Source: Basidiobolus meristosporus CBS 931.73 | Taxonomy: Eukaryota > Basidiobolomycota > Basidiobolomycetes > Basidiobolales > Basidiobolaceae | NCBI GenBank assembly: GCA_002104905.1 | Contig: MCFE01000116.1 | Location: 100,132-164,131, forward strand | DNA: 64,000 bases | Reading direction: 5' to 3' | Part shown: positions 1-64,000 of the stretch, piece after piece | Numbering within the stretch: position 1 is the first letter of the stretch | Layout: every line of letters begins with the position of its first letter | Program-made: the position numbers and the translations under genes | Notes under the pieces: model-generated | Database searches by the model: none | The model's input: the letters and a program-made list of their open reading frames with translations, nothing else | Told to the model about the DNA's origin: nothing

Positions 1-141
1 CTACGAGGCATCTTTATTCCGTAATACAACGGCAATTTCGCGGTGAAAGGAATATTCACATATGGTTGCTGACCCAGCTTTCCTCTATTCCCCAGGGGAC
101 TTCCCCTACTCTTGAAAGGCTGACATCTGCGCAGCCAAACA

Positions 142-325
142 TTCTTGGAATCAGAACATGACTTGAGGATGATGACGACCTTTGATGTAACACGCAAGGT
201 GATTTTAGAATATCATCATCCTATAGCTTTTCAACGATTAGTTGCATCTTGTGGCACCAATAGTTCTGGGAATCAGAAATCGCCAGCCCGTGATTCCTAG
301 AAGCCAGAATCAATGCACATAAATA
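142..325 (+). promoter_or_regulatory. A-class promoter: three TTC-N3-GAA sites and TATA box
   Basis: Palindromic TTC-N3-GAA sites at 142-150 (TTCTTGGAA), 264-272 (TTCTGGGAA) and 294-302 (TTCCTAGAA), followed by a TATA-like cataaata at 318-325, about 90 bases before the start at 412. The same arrangement recurs before the other A genes with changed middle bases. Confidence 0.6.
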
Positions 326-411
326 GCTCACTAACGACACTGCCATTCATCAGCCTGCAACCTTTCTGTTGAGTATCAGATTCGACTTCAGCCAGCAATC
401 GAACCTAAACC

Positions 412-642
412 ATGAGACTCTTTGCTGTACTCACTACTTGTATCGTTGCCACAATGACAGCTAATGGCTACCCCGTAAATCAGGTGACTGATGGAGTAGC
501 GATGGAAAAGAGAGATCTGCACGACTTTTGTGGAGGCTGGTTCTGCGGCCATGTGAAGCGTGATCACACAGTCCATGACAGTCAGACTACTACATCTTCT
601 CTGAGCTCACATCAGCCTAACACCCTAATGACAGCTGAATAA
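412..642 (+). CDS. A-class secreted cyclic-peptide precursor, copy 1
   Basis: 76-residue precursor. Residues 1-19 are a signal peptide (MRL then a hydrophobic run to TANG), 20-34 a short pro-region ending Glu-Lys-Arg, 35-48 the core DLHDFCGGWFCGHV with Cys40 and Cys45, 49-50 a second Lys-Arg, then a Ser/Thr-rich tail of 26 residues. Dibasic pairs on both sides imply Kex2-type excision in the secretory pathway. The two Cys could close a six-residue ring. Poly(A) signal AATAAA at 797-802. No intron. I recognise no named family. It resembles fungal alpha-type pheromone precursors in logic (signal, KR, short peptide), not in core sequence. Confidence 0.9.
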   Translation: MRLFAVLTTCIVATMTANGYPVNQVTDGVAMEKRDLHDFCGGWFCGHVKRDHTVHDSQTTTSSLSSHQPNTLMTAE

Positions 643-1159
643 GGTACCACCAAGTCAAGATGTTAATTCTCCCAAATGTGTCTCTGCCCGTTCTTCAAGC
701 CCATTTGATTTTGAATCCGTAATTTGGGCAAGATCTACCACCAATGTGATTACATAATACCCTTTGAATCCCCAATTTTGTATGCGTCTCGTAATCAATA
801 AATGGCGCATTGGTGCACAACTACATTTTCCTTTGATGATTGCTGCAAACTGTATTGACACACTGATAAACTAATAAGAGTATACTGTTCAGTATGCAAT
901 AAGCCTTACTCAATATTGGGACTTTAGTGGCAACCAGGACATCCATCAGCTTCACGAAGAAGTGACCCATTGAATATGCAGTCAATAAGCTGGCATTTCT
1001 AGATTTGATAAATGTGTTTGGAACAGTAAGTTAGACGAGCCCAATGAGGGATTCTCTTGCGGAGTGGAATACAGAGCATATGCTGTTGGACGATCCAGAA
1101 GCCATTTCCGGCATTGTAAAACCAGTCTGACCATATTGAGGGGATAGCGTCGGCGCTGC

Positions 1160-1240
1160 TTCGCAGAATAACCTGGCTACAAAAACCGGTTTGGATTTCC
1201 GGTAGAGGATTCCGAGAAGTGCGGCACGAAGTATATAAAT
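1160..1240 (+). promoter_or_regulatory. B-class promoter: two TTC-N3-GAA sites and TATA box
   Basis: TTCGCAGAA at 1160-1168 and TTCCGAGAA at 1210-1218, spaced 50 bases, then tatataaat at 1232-1240, about 70 bases before the ATG at 1309. Other B copies keep TTC and GAA while the middle three bases change (GCA or CTA at the first site; CGA or TGA at the second). Confidence 0.6.
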
Positions 1241-1308
1241 ATCTCTTGCGCTGATGAGCATTCAGTAAAATACAGCTTTGATATTTGAGAGATCACTACC
1301 AAACAATC

Positions 1309-1518
1309 ATGAAATTCGCCAGCGTACTTGTTATTCTTGCCGCTGTTTCTGCTACAGTTGACTGCTACCCATTGATCCTGGAGACTAGCGATTCAGCAGT
1401 GGACAAGAGAGATCTGCATGACTTCTGCGGAGGCTGGTTCTGTGGTCATGTCAAGCGTGAGGAAGCTCCGGAGACAAGTGAAGCCAATATCTCCACTCCA
1501 TCGATGTCAGTTGCCTGA
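1309..1518 (+). CDS. B-class secreted cyclic-peptide precursor, copy 2
   Basis: 69 residues. ATG at 1309 is chosen over an in-frame non-ATG extension from 1285, because that extension is transcribed leader just after the TATA box. The signal peptide is residues 1-18 (MKF start), followed by CYPLILETSDSAVD, Lys33-Arg34, the invariant core at 35-48, Lys-Arg at 49-50 and an acidic/Ser tail ending PSMSVA. The leader is unrelated in sequence to class A but identical in length to the core. AATAAA follows at 1667-1672. Confidence 0.9.
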   Translation: MKFASVLVILAAVSATVDCYPLILETSDSAVDKRDLHDFCGGWFCGHVKREEAPETSEANISTPSMSVA

Positions 1519-2217
1519 TGTGCACAGGCAGCACTGATGACAAGCCGATATCCAAATCCGAACTATCCAATTTTGTTGCTCCTGATAAATACCACACACG
1601 ACAAATTAAGCGTATCCATCCAACATCCTCCACATGGATTTTTGATTATCTGATAATTTCTCAAGAAATAAACATTGTCACCCCGCATTTCATATTTTCT
1701 CACGGCTACTAAACTAGCAGAGTGGAGGTCACTTGTATTCAGACCCATTCCCATATATTCCATATTGGAATGAGCTGATTTCAACTCTCCGAGGCACCTT
1801 TATTCCGCAATACAATGGCAATTTCGCGGTGAAAAGAATATTCACATATGGTCGCCGTCCAAGATCCGTTCAATGCACACCTCACAAAACCTCTTCAAAG
1901 TTACAGGTATGTCATAGGCACCATCATTGAATATTATGCACATGTCTGGGGTATTAAGCCGAATGAACTCTTGAGAAGCCAATATACGAAAAATAATAAA
2001 TATATCATACGACGATCAAGAATTCATTTCCAGTTTCCAAAATCAATCTAACCTTAATGGGGGATTGGTGGCCGCTTTGCTTCCTAGAATATCCCCGCTA
2101 CAACAATGGTATGAGTTTCAGGAGTGAAATGGATGGGAAGTATAAGAGGAACTCGTGCCGATTTGAGCTTATTAGAAGACAGTCTTTGATATCTTGGTAG
2201 TTCATTAAAAAAGAATC

Positions 2218-2418
2218 ATGAAATCCACCAACACACTTATTTTTATTGTCGCAGCTTCAGTAGCCATTGACTGCTACCCATCGATTGTGGAGACTAGCAA
2301 CTCAACTTTGAACAAGAGAGATCTACATGACTTCTATGACCATGTCAAGCGGGAGAGACTTCTGGAGACAAGTGAAGAAATTACATCCACCTCACAAGGC
2401 CATATTTTGTACTATTAG
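2218..2418 (+). pseudogene. B-like precursor with the core deleted
   Basis: Open frame of 66 residues with a diverged B leader (MKSTNTL start, still CYP at 19-21 and Lys-Arg at 33-34). The core is cut to DLHDF-YDHV: an in-frame loss removes both Cys and the Gly-Gly-Trp-Phe ring, while the flanking Lys-Arg pairs survive. The TTC-N3-GAA site (2081-2089) and promoter remain. It belongs to the older, divergent part of the array. Probably non-functional as a source of the ring peptide, though a linear peptide could in principle still be made. Confidence 0.75.
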
Positions 2419-3133
2419 CCTACTCGACTGTCGCACTGACACATTACTGACTGCCCTCATGCCTGCTTTCAACTGTTGCATTAACGTATTCTTGACCGCT
2501 CGTCACGCCTGATTAATTTTTGAATCCGCAATTTCAGCGAGAATATCACCAATATTTGAATATTCAATTTTGTTGACATATTGTAGTCAATAAACAGGGT
2601 ACTAGGGCGTAGTGATACCCTCTGTTGATGGAACGACCTGTTAGTATGTGCTCATGGTTGAATGTCAGCATTTGGCTCAGTATGCCACAAATCCTTACAT
2701 AAATGGCTTTGTCTCCAACATGTCCAATGCGCATGAATCATACCAGGGGCCGTACCATAGTGCGCACGTTTCACCAGCGTATATGACTCTTCAGATTTGC
2801 CATTATATAGTATATATCATTACTGAAGTTAATAAATATGTTTGGAGCAATTAACTATGGGAAATCTCTGAGGTTATTTTGCCCACTGGATCATAATGAG
2901 TATGCTGTTTGCCGATCAGGAAGCTATTTCCGGTTTTTCGATACCGGTGTGACTATACCGAGTGCTTGGCGTCCGCTTTGCTTCCTAGAATATCGCTGCT
3001 GCAATAACTAGTTTAGATATCCCCTGGGAAAGTACCAATATGTGTTGTAAGAAGAGTATAAATAGAACTCTTGCCGATCCATATTCAGTAGTACACGGCG
3101 TTTGATATCTTGAGAGATCATTATACTCTACAC

Positions 3134-3302
3134 ATGAAGTTCACCCAGCATGCTTGTCGCGATTTCTGCCTCTTCAGTAGCTGTTGACTGCTACCCATTG
3201 ACCCTGGAGACTAGCGAGTCCGCAGTGAACAAGAGAGATCTGCATGACTTTTGTGGAGGCTGGTTCTGTGGACATGTGAAACGGGATGATGACCTCGGGT
3301 AA
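3134..3302 (+). pseudogene. B-like precursor, frameshifted in the signal peptide
   Basis: ATG at 3134, but one extra C in the fifth codon region throws the signal peptide out of frame, and TGA soon follows. Downstream, the correct frame still reads leader, Lys-Arg, the complete core, Lys-Arg and a short tail DDDLG ending at TAA 3300-3302. A TTC-N3-GAA site (2982-2990) and a TATA-like box upstream are preserved. A single-base sequencing error cannot be excluded, but the surrounding copy is divergent, so decay is the simpler reading. Confidence 0.7.
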
Positions 3303-3780
3303 AATGCAGACAAAATCTCGGTCTTGCATATGCCCAATATCTAAAGTGATCAGACCGCGCCTATGGTTACAATCTCAGGACCAAGAACTCGAAGGAAATC
3401 TACCGCCGGAATACATCAATTTTACTGTATTTTATAATCACCATGGCAGATTAGCTAAACGTATCCTCCCACCTCCGCATGGAGTTTTATTTGGTGACGA
3501 GCTCCTATAAAATAAACAATACAACTCCATAATCCACTATCCGTATTGCTTTAACCTTTAGCAAAGCAACTACTCATACTTCAGCTCGTCGCATTTTCAC
3601 CAAGTTTGCTTGACCCAAAGATGGTAAAGATCCTCCCTACAGGATTTGGACTATACAAATATCATCAGTCATTCCATATCCGATATTACTTCTGTTGTGG
3701 ATATCCTGTTTACTAACACTCTGATATTCCCAAGAGTGCTTCCTTTGCTTATGAAATACTGAGGTCTGCCCAGACAGACA

Positions 3781-3926
3781 TTCTAGGAATAAGGATGTAA
3801 CATGATGATGATTCACACGGTCAATTTAGTTTCAGTATAGTATTTTTGTGCTTGACTTTCATCCAGTACATGATGTGCAACCAAAAATTCTGGGAACAAG
3901 GAATCACTACCACAGGATTCCAAGAA
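3781..3926 (+). promoter_or_regulatory. Diverged A promoter retaining three TTC-N3-GAA sites
   Basis: TTCTAGGAA 3781-3789, TTCTGGGAA 3888-3896 and TTCCAAGAA 3918-3926 are kept although the surrounding sequence differs substantially from the other A promoters. A TATA-like box (catatata) follows near 3940. Confidence 0.55.
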
Positions 3927-4034
3927 GCCTAAATCAGCGTACATATATAGCTTACTAATAGCGATGCCATTCCACAGTCTACAACCTCTCTTCGAATATC
4001 ATATTCTTCCCCTGCCAATTATTGAGCCAAAACC

Positions 4035-4265
4035 ATGAGACTCGTTACTATACTTACTATTTGTATTGTATCTGCAATAACAGCTAACGGCTACCCCATG
4101 ACTTCGCTGACTGATGAAGTGGCCATGGACAAGAGAGATCTGCACGACTTTTGCGGAGGTTGGTTCTGCGGTCATGTAAAGCGTGAGCGCAGCATCCTTG
4201 ATAGCCAGGCTACTACCACTCCTCTGGGCACAAATCAGCCCGATATCCTCACGATAGCTCAATAA
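4035..4265 (+). CDS. A-class precursor, diverged copy
   Basis: 76 residues. The leader differs from copy 1 at many positions (MRLVTILTIC start; pro-region MTSLTDEVAMD), and the tail is changed to ERSILDSQATTTPLGTNQ-type sequence. The core at 35-48 and both Lys-Arg pairs are unchanged. The contrast between a drifting leader and tail and a fixed core makes this copy informative about selection. Confidence 0.9.
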   Translation: MRLVTILTICIVSAITANGYPMTSLTDEVAMDKRDLHDFCGGWFCGHVKRERSILDSQATTTPLGTNQPDILTIAQ

Positions 4266-4932
4266 GAGACCACTAAGACAATATGACACTTCTACCGAAT
4301 ACTTCCCTGCCTGTTCTTCACGCCCAATTGATTTTGAATCCGTATTTGGGCAAGATCCACCACCAATGTGATTACATAATACCCTTTGAATCCCCAATTT
4401 TGTATACATCTCGTAATCAATAAATGGCGCGTTGGTGCACAACTACATTCTCCATTGATGATTGCCGCAAACTGTATTGTAACACTGATAAACTAATAAG
4501 AGTATACTGTTCAGTATGCAATAAGCCTTACTCAATATTGGGACTTTAGTGGCAACCAGGACATTCATCAGCTTCACGAAGAAGTGACCCACTGAATATG
4601 CAGTCAATAAGCTGGCATTTCTAGATTTGATAAATGTGTTTGGAGCAGGAAGTTAGATGAGCCCGATGAGAGATTCTCATGCGGAGTGGAAAACAGAGCA
4701 TATAAGCTGTTCGACGATCCAGAAGCCATTTCCGGCATTGTAAAACCAGTCTGACCATATTGAGGGGATAGCGTCGGCGCTGCTTCGCAGAATAACCTGG
4801 CTACAAAAACCGGTTTGGATTTCCGGTAGAGGATTCTGAGAAGTGCGGCACGAAGTATATCAATGTCTCTTGCGCTGATTAGCATTCATTAAAATACAGC
4901 TTTGATATTTGAGAGATCACTACCAAACAATC

Positions 4933-5142
4933 ATGAAATTCGCCAGCGTACTTGCTATTCTTGCCGCTGTTTCTGCGACAGTTGATTGCTACCCATTGAT
5001 ACTGGAGACTAGCGATTCAGCAATGGACAAGAGAGATCTGCATGACTTCTGCGGAGGCTGGTTCTGTGGTCATGTCAAGCGTGAGGAAGCTCCGGAGACA
5101 AGTGAAGCCAATATCTCCACTCCATCGATGTCAGTTGCCTGA
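4933..5142 (+). CDS. B-class precursor
   Basis: 69 residues, nearly identical to the copy at 1309 (Val8 becomes Ala; pro-region SAMD before Lys-Arg). Core intact, tail ends PSMSVA. ATG at 4933 follows a TATA box and the paired TTC-N3-GAA sites. Confidence 0.9.
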   Translation: MKFASVLAILAAVSATVDCYPLILETSDSAMDKRDLHDFCGGWFCGHVKREEAPETSEANISTPSMSVA

Positions 5143-5817
5143 TGTGCACAGGCAGCACTGATGACAAGCCGATTTCCAAATTTAACTATCCAATTTTGTT
5201 GCTCCTGATAAATACCACACACGACAAACTAAGCGTATCCATCCATCCATCCTCCACATGCATTTTTGATAATCTGACAATTTCCAGTGAAATAAACATT
5301 GCTACCCCGCATTTCATATTTTCTCACGGCTATTGAACTAGCGAAGTGAAAGTCACTTGTATTCGGACCCATTCCCGTATATTCCATGCTGAGATGAGCT
5401 GATTTCAACCCTACCAGGCACCTTTATTCCGTAATACAATGGTAATTTCGCGGTGAAAAGAAGATTCACATATGGTTGCCGACCCAGCTTTCCTCTATTC
5501 CCCAGAGGATTTCCCCTACTCTTGAAAGGTTGACATCTGCGCAGCCAAACATTCTAGGAATCAGAACATGACTTGAGGACGATGACCATCTTTGATGTAA
5601 CACGCAAGGTGATTTTAGTTTATCATCATCCTATAGCTTTTCAACGATCAGTTGCATTTTGTGGCACCAATAGTTCTGAGAATCGGAAATCGCCAGCCTG
5701 AGATTCCAAGAAGCCAGAATCAATGCACATAAATAGCTCACTAACGACACTGCCATTCATCAGCCTGCAGCCTTTCTGTTAAGTAACAAATTCTACTTGA
5801 GCATTTGAACCTAAGCC

Positions 5818-6048
5818 ATGAGACTCATTGCTGTACTCACTACTTGTATCGTTGCCACAATGAGAGCTAATGGCTACCCCGTAAATCAGGTGACTGGTGG
5901 AGTAGCCATGGAAAAGAGAGATCTGCACGACTTTTGTGGAGGCTGGTTCTGAGGTCATGTGAAACGTGATCACACAGTCCATGACAGTCAGACTACTACA
6001 CCTTCTCTGAGCTCACATCAGCCTAACACCTTCATGACAGCTCAATAA
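5818..6048 (+). pseudogene. A-class precursor with stop codon at the second core Cys
   Basis: Same frame and length as the other A genes, but codon 45 is TGA (5950-5952) in place of TGC/TGT, so translation would end after DLHDFCGGWF. One base destroys the second Cys, the downstream processing site and the tail. The rest is otherwise intact, suggesting a recent loss. Confidence 0.9.
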
Positions 6049-6715
6049 GGTGCCACCAAGTCAAGATATTAATTCTCCCAAATGTGTCTGTGCCGTTCTT
6101 CAAGCCCATTTGATTTTGAATCCGTAATTTGGGCAAGATCTACAACCAATGTGATTACATAATACCCTTTGAATCCCCAATTTTGTATACATCTCGTAAT
6201 CAATAAATGGCGCGTTGGTGCACAACTACATTCTCCTTTGATGATTGCCGCAAACTGTATTGACACACTGATAAACTAATAAGAGTATACTGCTCAGTAT
6301 GCAATCAACCTTTCTCAATATTGGGACTTTGGTGGCAACCAGGACATTCATCAGCTTCACGAAGAAGTGACCCATTGAATATGCAGTCAATAAGCTGGCA
6401 TTTCTAGATTTGATAAATGTGTTTGGAGCAGGAAGTTAGATGAGCCCGATGAGAGATTCTCATGCGGAGTGGAAAACAGAGCATATATGCTGTTCGACGA
6501 TCGAGAAGCCATTTCCGGTATTGTAAAACCAGTCTAACCATATTGAGGGGATAGCGTCGGCGCTGCTTCGCAGAATAACCTGGCTACAAAAATCAGTTTA
6601 GATTTCCGGTAGAGGATTCTGAGAAGTGCGGCACGAAGTATATAAATGTCTCTTGCGCTGATTAGCATTCAGTAAAATACAGCTTTGATATTTGAGAGAT
6701 CACTACCAAACAATC

Positions 6716-6925
6716 ATGAAATTCGCCAGCGTACTTGCTATTCTTGCCGCTGTTTCTGCGACAGTTGATTGCTACCCATTGATCCTGGAGACTAGCGATT
6801 CAGCAGTGGACAAGAGAGATCTGCATGACTTCTGCGGAGGCTGGTTCTGTGGTCATGTCAAGCGTGAGGAAGCTCTGGAGACAAGTGAAGCCAATATCTC
6901 CACTCCATCGATGTCAGTTGCCTGA
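6716..6925 (+). CDS. B-class precursor
   Basis: 69 residues; leader as in the 4933 copy with SAVD before Lys-Arg; core intact; tail EEALETSEANISTPSMSVA. It lies exactly 1783 bases after the previous B gene. Confidence 0.9.
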   Translation: MKFASVLAILAAVSATVDCYPLILETSDSAVDKRDLHDFCGGWFCGHVKREEALETSEANISTPSMSVA

Positions 6926-7600
6926 TGTGCACAGGCAGCACTGATGACAAGCCGATTTCCAAATTTAACTATCCAATTTTGTTGCTCCTGATAAATACCA
7001 CACACGACAAACTAAGCGTATCCATCCATCCATCCTCCACATGGATTTTTGATTATCTGACAATTTCCAGTGAAATAAACATTGCTACCCCGCATTTCAT
7101 ATTTTCTCACGGCTATTGAACTAGCGAAGTGAAAGTCACTTGTATTCGGACCCATTCCCGTATATTCCATGCTGAAATGAGCTGATTTCAACCCTACCAG
7201 GCACCTTTATTCCGTAATACAATGGTAATTTCGCGGTGAAAGGAATATTCACATATGGTTGCCGACCCAGCTTTCCTCTATTCCCCAGAGGATTTTCCCT
7301 ACTCTTGAAAGGCTGACATCTGCGCAGCCAAACATTCTAGGAATCAGAACATGACTTGAGGATGATGACCATCTTTGATGTAACACGCAAGGTGATTTTA
7401 GAATATCATCATCCTATAGCTTTTCAACGATCAGTTGCATTTTGTGGCACCAATAGTTCTGAGAATCAGAAATCGGCAGCCTGGGGTTCCAAGAAGCCAG
7501 AATCAATGCACATAAATAGCTCACTAACGACACTGCCATTCATCAGCCTGCAGCCTTTCTGACAAGTAACAAATTCTACTTGAGCATTTGAACCTAAGCC

Positions 7601-7831
7601 ATGAGACTCATTGCTGTACTCACTACTTGTATCGTTGCCACAATGACAGCTAACGGCTATCCTGTGGGTCGGCTAGCCAATGATGTAACCAAGGAGAAGA
7701 GAGATCTGCACGACTTTTGTGGAGGTTGGTTCTGTGGCCATGTGAAGCGTGATCACACAGTCCATGACAGTCAGACTACTACATCTTCTCTGAGCTCAAA
7801 TCAGCCTAACACCTTCATGACAGCTGAATAA
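7601..7831 (+). CDS. A-class precursor with converted pro-region
   Basis: 76 residues; core intact. The signal peptide and tail match copy 1, but residues 22-34 (VGRLANDVTKEKR) match the second A subtype found from 12.6 kb onward. The nucleotide tract between the two is likewise of the other subtype, so this is a mosaic, most simply explained by gene conversion or unequal crossover. Confidence 0.9.
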   Translation: MRLIAVLTTCIVATMTANGYPVGRLANDVTKEKRDLHDFCGGWFCGHVKRDHTVHDSQTTTSSLSSNQPNTFMTAE

Positions 7832-8498
7832 GGTACCACCAAGTCAAGATATTAATTCTCCCAAATGTGTCTCTGCCCGTTCTTCAAGCCCATTTGATTT
7901 TGAATCCGTAATTTGGGCAAGATCCACCACCAATGTGATTACATAATACCCTTTGAATCCCCAATTTTGTATGTGTCTCGTAATCAATAAATGGCGCGTT
8001 GGTGCACAACTACATTCTCCTTTGATGATTGCCGCAAACTGTATTGACACACTGATAAACTAATAAGAGTATACTGTTCAGTATGCAATCAACCTTTCTC
8101 AATATTGGGACTTTGGTGGCAACCAGGACATTCATCAGCTTCATGAAGAAGTGGCCCATTGAATATGCAGTCAATAAGCTGGCATTTCTAGATTTGATAA
8201 ATGTGTTTGGAGCCGGAAGTTAGATGAGCCCGATGAGAGATTCTCTTGCGGAGTGGAGAACAGAGCTTATGCTGTTCGACGATCCAGAAGCCATTTCCGG
8301 TATTGTAAAACCAGTCTGACCATATAGAGGGGATAGCGTCGGCGCTGCTTCCTAGAATAACCTGGCTACAAGAACCGGTTTAGATTTCCGGTAGAGGGCT
8401 CCGAGAAGTACAGCACGAAGTATATAAATGTCTCTTGCGCTGGTTAGCATTAAGTAGAGGACAGCTTTGATATCTTGAGATATTTCTACAGAACAATC

Positions 8499-8654
8499 AT
8501 GAAATTCGCCAGCGTACTTGTAATTCTTGCCGCTGCTTCAGCAACAATTGACTGCTACCCATTGATCCTGGAGACTAGCGATTCAGCAATGGACAAGAGA
8601 GATCTGCATGACTTCTGTGGAGGCTGGTTCTGTGGTCATGTCAAGCGGGAGTAA
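8499..8654 (+). CDS. B-class precursor with truncated tail
   Basis: 51 residues. The leader is a B variant (AAASATID). The core and both Lys-Arg pairs are complete, but a TAA follows one residue after the second Lys-Arg where other B copies have a further ~19 residues. If processing needs only the dibasic pairs, the product should be the same 14-mer. Promoter and TATA are present; the second TTC-N3-GAA site is degraded (CTCCGAGAA). Confidence 0.8.
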   Translation: MKFASVLVILAAASATIDCYPLILETSDSAMDKRDLHDFCGGWFCGHVKRE

Positions 8655-9109
8655 GATCTGGAGACAAGTGAAGTCGAAATACCCACCTCACCTATGCCAA
8701 ATCTCTAATGTGCACGGGCAGTATTAATAATGATACGATATTTCAACCCGAACTCACCAATTTTGTTGCTTCTGATAAACACTATGCATGATAAGCTAAG
8801 CGTAGCTTTCCATCCTCCGCATGGAATTTTGATTTTCTGATGGCTTTCTATGAAATAAACAATATAATCCCACGTTCCCAAGTTTCATATTGCTATTCAA
8901 CCAGCAGAGTAAAGACCGCTCATATGTAATCCTATGCAATTTAGTTTCATGTTGACGAGGTGTCGCTAGTGAAGCTCCAACCAATCAGAATTGAACTCAA
9001 AGTATATCTTCCTGATATGAATAGTACTTTTGCTGTGAACTTGATATCGACATATGGTCACCGACCAAGATTCCAAATATTCCCAAGAGTACTTCCCTCA
9101 CTTGTGAAG

Positions 9110-9166
9110 CTACCAACCCTCCTCTGAGCTCACATCAGCCCGACACCCCCACAATAGCTCAACAAG
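9110..9166 (+). pseudogene. A-class 3' fragment
   Basis: Sequence matching the A tail (CCTCTGAGCTCACATCAGCC and a following stop-region similar to the 4035 copy), continuing into the standard A 3' region with AATAAA. Leader, core and promoter are missing. This explains the 3115-base gap between the A genes at 7601 and 10716: most of one A gene was deleted from this unit. Confidence 0.75.
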
Positions 9167-9830
9167 GTACCACTAAGTCAGGGTTTCAACGCTGCCAAGT
9201 ACGCCCCCGTCCATTCTTCACGACCATTTGATTTTGAATCCGTAATTTGAGCGAGATCCACCACCAATGTGATTACATAATACCCTTAGAGTCCCCAATT
9301 TTGTATACATCTTGAAATCAATAAATGGCGCGTTGGTGCACAACTACATTCTCCGTTGATGATTGCCGCAAACTGTATTGACACACTGATAAACTAATAA
9401 GAGTATACTGTTTAGTATGCAATCAACCTTTCTCAATATTGGGACTTTGGTGGCAACCAGGACATTCATCAGCTTCACGAAGAAGTGACCCACTGAATAT
9501 GCAGTCAATAAGCTGGCATTTCTAGATTTGATAAATGTGTTTGGAGCAGTAAGTTAGATGAGCCGATGAGAGATTCTCATGCGGAGTGGAAAACAGAGCT
9601 TACGCTGTTGGACGATCCAGAAGCCATTTCCTGTATTGTAAAACCAGTCTGACCATATTGAGGGGATAGCGTCGGCGTTGCTTCGCAGAATAACCTGGCT
9701 ACAAAAACCGGTTTGGATTTCCGGTAGAGGATTCTGAGAAGTGCGGCACGAAGTATATCAATGTCTCTTGCGCTGATTAGCATTCAGTAAAATACAGCTT
9801 TGATATTTGAGAGATCACTACCAAACAATC

Positions 9831-10040
9831 ATGAAATTCGCCGGCGTACTTGCTATTCTTGCCGCTGTTTCTGCGACAGTTGATTGCTACCCATTGATCC
9901 TGGAGACTAGCGATTCAGCAGTGGACAAGAGAGATCTACATGACTTCTGCGGAGGCTGGTTCTGTGGTCATGTCAAGCGTGAGGAAGCTCTGGAGACAAG
10001 TGAAGCCAATATCTCCACTCCATCGATGTTAGTTGCCTGA
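9831..10040 (+). CDS. B-class precursor
   Basis: 69 residues, KFAG start variant (Ser5 to Gly), core intact, tail ends PSMLVA. It lies 1332 bases after the previous B gene because the intervening A gene is deleted. Confidence 0.9.
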   Translation: MKFAGVLAILAAVSATVDCYPLILETSDSAVDKRDLHDFCGGWFCGHVKREEALETSEANISTPSMLVA

Positions 10041-10715
10041 TGTGCACAGGCAGCACTGATGACAAGCCGATTTCCAAATTTAACTATCCAATTTTGTTGC
10101 TCCTGATAAATACCACACACGACAAACTAAGCGTATCTATCCATCCATCCTCCACATGGATTTTTGATTATCTGACAATTTCCAGTGAAATAAACATTGC
10201 TACCCCGCATTTCATATTTTCTCACGGCTATTGAACTGGCGGAGTGAAAGTCACTTGTATTCGGACCCATTCCCGTATATTCCATGCTGAAATGACCTGA
10301 TTTCAACCCTACCAGGCACCTTTATTCCGTAATACAATGGTAATTTCGCGGTGAAAGGAATATTCACTTAGGGTTGCCGACCCAGCTTTCCTCTATTCCC
10401 CAGAGGATTTCGCCTACTCTTGAAAGGCTGAGATCTGCGCAGCCAAACATTCTAGGAATCAGGACATGACTTGAGGATGATGACCATCTTTGATGTAACA
10501 CGCAAGGTGATTTTAGAATATCATCATCCTATAGCTTTTCAACGATCAGTTGCATTTTGTGGCACCAATAGTTCTGAGAATCGGAAATCGGCAGCCTGGG
10601 GTTCCAAGAAGCCAGAATCAATGCACATAAATAGCTCACTAACGACACTGCCATTCATCAGCCTGCAGCCTTTCTGACAAGTAACAAATTCTACTTGAGC
10701 ATTTGAACCTAAGCC

Positions 10716-10946
10716 ATGAGACTCATTGCTGTACTCACTACTTGTATCGTTGCCACAATGACAGCTAATGGCTACCCCGTAAATCAGGTGACTGATGGAG
10801 TAGCCATGGAAAAGAGAGATCTGCACGACTTTTGTGGAGGCTGGTTCTGTGGCCATGTGAAGCGTGATCACACTGTCCATGACAGTCAGACTACTACATC
10901 TTCTCTGAGCTCACATCAGCCTAACACCTTCATGACAGCTGAATAA
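10716..10946 (+). CDS. A-class precursor
   Basis: 76 residues, leader and tail of the copy-1 type (pro-region VNQVTDGVAME), core intact. Promoter of the first A subtype with TATA-like cataaata. Confidence 0.9.
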   Translation: MRLIAVLTTCIVATMTANGYPVNQVTDGVAMEKRDLHDFCGGWFCGHVKRDHTVHDSQTTTSSLSSHQPNTFMTAE

Positions 10947-11613
10947 GGTGCCACCAAGTCAAGATATTAATTCTCCCAAATGTGTCTCTGCCCGTTCTCC
11001 AAGCCCATTTGATTTTGAATCCGTAATTTGGGCAAAATCTACCACCAATGTGATTACACAATACCCTTTGAATCCCCAATTTTGTATACATCTTGTAATC
11101 AATAAATGGCGCATTGGTGCACAACTACATTCTCCTTTGATGATTGCCACAAGTTGTAATGGCATACTGGTAGCTTAATAAGAGTATACTGTTCAGCATG
11201 CAATCAACCTTTCTCAATATTGGGACTTTGGTGGCAACCAGGACATTCATCAGCTTCACGAAGAAGTGGCCCATTGAATATGCAGTCAATAAGCTGGCAT
11301 TTCTAGATTTGATAAATGTGTTTGGAGCAGCAAGTTAGATGAGCCCGATGAGAGATTCTCATGCGGAGTGGAAAACAGAGCATATATGCTGTTCGACGAT
11401 CGAGAAGCCATTTCCGGCATTGTAAAACCAGCCTGACCATATTGAGGGAATAGTGTCAGCGCTGCTTCCTAGAATAACCTGGCTACAAAACCGGTTTGGA
11501 TTTCCGGTAGAGGATTCCGAGAAGTGCGGCACGGAGTATATAAATGTCCCTTGCGCTGATCAGCATTCAGTAGAGGACAGCTTTGATATTTGCGAGATCA
11601 CTATCAAACAATC

Positions 11614-11937
11614 ATGAAATTCGCCAGCGTACTTGCTATTCTTGCCGCTGTTTCAGCAACAATTGACTGCTACCCATTGATCCTGGAGACTAGCTTTGAT
11701 ATTTTGAGATATTTCTACAGAACAATCATGAAATTCGCCAGCGTACTTGTAATTCTTGCCGCTGCTTCAGCAACAATTGACTGCTACCCATTGATCCTGG
11801 AGACTAGCGATTCAGCAATGGACAAGAGAGATCTGCATGACTTCTGTGGAGGCTGGTTCTGTGGTCATGTTAAACGGGAGGAAGCTCTCGAAGCCAATGG
11901 AGCCATAACTTCAGCCTCAGGAATGCCAAATGCCTGA
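11614..11937 (+). CDS. B-class precursor with duplicated leader
   Basis: From ATG 11614 the frame encodes 107 residues: a complete B leader through LILETS, then the translated former 5' leader (FDILRYFYRTI), then a second complete B leader starting at ATG 11728, followed by one intact core and the tail TSASGMPNA. From 11728 it is a normal 69-residue precursor. A 114-base in-frame duplication of the leader and its 5' leader sequence explains it and accounts for the longer 1909-1910 spacing here. Which ATG is used is open; the first lies closest to the promoter. Confidence 0.85.
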   Translation: MKFASVLAILAAVSATIDCYPLILETSFDILRYFYRTIMKFASVLVILAAASATIDCYPLILETSDSAMDKRDLHDFCGGWFCGHVKREEALEANGAITSASGMPNA

Positions 11938-12625
11938 TGAGCATAGACTACACTAATGACGAGCTGATATCCAAGCCCAAATTCAGGTTCAAGTAATCCT
12001 ACCACCCAAACTCTCCAATTTTGTTGCTACTGATGCACGATCAGCTAAGCGTAACCATCCAGCCTCTGCATGGATTTTTGATTTCCTGATAATATACTAC
12101 AAAATAAACAATATATCTCCACATTCCAAATATCCGTTTTGTTGCTTAACCAGTAGGGTAAAAACCCCTCGTTTGCGAGTCCTTGCCATTTTGTTCCATT
12201 CCGACATGATGTCCTAAATGAACATCTATTCGGGCATGTTCAAACTCCACCAACATCCTCCTGTAAATTCTGTTGCAAGCTTGATATCTACATATCGGCA
12301 CTGATCAAGGCCTCCAGTATCCACAGGAGTTCTCTGCTTACTTATGAAATTCTGAGGTCTGTGCTGCCGAGAATTTCAGGAATCGGAATATGATGTGAAG
12401 ATAATTCACAATCTCAATCCAATAAACAAGACTGTTTCAGGACATCATTTCAGTTTACTTTCCGTCCGTGGTATCTTGTGCGACCAACAATTCTGGGAAT
12501 CAGTAATTGCCACTCTGGGATTCCTAGAACTCCCAAGAAATGTACATAAATCGCTCCCCAACGAACCATCATTCCTCAGGCTACAGCCTTGCTATCGAAT
12601 ACCAAACTCTTCCCCGACCGGAATA

Positions 12626-12856
12626 ATGAGACTCCTTTCTGTACTCGCTGTTTGTATCATTTCTGCAATGACAGCTAACGGCTATCCTGTGGGTCAGCTA
12701 GCCAATGATGTAACCAAGGAGAAGAGAGATCTGCATGACTTTTGTGGAGGTTGGTTCTGTGGCCATGTGAAGCGTGATCTCTCTGTTCATGACAGCCAGA
12801 CTACTACATCTTCTCTGAGCTCACAGCAGCCTAAAACCTTCATGACCGCTCTATAA
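12626..12856 (+). CDS. A-class precursor, second subtype
   Basis: 76 residues. MRLLSVLAVC leader with pro-region VGQLANDVTKE, intact core, tail DLSVHDSQTTTSSL-type ending in Leu. An open extension in the same frame starts at 12395, but it contains the TATA-like cataaatc and the TTC-N3-GAA sites, so ATG 12626 is preferred: it restores the signal peptide and the fixed 34-residue leader. Confidence 0.9.
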   Translation: MRLLSVLAVCIISAMTANGYPVGQLANDVTKEKRDLHDFCGGWFCGHVKRDLSVHDSQTTTSSLSSQQPKTFMTAL

Positions 12857-13522
12857 GGTACCACCAAGTCAAGATGTTAATTGTCCCGAATACGTCTCTG
12901 CCCGTTCTTCATGCCCATTTGATTTTGAATCCGTAATTTGGGCAAGATCTACCACCAATGTGATTACACAATACCCTTTGAATCCCCAATTTTGTACGCG
13001 TCTCGTAATCAATAAATGGCGCGTTGGTGCACAACTACATTCTCCATTGATGATTGCCACAACTTGTAATGGCATATTGATAGCTTAATAAGAGCATACT
13101 TCTCAGCATGAAATAAACCTTTCTCATTATTATGATATTAGTGGTAACCAGATCATTCATTAGCCTCATGTAGAAGTGACCCATTGAATATGCAGTTAAT
13201 AAGCTGGCATTACTAGATTTGATTAATGTGTTTGGAGCAGGAAATTAGATGAGCCCGATGAGAGGTTCTAGTGCGGAGTGAAAAATAGAGCATATGCTGT
13301 TCAACGATCCAGAAGCCATTTCCGGTTTTCTAAAACCAGTCTGACCATATTGAGGGGATAGTGTCAGCGTTGCTTCCTAGAATAACCTGGCTACAAAAAC
13401 CGGTTTGGATTTCCAGTAGTGGGTTCCGAGAAGTGCAGCACGGAGAATATAAATGTCCCTTGCGCTGATCAGCATTCAGTAGAGGACAGCTTTGATATTT
13501 GAGAGATCATTACCAAACAATC

Positions 13523-13732
13523 ATGAAATTCGCCGGCGTACTTGTTATTCTTGCCGCTGTTTCTGCCACAGTTGACTGCTACCCATTGATCCTGGACACT
13601 AGCAATTCAGCAGTGGACAAGAGAGATCTGCATGACTTCTGCGGAGGCTGGTTCTGTGGTCATGTCAAGCGAGAGCAAGTTCTGGAGACAAGTGAAGCCA
13701 ATAACTCCGCTCCATCGATGTCAAATGCCTGA
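13523..13732 (+). CDS. B-class precursor
   Basis: 69 residues, KFAG leader variant, pro-region LDTSNSAVD, core intact, tail EQVLETSEANNSAPSMSNA. Its promoter has tataaat preceded by 'agaa' (less perfect TATA than neighbours). Confidence 0.9.
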   Translation: MKFAGVLVILAAVSATVDCYPLILDTSNSAVDKRDLHDFCGGWFCGHVKREQVLETSEANNSAPSMSNA

Positions 13733-14412
13733 TGTGTATAGGCAGCATCTATGACAAGCCGATATCCATATCTGAACTATCCAATTTTGTTGCTCCTGAT
13801 AAATACCACACACGACAAACTAAGCGTATCCATCCATCCATCCTCCACATGGATTTTTGATTATCTGACAATTTCCAGAGAAATAAACATTGCTACCCCA
13901 CATTTCATATTTTCTCACGGCTACTAAACTAGCAGAGTGGAAGTCACTTGTATTCGGACCCATTCCCGTATATTCCATGCTGAAATGAGGTGATTTCAAC
14001 TCTACCAGGCACCTTTATTCCGTAATACAATGGCAATTTCGCGGTGAAAGGAATATTCACATATGGTTGCCGACCCAGCTTTCCTCTATTCCCCAGAAGA
14101 CTTCCCCTACTCTTGAAAGGCTGACATCTGCGCAGCCAAACATTCTAGGAATCAGAACATGACTTGAGGATGATGACTACCTTTGATGTAAAACGCAAGG
14201 TGATTTTAGTATATCACCATCCTATAGCTTTCCAACGATCAGTTGCATCTTGTGGCACCAATAGTTCTGGGAATCAGATATCACCAGCCCGTGATTCCAA
14301 GAAGCCAGAATCAATGCGCATAAATAGCTCACTAACGACACTGCCATTCATCAGCCTGCACCCTTTCTGTTGAGTATCAGATTCTACTTCAGCCAGCAAT
14401 TGAACCTAAACC

Positions 14413-14643
14413 ATGAGACTCTTTGCTGTACTCACTATTTGTATCGTTGCCACAATGACAGCCAATGGCTACCCCGTAAATCAGGTGACTGATGGAGTAG
14501 CCATGGAAAAGAGAGATCTGCACGACTTTTGTGGAGGCTGGTTCTGTGGCCATGTGAAACGTGATCACACTGTCCATGACAGCCAGACTACTACATCTTC
14601 TCTGAGCTCACAGCAGCCTAATACCTTCATGACAGTTCAATAA
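14413..14643 (+). CDS. A-class precursor, first subtype
   Basis: 76 residues, VNQVTDGVAME pro-region, core intact, tail ends FMTVQ. A first-subtype gene between second-subtype genes at 12626 and 16208, so the two A subtypes are interspersed rather than blocked. Confidence 0.9.
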   Translation: MRLFAVLTICIVATMTANGYPVNQVTDGVAMEKRDLHDFCGGWFCGHVKRDHTVHDSQTTTSSLSSQQPNTFMTVQ

Positions 14644-15309
14644 GGTACCACCAAGTCAAGATATTAATTCTCCCAAATGTGTCTCTGCCCGTTCTTCAAG
14701 CCCATTTGATTTTGAATCCGTAATTTGGGCAAGATCTACCACCAATGTGATTACACAATACCCTTAGAGTCCCCAATTTTGTATGCGTCTCGTAATCAAT
14801 AAATGGCGCGTTGGTGCACAACTACATTCTCCTTCGATGATTGCCGCAAACTGTATTGACACACTGATAAACTAATAGGAGTATACTGTTCAGTATGCAA
14901 TGAACCTTTCTCAATATTGGGACTTTAGTGGCAACCAGGACATTCATCAGCTTCACGAAGAAGTGGCCCATTGAATATGCAGTCAATAAGCTGGCATTTC
15001 TAGATTTGATAAATGTGTTTGGAGCAGCAAGTTAGATGAGCCCGATGAGAGATTCTCATGTGGAGTGGAAAACAGAGCTTACGCTGTTGGACGATCCAGA
15101 AGCCATTTCCGGTATTGTAAAACCAGTCTGACTATATTGAGGTGATAGCGTCGGCGTTGCTTCGCAGAATAACCTGGCTACAAAAACCGGTTTGGATTTC
15201 CATTAGACGGTTCCGAGAAGTGCGGCACGAAGTATATAAATGTCTCTTGCGCTGATGAGCATTCAGTAGAGGACAGCTTTGATATTTGAGAGATCACTAC
15301 CAAACAATC

Positions 15310-15519
15310 ATGAAATTCGCCAGCGTACTTGCTATTCTTGCCGCTGTTTCTGCGACAGTTGATTGCTACCCATTGATCCTGGAGACTAGCGATTCAGCAG
15401 TGGACAAGAGAGATCTGCATGACTTCTGCGGAGGCTGGTTCTGTGGTCATGTTAAACGGGAAGTAGTCACCGATGCCAGTGGATCCTTAACTTCAGCCTC
15501 AGGAATGCCAAATGCCTGA
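15310..15519 (+). CDS. B-class precursor
   Basis: 69 residues; standard B leader and core; tail EVVTDASGSLTSASGMPNA. The 3' region is of the second type (starting GCATAGACT after the stop). Confidence 0.9.
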   Translation: MKFASVLAILAAVSATVDCYPLILETSDSAVDKRDLHDFCGGWFCGHVKREVVTDASGSLTSASGMPNA

Positions 15520-16207
15520 TGAGCATAGACTGCACCAATGACGAGCTGATATCCAAGCCCAAATTCAGGTTTAAGTAATCCTACCACCCAAACTCTCCAA
15601 TTTTGTTGCTACTGATGCACGATCAGCTAAGCGTAACCATTCAGCCTCTGCATGGATTTTTGATTTCCTGATAATATACTACAAAATAAACAATATATCC
15701 CCACATTCCAAATATCCGTTTTGTTGCTTAACCAGTAGGGTAAAAACCCCTCGTTTGCGAGTCCTTGCCATTTTGTTCCATTTCGACATGATGTCCTAAA
15801 TGAACATCTATTCGGGCATGTTCAAACTCCACCAACATCCTCCTGTAAATTCTCTTGCAAGCTTGATATGTACATATCGGCACTGGTCAAGGCCTCCAAT
15901 ATCCACAGGAGTTCTCTGCTTACTTATGAAATTCTGAGGTCTGTGCTGCCGACAATTTCAGGAATCGGAATATGATGTGACGATGATTCACAATCTCAAT
16001 CCAATAAATAAGACTGTTTCGGGACATCATTTTAGTTTACTTTCCATCCGTTGTATCTTGTGCGACCAACAATTCTGGGAATCAGTAATTGCCACTCTGG
16101 GATTCCTAGAACTCCCAAGAAATGTACATAAATCGCTCCCCAACGAACCATCATTCCTCAGGCTACAGCCTTGCTATCGAATACCAAACTCTTCCCCGAC
16201 CGGAATA

Positions 16208-16438
16208 ATGAGACTCCTTTCTGTACTCGCTGTTTGTATCATTTCTGCAATGACAGCTAACGGCTATCCTGTGGGTCAGCTAGCCAATGATGTAACCAAG
16301 GAGAAGAGAGATCTGCATGACTTTTGTGGAGGTTGGTTCTGTGGCCATGTGAAGCGTGATCTCTCTGTCCATGACAGCCAGACTACTACATCTTCTCTGA
16401 CCTCACAGCAGCCTAAAACCTTCATGACCGCTCTATAA
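16208..16438 (+). CDS. A-class precursor, second subtype
   Basis: 76 residues; differs from the 12626 copy mainly by Ser to Thr in the tail (SSLTSQQ). Core intact. The same upstream open extension is present from 15977. Confidence 0.9.
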   Translation: MRLLSVLAVCIISAMTANGYPVGQLANDVTKEKRDLHDFCGGWFCGHVKRDLSVHDSQTTTSSLTSQQPKTFMTAL

Positions 16439-17104
16439 GGTACCACCAAGTCAAGATGTTAATTCTCCCGAATTCGTCTCCGCCCGTTCTTCATGCCCAT
16501 TTGATTTTGAATCCGTAATTTGGGCGAGATCCACCACCAATGTGATTACATAATACCCTTTGAATCCCCAATTTTGTACGCGTCTCGTAATCAATAAATG
16601 GCGCGTTGGTGCACAACTGCATTCTCCATTGATGATTGCCACAAGTTGTAACGGCATACTGATAGCTTAATAAGAGTATACTTTTCAGCATGTAATAAAC
16701 CTTTCTCATTATTATGATATTAGTGGTAACCAGATCATTCATTAGCCTCATGTAGAAGTGACCCATTGAATATGCAGTTAGTAAGCTGGCATTACTAGAT
16801 TTGATTAATGTGTTTGGAGTAGGAAATTAGATGAGCCCGATGAGAGGTTCTAATGCGGAGTGAAAAATAGAGCATATGCTGTTCAACGATCCAGAAGCCA
16901 TTTCCGGCATTGTAAAACCAGTCTGACCATATTGAGGGGATAGTGTCAGCGTTGCTTCCTAGAATAACCTGGCTACAAAAACCGGTTTGGATTTCCAGTA
17001 GTGGGTTCCGAGAAGTGCAGCACGGAGTATATGATTGTCCCTTGCGCTGATCAGCATTCAGTAGAGGACAGCTTTGATATTTGAGAGATTACTACCAAAC
17101 AATC

Positions 17105-17314
17105 ATGAAATTCGCCAGCGTACTTGCTATTCTTGCCGCTGTTTCAGTGACAATTGACTGCTACCCATTGATCCTGGACACTAGCAATTCAGCAGTGGAC
17201 AAGAGAGATCTGCATGACTTCTGCGGAGGCTGGTTCTGTGGTCATGTTAAACGGGAGGAAGCTCTCGAAGCCAATGGAGCCATAACTTCAGCCTCAGGAA
17301 TGCCAAGTGCCTGA
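17105..17314 (+). CDS. B-class precursor
   Basis: 69 residues; leader variant VSVTID and LDTSNSAVD, core intact, tail EEALEANGAITSASGMPSA. The TATA region reads GTATATGATT rather than TATATAAAT, which could weaken this promoter. Confidence 0.9.
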   Translation: MKFASVLAILAAVSVTIDCYPLILDTSNSAVDKRDLHDFCGGWFCGHVKREEALEANGAITSASGMPSA

Positions 17315-18002
17315 TTAGCATAGACTACACTAATGACGAGCCGATATCCAAGCCCAAATTCAGGTTTAAGTAATCCTACCACCCAAACTCTCCAATTTTG
17401 TTGCTACTGATGCACGATCAGCTAAGCGTAACCATCCAGCCTCTGCATGGATTTTTGATTTCCTGATAATATACTACAAAATAAACAATATATCCCCACA
17501 TTCCAAATATCCGTTTTGTTGCTTAACCAGTAGGGTAAAAACCCCTCGTTTGCGAGTCCTTGCCATTTTGTTCCATTCCGACATGATGTCCTAAATGAAC
17601 ATCTATTCGGGCATGTTCAAACTCCACCAACATCCTCCTGTATATTCTCTTGCAAGCTTGATATCTACATATCGGCACTGATCAAGGCCTCCAGTATCCA
17701 CAGGAGTTCTCTGCTTACTTATGAAATTGTGAGGTCTGTGCTGCCGACAATTTCAGGAATCGGAAAATGATGTGACGATGATTCACAATCTCAATCCAAT
17801 AAATAAGACTGTTTCGGGACATCATTTTAGTTTACTTTCCATCCGTTGTATCTTGTGCGACCAACAATTCTGGGAATCAGTAATTGCCACTCTGGGATTC
17901 CTAGAACTCCCAAGAAATGTACATAAATCGCTCCCCAACGAACCATCATTCCTCAGGCTACAGCCTTGCTATCGAATACCAAACTCTTCCCCGACCGGAA
18001 TA

Positions 18003-18233
18003 ATGAGACTCCTTTCTGTACTCGCTGTTTGTATCATTTCTGCAATGACAGCTAACGGCTATCCTGTGGGTCAGCTAGCCAATGATGTAACCAAGGAGAA
18101 GAGAGATCTGCATGACTTTTGTGGAGGTTGGTTCTGTGGCCATGTGAAGCGTGATCTCTCTGTTCATGACAGCCAGACTACTACATCTTCTCTGAGCTCA
18201 CAGCAGCCTAATACCTTCATGACAGTTCAATAA
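18003..18233 (+). CDS. A-class precursor, second subtype
   Basis: 76 residues; VGQLANDVTKE pro-region, intact core, tail ending FMTVQ as in the 14413 gene, so the tail comes from a different lineage than its leader (mosaic). Confidence 0.9.
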   Translation: MRLLSVLAVCIISAMTANGYPVGQLANDVTKEKRDLHDFCGGWFCGHVKRDLSVHDSQTTTSSLSSQQPNTFMTVQ

Positions 18234-18900
18234 GGTACCACCAAGTCAAGATGTTAATTGTCCCGAATACGTCTCTGCCCGTTCTTCATGCCCATTTGAT
18301 TTTGAATCCGTAATTTGGGCGAGATCCACCACCAATGTGATTACACAATACCCTTTGAATCCCCAATTTTGTATACATCTTGTAATCAATAAATGGCGCA
18401 TTGGTGCACAACTACATTTTCCTTTGATGATTGCCACAAGTTGTAATGGCATACTGATAGCTTAATAAGAGTATACTGTTCAGCATGCAATCAACCTTTC
18501 TCAATATTGGGACTTTGGTGGCAACCAGGACATTCATCAGCTTCACGAAGAAGTGGCCCATTGAATATGCAGTCAATAAGCTGGCATTTCTAGATTTGAT
18601 AAATGTGTTTGGAGCAGCAAGTTAGATGAGCCCGATGAGAGATTCTCATGCGGAGTGGAAAACAGAGCATATATGCTGTTCGACGATCGAGAAGCCATTT
18701 CCGGCATTGTAAAACCAGTCTGACCATATTGAGGGAATAGTGTCAGCGCTGCTTCCTAGAATAACCTGGCTACAAAACCGGTTTGGATTTCCGGTAGAGG
18801 ATTCCGAGAAGTGCGGCACGGAGTATATAAATGTCCCTTGCGCTGGTCAGCATTCAGTAGAGGACAGCTTTGATATTTGCGAGATCACTATCAAACAATC

Positions 18901-19110
18901 ATGAAATTCGCCAGCGTACTTGCTATTCTTGCCGCTGTTTCTGCGACAGTTGATTGCTACCCATTGGTCCTGGAGACTAGCGATTCAGCTGTGGACAAGA
19001 GAGATCTGCATGACTTCTGCGGAGGCTGGTTCTGTGGTCATGTTAAACGGGAGGAAGCTCTCGAAGCCAATGGAGCCATAACTTCAGCCTCAGGAATGCC
19101 AAGTGCCTGA
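18901..19110 (+). CDS. B-class precursor
   Basis: 69 residues; LVLETSDSAVD pro-region, intact core, tail EEALEANGAITSASGMPSA. Promoter with TATATAAAT. Confidence 0.9.
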   Translation: MKFASVLAILAAVSATVDCYPLVLETSDSAVDKRDLHDFCGGWFCGHVKREEALEANGAITSASGMPSA

Positions 19111-19798
19111 TTAGCATAGACTACACTAATGACGAGCTGATATCCAAGCCCAAATTCAGGTTCAAGTAATCCTACCACCCAGACTCTCCAATTTTGTTGC
19201 TACTGATGCACGATCAGCTAAGCGTAACCATCCAGCCTCTGCATGGATTTTTGATTTCCTGATAATATACTACAAAATAAACAATATATCCCCACATTCC
19301 AAATATCCGTTTTGTTGCTTAACCAGTAGGGTAAAAACCCCTCGTTTGCGAGTCCTTGCCATTTTGTTCCATTCCGACATGATGTCCTAAATGAACATCT
19401 ATTCGGGCATGTTCAAACTCCACCAACATCCTCCTGTAAATTCTGTTGCAAGCTTGATATCTACATATCGGCACTGATCAAGACCTCCAATATCCACAGG
19501 AGTTCTCTGCTTACTTATGAAACTCTGAGGTCTGTGCTGCCGAGAATTTCAGGAATCGGAATATGATGTGAAGATGATTCACAATCTCAATCCAATAAAC
19601 AAGACTGTTTCAGGACATCATTTCAGTTTACTTTCCGTCCGTGGTATCTTGTGCGACCAACAATTCTGGGAATCAGTAATTGCCACTCTGGGATTCCTAG
19701 AACTCCCAAGAAATGTACATAAATCGCTCCCCAACGAACCATCATTCCTCAGGCTACAGCCTTGCTATCGAATACCAAACTCTTCCCCGACCGGAATA

Positions 19799-20029
19799 AT
19801 GAGACTCCTTTCTGTACTCGCTGTTTGTATCATTTCTGCAATGACAGCTAACGGCTATCCTGTGGGTCAGCTAGCCAATGATGTAACCAAGGAGAAGAGA
19901 GATCTGCACGACTTTTGTCGAGGTTGGTTCTGTGGACATGTGAAGCGTGATCTCTCTGTCCATGACAGCCAGACTACTACATCTTCTCTGAGCTCACAGC
20001 AGCCTAATACCTTCATGAGAGTTCAATAA
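19799..20029 (+). CDS. A-class precursor with variant core (Gly41Arg)
   Basis: 76 residues. The core reads DLHDFCRGWFCGHV: GGA became CGA in the first ring glycine. Flanking Lys-Arg pairs are unchanged. This is the only copy with a full ring length but altered ring residue. Tail ends FMRVQ. Confidence 0.9.
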   Translation: MRLLSVLAVCIISAMTANGYPVGQLANDVTKEKRDLHDFCRGWFCGHVKRDLSVHDSQTTTSSLSSQQPNTFMRVQ

Positions 20030-20701
20030 GGTACCACCAAGTCAAGATGTTAATTGTCCCGAATACGTCTCCGCCCGTTCTTCAAGCCCATTTGATTTTG
20101 AATCCGTATCCATAATTTGGGCAAGATCCACCACCAATGTGACTACATAATAACCTTTGAATCCCCAATTTTGTATGTGTCTCGTAATCAATAAATGGCG
20201 CGTTGGTGCACAACTACATTCTCCTTCGATGATTGCCACAAGTTGTAATGGCATACTGATAGCTTAATAAGAGTATACTTCTCAGCATGAAATAAACCTT
20301 CCTCATTATTATGATATTAGTGGTAACCAGATCATTCACTAGCTTCACGAAGAAGTGACCCACTGAATATGCAGTCAATAAGCTGGCATTACTAGATTTG
20401 ATTAATGTGTTTGGAGCAGGGAATTAGATGAGCCCGATGAGAGGTTGTAATGCGGAGTGAACAATGGAGCATATGCTGTTCAACGATCCAGAAGCCATTT
20501 CCAGTATTGTAAAACCAGTCTGACCATATTGAGGGGATAGTGTCAGTGTTGCTTCCTAGAATAACCTGGCTACAAAAACCGGTTTGGATTTCCAGTAGCG
20601 GGTTCCGAGAAGTGCAGCACGGAGTATATAAATGTCTCTTGCGCTGATCAGCATTCAGTAGAGGACAGCTTTGATATTTGAGAGATCACTACCAAACAAT
20701 C

Positions 20702-20896
20702 ATGAAATTCGCCAGCGTACTTGCTATTCTTGCGGCTGTTTCTGCGACAGTTGATTGCTACCCATTGGTCCTGGAGACTAGCGATTCAGCAGTGGACAAG
20801 AGAGATCTGCATGACTTCTGCGGAGGCTGGTTCTGTGGTCATGTTAAACGGGAAGTAGTCACCGATGCCAATGGATCCTTAACTTCAACCTCATGA
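20702..20896 (+). CDS. B-class precursor, shortened tail
   Basis: 64 residues; core intact; tail EVVTDANGSLTSTS then TGA, where the homologous 15310 copy has a TCA codon (C to G change) and continues as GMPNA. Confidence 0.9.
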   Translation: MKFASVLAILAAVSATVDCYPLVLETSDSAVDKRDLHDFCGGWFCGHVKREVVTDANGSLTSTS

Positions 20897-21601
20897 ATGC
20901 CAAATGCCTGATGAGCATAGACTGCACTAATGACGAGCTGATATCCAAGCCCAAATTCAGGTTCAAGTAATCCTACCACCCAAACTCTCCAATTTTGTTG
21001 CTACTGATGCACGATCAGCTAAGCGTAACCATTCAGCCTCTGCATGGATTTTTGATCTCCTGATAATATACTACAAAATAAATAATATATCTCCACATTC
21101 CAAATATCCGTTTTGTTGCTTAACCAGTAGGGTAAAAACCCCTCGTTTGCGAGTCCTTGCCATTTTGTTCCATTCCGACATGATGTCCTAAATGAACATC
21201 TATTCGGACATGTTCAAACTCCACCAACATCCTCCTGTAAATTCTCTTGCAAGCTTGATATCTACATATCGGCACTGATCAAGGCCTCCAATATCCACAG
21301 GAGTTCTCCGCTCACTTATGCAAATTCTGAGGTCTGTGCTGCCGAGAATTTCAGGAATCGGAAATATGATGTGACGATGATTCACAATCTCAATCCAATA
21401 AACAAGACTGTTTCAGGACATCATTTCAGTTTACTTTCCGTCCGTGGTATCTTGTGCGACCAACAATTCTGGGAATCAGTAATTGCCACTCTGGGATTCC
21501 TAGAACTCCCAAGAAATGTACATAAATCGCTCCCCAACGAACCATCATTCCTCAGGCTACAGCCTTGCTATCGAATACCAAACTCTTCCCCGACCGGAAT
21601 A

Positions 21602-21817
21602 ATGAGACTCCTTTCTGTACTCGCTGTTTGCATCATTTCTGTAATGACAGCTAACGGCTATCCTGTGGGTCAGCTAGCCAATGATGTAACCAAGGAGAAG
21701 AGAGATATGCATGACTTTTGTGGAGGTTGGTTCTGTGGCCATGTGAAACGAGAAGATGACCAGGAGTCAAGTAAAGACAGACTTCAGACCTCAATCTTGG
21801 ATATGGCAAATATCTAA
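21602..21817 (+). CDS. A/B chimeric precursor with Leu36Met core
   Basis: 71 residues. Promoter, signal peptide and pro-region are A second subtype; after the second Lys-Arg the tail (EDDQESSKDRLQTSILDMANI) and the 3' region are B-like, closest to the frameshifted copy at 3134. The core is DMHDFCGGWFCGHV. It is the last unit of the regular array and appears to be a recombination junction between an A gene and an old B gene. Confidence 0.85.
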   Translation: MRLLSVLAVCIISVMTANGYPVGQLANDVTKEKRDMHDFCGGWFCGHVKREDDQESSKDRLQTSILDMANI

Positions 21818-22347
21818 TGTGCCCACGCCACACCAATGGTCAACCGCCTTCCAAATCCATGTCCTTCTTCAAATACCCTAACTACTGAACGCCAATTTTG
21901 TTGCTCTCAATAACTGCATAGCCTAATTCGCCAAGTCTACCTATTCACCCTCCGTATATGTTTTTGACATTATCATGATTATCTATAAAATAAACAATAT
22001 AGCTCCACATTGCACCTCTTGCTGTTCAACACACAACAACGCTCTTAATGACACTCATTAAAACCCGCTACCCAACAACATTGCTCAACTTTTTCACTCA
22101 CCATTTACAGTGGCTGTTGGGCTATAGTTGCACATTTCTTGGAGATTGGTCAACGAGATACGACACATCTGTAGTCCTGTATTATTGGCACGCGCCCTCT
22201 CTCAGATATCTCATGTTGCCACGTTTGGGACTACTACTATGAGACCTGGCCCTACGCTTTGCTTGAGCTGAGTTCGTGAATAATTCTAACAAGTTCAATT
22301 TGGATTAGCGTGGTCTGTGCTTCCAATAATTGTGCCGAAATTGATGC

Positions 22348-22774
22348 TTCCGAGAAGACTTGTCTGAGTTCTACGAAAGTTGGCTCTATGTCAATGCTTT
22401 GCATAAGCGTAGCAGTTATGCAAGTCACGTCGATCAGCCATACTCGGGTTTCAACTGCACTGCATGGAGTTTAATATGCTAGTAATGTCGGTCGTGTGGA
22501 ACTCCTCAATAACGATGGGACTCAGGTATTTTCAGAAGCTCTAACCACCACCTGAGCGACCATGACTCGCGTAATTTTAGATGTAGATTGAGGGTGATCG
22601 TGTTAACACTAGTATTGTCTAAAAATAGGGGGCAAAGGCCTAGGATCAAACATGGGATTCTACTGATCTGGCTTCCGTGTGGCATTCGTTTGTTCTTGAA
22701 ACTATGCAATTCGAGTGATTACGAAATATCCTGAGCACCATACTTCCAAGAAGCAATATGTAGGCTATATAAAT
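22348..22774 (+). promoter_or_regulatory. C-class promoter: TTC-N3-GAA sites and TATA box
   Basis: TTCCGAGAA at 22348-22356 and TTCCAAGAA at 22744-22752, with tatataaat at 22766-22774, about 50 bases before the ATG. Apart from these elements the upstream sequence shows no obvious similarity to the A or B promoters. Confidence 0.5.
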
Positions 22775-22822
22775 CATCATACGTTAGCTCAGTTTCCTAC
22801 AAGCTATTGCTGTTCAACAAGC

Positions 22823-23041
22823 ATGAAACTGATCAATATTATTACAATTCTGGCTACTCTCACCATGATTACAGCTGGCCTTCCACTGGCCCAACAGAGC
22901 CAGGATTCGGCGGGAGACAAGAGAGATCTTCATGATTTCTGTGGAGGCTGGTTCTGCGGCCATGTAAAGCGTGCGAACATCAACAAAATCGACTCACTAA
23001 CTCTGGACTTGATTGACCCAGTTGAGCTACCTTGGGTCTGA
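22823..23041 (+). CDS. C-class precursor, single diverged copy at array edge
   Basis: 72 residues from ATG 22823; an in-frame upstream ATG at 22715 is rejected because the TATA box lies after it. Signal peptide MKLINIITIL... to ITAG, then LPLAQQSQDSAGD, Lys33-Arg34, the intact core, Lys-Arg, and a tail (ANINKIDSLTLDLIDPVELPWV) unlike A or B. Core codons differ synonymously from both A and B. This is an independent lineage of the same peptide gene, outside the duplicated unit. Confidence 0.9.
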   Translation: MKLINIITILATLTMITAGLPLAQQSQDSAGDKRDLHDFCGGWFCGHVKRANINKIDSLTLDLIDPVELPWV

Positions 23042-24499
23042 GGGGCATTTCGCTTTGGTCTAGCTGACAAGATATAAGGGATTACGCATGTTTGAGTTCA
23101 GGCTCTTCAACCGCACACCGCCAACTTAATGTAACATATGTCCACAATCAAGTTGGGAATTTTGACACATAAATTAAATCTGCCTGTATGTATGCTGATG
23201 GTGTGTACAAATCATGATTTAGCACCACTTATTCATGTACACTGGATGGCTAGGTGAGTGAATATAAAGTGCTTATACTCAAGATTGAGTCTAGTGGATT
23301 GAGCATAGAACTTTTGCAAGACGTACCCTGTGAGTTTGACAGATTTTAATTACGGCATAGGCTGGTTAAACTAAATGTAGAAACATGTCATGGATGGATT
23401 TTTCCAAACTTAAGGTCTTTGGGCTTCTGTGCTGAACTAGCAAAATATCTGTCAAATGCTCAATGAACTGGACATGGTATAGAGTGAATGAGTAGGTGCA
23501 TTACTGAAGATTTACAATCCATACGGTAGTGGCTACTCACGTATTGTGGATTGTCTAGCACCTACACTTGGATTCGGAGTAATTAACAAGAAACAGGAAA
23601 CTAAAAAGTAAGCATCAACCTCACTCCTTGGGTTTGATAAATTACCCACCTCAGCACATCAATCCAAAGAATCCTAATTCAGCCCCATCGATACAAGATT
23701 TTGATCTTATGGTGATTTACGATCTAATAAAAAATGAAACTCCATGACCAATCATTTTTTTTTCCTAGAGCCTGTTTGAGAAATCCCAATTTTGCTCACA
23801 ACAATCATCATGACCCTCCCCCTACCTACCGTCAACGCGTGACTTTTGAGGAGTTGAACTATAGTACTATGTCTGGTATGACAAGTGCAAGTTTACGTTG
23901 CCGTAGTGAATAGGTCGCTTCTAAGTAGACAGAGGTAATCTTGCAATTCTTCGCCTTCCTGTCCAGCCACAAGGAATAGAGACTCTCTGAAGTTGGGCCC
24001 CTATGCATATGGGCAAAACATCACTCATCACAAATCATTGTATCAACAAGAAAATCGCCAATTCAACAGTGGTGGGAATCACCGGAATCACCGGAATCAT
24101 ACATAATCAAGGTATTCGAGAAACCATTTATTCTGGCCATGAGGGAGGTGATGCATTCGTGACGTCAACGATTAATCCTAGAACCGATAACATTTAATCG
24201 ACCCCCGCTAAATTCACACCAGTTAACACTAGATTATCGAATTGATGAACATCACCCATCTACCCCAAATATGCACCACCAGTAGGTATATTCAAGCTTA
24301 AATGAGCTCATTAGCTGTGAGGCCCATACAACGGGTAGAGAGGATGCTAGAAAGCCGAAGGGTATAGGTGGCACTTCTTCGATCTAAATCTAGAATCTGG
24401 ATCTATTGGTGTGACCATTTTCCAAAATATAAAACCATTTGGCTCTCCTCGGGATTCAGTGTGCCTTGACACTACACTTCCAATCTCCCATACATTAGC
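23042..24499. other. Intergenic, no gene seen
   Basis: 1.46 kb AT-rich stretch between the peptide array and the housekeeping block. No supported frame or array unit; a T-run at ~23757. I see nothing else in it. Confidence 0.5.
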
Positions 24500-25078
24500 A
24501 TGACTCAATACCTGACTGCCATCCCAGTGACCAGAGAGAACTTCGCTCCTTACGGAGATGTGGTCTGCGCTCATGACGGGCCTTTCATCAGCGCTAACCA
24601 GGGTACTGCCCAACGCTACAACCACGTTGCCACCTGCACCAACAACCGGGAAACCGAGAAGTCCGATGTCCCCAAGGCGAACCCTAACTTGTGCGTGTTC
24701 CGATGCAAGCCAGCAACCCAGATTCCTTTCCCCATCAAGCTTCTTGAGCGTCACCCCTACTCCTCCCAATGCTTCGTCCCCATGGCTACCGAGCGCCCAT
24801 CCAAGGGGTACCTGGTCATCGTCGCGCTGAACGGAAAGGACGACAAGCCCGACCTCTCCACCATGAAAGCCTTTACCTTCGCACGCAACCAAGGCGTAAA
24901 CTATGGAGCCGGAATCTGGCATCACCCAATGGTCGCCCTTGAGGAGCTCACCGACTTCGGCTGCATTGTGTGGGAAAACAAGGTCCCCCATCACGATTGC
25001 AATATTGTCGAAATCGGAGGTGACTACAAAACCCACATTCCTGGCTACCGCGCCGCCTCCCCCTCCACCAAGCTCTAA
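24500..25078 (+). CDS. Ureidoglycolate lyase
   Basis: 192 residues, single exon. It releases urea from ureidoglycolate to give glyoxylate, the last step of allantoin/purine nitrogen recycling. Family hallmarks: N-terminal 'FAPYGDV', central 'LERHPYSSQCFVPM', 'YLVIVAL', and the C-terminal metal-site region 'GVNYGAGIWHHPMVAL'. Length is typical of fungal members (DAL3/AllA family). A TATA-like AATATAAAACC lies at ~24425. A long minus-strand frame across it is a shadow caused by codon bias. Confidence 0.92.
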   Translation: MTQYLTAIPVTRENFAPYGDVVCAHDGPFISANQGTAQRYNHVATCTNNRETEKSDVPKANPNLCVFRCKPATQIPFPIKLLERHPYSSQCFVPMATERPSKGYLVIVALNGKDDKPDLSTMKAFTFARNQGVNYGAGIWHHPMVALEELTDFGCIVWENKVPHHDCNIVEIGGDYKTHIPGYRAASPSTKL

Positions 25079-25436
25079 ACCCATTCACGTTACATAGCAT
25101 CTGCAGATCATGTGTGAGCATAAACATCATAAATAAATAAACAAAAGCATTTCACCAACAATTTCCTCCATCTATTCTCATACCACCAAAGCAATCAGTG
25201 ACCACTGCTCTTGATATTATCACATGGCAACTTCATGCTCCCAGTCAGACATCAGGAAATGTCGCATGATTCACGTGACCAGATGATCCGTACCGATCCC
25301 TCTGATCGCGGCCGATCAGAAAAGATCAATTAAAAAAACAAAAAAATCGGGGGAAGATCTCATTTAATAGATGGTTCTTCGGAGATGGAGCAACCCCTTT
25401 CGCGTTTGCCAAAGTTTACGTGCAGACTAATCCAAG

Positions 25437-26359
25437 ATGGCTGTTGGAAAGAACAAGTAAAGAGCGAATTTCACATCCCCGCCAGATTCAGTTTCGATTC
25501 TAACCAGTTACTTCGGATGTAATTAGGCGCCTCTCTAAAGGAAAGAAGGGTTTGAAGAAGAAGATGTAAGTTATCCATCAAGCCTCAGCAGATCCATCCA
25601 TCGATCCCCACCCAGGCATGATGCTAACCGTTTGAATTGGTATCTAGCGTTGATCCCTTCACCCGTAAGGACTGGTATGACATCAAGGCACCATCCCTTT
25701 TCGAAGTCCGCAACGTTGGTAAGACCCTTGTCAACCGTACCCAAGGTTTGAAGAACGCCACCGACTACTTGAAGGGTCGTGTTCTCGAGGTCTCCCTCGC
25801 CGATTTGAACAAAGACGAGGACCAATCTTTCCGTAAGATTCGCCTCAGAGTTGATGAAGTTCAAGGCAAGAACTGCCTCACCAACTTCCACGGCATGACC
25901 TTCACCTCCGATAAATTGAGATCCCTCGTCAAGAAGTGGCAATCTCTCATCGAGGCCCACGTCGATGTCAAGACCACCGATGGCTATCTTCTTCGTCTCT
26001 TCTCTATCGGTTTCACCCGCAGAAGACCCAACCAACTCAAGAAGACCACCTACGCCCAATCCGCTCAAATCCGCCAAATCCGCAAGAAGATGTTCGAGAT
26101 CATGACCCGCGAGGCCTCCACCTGCGACCTCAAGTCCTTGGTCCAAAAATTCATCCCTGAGGTGATCGGCCGTGAGATCGAGAAGGCCTGCCAAGGTATC
26201 TACCCTCTCCAAAACGTCTACCTCCACAAAGTCAAGATCCTCAAGGCCCCCAAATTCGACGTTGGCAAATTGATGGAGCTTCACGGAGATGCCTCTGAAG
26301 ATTCCGGAGCCAAGATCGCCAAGGAATTCAAGGAACCCCAAGTCTTCACTGACATCTAA
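25437..26359 (+). CDS. 40S ribosomal protein eS1 (S3a/RPS1)
   Basis: Three exons: 25437-25456, 25527-25565, 25648-26359 (GT-AG introns; joins restore [24 protein letters not shown]). 256 residues, as expected. Small-subunit protein at the mRNA exit region; recognisable '[15 protein letters not shown]', '[11 protein letters not shown]', '[12 protein letters not shown]', '[11 protein letters not shown]'. The very short first exon is typical for fungal ribosomal protein genes. Confidence 0.96.
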
Positions 26360-27079
26360 ATGTACTCACACTACCATTTAATAAACATCATACAAAGTGC
26401 GATACAAACCAGACCTCAACCGCTCTGCCGGGATCTGTTGTACACAGCAATCGCAGAGGACAGCCCAAGCCACAGTACAGCAGCCCTATCATACGCCTCG
26501 AGACCCTTGAGGACAACAATTAAATTAGGCACTAGACAGGTCGGCGTGAGCAAGTACATGCATAAAGTGGATATTAATTGCATTAGTCATTGAGTAGAAC
26601 CCAAGCACAAGGGGCAGGTGATTGGTGAGCGAGGTTAGTCTGTCACACATTATCAGTACGGTACCAAACTTCCCATACAATCAACACCGTACACTCCGTG
26701 CAAGAGTATCCCTTAAACGTACGAGTTTAGGAACATTGATTAATGATTCTAATGATAATATATGGATTTCGTGCCAGTAATTTATTCTATTTATGCTTTC
26801 CTGTTCAATCTATCCTGGTCCACGGTCACTCTCTCCTTTTCCCTCCTTTCATTATAGCATAAATTTTGCCAGTTCAACTTGGTCGTCCCTCCATTTTTAT
26901 CCCCGCTTGTTGTTTGCCCTTTTCCACACCGCCTTCGCTTTACTGTGGCTCCCGTTTATCCTCCCCACCCCCACCTGCAGCAGCCTTCCTGCTAAAAGTC
27001 TTTTGAACCGTCCCACTCCCCTCCCCCGTCGAAATAGCAACGTCCGTCCCACCCCCACATATCCAGAATAAGAACCAGC
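26360..27079. other. Intergenic
   Basis: 720 bases between the eS1 stop and the WD40 gene. Pyrimidine-rich tracts from 26800 to 27060 look like the promoter/5' leader of the WD40 gene. No supported gene. Confidence 0.5.
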
Positions 27080-28285
27080 ATGAGCGACATATCGGAAAGA
27101 ATCGCCGTTGCCAGAAGAGATGCAGAACAGCTCAAAGAGAAGATTCGGCAGAAAAAAGATAGCCTGGCCGATGCGACACGTAAGAGCCAGCGTTCGAGTG
27201 CCCGGGGTTGCTTTTAATGTTTCCTTCCCTCCTGTAGTGAAGAACATCGCTGCCGAGTTGGAACCGCTCCCCAGAATAGTCATGAAGGTGCGCCGTTCCC
27301 TTAAGGGGCATCTCGCCAAGATTTATGCCATGCAGTGGGCCAACGACGAGCGTCACCTCGTTTCGGCCTCTCAGGATGGAAAGTTGATCGTGTGGGATGC
27401 CTACACAACAAATAAGATCCATGCTATCCCATTGCGCTCTTCGTGGGTGATGACCTGCGCATATGCCCCTTCTGGGAACTTCGTTGCATGCGGTGGATTG
27501 GATAATATCTGTTCGATTTATAACCTGAAGACCAAGGAGGGCTCTGTCAAGGTGGCCAGAGAGCTGAGTGCACACACGGGATACCTATCTTGCTGCCGAT
27601 TTCTCAGTGATCGCCAAATCCTAACCAGCTCGGGAGACATGACCTGTATGCTTTGGGACATTGACGCCGGAGTGAAATTGATGGATTTCGCGGACCACAC
27701 CGGGGATGTGATGAGGTATGGAGTTGTCTGGTTGTGAATCCGCGCCAAGTTACTAACCTTTCCCATCAGCCTGTCCCTTGCCCCGGAGAAAAACATCTTC
27801 GTGTCGGGCGCTTGTGACGCAACCGCCAAAGTGTGGGACATTCGAACCGGAAAATGCGTACAAACGTTCACAGGCCACGAGTCGGACATCAACGCCGTTC
27901 AGTTTTTCCCTAACGGGGATGCTTTCGGCACCGGCTCGGACGACACAACATGTAGGCTGTTTGATTTACGGGCAGACCGAGAGCTGAGCCAATACGCACA
28001 CGATAACATCTTATGCGGGATTACCTCGGTGGCGTTCTCGGTGTCTGGTAGACTTCTGTTCGCCGGCTATGACGATTTCAACTGCAACGTTTGGGACACA
28101 ATGAGGGGCGATAGAGTCGGTGTGCTGGCTGCACACGAGAACAGAGTAAGTTGCTTGGGCGTGTCTGCGGATGGTATGGCTCTATGTACCGGCAGTTGGG
28201 ACAGCTTACTAAAGGTAATCCTCCTCAGTCTACTCTACCCTGAGCCCCAACTAACAATCCGACCTTTTACTAGATCTGGGCTTAG
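27080..28285 (+). CDS. Heterotrimeric G-protein beta subunit
   Basis: Four exons: 27080-27179, 27238-27715, 27770-28214, 28274-28285; 344 residues. N-terminal helix ([20 protein letters not shown]) for gamma-subunit pairing, then WD repeats with '[13 protein letters not shown]', '[14 protein letters not shown]', '[16 protein letters not shown]', '[17 protein letters not shown]', and a last exon encoding only IWA, the usual end of G-beta proteins. Transduces receptor signals, including pheromone signals in many fungi. Location near the peptide array is probably coincidental. Confidence 0.95.
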
Positions 28286-29332
28286 ATAGATGTGCTCTTG
28301 TTTATCCCCCACATATATTCCACTATTCACTATTTATTGTTCAGTTTCCATCCCGTTTTACTTGTAGCTAAAGAGTCTCCCCCACCCATATTTTCTTGAT
28401 ACATTCCTCGCTGTCACCCTTACCCTTACCCTCACCCTCACCCTCACCCGCGCCTTCCCATACACATGTATTCTTCCGTTGATTTCGTATATTCCGTTTG
28501 TCTGTCAAGAGCCTGACTTCCCCTTTTCTATGGCTAGCATCACTACACTCAATTCTACCCCACCTTTGCTTTTGACTACATCATTACCCTTGGCACCTAC
28601 CTCGATATCAATGATCTGATTTTATGGAAAGCCTTTTAATCCACCTGTTCGAAATGTTGCTGTGTTTTACTGCTTGCGTAGACCTCTGGCAGTTGTCAGC
28701 CGGGAAAGTGGCATGTGTGACGAAAGGGCAGAACGGCTCATAGAATTAGGGTGGTCTGTCGCGTGTGGGCCACACACAACCCTTGCCAGGAATGGAGGCG
28801 CAACGTTCAAGATGGTTGCCAAAGCTGTTACCATTCCTAGACTGGAATGCAAAATCATTAGCCATTGGCTTACCCGTGGATCATTTGTCAATCAAATGTA
28901 CAGTCTGAATTGCTCTATGGGCGGATCAGGAAAGACCACCTCTCCACCAATGGAAGGGGATGCCTTCCTGGTCTGCTGATCACCATCCAGAGTACTGCGA
29001 TCATTCGTTACGTTTGACTGTATTGATCTGGAATCTCGTTTCACAGCGCGGATTGAGCCGGTTATTTTAGCATTCTTTCCTCCAACCCTTCGCCATCATA
29101 TAAATACTCAATCCCGACGGCGAGGGCTTAATTTGAACCAAGGCCGAAAATTAAGGTACGTCTCGATGGTATTTGGCTCGGCATCCGATAGATTGCGATG
29201 GATTGTCAGAGACTAGCTTGCTCCATCTGTTTCACCGCATTGCATTTGGGTTGATCACTCACTTCAATTTATATCCACTTATTTGCCACCCTCCACTCTG
29301 CAGTACATCTACGCAAACACCAACCATCCTAC
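28286..29332. other. Intergenic
   Basis: 1.05 kb. It contains a C-rich CCCTTA/CCCTCA run at about 28420-28448 (imperfect telomere-like hexamers, probably a 3' region low-complexity tract). A 105-residue open frame at 28662-28979 lacks any recognisable feature and is not called. Confidence 0.4.
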
Positions 29333-32301
29333 ATGGAAACTATTCATGATATTTTCATTCCGGAAGACCATCTACCGGCAACCATTATTTCCTACAAAGT
29401 CTCTTCGCACGAAGCGATAAAGAAACACCAACCGATCTGTCTCTACCAATCCACCACCCACGAAGACACCCAAGAGGCTCCCCACAGTAGAGAAGTCCAG
29501 GAGCTCACGAGTCCATTTGAAGGAACCATCCTTGCCATCTTGACCACCGTCGGAGAGGAGATTACCAAGAAAGGGTGACTCTTCAGGAATTATCGTCGCC
29601 TGCATACGAGGGATTTACTGAGCAACTTGTTTTCTAGTCGTTCTATATTGACGGTCAAGGAGCCCAACCTCCAGGAAGGGTCTCGCGCAGAACAGCCAAA
29701 CATGTTAGTTTACGTTTCGGCCCGTTTAATCACCATTCCCACTATATGCTAATTGATGGACATTAGCCCGGGAGCGGAAAAGGTCACCCCTCATATACCC
29801 CAGGACTTTAAGGTAACTCTCCCACTGAGCACGAGCCTGTTCTCAGAAGAATTAATCCCAGGGCATGTTCAAGGACGCTGACCAGGTGGACACAGAGGGA
29901 CTGCTTAAATCGCGAAAGCTTTCCCTGATTGTGGATCTGGATCAAACGATCATTCACACAACGGTGGACTCCATCGTTGAAGATTGGATCCATGATAAGA
30001 GCAATGCCGACAACCCAGCCATCCATGTAGGAGTGTGATCGATTGATTCCTAGCCAATCTCCAGTCTAATCGCAGTCACTTACATCTAGGAAATTTCGAA
30101 CTTCATCTTGCCGGACAGTCTTACCATGTTTTACATCAAGCTTCGGTCAGTTGTTCGATTAGCAAGTTGCGTCGCATTTGCTTTGCCCTGACTATTTGTT
30201 CTCGACAGCCCTGGTCTGAAGGAGTTCTTGCGAGAGATCACTCAGCTCTATGACCTTCATATCTACACCATGGGGTCCAGCAGCTACGCTGAGGCCGTTG
30301 CCCTTGCCATCGACCCGAACCAAGAGTTCTTCAAGGAGAAGATCCTGTCACGTGACGAGAATGAGGGTAAGTCTGGATGGTGGTTTGTGGATAGTGGATG
30401 GTGGCTAACCCTCGTGCGCTAGAGATGACACAGAAAACGATTCAGCGTCTCTTCCCATATGACACCTCGATGGTAGTAATCATTGACGATCGGGGCGATG
30501 TCTGGGAATGGTCACCGAACCTTATCCGAGTGAAGCCATGTAATGATTGTTTCCGGTTCGTCAATCATCTGTGAAGCCCAACCTAACTTTCCGTTCGCAG
30601 ACGAGTTCTTCGCCGACTACGAGGAGATCAACGACTCGTTCCTTTCGGAGCCAGAGGTAAATCCATCGCATGGAATCCACATCAACCCATGGCCTGATCA
30701 GCTAGACGTATTCTCTGCTAACAAGGAGTGCAAACCGTCGGGAGCTACAGAGTTCTCATCCGATCCCGAGTTCACCGAAACTCCCAGCTACCGGCCTACA
30801 GGTGGGATTTTCGATTGTCACTCAACCAATCATGCCAATGTTCCTTACGGATTATTATCCCCGTAGAGCAGGTAATGGACGAACACAAGGGAAATCCCGG
30901 GTCTAACGAGACATTGCTTCCTAATCAAGCTGAAGAAAGGCCAATGCCCATCGATAACGATACTGAGTTGTTCACGCTACTCAAGGTATCTATGGCATAT
31001 GTTGAAGTCCAAAATACATTAAATCTGATGTTTGCCTAGGTCTTGAAAGCTATCCATCGGTCGTTTTACAACGAATACACGCAGCGTAAAGGTGATGGGA
31101 TGACGCGTTTCAGACCCGGCCATCCCGACGTTAAAGTAAGCTTTCCAATGCTCATCGAGAGGTATGTGTGAGCTAGGATCTGACTCTCGACATTAGAGCA
31201 TTATCGCGTCCATGAAGCACCGTGTTCTGAAAAACACCAATCTTGTCTTCAGCGGGATAATCCCAGTTGGCTGCGACCCAACAACGTATGTTAACGTTTT
31301 TGTGATGAATTGGTGTCCGGTATAGTAATTGTACTTGTTATAGGTCGGATATCTGGTCTCTTGCTCGTATGTTTGGTGCACAATGCTCCACCAACTTGAA
31401 CAATCAAGTAACCCATGTGGTAGCAAGCAAGGTATATATTAAGGCGATGTTGTCGTTGAGCCGCGAAAGCTAAATGCCTGATGTTCTGTAGCCCGGAACG
31501 GCCAAGGTGAACCACGCCCAGAAGATGCCACATGTTCTTATTGTTAAACTGGAATGGTAGGTACATCCATCAACTTTGGAAACCCAACGCTAACCTCTCT
31601 CTGGAAGGTTGCTCGATTCAATCTCTCACTGGGAGCGACAGGACGAGAAATCGTATCTAATCCATGATGCCCCACCACCCCGTATAAGCTTGAGCGGGTT
31701 TGATAGGGACGGAGACACAGGATCCATCACGATCGATCCAAACGAAATGAATGAACATATGCTTCGCATGGATTGGAGTGATGCGGCGCGTGAAGTCGAA
31801 GAGTGTCTCGGCGATTCAGACTTCAATACTGTCACTTCCGAGCCAGACTCAGAACGAGAGGAGGATGGAGAAGACAAGAGCTCATATCGCAAGCGGAAAG
31901 TGCGAGACTTTCTTCGCCCGGAAGGAAGAGGGTTCATTAATGCCGAGGAAATCGAGCAAAGCGGGATCAAACGGATGCGTGCCCTTCGCGCCAATACATC
32001 CCCTCTCAAATACCAGATAAACTTCATGGAAGACGACGTGTTTGAGAGCCAGTCCGATGTGCTTAATGAGCACCAGAGTGATGGAAGTGGCAACAACAGC
32101 TCTAGTGAAGCTGAGGAAGCAAAAGAGGAGGAGGAAGTGGATGATGATATCGACTTTCTAGAGGATTTCAGTCGCGAAATCGAGGAAGAACTAAGCAAGC
32201 CTGAAACACCAGCGCCCGCTCAGCCCGAATGGATGTCTCTGGCGCTCGATATATCCAATAATTCGGTGACATCCCCAACGCATATCCATGAACGTTGCTA
32301 G
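29333..32301 (+). CDS. RNA polymerase II CTD phosphatase Fcp1
   Basis: About 14 exons with short GT-AG introns. Removes phosphate from the Rpb1 C-terminal repeats. The N-terminus has a biotinyl-like fold region (TSPFEGTILAILTTVGEEI); the catalytic FCP1 homology domain has the DxDxT motif DLDQT at 29934-29948, followed by 'FYIKLRPGLKEFLREI', 'LHIYTMGSSSYAE' and 'VVIIDDRGDVWEW'. A BRCT domain lies at roughly 31225-31660 ('LVFSGIIPVG', 'VTHVVASK', 'VKLEWLLDSISHW'). The C-terminus is acidic (EEEEVDDDIDFLEDF), as known for Fcp1 binding to TFIIF. Final exon 31608-32301. Two interior exon ends are read by eye and could shift slightly. Confidence 0.92.
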
Positions 32302-32552
32302 AAACGGTACTTCACCATCATCACTGTTAGAGAAATCGGATTTTATTGTAAATATTTCAATGGGAGTTAATTTATGCGTCAGTTTAGTTGCATTAAAGAT
32401 TTTGTGTTCAATTGAATCAACTCAATCCCATCCAATCGAGCCAATCAATGGGTGGAATATTTGAACATTGGCCCCTCCACTAAGTGACCCAAGTTACGTT
32501 AAAACTAGATCCCCCGTATCTGGAGGTTCTCTGTTGAAAACGAAGCCCAAGT

Positions 32553-33987
32553 ATGACCGAACAAGAACGTAAACTCTCGTTCAAAAAAGAGGAGAAAATC
32601 TTGTGCTTCCATGGGCCGTTGCTGTATGAAGCAAAAGTAGGGAGTGCTTTTATTGGTTTTTGTTGTTGTTGTTGTTGGCCATTACGGGAGAGCGGGGTTG
32701 TTTTTTTCTGGATTTCAAGCAGATCTCAAACCCTCTCTTGGAGAGCTTTCTAGCGGAAGTTGCGCATTCTAACGCAGCGTCTTTTCCATAGGTTCTTAAG
32801 GCTGAATGGTGGGATGCTGGCGTAGATCCCGAGACCGGGGAAGAGCTGGAAGAAGGGCCACACTACTTCGTTCACTACAAAGGCTGGAAAAGAACGTAGG
32901 TTTTTGGAAATGAACCACCCCCTCGTTCATTTGTCTTGATAAGGGGTTGTCCTCTGATGGGTTCGAAGTGACTAATTTCTGACCTTCGAAGTTGGGACGA
33001 ATGGGTGCCCGAATCACGAACCTTAAAGCACAATGCAGAGAATCTGGCGAAACAATCGGAGCTCAAACAAGTGTATAAGACGAAGAAAGGGGGCAGGAAT
33101 AAGGAAACAACAAGTACGACGCGTAAACGAAGTCGGGAAACGTCAAGCGAAAAAGCGAAGGTACGGATTCCATCATGGATAGGAAAAGGGAGCTGCTAAG
33201 CTTTTCTGAAACATTAGCAAACCGATGAGGCTTACTGGAAGCCCCCAGATATCAGAATTCTCATCCCTGGCCCGTTGAAGGAGCGGCTAGTCACCGATTG
33301 GGAGTGGATCGTGAAGCAGCAACGCGTATGTACCGCAACAAAGCCACAGTCCAGATGGATTTCACTCACCCAAATGCACTTTAGCTCGTTCCACTACCAC
33401 GTTCGCCCAGCGTCACCGCAATCCTTGATGAGTATCGCATATTTTCCTCCACCCGCAATGGAAATCGAGAAAGGTACGTGAAGGATTACCGGTGGTTACC
33501 GAGCTAGGTGCTGACCAATGCATCAGCGTGGACATCATGAATGAAATTCTGCTTGGAATCAAGCAATACTTCAACAAAGCCTTGGGCACCATCCTTTTGT
33601 ACCGATTTGAACGAGAGCAGTTCTCCGATTTCACCGTTGAATCACCCCAGCAGGAAGCGGCAGATATCTACGGAGCAGAGCATCTCCTACGGCTATTTGG
33701 TAGGTTTGATTAACGCCCTCGATCATTGCTGGCTGCGAAACTCACTGAACCATTCCTAGTGCAAATGCCCATGCTGCTCTCGCATGCCAACATGGAACAG
33801 GACGGGATCAGCATTATGCGAGACCACTTCTCCCACTTCCTCAAGTAAGTGCCAGCTTGGACATCATCTCCTGCTCACTCTAACCGGGCCCCTTCGTAGT
33901 TATCTGCAAGAGAATAAGCACTATTTCCTTGATGAATATGACAATGCCTCACCCGAGTACATCTCAAGGGTCAAGAAATCCAGCTAG
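32553..33987 (+). CDS. Eaf3/MRG15 chromodomain-MRG protein
   Basis: Eight exons: 32553-32636, 32792-32895, 32992-33160, 33218-33325, 33385-33473, 33527-33699, 33760-33844, 33900-33987; total 900 bases, 299 residues. N-terminal chromodomain-like region ('HGPLLYEAKVLKAEW', 'YFVHYKGWKRTWDEWV') reads methylated H3K36; a basic linker follows; the C-terminal MRG domain carries 'LKERLVTDWEWIVKQQ', 'LPRSPSVTAILDEY' and 'LLYRFEREQF'. Shared subunit of NuA4 acetyltransferase and Rpd3S deacetylase complexes in fungi. All splice joins keep frame. Confidence 0.95.
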
Positions 33988-34002
33988 AGCTTCATGTATA
34001 GT

Positions 34003-34424
34003 CACCCTAATTTATGTATTCTTTGTAATAAATAGTCCCCAAAACTGAACTGATACAGCTAAACTTGGTCGAAGCGTAGAAGGCGTCCTGTTGGGCGTGA
34101 ACAAACCATACAATGGATTTGTCAAGTACGAACATTGATAGGAACCAACTCATGCACACTAACCTTAATGAGCTCCTCAAATATGTAGAGAACGGACGAG
34201 ACTGGGCCAGACGACGAGATCCGGTGAAGGTTTCGACCAGATCCATCACCCCAATTCATCTGTTTATTCACCAAGATTAGTATGAGGCGTTGGGCAGACC
34301 GTATTGGAGAAATCCGTGGTCCAAATTGGTTGGAAACCGCACGAATCATCACTTCGCATGGTTCGATGACTTTTCGCTGCTTCCGGATGGAGGGAAGTTG
34401 GTTCGGTTTTGGCGGATAAATCAA
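34003..34424 (-). CDS. Possible small spliced gene, unassigned
   Basis: Minus-strand open frame with a possible intron: reading '...VLYIFEELIK', then GTTAGT (donor, about 34163) to CAACAG (acceptor, about 34085), then DAFYASTKF. A second likely acceptor with TACTAAT branch site precedes the ATG near 34262. The 3' end nearly abuts the Eaf3 stop. I recognise no family and the start is uncertain. It may be non-coding. Confidence 0.3.
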
Positions 34425-34618
34425 TTACCTCGCAGGCCTAATCGCAGCACTGCTCAAGCCTAATTGTGAGGGGATGGTCCTGTGGCTCTTACGGATGCAC
34501 TCGGCCTGCTTATTGGCAGAGATCAGATCAAGAGCAAGGGCTCCTTAGCGAGCGATATCTTGTGAGCCAGTACAAACCATATAAAGACCCATAGTCAGGA
34601 GCCTATCTTAGTATCACC

Positions 34619-35083
34619 ATGAGCTCCACGTCTCCGTCCTCCGATCAACACCAGGATGCGGAGGAGAAAGCCAACTCTCTAGATCGAGCCGACCTCGCCG
34701 AGGAGAAGAGCCAGGAGTCTGTGTATAAGCAGCATACCGAGAAAATTCGGTTACTTTCGTTTCTCTCCAGTGAATACTCAATGGACTTCCCAGTCGCCGA
34801 GGAGGTCAACAAGGAGGAAACGTTTTGCTGGAACCTCGGATTTGACCAGAAAATCACCACTCCGGCATCCACGAAGAGACACCTATTCTCTCACAAGGGG
34901 AGTCGGGTGCTGCTCATGCATGGATTAAAATCACGTTCCTCCACCACACACCCCTATTCTATACCTTCTCTCCAAGGAACTTGTTTTTTGCAGGACTTAA
35001 AACAACAAATCAATATATCGTTCAAACGGTCCGCCCCTAGCAACCGTGGCAGAACGTCATTGATAAACCGACTTCGCTCATGA
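34619..35083 (+). CDS. Hypothetical protein, Ser/Glu-rich N-terminus
   Basis: Open frame of 154 residues with a TATA-like catataaag at ~34577. Residues 1-45 are acidic/polar (SSDQHQDAEEKANS...), the C-terminus is basic (KRSAPSNRGRTSLINRLRS). The sequence ttgttttttgcag at about 34980-34993 looks like a splice acceptor, so an in-frame intron (losing the 'VLLMHGLKS...' part) is possible. No signal peptide or membrane segment. Not recognised. Confidence 0.55.
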   Translation: MSSTSPSSDQHQDAEEKANSLDRADLAEEKSQESVYKQHTEKIRLLSFLSSEYSMDFPVAEEVNKEETFCWNLGFDQKITTPASTKRHLFSHKGSRVLLMHGLKSRSSTTHPYSIPSLQGTCFLQDLKQQINISFKRSAPSNRGRTSLINRLRS

Positions 35084-35249
35084 TTTCACCGACATGTACC
35101 ATACACCCTCTCCCCCCACAGCTACAAGCGCCCCCCCAAACCATTGATTAAACGGGCAAATTGTATTGTTGTTATTGTATACCATAGCTTTAGGCTAGTT
35201 TATTGTAACTTACATGGGTGATGAGTATGAGGGTGGGTCGTTGTGGAAG

Positions 35250-36438
35250 CTATTTGGATAATTTCTCGGTTAATTCGGGAACGGCAGTGAAAAGGTCGGC
35301 AACTAATCCGTAATCGGCAACTTGGAAAATAGGTGCATCGGCATCCTTGTTGATGGCAACAATCACTTTACTATCCTTCATACCGGCCAAGTGCTGAATA
35401 GCTCCCGAGATACCAACGGCAATGTACAGTTGTGGGGCGACAATCTTTCCGGTTTGTCCCACCTGAAGCGAGTTGTCAGCGTAACCAGCATCGACGGCGG
35501 CACGGGAGGCACCAACAGCAGCATCGATCTTGTCGGCCAAGTCGTAGAGAATCTTGAAGTTGTCGCTGCTCTTCAGGGCACGGCCACCGCTGATGACGCG
35601 AGATGCGGTGCTCAAATCTGGTCTGTCGCTCTTGCTGATTTCCTCCTTGATCCATTGAACAGTATCGGGCTTTTCTGCATCAGGGGCTTGCTCGTTGGCG
35701 GCGGCTTCGCTCTGGCTACCAGCAGCGGGGAAGGAAGTACCACGAACAGTGATGATTTTGATGGCGTCATTGGATTTGACCTTGGCAATGGCATTACCTT
35801 TTATCCGGTGATTCGAGCGACAATTAGCAACGGTGGCGACGACGTTAAACGTTCCTAGAGACTTTACCTGCATAAATAGGTCTGACAAAGGTATCGGCAG
35901 ATTCGACGGCAGTGATATCGGAGACTTGGGCAACATCCAAGAGTGCTGCGACACGGGGGAAAATGTTCTTTCCAAAGGCAGAGTGGCCAGCCACCAAGTG
36001 AGTGAAGCCAAGGCTTTTCTGGGTGGCAGCCAACAAAGGAGCATAGGTCTCTGGCAAACCATGCTCGTAAAGCTTATCCTTGGCAACAAGCACTTTGGAG
36101 ACGTTTTCTAATTTACTAACGATGTTAGCGACTTCCTCAGGATTCTCGCCAGCTACCAAAGCGGTGACGTTGCCGCCAAGCTTGGCTGCTGCGCTCAGAG
36201 CGCTCAATGTAGAGGGGGCAACAGCGTTGTCTTTATGTTCTACAAGAAGAAGAGTTGAAACATCGCTCGCGGAAGCATAACCACGAGTGAACAAAGCGGG
36301 GGCCTAAAGTATCCAAGCACATTAATACTGTTTCCACAAGACATCCATGCTATGCAAGTATCTGCGTACGTTTCTGAAAGAGGAATTCAAGATGGGCTTG
36401 AATTGGGGGGCAACGAAGAGGCGTCTTGTAGCGAACAT
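35250..36438 (-). CDS. Electron transfer flavoprotein alpha subunit, mitochondrial
   Basis: Three exons (minus): 36438-36370, 36303-35868, 35797-35250; 350 residues. Exon 1 encodes an Arg-rich mitochondrial presequence ([20 protein letters not shown]). N-terminal ETF domain ('LLLVEHKD', '[20 protein letters not shown]'); C-terminal FAD-binding half with '[11 protein letters not shown]', '[23 protein letters not shown]', '[20 protein letters not shown]' and '[15 protein letters not shown]' (split here as motifs). Passes electrons from acyl-CoA and related dehydrogenases to ETF-ubiquinone oxidoreductase. Family length and order are normal. Confidence 0.96.
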
Positions 36439-37207
36439 ATTTGCTGGCAACTGAAGTCAATGGAAGTGAGATAGGCAAATTGCACCTTGACCAAAAGTAA
36501 GGAATAAAAGGAGTATATTTCCATTAATCACATGATTATTCCTTCGCTAACAAATTGTAGCATTGGTGCTAAGAAACGTAATTCAGAGCGTGGGGAAAGA
36601 TAAATCAGGCTTAGCAAATAAAATTCCCATGGTTCATGAGCTGATTGGGGTAGCAAAAGGTGTGATTCTCATGCTTTGCCGAAGCGATCATGTCTAATTT
36701 GTATTCCGATGGGATGTGTTATTAAAGGACGGAATAACTCGTTTGTGTTCCTCGAGCACTTCCAATTCGAACCGCTACGCGTGCTGGTGGAGATCACCTG
36801 AATTGTCAGGGCCTCTTCAACCCCTAGTGTCTGTAGTGTTTGCTCGGTTGGCAGGTTACACTCAACGTAAAGTGGAATGTCTGGGGGAGTGGAATTTCGC
36901 TAAGTTATTCTTGCTTGTAATCCTGTTGATGATCTTTCACCAGAGTCTTAACCGACTTCGCTTCAAAAACTTTTTGCCGTATCACTTGACATACACCTGA
37001 TAAAGTCCCATATCACTTGCTTCTCTGCCATCAGGCATCAGGAATCCTATCACTGACATCAGACAGTTTCACTTTCAAGCCAAAGGGTATGCTGAGCTCA
37101 TTACATATGTTAGCTTATAGCAGAGAGGCTCAGCAAATTGGAGCCATAGGCCTAGGCCATTCATGATAGTATATAACGTTCAGTATTGTTTCCGCTCCAG
37201 CTCAAAA
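36439..37207. other. Intergenic between divergent genes
   Basis: 0.77 kb holding the ETF-alpha upstream region and, at about 37171, tatataac, the TATA box of the next gene. A 94-residue open frame (36716-37000) shows nothing recognisable. Confidence 0.4.
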
Positions 37208-37468
37208 ATGACTCTTTTAAGCCCGCAACACTACCATCCAAAAACGATATACAGAGACCACCAGTTTCCCCACCTTGCGATTATTGGAAATGTGTGCAGA
37301 ATCAAATCACCTCACGGGGAGATAAAGGAGAACGATTTGGTGTTGATTGAAGATGCACTAAATATCGAAGAAGGGGAGAATTATTACTGGATCAACAAGA
37401 TTGAAAACCAAAACGAAGTTGTTGGTCCAAGAATAAGAATTCACAAGAATGATCTTCTTCTGGAATAA
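37208..37468 (+). CDS. Small hypothetical protein
   Basis: 86 residues from ATG 37208; an in-frame ATG at 37163 precedes the TATA-like box and is not used. No signal peptide or membrane helix. Charged, mixed composition ('HLAIIGNVCRIKSPHGEIKE', 'NYYWINKIEN'), suggestive of a small beta-rich domain, but I recognise no family. Confidence 0.55.
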   Translation: MTLLSPQHYHPKTIYRDHQFPHLAIIGNVCRIKSPHGEIKENDLVLIEDALNIEEGENYYWINKIENQNEVVGPRIRIHKNDLLLE

Positions 37469-38268
37469 AACCACTCTGGTCCAGACTTAAGCTCATAATT
37501 GACCATGTTGTAGATATTCTTATTTTGATTCTGGATATGTTTATGCGTATATTTATTCAAGAATGTATGCAACAACTAAATAAATTTATCCAAGAATTGA
37601 TTCAGCAGCCGTCATGGTGGCTTTTATCAATATGCGCCTTATCAGTGGGTTACATCATCCACTAATTGCATATATCCCTACAACCAAATTATCGGTTCAT
37701 ACGTAGGGCAACAGTTGTGTCACCTTTAGAGAAATCTTGGTGAAATTAAACGCCCACAGCTAGATGTTGGGGGTGGTGACTTTGCAAGGGGGAGGTTGCT
37801 CTCATACTACATTTATTGAAAGCGGAACGGGTAAATCCAATGGTTACCAATAGGCTTGCACTGATCTTTGGGTTTCTTTCATTTTCGCATGTCCATGCCA
37901 GATGACACCTAAAGATCAAAACTAGACTTTTGCCACCCAGGTTACACAGACTATTTTGAATCATGTTGCTTGCCTTGTGCTGTCTGGAAGTCATCACCAC
38001 CCAGATTGATATCGAGTGCTATACTGTAGAGCATTGACGAGGTTATTAATAGATTGCTGCCTTCATTGCGATGGAAACAGCAAACATGTATAATTTTAGA
38101 AATCAAACTAGTAGTCTAGCTTTCAAGTGGAACGCAGATGGCGAGCCTAAAGTGTATAGAAAATTCTCATTGACCTTACCCAAACAGTATCGAAGATTCA
38201 CATCCGCTATATAAGAAGTTCGTAGCATTGATTCACTTCATATTCAACAAGAACTCCCAACTGCGATC
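37469..38268. other. Intergenic
   Basis: 0.8 kb, no supported gene; ends with the TATA box ctatataag (~38212) of the next gene. Confidence 0.4.
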
Positions 38269-39039
38269 ATGCGTGTTTCTATTGCTTTGCTAAATACCTT
38301 CTTGGCTATAGGAGTGGTTTCCGGTGCACCCTCTGCTCCCTGCAACCAAAATAGTGGTGCTGCCTACTATTGTCAGGATAGCAGCTTCTACGTCTGCCAA
38401 ACTACCACTAGCACATGGTTACTTCAAAATGTCTGTGATGGAGACTGCTGTGATATTCCCGCTTACGCAGCTTTCTGCCCTAACTGCTCTAATAAGCCTA
38501 CGACCAGCGTTTCACCCAAGCCTACCACCACCACCACCACCAAGTCAACTACCAAGCCCACTACCAAAACGACCAGCACTAACACCAAGACCACTTCCAT
38601 CAAGCCCGATCCTACTGTAGCTCCAGGGGCCGGGTGTAATAACGAAGGTAGTTATGGATGCTCTGGCTCCAACTTCCTGATCTGCCATGATAAGCAATGG
38701 CTCTTACAGAATGTTTGTAACGGCGACTGCTGCAGCGTCCCCGCTTTTGCTGCTCACTGTTATAACTGTGGCGACAAGCCAATCACAACCACAACCGCAC
38801 CCAAGCCAACCACCACTAAGACAACCACTAAGACCACCAAGCCTACCAGCACCAAGACTACCTCTATCAAGCCCGATCCTACTGTAGCTCCTGGAGCCAA
38901 ATGTGGAAATGAGGGAAGCTTTGGATGTACGGGTTCGAATTTCCTTGTCTGTCAAGAAGGACAATGGGAGCTCCAGAATAACTGTGGAGGTACCTGCTGC
39001 AGCATATTCCAATATGCTCAGTACTGCTACAATTGTTAG
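38269..39039 (+). CDS. Secreted protein with three Cys-rich modules and Thr/Pro linkers
   Basis: 256 residues. Signal peptide 1-19 (MRVSIALLNTFLAIGVVSG). Three ~50-residue modules, each with eight Cys including a CC pair and the pattern C..G.Y.C....F..C....W.LQN.C.G.CC......A..C.NC, separated by two Thr/Lys/Pro linkers (likely O-glycosylated). The module resembles small carbohydrate/chitin-binding modules of CBM19 type in its aromatic-Cys spacing; that is an inference from pattern. Probably binds cell-wall or host polysaccharide outside the cell. Internal module duplication is obvious. Confidence 0.85.
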   Translation: MRVSIALLNTFLAIGVVSGAPSAPCNQNSGAAYYCQDSSFYVCQTTTSTWLLQNVCDGDCCDIPAYAAFCPNCSNKPTTSVSPKPTTTTTTKSTTKPTTKTTSTNTKTTSIKPDPTVAPGAGCNNEGSYGCSGSNFLICHDKQWLLQNVCNGDCCSVPAFAAHCYNCGDKPITTTTAPKPTTTKTTTKTTKPTSTKTTSIKPDPTVAPGAKCGNEGSFGCTGSNFLVCQEGQWELQNNCGGTCCSIFQYAQYCYNC

Positions 39040-39191
39040 ATATGATAACATGTAATCTCATAGCAACTTTAGCCGAGCGTCGTGCTACGATCCAAGCCAC
39101 ACACCTTGAGATATCCCAAAAAAGATACATTGAATAAAATGAATTGCCTCAGACGATTTCATTTATTCGCTTCATTACTGAGTATTTAATA

Positions 39192-39671
39192 CTACGGAAT
39201 AATGGTGAAGGGACCGGAGATACCAAAGAGTGAGGGATTTTGAGGATTAGACTTGGAGAAGGTTGTAACACGGATGTAGAATAGATCAGGATTGATGTCT
39301 TTCTTTTCTACGTTGGGGACTCTCCATCTGTAAGAGAATTTGTTGTTTGGAATATGTTTGGCTATCTTGGTGTTATACGAGTACTTGATCAATGGCGCAC
39401 CACTAGCAAATGAAGACTCCAGACTGTTATATAAATGAAGATCAAATTCAGTGATCTCATTTCCGCTGAAGCCGCAGTCACCAATGGACCACTTGAGCTC
39501 GACGATCTCATTAGCGCGTACTCTGGAGCCCTCTTTAGGTGTATCGAATACCAAGCAAGAGTAGTCACGTTTCCCCCAAGCGAAACGCTTGTTGAATCCA
39601 GCATTGCCCTCGGTAGACCAGAGGCAGCATAGAAGGAAAATGAAGGCAGTAAAAAGGCTTAGTCTGTTCAT
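39192..39671 (-). CDS. Secreted KNH/Kre9-like domain protein
   Basis: 159 residues. Signal peptide 1-23, then a short stretch with two Lys-Arg sites (FNKRFAWGKRDYSC), then a Kre9/KNH-type beta-sandwich ('FDTPKEGSRVRANEIVELKWS' split: FDTPKEGSRV, then VELKWS; 'YSYNTKIA', 'FSYRWRVPNV', 'FYIRVTTFSKS', 'GISGPFTI'). Such domains occur in fungal wall beta-glucan assembly proteins and in small secreted proteins. TATA box on the minus strand near 39722. No GPI signal seen; Kex2-type sites suggest a removed propeptide. Confidence 0.8.
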   Translation of the reverse strand: MNRLSLFTAFIFLLCCLWSTEGNAGFNKRFAWGKRDYSCLVFDTPKEGSRVRANEIVELKWSIGDCGFSGNEITEFDLHLYNSLESSFASGAPLIKYSYNTKIAKHIPNNKFSYRWRVPNVEKKDINPDLFYIRVTTFSKSNPQNPSLFGISGPFTIIP

Positions 39672-40162
39672 AGTAGAGTACTTGATTTCTGATAGCTAGC
39701 AACGTGCTCTTACTGCTTATATATCATTTGGTCGAGTAACGCCACCCATCAAAAGAAAAGGCTAATGCGGTAGAGTAGTTTGTTATAGATCTAAGCTACC
39801 ATTGCTAAGCTCAATTCATTGGATTTATTTGGACATCGCGAGCTAAATTGATTGTATCAACCGCATCAATTATCCGAGATGTTTCCCGGTAAAATACTTG
39901 CTGAAAATGATCGAATTCCTTGCCAAACCGAATCCGAAGTAGAGGCGAAAACGGGTCAGAGTTTCACCAGAATCCTGCCAAATCGACAATTCAACTGTAG
40001 GTGGTAAATGAACAGCCGATCGAAAATCTAGATAAATTTGGCCCATCTGGGTGTGAACCGGAGTATTTAAGTCATTGCAAGAAGCCATTGATACTTGTAA
40101 TCATTGCTCCCTACCAGTAGCTGTAGTTGGCTTTTTCTAGTTCATCCCCAACTATCTGCAGT

Positions 40163-40531
40163 ATGGCGACTTCAAACCTGTTCATTATTCTAGGGTGCTT
40201 GGCAATTTTCTGCGGTATAGTTGAGGCATATAGAAGAAAAAGAGGTATTCATTCTTTCTGGCTTCTGCTTACTTCTTGCTGACTTCTGCTACTAGCACGA
40301 CGTGTCGATTCGCCGTTGCCAATGGTTGGGCCCACGAGGGTTCGTCGAAATCTCTCCATTACTCTACCATACTCGCCAACACCACAGAGGGATGCTCCGA
40401 CCGTCACCCCGCCACCTCCAACCTATCAAGAAGCCTTGAGAAGTCCGCCTGCAGAAACGACTGACTCAACTACACGCGTGCCTAGTGGAACAGTTAACAC
40501 ACCACCTTTATACCACCCACCAGATCATTAA
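40163..40531 (+). CDS. Single-pass membrane protein with PPxY motifs (Rsp5-adaptor-like)
   Basis: Two exons, 40163-40244 and 40296-40531 (51-base intron with a GCTGAC branch site); 105 residues. Residues 5-22 form a hydrophobic segment followed by YRRKR, so the C-terminus should face the cytosol. The tail is Pro/Arg/Thr-rich with PPPTYQEAL and PPLYHPP, both PPxY motifs recognised by WW domains of Rsp5/Nedd4 ubiquitin ligases. Organisation matches yeast Rcr1/Rcr2-type adaptors for sorting membrane proteins. Function is inferred from architecture. Confidence 0.75.
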
Positions 40532-41144
40532 CTGAATGATTGGCGATCGACAATAACTGGCCAACAACATCCCATCCGCACCGTACAGTTCCAGTTCTTT
40601 CTCGGTAAAATCAGCCAATCAGGGTGATCCCGAATGCAACCATCCTAAAGTGGACAATCATCATTCTGGATTGAGGTGAAGAATCTGTTCTGGAATCGAT
40701 TCCCCATTCAAATACCAACATATCATATAGACGATTTTCCACTCCATTGTAATTTTGACTCACTAATCACTCAGCAGCGTCTAATAGTTGCTTTGTTTTT
40801 GATAAATGCTAATTTGCTTCGCTTTTTCCGCGATGAATATGCTGCAAGTTTATATACATTCCCCGGCTTTGAGGGTTGTATTGGAAATACACATGTATTA
40901 TTCATTTTTGACTGCTGGCCACATGGTATGATTGAGTGCCAGTTGAAGTAAATATGGCACGAGTAGAAGTTAAAAATAGCATGAGGCCAACGCTTAAAAT
41001 CCACTAGGCATCGTAGCGGTGGATGATGCGTTGAGGTAAACATTGCACGGGTAGAGGTTAAAAATAGGGAAAACTCGTGAAGCTTGGCTAAACACGAAGC
41101 GTATCTATATATAAATACTAAAATCCCACTCTTTGTCTACAACA
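40532..41144. other. Intergenic
   Basis: 0.6 kb with no supported gene. It carries a partial internal duplication: 'agtaaatatggcacgagtagaagttaaaaata' at ~40947 is repeated as 'ggtaaacattgcacgggtagaggttaaaaata' near 41036 (quoted imperfectly, similarity about 27 of 32). The TATA box tatatataaat of the next gene is at ~41107. Confidence 0.45.
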
Positions 41145-44100
41145 ATGGCGTCCATTCAGCTAATTTTAACGTTGTTCCTGGGGATTGCAGCAGCCCAGGA
41201 AGTCCGCACTAACCATCAGAACGATTTGGAAACAGGATTCACGGAAATATTGATACAAGAAAATACCCCAGGGGGCTCCTGCAGTAGTGGTAACGAGATA
41301 TGCTATGATGGTACCGCGTTTCTTCTGTGCGAGTTCGGTACCTGGTCTTCGGATGTATGCTCCCAAGGTTATTCGTGCACCAATCTAGATATCCCAGGCA
41401 GGATCAAATGTACTTCACAAACAACCTTTGTAAGTGATATTACTATCACTAGTTCTGGCATTGTATACACAACGGTGACTTTCCCCACTGTCACCTATTC
41501 CGGCCCGGTTGACCCGCCGGCCACTGAAGCTTCGAGTTACTACACTCCTGGTGGGCCGTGCAACAATTACGACATTGTGTGCTATCCAGAAAACACCTTT
41601 CTGTATTGTACCTCAGGAACCTGGGAGCAACTGCAGTGCCCATTTCCAGGGCAAGTGTGTAGCTACAATAGCTTTTTCTCCTTTCAGGGAACTTGTACAT
41701 ATTCAGTTGGATATTCAGCCACCGTTGTTACCTATCCTTTTGGTCCCAATCCTCCGGGATCAGAGGTAACTTCACTAGTCTCTCTTGGTGGTCCGTGTAA
41801 TCCAAATGATCAAATCTGTTACGGAACTGAGGGAAGTTTCCTCGTATGCGGAACACAAGGTTGGGCTCCGGCCACATGCGGGTCCGATGTATCATGTGGT
41901 TACTATTTTGGACTGACGAACCTCGTAAGTTGTGAATACAACACAGTGGTGACTTCCTCCGTCGAAAGCTTTGAATCATCGGGATATACTCCAAGTATTC
42001 CGAATGAAGAATCCAGCACAACCCAACCAACCCCACAGGCCTCCGAAACTGCAACAAACACCCCCACTCCTACTGCCAGGACAACACCATCTACATCTAT
42101 ATCCTCAACACAGCTACCGACAACAAGTCCCTCCACTTCAGGAGCAACACCTGAGAGCTCCAGCATAACTCAATCCTCAACAGAGTCCACAACAACCAAC
42201 ACCGCTGCGACAAGCTCGAATGCCACCACATCAACACCAAACTCCACCACCACACAGCAAACATCCCAGTCTGCGTCAGGGTCTACTGTAGTAAGTAGCT
42301 CTGCTTCACCGACGGAAACTTCGAGTACAACCATATCAACACCAACGTCCAGTACGACACTATCGACTACTCAATCCACAGAAACTACAACCGCAACGAG
42401 TCCCAACACAACACAGTCGACTACCCAAGCTCAGCCCACATCGGAGTCTACCGCAGCAAGCAGCTCTGCCTCGCTGACTGTAACCTCGAGTACAACCACA
42501 TCAACACCAACATTCAGTACTACACTGTCGACTACGCCGTCATCAACTCAACCCACAGCAACTACAACTGCTCCTGCGGAGACAACTACGCCATCAACAC
42601 CGAACTCCACCACAGCACAGCCAACAACTCAGCCCACATCAGAGTCTACTTCAGCGACAACTCCTGTAACTGGATCTACTGAGAGCCCCAACACAACACA
42701 GTCGACTACCCAAACTCAGCCCACATCGGAGTCTACTGCAGTAAGCAGTTCCACCTCACCAACAGAAACCTCGAGTATAACCACATCAACACCAACATCC
42801 AGTTCTACACTATCGACTACTCCGTCGCCAACTGAACCCACAGAAACTACAACTGCGACGTCGGAGACATCTACACCCTCATCAGCACCAACCTCGACCA
42901 CAACACAGCCAACAACTCAGCCCACATCAGAGTCTACTACAGCGACAACTCCTGTAACTGGATCTACTGAGAGCCCCAACACAACACAGTCGACTACCCA
43001 AATTCAGCCCACATCGGAGTCTACTGCAGTAAGCAGTTCCGCCTCACCGACGGAAACCTCGAGTATAACCACATCATCACCAACATCCAGTACGACGCAG
43101 TCGACTACTCCATCGTCAACTGAACCCACGGAAACTACAACTGCGACGTCGGAGACATCTACACCCTCATCAGCACCAACCTCGACCACAACACAACCAA
43201 CAACTCAGCCCACATCAGAGTCTACTTCAGCGACAACGCCTGTAACTGGGTCTACTGAGAGCCCCAACACAACACAGTCGACTACCCAATCCTCTACGGA
43301 ATCCACAACCCCAGGTACATCCACATCAGAACAAACAGCTTCGTCTGCTTTACCATCGGAAACTTCGAGTACAGCCACATCAACACCAACACCCAGTACG
43401 ACGCAATCGACTACTCCATCGTCAACTGAACCCACCACAACTACAACTGCGACGTCTGAAATGACTACGCCCTCATCAACACCGAACTCCACCACAACAC
43501 AGCCAACAACTCAGCCCACATCAGAGTCTACTTCAGCAACAACACCTATAACCAGGTCTACTGAGAGCCTTAACACAACACAATCTACTACCCAATCCTC
43601 TACGGAATCCACAACCCCAGGTACATCCACATCAGAACAAACAGCTTCGTCTGCTTTACCATCGGAAACCTCGAGTACAGCCACATCAACACCAACACCC
43701 AGTACGACGCAATCGACTACTCCGTCGTCAACTGAACCCACAGCAACTACAACTGCAACGTCGGAAACGACTACGCCATCAACACCGAACTCCAACACAA
43801 CACAGCCAACAACTCAGCCCACATCAGAGTCTAGTTCAGCAACAACGCCTGTAACTGGGTCTACTGAGAGCCTCAACACAACACAGTCGACAACCCAAAC
43901 TCAGCCTACATCGGAGTCTACCGCAGTAAGCAGTTCCGCCTCACCGACGGAAACCTCGAGTACAACCACATCATCACCAACGTCCAGTACAACGCAGTCG
44001 ACTACTCCATCGTCAACTCAACCCACAGAAACTACAAATGCAACGTCAGTAACAACTACACCCTCATCAACAATAAGCTCCGCCACAACACAACCAACAA

Positions 44101-47087
44101 CTCAGCCCACATCAGAGTCTACTTCAGCGACAACGCCTGTAACTGGGTCTACTGAGAGCCCCAGCACAACAGAGTCGACTACCCAAATTCAGCCCACATC
44201 GGAGTCTACTGCAGTAAGCAGTTCCACCTCACCAACGGAAACCTCGAGTATAACCACATCAACACCAACATCCAGTTCTACACTATCGACTACTCCGTCG
44301 TCAACTGAATCCTCAGCAACTACAACTGCGACGTCGGAGACGACTGCACTCTCATCAACACCAAGCTCCACCACAACACAGCCAACAACTCAGCCCACAT
44401 CAGAGTCTAGTTCAGCAACAACGCCTGTAACTGGGTCTACTGAGAGCCCCAACACAACACAGCCGACTACCCAAATTCAGCCCACATCGGAGTCTACTGC
44501 AGTAAGCAGTTCCGCCTTACCGACGGAAACCTCGAGTACAACCACATCATCACTAACGTCCAGTACGACGCAGTCGACTACTCCGTCGTCAACTGAACCC
44601 ACGCTTACGTCCAGTACAACGCAGTCGACTACTCCATCGTCAACTCAACCCACAGAAACTACAAATGCAACGTCAGTAACAACTACACCCTCATCAACAA
44701 TAAGCTCCACCACAACACAGCCAACAACTCAGCCCACATCAGAGTCTAGTTCAGCAGCAACGCCTGTAACTGGGTCTAATGAGAGTCCCAACACAACCCA
44801 GTCTACTACCCAACCCTCTACGGAATCCACAACCCCAGGTACATCCACATCAGAACAAACAGCTTCGTCTGCTTTACCATCGGAAACTTCGAGTACAGCC
44901 ACATCATCACCAACACCCAGTACTACACTGTCGACTACTCCGTCGTCAACTGAACCTACCGAAACTACAACTGCGACGTCGGAAATGACTACGCCCTCAT
45001 CAACGCCGAACTCCACCACAACACAGCCAACAACTCAGCCCACATCAGAGTCTAGTTCAGCAACAACGCCTGTAACTGGGTCTACTGAGAGCCTCAACAC
45101 AACACAGTCGACAACCCAAACTCAGCCTACATCGGAGTCTACCGCAGTAAGCAGTTCCGCCTCACCGACGGAAACCTCGAGTACAACCACATCATCACCA
45201 ACGTCCAGTACAACGCAGTCGACTACTCCATCGTCAACTCAACCCACAGAAACTACAAATGCAACGTCAGTAACAACTACACCCTCATCAACAATAAGCT
45301 CCGCCACAACACAACCAACAACTCAGCCCATATCAGAGTCTACTTCAGCGACAACTCCTGTAACTGGGTCTACTGAGAGCCCCAGCACAACACAGCCGAC
45401 TACCCAAATTCAGCCCACATCGGAGTCTACTGTAGTAAGCAGTTCCACCTCACCAACAGAAACCTCGAGTATAACCACATCAACACCAACATCCAGTTCT
45501 ACACTATCGACTACTCCGTCGTCAACTGAATCCTCAGCAACTACAACTGCGACGTCGGAGACGACTGCACTCTCATCAACACCAAGCTCCACCACAACAC
45601 AGCCAACAACTCAGCCCACATCAGAGTCTAGTTCAGCAACAACGCCTGTAACTGGGTCTACTGAGAGCCCCAACACAACACAGCCGACTACCCAAATTCA
45701 GCCCACATCGGAGTCTACTGCAGTAAGCAGTTCCGCCTTACCGACGGAAACCTCGAGTACAACCACATCATCACTAACGTCCAGTACGACGCAGTCGACT
45801 ACTCCGTCGTCAACTGAACCCACGGAAACTACAACTGCGACGTCGGAGACATCTACACCCTCATCAGCACCAACCTCCACCACCACACAACCAACATCTC
45901 AGTCCGCAGTAAGCAACTCCACTTCAGTGTTAACACCAACATCCAGTACGACGCAATCGACTACTCCGTCGTCAACTGAACCCACAGCAACTACAACTGC
46001 GACGTCGGAGACGGTTTCGCCCTCATCAACACCGAACTCCACCACAACACAGCCAACAACTCAGCCCACATCAGAGTCTACTCCCGCGACAACTCCTGTA
46101 TCTGGATCCGCTGAGAGCCCAAGTTCATCACAACTGACTGCTCAATCCTCAACGGAATCTACAACCACAGGTACATCCACATCAGAGCAATCAAGTACTA
46201 CACAATCGACTACTCCACCATCAACCCAACTTACAGCGACTACCAACACAACCCAGTTGACTACCCAAACTCAACCCACAGCAACTACAACTGTGATATC
46301 GGAGACAACTACACCCTCATCAACAATAATCTCAACCACAACACAACCAACAAATCAGCCCACATCAGAGTCTACTTCAGCAACAATACCTGTAACTGGA
46401 TCAGCTGAGAGCCCCAACACAACACAGCCTAATACCCAATCCACAACAGAATCCACAACTACAGGTACAACCAAATCTGAACAAACAACTTCGTCTGTTT
46501 CACCAGCGGAAACCTCGAGCACAGCTACATCAACACCAACATCTAGGACTACACAGTTGGCTAGTTCGCCATCAACTCAAGTTACGGAAACTACTGCTCC
46601 TACTTCGAAGTCTAGTGTTTCCTCATCAGCATCAAAATCCACAACACAATCAACATCCCAGCTCACGACCGAGTCAACTAAAGCAAGTAACTCCACTTCA
46701 GCGACAGCACCTGTATCCGAATCAACTGAGAGTTCTGTCACCTCACAATCCGGTGTTCAATCTTCAGAAGAATCTTCAACAATGCGTACATCAGAATCAA
46801 CAATTTCGTCCGTTTCATCATCGGAAGCCTCAAGTGTAACAACATCAACACCAACCTCCGGTACGATCCAATCAACATCTCAACCCTCATCGGAGTCCAC
46901 TACAATTAGCAGCTCCGCTTCGGTGACAGCACCGGCAACCGAGCCCAGTGAGAGCCAGAAGACAACACAGTCGACCACTCAGCCAACAACTGAGAACCTC
47001 AGCTCTGCAGGTACATCAAGGACGAAAACACTTACTATGTGTTCACGTAAAACTATTACCAAATGCGCCATTTGCACCGACTCTTAA
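41145..47087 (+). CDS. Giant Ser/Thr-rich mucin-like surface protein with three Cys modules
   Basis: 1980 residues in one exon from ATG 41145. Signal peptide about 1-18. Three Cys-rich modules follow at roughly residues 45-90, 135-180 and 215-260, each opening GG(S/P)C and containing F-L-x-C and G-x-W patterns like CBM19-type chitin-binding modules. Then ~1700 residues of Thr/Ser/Pro repeats, predicted heavily O-glycosylated, built on a ~96-residue (288-290 base) higher-order unit marked by 'QPTTQPTSES', 'TTPVTGSTESP' and 'PTSESTAVSSS'. The C-terminus is short (KTLTMCSRKTITKCAICTDS) with three Cys and no clear GPI signal. Likely an extracellular coat or adhesive protein. Confidence 0.85.
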   Translation: MASIQLILTLFLGIAAAQEVRTNHQNDLETGFTEILIQENTPGGSCSSGNEICYDGTAFLLCEFGTWSSDVCSQGYSCTNLDIPGRIKCTSQTTFVSDITITSSGIVYTTVTFPTVTYSGPVDPPATEASSYYTPGGPCNNYDIVCYPENTFLYCTSGTWEQLQCPFPGQVCSYNSFFSFQGTCTYSVGYSATVVTYPFGPNPPGSEVTSLVSLGGPCNPNDQICYGTEGSFLVCGTQGWAPATCGSDVSCGYYFGLTNLVSCEYNTVVTSSVESFESSGYTPSIPNEESSTTQPTPQASETATNTPTPTARTTPSTSISSTQLPTTSPSTSGATPESSSITQSSTESTTTNTAATSSNATTSTPNSTTTQQTSQSASGSTVVSSSASPTETSSTTISTPTSSTTLSTTQSTETTTATSPNTTQSTTQAQPTSESTAASSSASLTVTSSTTTSTPTFSTTLSTTPSSTQPTATTTAPAETTTPSTPNSTTAQPTTQPTSESTSATTPVTGSTESPNTTQSTTQTQPTSESTAVSSSTSPTETSSITTSTPTSSSTLSTTPSPTEPTETTTATSETSTPSSAPTSTTTQPTTQPTSESTTATTPVTGSTESPNTTQSTTQIQPTSESTAVSSSASPTETSSITTSSPTSSTTQSTTPSSTEPTETTTATSETSTPSSAPTSTTTQPTTQPTSESTSATTPVTGSTESPNTTQSTTQSSTESTTPGTSTSEQTASSALPSETSSTATSTPTPSTTQSTTPSSTEPTTTTTATSEMTTPSSTPNSTTTQPTTQPTSESTSATTPITRSTESLNTTQSTTQSSTESTTPGTSTSEQTASSALPSETSSTATSTPTPSTTQSTTPSSTEPTATTTATSETTTPSTPNSNTTQPTTQPTSESSSATTPVTGSTESLNTTQSTTQTQPTSESTAVSSSASPTETSSTTTSSPTSSTTQSTTPSSTQPTETTNATSVTTTPSSTISSATTQPTTQPTSESTSATTPVTGSTESPSTTESTTQIQPTSESTAVSSSTSPTETSSITTSTPTSSSTLSTTPSSTESSATTTATSETTALSSTPSSTTTQPTTQPTSESSSATTPVTGSTESPNTTQPTTQIQPTSESTAVSSSALPTETSSTTTSSLTSSTTQSTTPSSTEPTLTSSTTQSTTPSSTQPTETTNATSVTTTPSSTISSTTTQPTTQPTSESSSAATPVTGSNESPNTTQSTTQPSTESTTPGTSTSEQTASSALPSETSSTATSSPTPSTTLSTTPSSTEPTETTTATSEMTTPSSTPNSTTTQPTTQPTSESSSATTPVTGSTESLNTTQSTTQTQPTSESTAVSSSASPTETSSTTTSSPTSSTTQSTTPSSTQPTETTNATSVTTTPSSTISSATTQPTTQPISESTSATTPVTGSTESPSTTQPTTQIQPTSESTVVSSSTSPTETSSITTSTPTSSSTLSTTPSSTESSATTTATSETTALSSTPSSTTTQPTTQPTSESSSATTPVTGSTESPNTTQPTTQIQPTSESTAVSSSALPTETSSTTTSSLTSSTTQSTTPSSTEPTETTTATSETSTPSSAPTSTTTQPTSQSAVSNSTSVLTPTSSTTQSTTPSSTEPTATTTATSETVSPSSTPNSTTTQPTTQPTSESTPATTPVSGSAESPSSSQLTAQSSTESTTTGTSTSEQSSTTQSTTPPSTQLTATTNTTQLTTQTQPTATTTVISETTTPSSTIISTTTQPTNQPTSESTSATIPVTGSAESPNTTQPNTQSTTESTTTGTTKSEQTTSSVSPAETSSTATSTPTSRTTQLASSPSTQVTETTAPTSKSSVSSSASKSTTQSTSQLTTESTKASNSTSATAPVSESTESSVTSQSGVQSSEESSTMRTSESTISSVSSSEASSVTTSTPTSGTIQSTSQPSSESTTISSSASVTAPATEPSESQKTTQSTTQPTTENLSSAGTSRTKTLTMCSRKTITKCAICTDS
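42600..46080 (+). repeat. Coding tandem repeats (~288 bases) in the mucin domain
   Basis: The landmark cagcccacatcggagtctac recurs at about 42717, 43005, 44190, 44479, 45411 and 45700, giving 288-289 base steps with some units longer or shortened. A segment from ~43850 to ~44150 recurs almost unchanged at ~45060-45360, indicating a larger block duplication. Expect length variation between strains. Confidence 0.8.
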
Positions 47088-49003
47088 TCCTTGTAAAGTC
47101 CCAATTTTTTGTCGATTTGCCTGTAGGATATCAAAGAATGGCGATAACGACCCATATACTGAGCAGTCCAGCCTGGTAGCAGTATTTTTAATCTACTCTG
47201 TACCAATAGTTTGTGTAAAAACAGGAAATTGGGGTTTGTTCATCAATGTTCAGTAAATCAACAAACCTCCGTAATAGATATTCACTTAAAATACTCCCCA
47301 AAATATACACCAGGCTTTGAGTTCCATTTTTTATATACTCCAGGTAGATCTGGCAATTCGGCCAGTATGTAGTAAAGCTTACATGCAGTGATCTGAGTGA
47401 CCAAGGTATTATAAATATTTCGGTGTAAATACACAGTTTACAAGTTTATGTTAGGACTCGGTCTGGATTTGACATCAAGGAAGGAGTACGAACAAATTGT
47501 TAGCTTTGTCACACAGTTGAAAAGTACTCCTCAGCAACATGAGAAGGTTTTCCTGCCCTTGACAACTCTGATATCGGTTCTGTGACTGGATCTGTGCTTA
47601 GTGAGTTAGTGAGACTCAAGAGACCATCCAACCAGATAATCAAGAAATGGTTGTGATCAACTTGTCATTAGAAATCAGAGGTCAGGAAATAGATAAGCGG
47701 TATTAATTAGAGGTAGAAGCCATAGGCCACATTTACAGCATGAATGTAAGGTAGTGACGGTAGGAATGTCTGCGTGGTTTTCGCAGAATGATTTATTGAG
47801 TGTAGAGTTGTGCTTTCACTAGGGTTAGGCTTAATACTGTGCGTAGCATTTGAGGTCTTTTGGACAACTTCAAAAAATATACCATTATGTGAAACTGGTA
47901 TTTTGGTGAAAAATATTCCATGTAAACCCCGATAGAAGAGTTGAGGAGGAAATAATAAAGCTCGTAGACCAAGTTAAAGTAAATATTCAGGTATAAATAC
48001 TAAAGTTACAGCAGGCCTGACGTCCAAAATATTTGGCCATATTTACCTTTCACATATTCATGATAAACGAATGATCGGAGCATTACTGATAAGTTGCTAG
48101 GATCTACAAAGGTGTACACAGATTTGGGCTCCAAAGAGCTAGCATGTATATTGTGATATCAATCATGTCATACTCATGTTGATGGGTAGCCCCGTTTATC
48201 CAAAACAATGGTCGAGCTAGTCGAAAAATTGCAAGTATAGGGTTGGATACAGTACAAGTAATCAGCACCATTGCCGAAAAATCATAGGCTTGATAAATAT
48301 TGTGACCGCATAGACTTTTCTTGCCGTCTCGGCTGGAATGGCGATGGGCAGATGTGTTGGCTGGACTTGAGCTATATCTAGGGAAGAACAGCTACCGCTG
48401 CCAGGTTAAATGTAACAACCTCGGCCCGAAGTTCGACCAACTTACTGATCATCAGACTGATACCCCATGCTCAGCTGTGGCTAATGTGAAAGTGGGGATG
48501 ATCATCCTTCTTAGCAATGTAATAAGACGATGACTAGAAATAAAGTACTTGTACAGCCTGCTTGGTAAACCAAATCCTGTTTCGTGAATGTAGTTTGCTT
48601 TGTGTTACCAACCATAGGTTTCTATTCAACCTTTCCGGAGCTCAAATATTGCTCTATACTGCGACCCTTGGTATTGTTCAGATCTACAGGGTATTGCACT
48701 TCAATCAACTATTCACGAAGCAAAAAGTACCCATATGATCTGACAATGACACATCTCACAAAACCACAATCTGACTGAATCATTACTAGGAATTGGTTAA
48801 TAAGGCTTCTCAGTGGTACTAAGCTCTTTATAAGGTGCTCACAACAGAGTATACAACAAGGAGCTCTTCCCTTTAAGGTATGGACAGAGTATTACACTGA
48901 GGATATTGCCAACCAGCTGAAAAGTATACAACACAACGTTGGTGGCCCCAAGCCTAACCCTACTTAAGCAGACCAAGTTATAGCAAGAACTTCATCAGCA
49001 ACA
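47088..49003. other. Gene-poor subtelomeric DNA
   Basis: 1.9 kb without a supported gene. It contains an eroded LTR (listed separately) and, near 47404-47460, a second short LTR-like end (aaatatttcggtgtaaatac followed by acaagttta). Confidence 0.5.
47770..48015 (-). mobile_element. Degenerate Copia-type solo LTR
   Basis: Shares order and many bases with the LTR at 57683-58031: ggttttcNcNNaNtgatttattga, then tggacaacttNaaaaa, then gtgaaaNatattccaNgtaaa, then taaatattcaggtNNaa. It is strongly diverged, so an old insertion. Confidence 0.6.
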
Positions 49004-49135
49004 ATGCATTCCTCTAAGTGTTTGATACTCTTTGTCACCTTGCTGCTTATTGTTACGAGGGAGACCCCTGCAAAGCCACCAATCTTTAGTGTAGCTATTT
49101 CCGCACTACAGACTGTTGCTAACAATGTATGGTAA
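49004..49135 (+). CDS. Possible small secreted peptide
   Basis: 43-residue frame MHSSKCLILFVTLLLIV... with a clear hydrophobic signal-peptide-like start and short polar remainder ending NNVW. It runs directly into the UNC93-like pseudogene. No known family; short enough to be chance. Confidence 0.3.
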   Translation: MHSSKCLILFVTLLLIVTRETPAKPPIFSVAISALQTVANNVW

Positions 49136-50064
49136 GTGTCTTATCCGTCCGATGATCGGAAGGGCAGGTGCGTCGCCTACTTTTGGATCATCTTCAACCT
49201 CGGTGGTGTCATGGGGACATTCATTCCATTCGAACTAAACTTTTATTCGAATGAAGGAGCGGCGAACAATGCGACATATATTGCCTTCTTAGCAATCATG
49301 TGTTGTGGGGCGCTGTTCGGACTATTTTCGCTCCCTCCCGAGAAGGTTGTGCATGATGATGGGTCTCGTGTGATGGTGGAGAAGTTCGAGAACGTCTCTT
49401 AAAGTTATTCTGTGACAGAAAGATGCTCTTATTGACGCCCATATCCATTGCCTCCAACTGGTTCTATTCCTACCAGTTTGGTAATATCAACGGGGTACTG
49501 TTCAACCTTCGGACGCGCTCCTTCAACAATGCTTTCTACTAGGCATTCCAAATGCTTGGTGCTTTCCTCCTCGGCTCGTTCCTGAACTGTAAGAGATTTG
49601 GCCACCGTACTAAGGCCATGTACGGCTTATATGGAGTATTTGCCGTCATCGTGATTGTTTGGGGTGGTGGTCTAGCGATGCCAATCCAGTACACCCGCAA
49701 ACCTGTTGCCCAAAATCCCCCAGATGTCGATTTCATCCGTAACCCTGGAGCATTCTGGCCCAAATGGGTGCTATACTCCCTCTACGGACTATTGGATGCT
49801 GCCACACAGTCTTATGCCTACTGGATCATGGGAACCTTGACCAATGACTCCATAATCCTTGCTCGCTACAAAGGAATGCAATCCGCTGGTGGGGCCATTG
49901 CTTGGAGAATTGACGCGGCCAAGACCCCATACATGACCGAATTCATCATCTGCCGGGCACTTTTGGCAGTGTGCTTCCCGCTTACCTGGCTGGTGTTTAC
50001 CTGGCTAGTGGCTAGAGAAGTAACCGAAACTTCCAGTTCGGATGAAGAGAAGCAAGAAATGTAA
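49136..50064 (+). pseudogene. UNC93-like membrane transporter, 5'-truncated and frameshifted
   Basis: Two open pieces in different frames: 49136-49402 ('DDRKGRCVAYFWIIFNLGGVMG') and 49552-50064 ('WVLYSLYGLLDAATQSYAYW', 'ALLAVCFPLTWLVFTWLVA'), with in-between sequence readable as 'SIASNWFYSYQFGNINGVLFN'. The frame shifts after ENVS (~49393), and a TAG replaces an expected Trp at about 49541 ('NNAFY*AFQM'). The N-terminal half of the 12-helix protein is missing. The family (UNC93/MFS-like) is common in fungi. Longest motif quoted is shortened from a longer match. Confidence 0.85.
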
Positions 50065-51228
50065 AGATATCGATGAGAGGCCTGCACCATATATAAATAC
50101 CCGTAGACAGAGTGGTTTACTGGCCACTCAGATATATGCTTTATAGAATACATTGTACTGTTCAAACCATATACAAATACCGCAGATAGAGAGGTTCACT
50201 GACAAGGTGAACATCCAGGTGAATACATACTTAAATCAATAAACTCTACTGTTGCAAACATGTTTCACGGCAATGGACAATGCATATGTACCAAGGCAGC
50301 TGTCAGTAATAACCCTGATTTACCTTGTTACCTCTTAGCGTTAGGATGCTGTTATACATGTTGTAGCTTTAGTGACAGCTTCAATAATTAGGAAAGAGTT
50401 ATCCGTGCTTCCCCTCTTGCTGGGAGTAATAAACTTGGTCTTTTAATTGTAGATGAAAGGATTCTGAAGTAAACATTAGTCCACAGGTCCTGCGTTTGAA
50501 TAATAATCTTAAATGGACACCATTAGAATAGAGAACATATCACTAGTAGCATACTGAGATGTTTAGTGTAGGGTATATTGCCATATCCCAGGTGAGATCA
50601 AGTGACTATGACTCCAATTATCTGATTAGCCAAGTACACTGGTGCTGTGGTCACGTGAGCATCTATATTCTCCAACATACATACCGTAGACTCCTGTTTA
50701 TCAGTTTTCGGGAGTCAGCATCATATAGTGAAAGTGCATGCACTTTTGCCTGCAACTAGATCTTTCCGAATTATCTAATATTGGTTCAGAATTCTACAAA
50801 TATTTCGGCTCGAATAATCACTGAGGAATGTTCCATGCGCCAATAGCATGCTAACTAACAAACGATCGATATGGTGGCTGCTAAAGCTAAATTGGATATC
50901 GATCTCTGGATAAGTAGTAGATGAACCGATTTGGTAGCCAACAATCTTAAATGAGAGGGTTTTCCTCCAAAATTGGAGAAATAATCATTCGTAAGCTGAA
51001 TACAGTTTCGAAGCAATCTTCTTTTAGAAATTACCGCTGGAAAACGAACGGGTTGATCAGGAAGGATGACTTCAGACGTCAAGATATAGTAATCAAGCAG
51101 TATGATTTAAGAAATTTGATTGAGATTGGTTATTAGCTTACTAAATGTGGAAAAGTGCTCATTCATTGTTGAGCTATATAAATCAGACGTCCCTCGGGTT
51201 TGTGCCAAACCATATTCAATATCTTACA
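50065..51228. other. Intergenic
   Basis: 1.16 kb, AT-rich. A short repeated motif (catatataaatacccgtagacagag-like at ~50090 and catatacaaataccgcagatagag-like at ~50168, similarity only) suggests a decayed duplication. TATA box ctatataaat of the next gene at ~51174. No supported gene. Confidence 0.4.
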
Positions 51229-52233
51229 ATGGAATCTTCAAAACTCTGCCCTCCCAATGGCTTTGTTAGTCAAGGGGCCATCGAGCTTCGGCCTTGTGAA
51301 ACTAACCTCAACGTTGGCATCCCTCTATCCCCCGAAAACATTGCTTCGCTAGAACAACACATTACTCGTAGCCGTCAAGCTTCTCTCAACGCTATTCCTC
51401 ATAGGAAATCCCTTGCCGGCCTTGCAACACCCGAGTTTCATCCTGATGTTGTCGCTGATGAAGACCATTTGACAATGGCCCAAATGCTGGACTGGTCGGA
51501 ATTCCGCAACCCTAAGATTTGGCGTTCCGGTGTGCATGAGCTGTTCCTGATGGCATTGTATGTTTTGGTTTCCTGCGGTGTAACCGTCTGGGCCGTCCAG
51601 GTCGGAGGCCCTGTCGTATCCCTCAATGTTGGTTTAGGAGTCTTTGTAACCCTTACTCTTTTCATCATGGGCTCTGCCTCTGTCTCTGGTGCTCATTTCA
51701 ACCCCCTTATCACCTGGACGGCCGTATGGACTCGCCTCTGCTCTGTTCCTCGTGCGATCATCTATCTGTTTATGCACTGTGTCGGTGCTCTCCTTGGAGG
51801 TGCGCTTCTTCGTGCCGCCTGTGGTGAGGCAGTCACCAATGCCACCAAACTTGGTTCCTGGGGTTTCAAGCCGGATATCGTCACAGTCGGTCAAGCTTTC
51901 TGCCTGGAATTCTTCTTCAGTTGGTCATATGTATGGATCACCTGGGGCACTGCCATCGACCCAAAGCAGCAAAAGGTGTTCGGGCCCGTTGTCGGCCCAA
52001 TCTGTGTCGCATTGGCGCTTGGTTTGAATATTTACGTAAGTGGGGGTATTACCGAAGGATTTGGTGGTGTTGGGGCCAACCCAGCCAAATTTTTGGGTGT
52101 GGCAGTTGCCTCTGGAAACTACCAGGAGCACTGGATCCCCTGGATTGCTCCTCTCTGTGCTAGTATTGCCCAAGGTGCCATATATTGGGTTGCTCCTCCA
52201 CATCATGAAGCTGAAAAACCAAAGAAGGATTAA
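51229..52233 (+). CDS. Aquaporin-family (MIP) channel with atypical NPA region
   Basis: 334 residues from ATG 51229; an in-frame ATG at 51145 lies upstream of the TATA box. Long cytosolic N-terminus (~95 residues), then six hydrophobic segments. The first pore motif is SGAHFNPLITW (NPL, Asn158) and the second GGVGANPAKFLG (NPA, Asn284). The usual Arg after the second NPA is replaced by Lys, which should alter selectivity. Topology and motif spacing match MIP channels. Single exon. The C-terminus is short and basic. Confidence 0.85.
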   Translation: MESSKLCPPNGFVSQGAIELRPCETNLNVGIPLSPENIASLEQHITRSRQASLNAIPHRKSLAGLATPEFHPDVVADEDHLTMAQMLDWSEFRNPKIWRSGVHELFLMALYVLVSCGVTVWAVQVGGPVVSLNVGLGVFVTLTLFIMGSASVSGAHFNPLITWTAVWTRLCSVPRAIIYLFMHCVGALLGGALLRAACGEAVTNATKLGSWGFKPDIVTVGQAFCLEFFFSWSYVWITWGTAIDPKQQKVFGPVVGPICVALALGLNIYVSGGITEGFGGVGANPAKFLGVAVASGNYQEHWIPWIAPLCASIAQGAIYWVAPPHHEAEKPKKD

Positions 52234-52335
52234 GTCATTTAGAGCGTGTTTGCACACATATGTATATATCAGTAGACAGCGTTGTGTTCAGGCGTGTATA
52301 GTTTTTGATGTAGAAGCTGTCACTGGGAAGGAGAA

Positions 52336-52368
52336 CAACAACAACAACAACAATAATAATAATAATAC
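52336..52368 (+). repeat. Microsatellite (AAC)n(AAT)n
   Basis: Seven AAC-type triplets run directly into AAT triplets, about 100 bases after the aquaporin stop. Confidence 0.85.
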
Positions 52369-52811
52369 GCATAGCAGCAATAAAAGGTGATTATTCAATC
52401 CTTCAATCAGCCAGTGTGAACGATACAAAATGAAGGGAGAATAACAGATGCGCTAGTTGTTGTAAGGCTAATCATCCTAGAAGTTCACATCACTCAAATT
52501 CGGTGGTGATTATGGAACCTTATTGATTGATGGATACTGCACTTCCAAGATTCATTTTGCTGTGCTTGAGGGATTGATTTTAATGCTTAGGGATTAATTA
52601 AGATTATACTATGCCCTTCAATCCATTCTTAGTATGTAAAGGGGGCGGCAAACTATGGAGGCCGAGCTTATACAACAACGCCACCAACGCTACACACAAG
52701 TCCTTGGGATCGACGACATATGCAATGATATGCATTGTGACTTGCTATATATCTGTTAATGTTGAACTCGTAAGAGCTCATGGCTCATTTATCTGTTGCG
52801 ACATACTCCAG

Positions 52812-52822
52812 TAGGGTTAGGG
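52812..52822 (+). repeat. Interstitial telomere-type repeat
   Basis: TAGGGTTAGGG, about one and a half to two telomere hexamers, 11 kb from the chromosome end and in the same orientation. Confidence 0.5.
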
Positions 52823-53460
52823 TGCCACTACAATAAGGCCAATAGCAATACATGCCTTAAGACCAGGAAAACTGCTGTGCCTATCCAGCCCTTCTTAGCC
52901 AGTGCTTTTGTAGATCAAACATTACATTGTCAATGACCTTTTCATGGAGCTCTCATGTGTGACTTGGGGATGGGTAAAAGAGACTCCATCAGTCCCACTA
53001 CTGAGTCAAATGCATTTGCTGATACGTACATTTGACGATTCAATGCATACAATCGAAGATTCAAGGGTGAAACCTCTGCTGATGTATGAACGACGATAAA
53101 TTCCATCTTGATTGAAGACTTGACTCACTGATTACTTTTTACCTTTTTATATATATGTGACTCACTGCGACTGCCTTACCTTGCTATATGCTCGCCTAGA
53201 GTAGTCTGTGTGTCAAAGTGATTTGGCTTTTAGCATGCTGATAGAGATGCGTATTCTGTATTTATCCATCTAGCTCCGTAGAGAACATGGTGGGAGAGTT
53301 ATATACCAATGAGAAGGCGCAAAAGTCGGCGATCTCTTTATTGTAAACGATGCTTTGATAAGAGCATTGCGCCAGTGGGAACCTATGTCATCACAGATGG
53401 TGTGTGCTTCTGACTATAACAATGCAACCAGAAATAGGTCAGTTGCTCAATAATGAGGGT

Positions 53461-53550
53461 AGACCCATTAATGCCAGTAAACCTCAACTTAGACCCATTA
53501 ATGCCAGTAAACCTCAACTTAGACCCATTAATGCCAGTAAACCTCAACTT
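53461..53550 (+). repeat. 30-base minisatellite, three perfect copies
   Basis: Three identical 30-mers at 53461-53490, 53491-53520 and 53521-53550, beginning agacccattaatgccag. Confidence 0.95.
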
Positions 53551-55238
53551 GAACTAGATACTTGACTCAATCGCCCCCCTTGATTGATCAAAATTGCTAT
53601 CCGCAAATCAACCAGCATTTGCTGAGTAACGCAGTTACAACTATGCAGCCAATCATTTCAATTACCTATTTGCTATATAACCCTATGAAAAATCTCAAAC
53701 TTGGAATTCATCTGATTTTCAGCTGGTATTCAGCTGGTTTTATAATGGTATTTTGATGGTATTCAGCTGGTGTTTTTGGTTCAAAATTTCAAATGCAATT
53801 TTTGATGGATGTAATGGGCAGCTAATTACCAAATTTGGTATGGATGCTAGTTGACCTAGTCTCCTTCGGGATAATTTGTTGCTTGCCTACCCATTGGCTA
53901 ACAACAGAGATATTGAGAGTTGTCAATTTTGAGAAACTTGGAATTCAGCTGATATTATGATGGTATTTTGCTGGCTTTCTCTGAATTTTTTTTCTTAGGG
54001 AAGTTGCATTAAATGGTCAACCTTCTCTGTGACTGCAGATCTACTGGTTTTCTAATATTGCCTCAGGTTTCTTGACTATGATCATAGCCATGATGCAATA
54101 TTGAAGAGCCTGGTAGGTTTGTTGGTGCACCATTCATCTGTTGACTCTGGTGGATTTGTCTTCTGTAAGATCTTTTAGGCTGATAGAGAGGAATTAATCC
54201 TATGAAATCCCTAGATTCTCAGAGAGTAATCAACTGAGTCTAGTAGATTAGGAATCTTAGTATGGTATATGGAAGAATATATTACTTAGACATCAAGTAG
54301 GTACTTTCCCTAATGGACTGTATATCCCATAGATTATCCCAGGCAATATGTACTCACTTTGCTCTTAGAAAACAAAGGCTTATATAAAGTGTATTTGCAG
54401 TGTTCCTTAAATGCCTATACATTATTTTTCTATGCCAAACTTTGAGTAATTAACTGCTCACATTATATCCAGTCATCATGTTTTAGAAGTCTATAAATGC
54501 TCAGGTCTAAGCAGCTTCAAGGTTTGAGACCCTGTCAGCTTTTTAACAATGCAGATATCCAGAGGAGTGGTCACTAAGGGTCATTGGTGCCTGCATAGCC
54601 GGTGGACTCTTGGAGATGTTACTGTTAAGGATATTTAGTTGAAGCATTGCGAAATAAATGAGTCCAAATCCTGCATCCCTTTGACCCAGCTGTATCATGC
54701 TCATTGCATTGTGAGCATCTAACTCTCCCAGAGCAGCAATACACTTTATTAAATATATGTGGATGAGCTGTGTTTGTGTATTTGCCACTTTGATTGTTAA
54801 AGTGCTTTGCCCCAGTCATGCCTTTGTTCAGGTATATTTCTAGAATAGATTGCCGTGCACAACTGCCAGTCCTTAGTGTAGTTTGATTAATGCATACATT
54901 CCAGCAATCAGCATCAGAAAATTCTTGAGTACTTGTACATCATCAGTCTACCTAGTAATATGTTGCTCATCTTATTTCGTAAATTTACTTTTACTAGTAA
55001 ATACCATTATAATGGCTCTTAATCTCAAACCGACGTCTTATACTGCTTTTCATGATCCTACTTGGTTCTCCCAGACAATACAAAATATCAACATGGATGA
55101 ACTACTGCCTACAACACTTAGTAACGATCTCCACATCGTGTATGTTGCCTTGTAAACGCCCCCTCATGTTACTAGCATTGGGTTTTGCAGCCAGAAATAC
55201 ATATACCAATGGCCATGGCATTCTTATTTATTATTCTC

Positions 55239-55861
55239 CTAAGGGTTCATGGTAAACGGAGCTTTGTAGCCATTCTTTGGCATCATGGGTAGCACCACAC
55301 TACTGCGAAGTCCATTCTTGATCATATTTCTGGTAGCAGGGATGATTGTGTTATACTGAGATCCAGGGCCATAGGGGATCATACATACACGCTCACCAAC
55401 ACAGTTGGACTCGCTATAAAAGCAATAGATCGCCTCCGTAGGCCAGTAAAGAGCAAAGCCACCGTTATTTTCAGTAGGATCAATATTTGCACACTGCCTA
55501 AACTCAGGATATGTGATGGGGAAGTCATTCATGCCGTTAGCGAAAGAAATTGTTGCAGTTGCAGCAACAGTTTCGTTGACATCGTTATCTTCAATGGCTT
55601 TCTGGTTGGAGGGGCTAGTCCAGATCAGAAACTTAGCATCCAGCTCTGTTGCCACCACTTACAAACCGGAAAGCCACCATATAGATCCTTTGCCTCTGTG
55701 GAGTTGTTACAAGGAACATCAGCCGGATACTTTTGCACAATCGGCGTGGAAGTAAGTGCGGGAATCTTCCCCGCGAGGTCAAGAGTAATCCCAATGGGCT
55801 TAGCTAAGGCGGAAGTAGCAAGCACGGTCCAAACAGCTAGGTCAGTCAAGCGAAGTTGCAT
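55239..55861 (-). pseudogene. Secreted Cys-containing protein gene with frameshift
   Basis: Minus strand. Frame 1 begins at 55861 with a signal peptide (MQLRLTDLAVWTVLATSALA) and continues to 'DLYGGFPVCKW'; a shift of frame at about 55650-55660 is needed to enter the long second piece ('ELDAKFLIWTSPSNQ' ... 'CVGERVCMIPYGPGSQYNT' ... 'LRSSVVLPMMPKNG'). No intron of credible size fits (best GT..AG would be ~17 bases). Together the pieces would give about 200 residues with Cys spaced for disulfides. TATA at ~55908 (tatataata on the minus strand). Family not recognised. A base error in the assembly is the alternative. Confidence 0.6.
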
Positions 55862-57390
55862 ATTAATCTTGTGAGTCGGGATAATTCACAACAACGCGCA
55901 AGACATCTATTATATACCGATGATACACTTGTTTCCTCCGTTGTCTAGCTGATGCCTTATCGCAGTGGAAAATTCCATTCTTCTGCTTTTTTGCTTGCTA
56001 TCATCTTTCCTCATCATCTTGCCAAACATTAATTCTAACAATACCAAGAAGCATACGGATATGGAATATTCTGTTGCGTTACTCAATTTGGTGATGCCAG
56101 TGGTTGTTTGTCAATATAACACTCTGGCTGGTTTCCTCCGACCAACTTGGTGGAGTGGTATTCTACACTGAAGCACATGTCACATAAGCAAGATTTACCA
56201 AAAGGGGGGAGAAAGAGAAATCAATATCTAATGCAAGACCAATCATATAAAGGTGTGAGATTAATCCGGTGTGCAAGATGCAAATTTAATGAATGGTCTG
56301 GATCTTGTCAAGGTGGTTGTAACGCGCCTAAGAATGAGCAAAAATATGACCAGTGTAGAGATATTTGGTAATGGTGTGGATATTAATGTACCATCTGAGC
56401 TGAACGGTGTGTGTTAGCCTTGAACGCTGCCTATGAGCTTCTTGTTATAAAGAGTAATGTACCATCTAAGCTGAGTGGTGTGTGTTAGCCTCGGACGCTG
56501 CCTATGAGCTTCTTGTTATGGATAGTAGTCAGTAAAAAGTATCCGTGCCAGGCAGTATGGAGTATGAGTGACCTCCACAACTGAAAGCTGGCCTTATTTG
56601 GTCTATCACTCCATGCTGTTTCTTCTTTTTTATACATCACGACCTAGATTCCATGTATCCCGCGCCCAGCCAGTGGTCTATTTCAATTTGGCTTCCTTGT
56701 TGATTACCTGTAATCCGTTTATGTGCTTCCGCTTCTGACGAAATACGCTGATAAGGGATATATGCGGTAATAGAATGCAGTTATCATGGGCATTCTTTCC
56801 TAAGCAACTAGTTCAATTTACATGAACTTGTATGGGCACATGGGGCGATAGAAATCGGCATATGCCAAGATCTTACTTGTTATAGATGTGTGGATGACAC
56901 CTGATAACCAAATAAGCTAGTGGAACAAACACAAGTTCGACAACAATCACCAACAGGTGGGATTCTCATTTCAATTGAATGGAATAATTAAACGGCATGC
57001 TATAATTTTGGCTTTTAACCAATTTATAAATGAATAAATAAATAACGAGTGAGCTAAATAAGCTCAGTTGTAGTCAATGCAAAGCTAGTGTTGTAGATAT
57101 TTGCCATATACCTTAATCATTCACACTAAGCAAGACTCTACTTTGCGTATAGATAAGTTATAAGTCATCTATTTATTATTTAATTTGTATGATATTTACT
57201 AACTTTTAGTGTTGGTGAAGGCATGTTGCTTATTGGTATTTTCAAGCTTGTCAAAAGGCCCAAAACCTTGCGCACAGCTTCTGCAAATTTACAAATGCTC
57301 TATATGTCCAGAAAGGCCCCAGGGGCAGGAATGACTTGTCAAAAACATTAATAAGGAGAATATGATATGCATTAATGCTTAAGGGCAGAC
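55862..57390. other. Gene-poor subtelomeric DNA
   Basis: 1.5 kb. Holds a 71-base tandem duplication and one probable LINE 3' end (56947-56960). A 74-residue frame at 56147-56371 with four Cys (CARCKFNEWSGSCQGGC) has no recognisable family and is not called. Confidence 0.4.
56384..56525 (+). repeat. 71-base tandem duplication
   Basis: Copies at 56384-56454 and 56455-56525, differing at a few positions; each starts taatgtaccatct and includes ctatgagcttcttgttat. Confidence 0.9.
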
Positions 57391-57682
57391 AGTCACCAAC
57401 AGGTGAAATCATTATTTCAGTTGGAACAAAGAAGCCAGTGCTACTATTGTAGCTTCAATACAAGAGTGTGTAGGTGATGGGAATCTGTAGGTAAGTTAAT
57501 CAGGGGAGATGATAGTTCTTCAGTGCTCAAGACACTGTTGAGTGAGAAGGGGGGTAACAAGAGGGGTAAGAATGACTTGTGAAAAACATCAATAAGGGGA
57601 ATATGATAATGATTGATTTTCATCATAAAGTGAGTGTGATGCTTTGGATATTACTGCCAAAGGCCCATCAAGTACTTCAGGC
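57391..57682 (-). mobile_element. 3' end of a telomere-type LINE, cut by a Copia LTR
   Basis: Matches 60532-60826 over its whole length (tcaccaacNggtgaaatc at the left, then 'aagaagccagNgctactNttgtagc', 'agtgctcaaga', 'aagtacttcag' at the right). It encodes on the minus strand the end of the reverse-transcriptase ORF (YHIPLIDVFHKSFLPLLLPP). The copy stops exactly at the TGTTG end of the LTR at 57683. Confidence 0.85.
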
Positions 57683-58031
57683 TGTTGTAACAGTCTTGGA
57701 GATATTGGAAGTGGCTGGGAGAACAAGTAGATTATGTGGTTTTCACTTAGTGATTTATTGAATGTAAAAGTAGTATCTATACATTTACTTGGTCTGGGCA
57801 CAACAAGCAAGTAGAATAGACATAGGAAGGTCCCAAGAACATGTGTGCAAAGTTTGGGGCTGCTTGGACAACTTTGAGAATTTTCATGTTCTGGGTACCT
57901 GATATGTGTGTGAAAATATTCCAAGTAAATCCCAACAAGAATTTTGGTCAGTATTCTCTAGGATTTGATGGTAATGATCAAAGTGACTAAGTTAGGTGAA
58001 TATTTAGGTGGAATTACAAGTTTTTACAACA
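57683..58031 (-). mobile_element. Copia LTR (inverted copy)
   Basis: 349 bases, with perfect inverted ends: TGTTG at 57683-57687 and CAACA at 58027-58031. Purine-rich tract (GAGTGGGAG on the minus strand) immediately precedes it, as expected for a 3' LTR of a minus-strand element. About 80-85 percent alike (by eye) to the opposite-orientation LTR at 59279-59626. Confidence 0.85.
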
Positions 58032-58042
58032 CTCCCACTCAA

Positions 58043-58318
58043 CTAGATGTTACTACTGACTAGTCCTAATTTTGACCTAAGATATTCATGCTTGTCTCTA
58101 GCTAATGGTTTAGTGAATATGTTTGCAATCCTTTCATCTGTACAACAGTAAGCTAAGTTAACCAAGTTATTCTCTATACTTTCATGTATGAAATGGTGTC
58201 TGATATCTATGTACTTAGTTCTAGCTTGAGAAGTTGGATTTCTACCTAATTGTATACATCCTAAGTACCAAAAAAAACAAAGTGCCTTTAGCTGCATTTG
58301 CCTTAATGTTAAAGACAA
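58043..58318 (-). pseudogene. Copia RNase H C-terminal fragment
   Basis: 91-residue minus-strand frame with the conserved end of Ty1/Copia polyproteins: 'ARTKYIDIRHHFIHE' and 'DERIANIFTKPLARDKH'. Everything upstream (integrase, RT) is missing; it breaks off where plus-strand gag sequence begins. Confidence 0.85.
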
Positions 58319-58329
58319 ATTGCTAATTC

Positions 58330-59181
58330 AATGCTCAAGAGCAAAAGCGGCAAAGAATGCCTGGAAGGCATTAGAAGACACCTACCAGTCATGTTCAGCT
58401 ACCAAGAAAATGTATCTTGGATAAAAATTCTTTGCTACAAAGATGCTGCCAGGAGAAGAAATGAAAAATCTAATTTACAGGATTACCCAGCTGGTGGATG
58501 AGATGGAATCTGCTGGTGTACCAACTACTGATGAGGATGTGATAGTAGCCATCATGAATAGCCTGACAGACAGGTTTCAGGGCCTTGTATCAGCCTTAGT
58601 GTCCAGAACTGAGGATTTGACCTTAAATTAGGTAAATGGAAGGCTCCCAGATGAAGAATCAAGAAAATCAAGCATCAATAAGAAGGAAGAAGAAAATGCT
58701 TTCATAAGCAATGATAACAAGCAATGGAGGTACCAAAGACCTTACAAAGGCAACAGCAATCTGTTTTGCAACTACTGCAAAAGAAAAGGACATACATCAG
58801 ACTAGTGTCTCAAAAAGAGAGATAATCAGCAACAGAAGCCTGAATATGGAAATACTGCAGCAACTGAAGATAGAATATTCATATCTGCACTAAATATGAC
58901 CACAAACAAGGATTTTCAGTTGTTGTACATTGACTCTGGAGCATCTGAACACTTTATATACCAAAAAGTACTTTTTACCCAATACCAAGAAATTCCAATT
59001 AAGAAGATATTATGGGGACAATAGAGCACTTGATGCAGTGGGAGAAGGAACTATCCAAGTAAACCTTAGAAGCAGTGCAGGAAGCCATACACTGACCTTT
59101 GAAGAAGTACTCTATGTACCAGAAATAGCCAAGAACCTACCATCTGTAAGCAAGGCCACTGCAAAACCCTATGAAAAATAA
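58330..59181 (+). pseudogene. Copia gag/protease remnant
   Basis: Plus strand, several frames with stops. Contains a UBN2-type gag piece ('NLIYRITQLVDEMESAG', 'VIVAIMNSLTDRF'), a zinc knuckle CNYCKRKGHTSD-stop-C near 58770-58812 whose last spacer is interrupted by TAG, and the aspartic-protease motif LYIDSGASEHF near 58922-58955. Its orientation is opposite to the RNase H piece on its left. Confidence 0.85.
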
Positions 59182-59278
59182 CTTGGTCCTGTGGGTGGAT
59201 CCAATCCAGATCAGCCATCAGGACCCTGGTTAGAGACCATCATAATACCAGCAGCTTGGAATTAGTGACCCTCTTGAC

Positions 59279-59626
59279 TGTTCTAAAAGTTTGTAATTCC
59301 ACCTAAATATTCACCTAACTTAGTCACTTAGATCATTACCTTCAAATCCTAGAGATTACTGACCAAATTCCTTGTTGGGATTTACTAGAATATTTTCACC
59401 AAAATACCAGGTACCCAGAACATGAAAATTCTCAAAGTTGTCCAAACAGCCCCATGCTTTGCACACATGTTCTTGGAACCTTCCTTAGCTTATTCTATGT
59501 GTTTGTAAAGCCAAGACCATGTAAAAGTAGTATTTATACTTTTACATTCAATAAATCATTAAGTGAAAACCAGGTAATCTACTTGTTCTCCCAATCACTT
59601 CCAGTGTCATGAAGAATCTTACAACA
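59279..59626 (+). mobile_element. Copia LTR (plus copy)
   Basis: 348 bases from TGTTC (59279) to CAACA (59622-59626); inverted relative to 57683-58031. Contains AATAAA near 59549. The first five bases deviate from TGTTG, and no purine tract precedes it, so this side is more decayed. Confidence 0.8.
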
Positions 59627-60475
59627 TCAACAATCTTATGATGGAGTCACAATGATGTTTTGCTAATTCTACTGCCAAATAAAGTTACAAAACTTGACAA
59701 GATTTGATTGGTGCTGTGATGATAATCACATGGCATTGTTGAGGTCTTATTGCACTCTACAGCTATTTTAAGTGGATCCAACCAGCCAGGACATCCAATT
59801 GCCTTATATGGCAAAAATATTTGACAGTATTTCAATGGCTTTACAGCAAGACTCTGATGGCATTATAATGGTAGTATGATGGCTCACAGTTAGTTCTGTA
59901 TAATACTACCATACCAATATACCAAGTGGTATTTCCTTTTCTACCTCCCTTTGTGCAATTCATGTATTCCACTGTAGAATCACCCCTCTGAGTTTGCTTA
60001 CCCACTATTACTATGGGTATTTCACATACAGTTTGGATCAAAAAAAATTATGGCCTCCTGTTTACTAACCTGTACAAACATGCACCCCTGCTGCATTTTA
60101 CATCTATCACCTTAGCTTTACAGCTATTTAGTGTGATACTTGCAAAGTTGCCATATACCATGTACTGCTGGTAACATATACATCTTGCAAACATATGCTT
60201 GGTTGTTGCCACTTCTGCCACAGATACCTCCCAAATATAGACAGAGAACCTTTTGGTATTTAGCCAATATATTCCTTCTCCCTGTTGGATTCTGACCCCC
60301 TAGGTGCACTCTGGCTCTTGTTTGTGTGAACTCCATATTGAATGGTGTAGAAGTTGGCTTGTGACAATAAGAAATCTGGCATTCCTTGGTCAAGTTTCCC
60401 TAATGAGAATTAGTTGCTTGTTGCACCCAACCCAACTTTACATTACTTAACTGATTACCTACACATTGGGGCAGA
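59627..60475. other. Unassigned repeat-like DNA
   Basis: 0.85 kb between the Copia LTR and the LINE. A minus-strand frame at 60124-60393 (CHKPTSTPFN..., Cys-rich) is not recognisable. Probably mobile-element debris. Confidence 0.35.
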
Positions 60476-60485
60476 GGGTTAGGGG
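60476..60485 (+). repeat. Telomere-type repeat at LINE 3' end
   Basis: GGGTTAGGGG directly before the terminal stem-loop of the LINE copy (stem TCACC 60494-60498 / GGTGA 60504-60508). Confidence 0.6.
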
Positions 60486-62897
60486 AGGGAAAGTCACCAA
60501 GTTGGTGAAATCTTATTTAGGGGGGGGGGAGAGTCACCAACTGGTGAAATCTTTATTTCAGTTGAAACAAAGAAGCCAGCGCTACTGTTGTAGCTTTGAT
60601 ACAAGAGTTTGTAGCTGAAGGGAATTTGTAGGTAAGTTAATGAGAAGTGATGATAGTTCTTCAGTGCTCAAGACTCTTCAGTGGGAAGGGGGGTAGCAAG
60701 AGAGGTAAGAATGACTTGTGAACAACATTAATGAGGGGAATGTGATAAGGATTGATATTCATCATAAAGGGAGTGTGCTGCTGCAGATATTGCTGCCAAA
60801 GGCCTGTCAAGTACTTCAGGTAGGCCAGCTTGGGTTTTTCTGACTGCAGAATATAATGAGCAAACTTCTTGACTTCAGGATCTCCAAGTATAGTTCTCCA
60901 GCAGGAGCCAGGTGTAGTATGGTGTGTTCTCTTCCAGGCCTTAATAAGTGGGTTGTTGCAGTTGTGAAGTCTGAGATATAATCTGGTTCTGAGGTAGAGA
61001 AGTCTGATCTTATAGGCATAAACCCAAAAGCACCAAGAATAGCATGTCTGTAGGGGCATTCAGGCAAATGAGGCACCAAGGAGGTAATGCACCATACTGC
61101 AAACTTGTCAAGCTTAGTGCAGTCTCTAGTAGTAAGAGTGAGAAGTGGTAAGCCAAATTCCAGGACAGGGAAGACAAACTGCTTGAATAGAAGGAGGCAG
61201 CTGGGAGCTGAAGTTGTAGGAGGAGTAACAGCCAGTAGCTTGTGGAGTGCCTGTCTTGCCAGGATAATTCTCTTCTTCAGGTGTGCTCCAGAGTCTAGTC
61301 CAGTAGAAAGGAAAGGAAAGCCAACATATGTAGCAGGAACCTGAGCATGTAGAGTGGAGTTCTCCAAGTTGATGGGAGAGCTCAAAGGTACTGTCTTTGC
61401 AATGGAAAGCAGGAGATTATTCTTCTGCAGATACTGGTGAATGGTCTGGGAGTCTTGTTGCACATTGGAGGAGGATATTCTGATGTCATCAGCAGAGCAA
61501 GCAACCAGGCAGTCAGCTGAGAGTCTTGGGAAATCATTCAGGAAGATGGCAAACAGTATAGGACCAAGCACAGAGCCTTGAACCACTCCATTGGAACTGA
61601 GAACACAGCTGATTGCTCACTTGGGTGAAGAATTCTTGCTTGTGGATCCAGAAACAGAGACCTGACAAGGAGGGTGAGAGATGTACAGGAGAAGCATTGC
61701 AACTTAGACCAAAGCCAATTTCTGTCAACTGAATTAAAGGCCTCAGTAATTTCAAATAGAACAGACGGATATTTGCACTAGAGAGAGTGATCTTGGCAAA
61801 GTATGACTGCATATTCCAAGGAGAGGCCAGGAACAAAGCCAAACTGTGCAGGGTGAAACTTGAGGGAGTCAGAGTAAAGCTACTGAGCAAGCAGAAGCTC
61901 AAACACCTTTCTGCAGGTGGGCAGCAGAGATATTGGCCTGTAGGAGTTAGGATCCAGGTGCTTTCCTTTATCCTTGTACAGTGGCAGAACATTTGCAAAG
62001 GACCATTCCTCAGGAGTAGAAACCTGGCCTGAGCATTGCTGAAACAGTGGAAGCAGAAGTGCAGACATGGCCTTGGTACTAGTCTTCAGAAGCTCATAGG
62101 AGATTGTGTCCACACCTGGGGCAGTAGAGTTGGGAAGACTCTTGAGCACATTATGGATTCTCCCCTGATCAAGTGCAAGTGGGATGGGCAGAGTCTTGAA
62201 GTCAGGATGAAAGCCAGGAGTTGAGTACTGCTTTGTAGAGAAGAAGATGTTAGCCAGCTGTTCTGTTGAAGGTAACTTCCTGGAAGAGGGCCTCATTGCC
62301 CTGTAGAGTCTTGATACTGTTCTTGTTACAGAGTTGGAAGATTGCAGAGGCAAAGAATTCATAATTTGATCCCAGAGCTGAGCATGCAGAGTGTGGTGAA
62401 TTGCGTTGGAGTGGTGTATGGCTGTCAGGAGGAGTTTCTCTGTTTTTGGGTTAGGGAAATTCAGGTAGCTTTGTTGCAGGGCTGAAACATTGGATTCCCA
62501 TTTTCTTGAGGTAACAGCAGTAGTCTTGCATGGCAGTGAGTGGGAGGCAGAGACCAGAATCAGATGCTTCACAAAGACCCAGGCATAGTTGTGATCATCT
62601 GACAGAGAAAGTAGCAAACTGGCAAGCTTCAAGTAGTTCCCAAAGTCTTTCTTCTGATTCTTGGTAGCTTTGTGGGTGAGCACAGTAAGTTTTAGCAGCT
62701 TCTTCTTCACAACTGGTTGCATAGAAAGGGACCAGGCTGGGTGGTCAGAGGCCCCCAAGGATCCTAGCTCAGCTCCAGAGAATTGCATAACTTCATTCAC
62801 AAAGTAGAGGGCAGCAGCAGAAGGGCAGATCTAGTCAACACATCTTTTCTCAGATTCAGCACCTAGTGCTAGCAGATGGCTTTCTCTCAGGAAGTTC
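60486..62897 (-). mobile_element. 5'-truncated non-LTR retrotransposon carrying reverse transcriptase
   Basis: Minus strand. The 5' side (62897) abuts TTAGGGTTAGGGG; the 3' side abuts GGGTTAGGGG. RT pieces lie in successive frames: 62800-61880 ('PLYKDKGKHLDPNSYRPISL'), 61998-61534, and 61586-60816 ('QGSVLGPILFAIFLND', 'CSADDIRISSS', then the thumb/C-terminal region), with the end in another frame (to 60661). At least three frameshifts, and the catalytic YADD reads SADD, so it is dead. No endonuclease domain is present, consistent with 5' truncation. Two stem-loops (60494-60508, 60534-60547) stand in tandem at the 3' end. Confidence 0.85.
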
Positions 62898-62910
62898 TTA
62901 GGGTTAGGGG
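62898..62910 (+). repeat. Interstitial telomere repeats between two LINE copies
   Basis: TTAGGGTTAGGGG separates the 3' end of the terminal copy from the 5' end of the truncated RT copy. Confidence 0.8.
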
Positions 62911-63795
62911 GATGATCATCACCAAAGGGTGAAATCTTTATTTAAATAATAAATAAAGAAGCCAAGTTTGAATATGAATATCTGAGATGCAGGAAGCCTA
63001 CAAGATAAACTTGGACTTTGCTGTATCCCAAATATCCTCAATATCAAAGTCTAGAGGAGAGTGTAGCAAGACTGCTTGTTCACTGTAGTATTTCTTGAGG
63101 AAGTTTGTGACTTGAAGGGAAGGAGAGTTTTTCAACAAGCTGGTAAATCTTTTGAGGAGTTCTTTTTCCAGAGAGAATGGCACAAAGAGTGGAATGTCCA
63201 AATGATGTCTGAATATATGCTCTGAGAGCTCCCAATCCAGCATATTTTTGACTTCTTCTGTAAAATCTTCAACAATATCTTTGTCAAGAATAACTTCCAA
63301 GAGATCCCTGGCAATGTACTGAATGTTAATAATCTTGGGCATATGAATACCTAGGTCCTTGAGGTAGTTTCTTTGTTCTGATATTGGGAGATATCCTGCA
63401 TTTCTGAAATAGCAAACAGCCCAGTTGGCAGTAGGAGGAGTATCAGGGCTGACAGGGAATTTTCTTCTAGCTTTAGAGTGCACTGGCTTAGGAGACTGTC
63501 TTGATGGAAGGGCAGCTGGTTTTGGATGAGCTTGAAGTGCTTGGGAGTAGGTCTGAGTACAAGTAGTAGAAGTTCCTGGTTGCTGAGAATTTTCAGATTG
63601 ACTGGATGAAGAGCTAATTGAGGGGTTGCAAGGTAAGGAAGAAGCTGAAAGAGAAGTGGAGAGGGCTGGGTGAAGTTCAGAAAGAGTTTTGAAAAGAATT
63701 TGGATCTGAGATTTCAACATTGAGTTTTCAGCTTCAAGAAGAGAAACTCTTTGTTCAAGGTAAGAAGTCTGTAAAGAGTGTAAGTTGGGTAAAGA
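62911..63795 (-). mobile_element. Terminal LINE-family element containing only ORF1
   Basis: Minus strand, bounded by telomere repeats on both sides (63796 onward, and 62898-62910). The 3' end bears the same TCACC-N4-GGTGA stem-loop (62919-62932) and 'aaatctttattt' as the RT-bearing copy, so it is the same family. Between ORF1 stop (62998) and the stem-loop there are only ~65 bases; no RT. It is either an internally deleted or a non-autonomous form. Confidence 0.75.
62998..63720 (-). CDS. LINE ORF1-like protein
   Basis: 240 residues, open throughout. N-terminal part Ser/Pro/Gln-rich; basic segment (KPVHSKARRKFPVS) about residue 80; the C-terminal half is a mixed helical domain ('LEVILDKDIVEDFTEEVKNM', 'FVPFSLEKELLKRFTSLL'). 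No zinc knuckle. The position and composition fit the nucleic-acid-binding ORF1 of non-LTR elements; no specific family is recognised. Intact while the RT copy next door is broken, so it may be young. Confidence 0.6.
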   Translation of the reverse strand: MLKSQIQILFKTLSELHPALSTSLSASSLPCNPSISSSSSQSENSQQPGTSTTCTQTYSQALQAHPKPAALPSRQSPKPVHSKARRKFPVSPDTPPTANWAVCYFRNAGYLPISEQRNYLKDLGIHMPKIINIQYIARDLLEVILDKDIVEDFTEEVKNMLDWELSEHIFRHHLDIPLFVPFSLEKELLKRFTSLLKNSPSLQVTNFLKKYYSEQAVLLHSPLDFDIEDIWDTAKSKFIL

Positions 63796-64000
63796 GGGTT
63801 AGGGTTAGGGTTAGGGTTAGGGTTAGGGTTAGGGTTAGGGTTAGGGTTAGGGTTAGGGTTAGGGTTAGGGTTAGGGTTAGGGTTAGGGTTAGGGTTAGGG
63901 TTAGGGTTAGGGTTAGGGTTAGGGTTAGGGTTAGGGTTAGGGTTAGGGTTAGGGTTAGGGTTAGGGTTAGGGTTAGGGTTAGGGTTAGGGTTAGGGTTAG
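63796..64000 (+). repeat. Telomere, (TTAGGG)n
   Basis: About 34 perfect GGGTTA/TTAGGG units running to the window end, G-rich strand 3'-ward, as expected at the right end of a chromosome. Confidence 0.98.

Follow-up and report, generated by a model that had tools for sequence, protein, structure and literature searches.

Why should a fungus carry dozens of neighbouring genes that appear to encode one and the same short peptide, and what might that peptide do? The question arises from a 64,000-nucleotide stretch of the genome of Basidiobolus meristosporus CBS 931.73 (the window), in which a 14-residue core, DLHDFCGGWFCGHV, recurs in one small open frame after another.

The array and its upstream element

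Between positions 412 and 23041 of the window, 25 loci carry the core or what is left of it, all on the + strand (Table 1). Twenty combine the exact core with a leader of 34 codons; two more are open but have a single substitution in the core (G7R and L2M), and three are broken or truncated. The 22 open precursors counted in the initial annotation are therefore exact, while its four broken loci hold if one fragment is counted and are otherwise the three with a core or remnant. Its large array amplified at the gene level was also borne out, but the true size is about twice the window count. The contig stretches read contained 55 loci of the family, 37 on the contig of the window (C180) and 18 more filling a second contig, C53. 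Twelve of the 37 sit left of the window, the array starting at C180:88582, 11.5 kb away, and core-to-core spacing is 885-917 bp for 42 of the 53 neighbouring pairs. The 55 loci, the regular spacing, the selection on the core and a related family in Basidiobolus ranarum (see below) together exclude a chance origin.

The possibility that C53 is an assembly duplicate of C180 was rejected, as the order of units is changed and the matches are incomplete. When 20 pieces of 900 bp from C53 were compared with C180, 19 had a best match of 94-98% identity, some of them over partial length, and one of 74%; with differing piece identities and a changed unit order, the two are not the same stretch read twice. 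C53 may be an allelic copy or a second array.

The palindrome TTCN3GAA stands upstream of 54 of the 55 copies. The C180 array holds 82 such sites (8.6 expected), and positions 23300-64000 of the window hold 12 (9.9 expected); the array genes have this promoter element in common. TTCN3GAA is the form of animal STAT sites; a model of the STAT regulator (PF02864) had no match in the genome, and the control gave none either. A heat-shock element was set aside because such elements have a two-base spacing and the spacing here is three bases.

Table 1. Members of the precursor family and upstream palindromes in the window
Feature	Position	Strand
Type A precursor gene, exact core	412..642	+
Type B precursor gene, exact core	1309..1518	+
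Broken copy, core mostly deleted (DLHDFYDHV)	2218..2418	+
Copy with exact core; leader shortened, without normal start	3150..3302	+
Type A precursor gene, exact core	4035..4265	+
Type B precursor gene, exact core	4933..5142	+
Broken type A copy, stop codon inside core	5818..5952	+
Type B precursor gene, exact core	6716..6925	+
Type A precursor gene, exact core	7601..7831	+
Type B precursor gene, exact core; stop shortens tail	8499..8654	+
Fragment resembling type A gene end (tail)	9109..9162	+
Type B precursor gene, exact core	9831..10040	+
Type A precursor gene, exact core	10716..10946	+
Leader-only fragment within 114-bp tandem duplication	11614..11694	+
Type B precursor gene, exact core	11728..11937	+
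Type A precursor gene, exact core	12626..12856	+
Type B precursor gene, exact core	13523..13732	+
Type A precursor gene, exact core	14413..14643	+
Type B precursor gene, exact core	15310..15519	+
Type A precursor gene, exact core	16208..16438	+
Type B precursor gene, exact core	17105..17314	+
Type A precursor gene, exact core	18003..18233	+
Type B precursor gene, exact core	18901..19110	+
Type A precursor gene, core variant DLHDFCRGWFCGHV (G7R)	19799..20029	+
Type B precursor gene, exact core	20702..20896	+
Type A precursor gene, core variant DMHDFCGGWFCGHV (L2M)	21602..21817	+
Diverged edge copy, exact core; genome's best match to B. ranarum precursor P0008	22823..23041	+
TTCN3GAA palindrome pair (TTCTGGGAA, TTCCTAGAA), then TATA-like box; upstream of gene 412	264..302	.
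TTCN3GAA palindrome pair (TTCGCAGAA, TTCCGAGAA), then TATAAATA; upstream of gene 1309	1160..1218	.

Predicted precursor processing and selection on the core

More than 40 tandem genes share one plan: a hydrophobic leader at the N-terminus, a pro-region that is short and variable, Lys-Arg, the nearly invariant 14-residue core, a second Lys-Arg and a variable tail. Both flanking pairs are present in 50 of the 50 copies compared, and in 49 Lys-Arg directly precedes D-L/M-H. In the leader sequence, small or Cys residues precede a Y/L-P boundary. An AlphaFold model of the precursor shows the leader as a helix at residues 2-17; the model is of low confidence overall (mean pLDDT 56.8), with no confident fold for the core. 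The genome contains a match to the kexin-type P-domain, the frame of which fits the solved yeast Kexin (E 6.3e-105). The earlier description of a secreted-looking peptide set between Lys-Arg pairs and amplified by gene copying is thus supported, with a kexin gene at hand, and it is well supported that the product is a predicted 14-mer excised by Kex2 and probably ringed by a disulfide. The precursor would enter the secretory pathway, where kexin would cut after each Lys-Arg, a Kex1-type carboxypeptidase would remove the C-terminal pair, and a Cys6-Cys11 disulfide would close a six-residue ring. DLHDFCGGWFCGHV would then be released in large amount, its dosage raised through copying of the gene and not through repetition of the core. 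The calculated m/z of the oxidised 14-mer is 1590.63 for [M+H]+ and 795.82 for [M+2H]2+; the corresponding values for the B. ranarum peptide are 1657.70 and 829.35.

The match of the Pfam profile zf-RING_13 takes in a portion of the core along with the residues that follow, and exceeds the cut-off only in gene model P0001, which has two cores; on single precursors it was below cut-off on one and absent on another. P0001 fuses segments of one B gene and one A gene, and its annotation as a zinc-finger protein was rejected. P0002 and P0004, both short gene models, also conflict with the open frames.

The core is exactly DLHDFCGGWFCGHV in 43 of the 55 loci, 42 of these with a full leader; among the 42 there are 27 different leaders, and 17 DNA spellings yield the one core peptide. 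Across 50 copies, pN/pS in the core was 0.031 (A-A), 0.061 (B-B) and 0.021 (A-B, with pS = 0.63), whereas in the leader it ranged from 0.35 to 1.10 (signal region 0.35-1.07, pro-region 0.69-1.10). Eight diverged copies form 28 pairs; within each pair 1-7 core codons differ, all of them synonymously, whereas the leaders differ by 3-25 replacement codons. Synonymous-only change in the core against replacement-rich leaders means that core identity reflects selection and not recent copying alone; chance or recent copying as the sole cause is refuted by the 17 spellings and the contrast in pN/pS. The selected part is the core together with its flanking Lys-Arg pairs. Asp1, Cys6, Gly8, Phe10, Cys11 and His13 are present in 50 of 50 copies and His3, Trp9 and Gly12 in 49, and position 2 is Leu in 47 and Met in three. 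The identity is not absolute, since eight of the 55 loci encode a changed core and a few cores vary in B. ranarum.

Profile searches returned Basidiobolus proteins only, such short peptides being hard to detect in this way. A related family is present in B. ranarum: 21 precursors, 20 of them with two cores, one second core being decayed. The claim of one core per gene therefore stands for B. meristosporus, where none of the 55 loci has more than one, but fails for its relative. DLHDLCGRWFCGHT accounts for 30 of the 41 B. ranarum cores and differs from the main B. meristosporus core at positions 5, 8 and 14; His3 is retained in 40 of the 41. The peptide family has so far been seen, by sequence, only in the genus Basidiobolus. 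The core showed no similarity beyond chance to solved chains, and literature searches for the core string, CGGWFC or TTCNNNGAA with fungus found no described peptide. Passages of PMC7329392, PMC10386755, PMC6733946, PMC7466969 and PMC6339444 do not describe the 14-mer. The initial annotation knew of no characterised peptide with this core, which agrees with the profile, solved-chain and literature searches alike, and the 14-mer looks like an undescribed, strictly preserved fungal peptide.

Possible roles of the peptide

The most likely role, proposed here tentatively, is that of an extracellular signal, specific to the species, that the fungus itself would perceive in mating or development. 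A signal with one recognition partner is expected to have a core that hardly varies inside a species but differs from one species to the next, as is seen here, and the 14-mer would act in the manner of the alpha-type pheromones of ascomycetes although it is not one of them. Genome-wide searches with the STE2 (PF02116) and STE3 models gave no match, control genomes being likewise silent.

Frozen sequence and high dosage would suit a metal-binding or structural peptide equally. A secreted metal-binding peptide, serving in scavenging, buffering or a redox-active copper complex with its many genes meeting a stoichiometric need, is possible but on the unlikely side. The predicted kexin cut would free the N-terminus Asp-Leu-His, and Xaa-Xaa-His is the form of amino-terminal Cu(II)/Ni(II) sites, a motif that tolerates the Leu/Met alternation at position 2. 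The core pattern H-x2-C-x4-C-x-H, the near-constant His3 in both species, the invariant Asp1, Cys6, Cys11 and His13, and the match of a zinc-binding profile to the core region, above cut-off only in the two-core model, point the same way. Siderophores are enriched in Basidiobolus and iron is important to it (PMC7466969), which also favours this reading. However, Trp9, Phe10, Gly8 and Gly12 are conserved to much the same degree as the ligand residues, although binding a metal would not by itself require them, and a disulfide would occupy both Cys. A literature search on ATCUN and fungal secreted peptides gave no match.

Rather unlikely is a small cyclic ligand that, once released in the gut of a vertebrate or insect, would act on a receptor or channel of the host. 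In favour of this reading, Basidiobolus lives as a symbiont in the amphibian gut (PMC7466969). Rings of the CX4C type are common among hormones and selection freezes the core, but host-directed peptides often diversify among copies, which those of the array do not, and comparison with solved chains gave nothing beyond chance. The nearest vertebrate likeness would be hepcidin, with its N-terminal Asp-x-His.

An abundant structural or surface-active peptide, self-assembling on aerial hyphae or spores, is improbable. The repellents of smut fungi are Kex2-released, the gene number is very high, and the core is rich in Gly, Trp and Phe; but 14 residues that include two His and two Asp are few, and near-strict core identity exceeds what self-assembly needs. 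Although the peptide is secreted-looking, small, probably cyclic and the product of a gut fungus, an antimicrobial role is highly improbable, as the main core (Asp1, Asp4, His3, His13) is not cationic, having no Lys or Arg, that of B. ranarum contains a single Arg, and the copies do not diversify.

To our knowledge, no peptide signal has been known from the Basidiobolus branch of fungi. It is an unlikely prospect that this ringed 14-mer, with its N-terminal copper-site motif, more than 40 genes and one palindromic control element, is a peptide signal or a copper-binding peptide, in either case the first known from this zoopagomycete lineage; if so, it could be a metal-dependent pheromone or a copper peptide secreted for use in the gut of vertebrates. 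As a candidate signal it is concrete: 14 residues, cheap to synthesise and of known mass, with a form conserved in two species and a shared promoter element. The family illustrates gene-level dosage for one peptide, whose sequence selection has preserved in dozens of copies.

Comparison with known Kex2-processed systems

The ascomycete alpha-type pheromones, particularly the two-cysteine subgroup, share with the Basidiobolus family the Kex2 logic and the presence of two Cys in a short peptide. Kex1 also belongs to their processing logic. Their core sequence is unrelated, profile searches finding no alpha-pheromone homology for a peptide of a length that such searches detect poorly, and their usual precursor is multi-core, with five repeats on average and frequent variation among repeats (PMC6339444, main text).

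Dikaritin-type RiPPs (ustiloxin, phomopsin, asperipin) likewise have a precursor with a signal peptide and Kex2 sites. They are described in the main text of PMC7329392 as made from repeat precursors by DUF3328 (UstYa) cyclisation factors, with rings formed via Tyr. In contrast, Tyr is absent from every undeleted core of B. meristosporus and B. ranarum, so the residue for a Tyr ether ring is lacking; a genome-wide search with the UstYa/DUF3328 model (PF11807) gave no match, and the control genomes were equally silent.

Among the strains of PMC7329392, B. meristosporus CBS 931.73 has the largest number of Kex2-processed repeat proteins (KEPs), 43, and by that paper KEPs require highly repeated sequences within one protein; the pipeline threshold is at least four fragments (PMC6339444, main text). 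The present genes resemble KEPs in their signal peptide (here a putative one, the hydrophobic leader), Kex2 sites and release of short peptides, and the two-core genes of B. ranarum come near the KEP form. Those of B. meristosporus differ in having one core, two Lys-Arg sites as read, and thus three fragments per precursor, with amplification at the gene level. Single-core genes of this kind fall outside the published repeat-type KEP definition, and since surveys of within-protein repeats miss them, single-core Kex2 peptides may be widely overlooked.

Extent and annotation of the peptide-gene array

In the 89 Mb genome, a scan of C180:70001-130000 (on the window's contig) and of the whole of a second contig, C53, found 55 loci, all carried on a single strand. 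C180 has 37 of these, their cores starting within 88684-123056, and the other 18 are on C53. By recount, 42 of the 53 core-to-core gaps between neighbours measure 885-917 bp. The two main precursor types, A (MRL...GYP) and B (MKF...CYP), mostly alternate along the array; among the 50 copies compared, type A accounts for 22 and type B for 25, and the remaining 3 belong to neither. C53 (18882 bp) is array almost end to end (first core 571, last 18019), so the real number of loci may exceed 55, and the genome searches, with 53 matches each, give lower bounds only.

The exact core DLHDFCGGWFCGHV is encoded at 43 of the 55 loci and is spelled by 17 DNA versions; at 42 of these loci a 34-codon leader precedes it. 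Of the remaining 12, eight have open-frame altered cores (DMHDFCGGWFCGHI twice; DLHDLCGGSFCGHV, DLDDFCGGWFCGHV, DLHDFCAGWFCDHV, DLHDFCRGWFCGHV, DMHDFCGGWFCGHV, and DLHEFCGGWFCGHV once each) and four have a deletion or stop in the core. Of the 25 loci in the window, 20 combine the exact core with a full leader, two are one-residue variants, and three are broken or truncated; the window also has one leader fragment and one tail fragment.

P0001, P0002, and P0004, public gene models for genes in the array, look wrong: one is a fusion of pieces from two genes, and the other two are cut either inside the leader or directly past the core. No further public models of the array were among the protein and profile search matches, so many copies may be unannotated.

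Features near the array and elsewhere in the genome (L009, L016, and L021 are other stretches read)
Feature	Location	Strand	Remark
G-protein beta subunit gene	window 27084-28289	+	heterotrimeric type (WD40_Gbeta)
Secreted-looking protein, three Cys-rich repeats	window 38215-39039	+	no Pfam match
Secreted-looking protein, NKR and GKR sites soon after signal region	window 39192-39695	-	no Pfam match
Ser/Thr-rich mucin-like frame, 1990 residues	window 41115-47087	+	
LINE-type reverse transcriptase-like frame, right of array	window 60661-62830	-	by eye
Frame within LINE-like stretch	window 61880-62827		no Pfam match
Copia-like retroelement pieces, left of array	L016:8528-9715 and L009:94-2151	-	by eye
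DDE transposase	L016:3472-4437		Pfam scan
Frame with kexin-type P-domain match	L021:703-1668		

Constraint on the core and relatives in Basidiobolus ranarum

Selection was compared across 50 of the 55 loci, dropping two without the 34-codon leader and three whose core has a deletion or a stop, using Nei-Gojobori proportions by pair class (A-A, B-B, A-B, and pairs with the three other-type copies, in that order). Core pN/pS was 0.031, 0.061, 0.021, and 0.049, against 0.51, 0.35, 1.07, and 0.58 in the signal region and 0.73, 1.10, 0.69, and 0.71 in the pro-region; the pairs are non-independent, as copies share descent, but the contrast between core and leader is still drawn within the same genes. 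Both Lys-Arg pairs are unchanged in all 50 copies. Among eight diverged copies picked for their exact core, core differences were purely synonymous in 28 of 28 pairs (1 to 7 per pair), the zero replacements being there by choice and the synonymous changes the informative part; their leaders differ by 3-25 replacement codons per pair.

A profile built from 12 precursors retrieved five B. ranarum proteins (best E 2.1e-30) and, once extended with these, sixteen more (21 in total). Two cores are present in 20 of the 21 and one core in the other; the second core of P0016 is without Trp9 and Cys11. By recount, DLHDLCGRWFCGHT represents 30 of the 41 cores, and it differs from the main B. meristosporus core at positions 5, 8, and 14 while matching it at the other eleven. 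The extended-profile matches listed at E <= 10 are 25 proteins, 24 named Basidiobolus and one the window's own; this method detects only relatives with common short exact words, and the family may spread beyond the genus. All 53 matches of the B. ranarum precursor P0008 in the B. meristosporus genome fall on C180 and C53, the best being array-edge copies (window 22823-23041 and C180:88582). Runs of successive locus tags (012427-012432, 013232-013236, 016715-016717, and 000096-000097) suggest that the B. ranarum genes are clustered too. Two of these precursors, P0023 and P0024, have a diverged, C-terminal third core-like end, GLDRFC[GE]GWFC, with no Lys-Arg after it, perhaps a trace of internal duplication.

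A palindrome upstream of the copies

Upstream DNA of diverged types aligns poorly; a block ATTCC-N-AGAAG, followed by a TATA-like box, is conspicuous. Of the 55 copies, 54 have TTCN3GAA in the 230 bp before the start codon (the exception being C180_96180), with at least two sites in 42. Shared descent of the copies leaves fewer than 54 independent cases, but the sites are arranged differently in types A and B (about 30 and 50 bp apart, respectively). The C180 array holds 82 sites against 8.6 expected with equal base use. The same half-sites with other spacers (0-2 and 4-8 bases) number 3-26 there, some above 8.6, since a chance site is copied along with each repeat unit; the fair yardstick for 82 is therefore 26. 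Counts elsewhere were 38 against 4.6 expected in C53, 12 against 9.9 in window 23300-64000, and 7 against 4.4 in C180:70001-88000. Between -600 and +250 in 52 copies, 88 of 111 sites fall at -150 to -76 and 15 more near -275 to -251. A STAT model had no match in the genome, but control genomes were equally without match, so a STAT-type gene may still be present.

Processing, possible roles and comparison with Kex2 surveys

Kexin-type P-domains gave seven matches at five places (C475, two places; C512; C588; C591), so the genome perhaps has more than one kexin gene; the one frame compared with the solved yeast Kexin, L021:703-1668, aligned over 321 residues (E 6.3e-105). We infer that kexin would cut after Lys-Arg, that a Kex1-type carboxypeptidase would strip the C-terminal Lys-Arg to leave the 14-mer, and that Cys6 and Cys11 would join into a ring of six residues under the oxidising conditions of the secretory pathway. 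An AlphaFold precursor model has a helix at 2-17, fitting a signal peptide, and the rest is without confident structure.

That the core is near-identical across dozens of genes yet differs from one species to the other favours a single recognition partner. The role we rank first, tentatively, is a self-directed signal. STE2, STE3, and UstYa models had no match in the genome, but control genomes likewise had none, so such genes may still be present. Metal binding is rather unlikely, though the H-x2-C-x4-C-x-H pattern and the Asp-Leu-His terminus that cleavage would expose give it a specific lead. Below both rank an action on the host, a structural role, and an antimicrobial one. Some 4 kb separate the array from the G-protein beta subunit gene on its right; this nearness is perhaps coincidence, but Gbeta takes part in fungal pheromone signalling.

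Literature text search found neither DLHDFCGGWFCGHV nor CGGWFC in any paper of the collection searched. Expression data for B. meristosporus CBS 931.73 exist, since PMC7466969 describes an alignment of RNA-seq reads from this strain. In PMC7329392, which mined highly repeated sequences between Kex2 sites, the same strain tops all strains with 43 repeat-type Kex2 proteins. The criterion in PMC6339444 is at least four fragments per protein. The single-core precursors of B. meristosporus fall short of such repeat-type criteria, whereas the two-core proteins of B. ranarum would pass the fragment count of PMC6339444.
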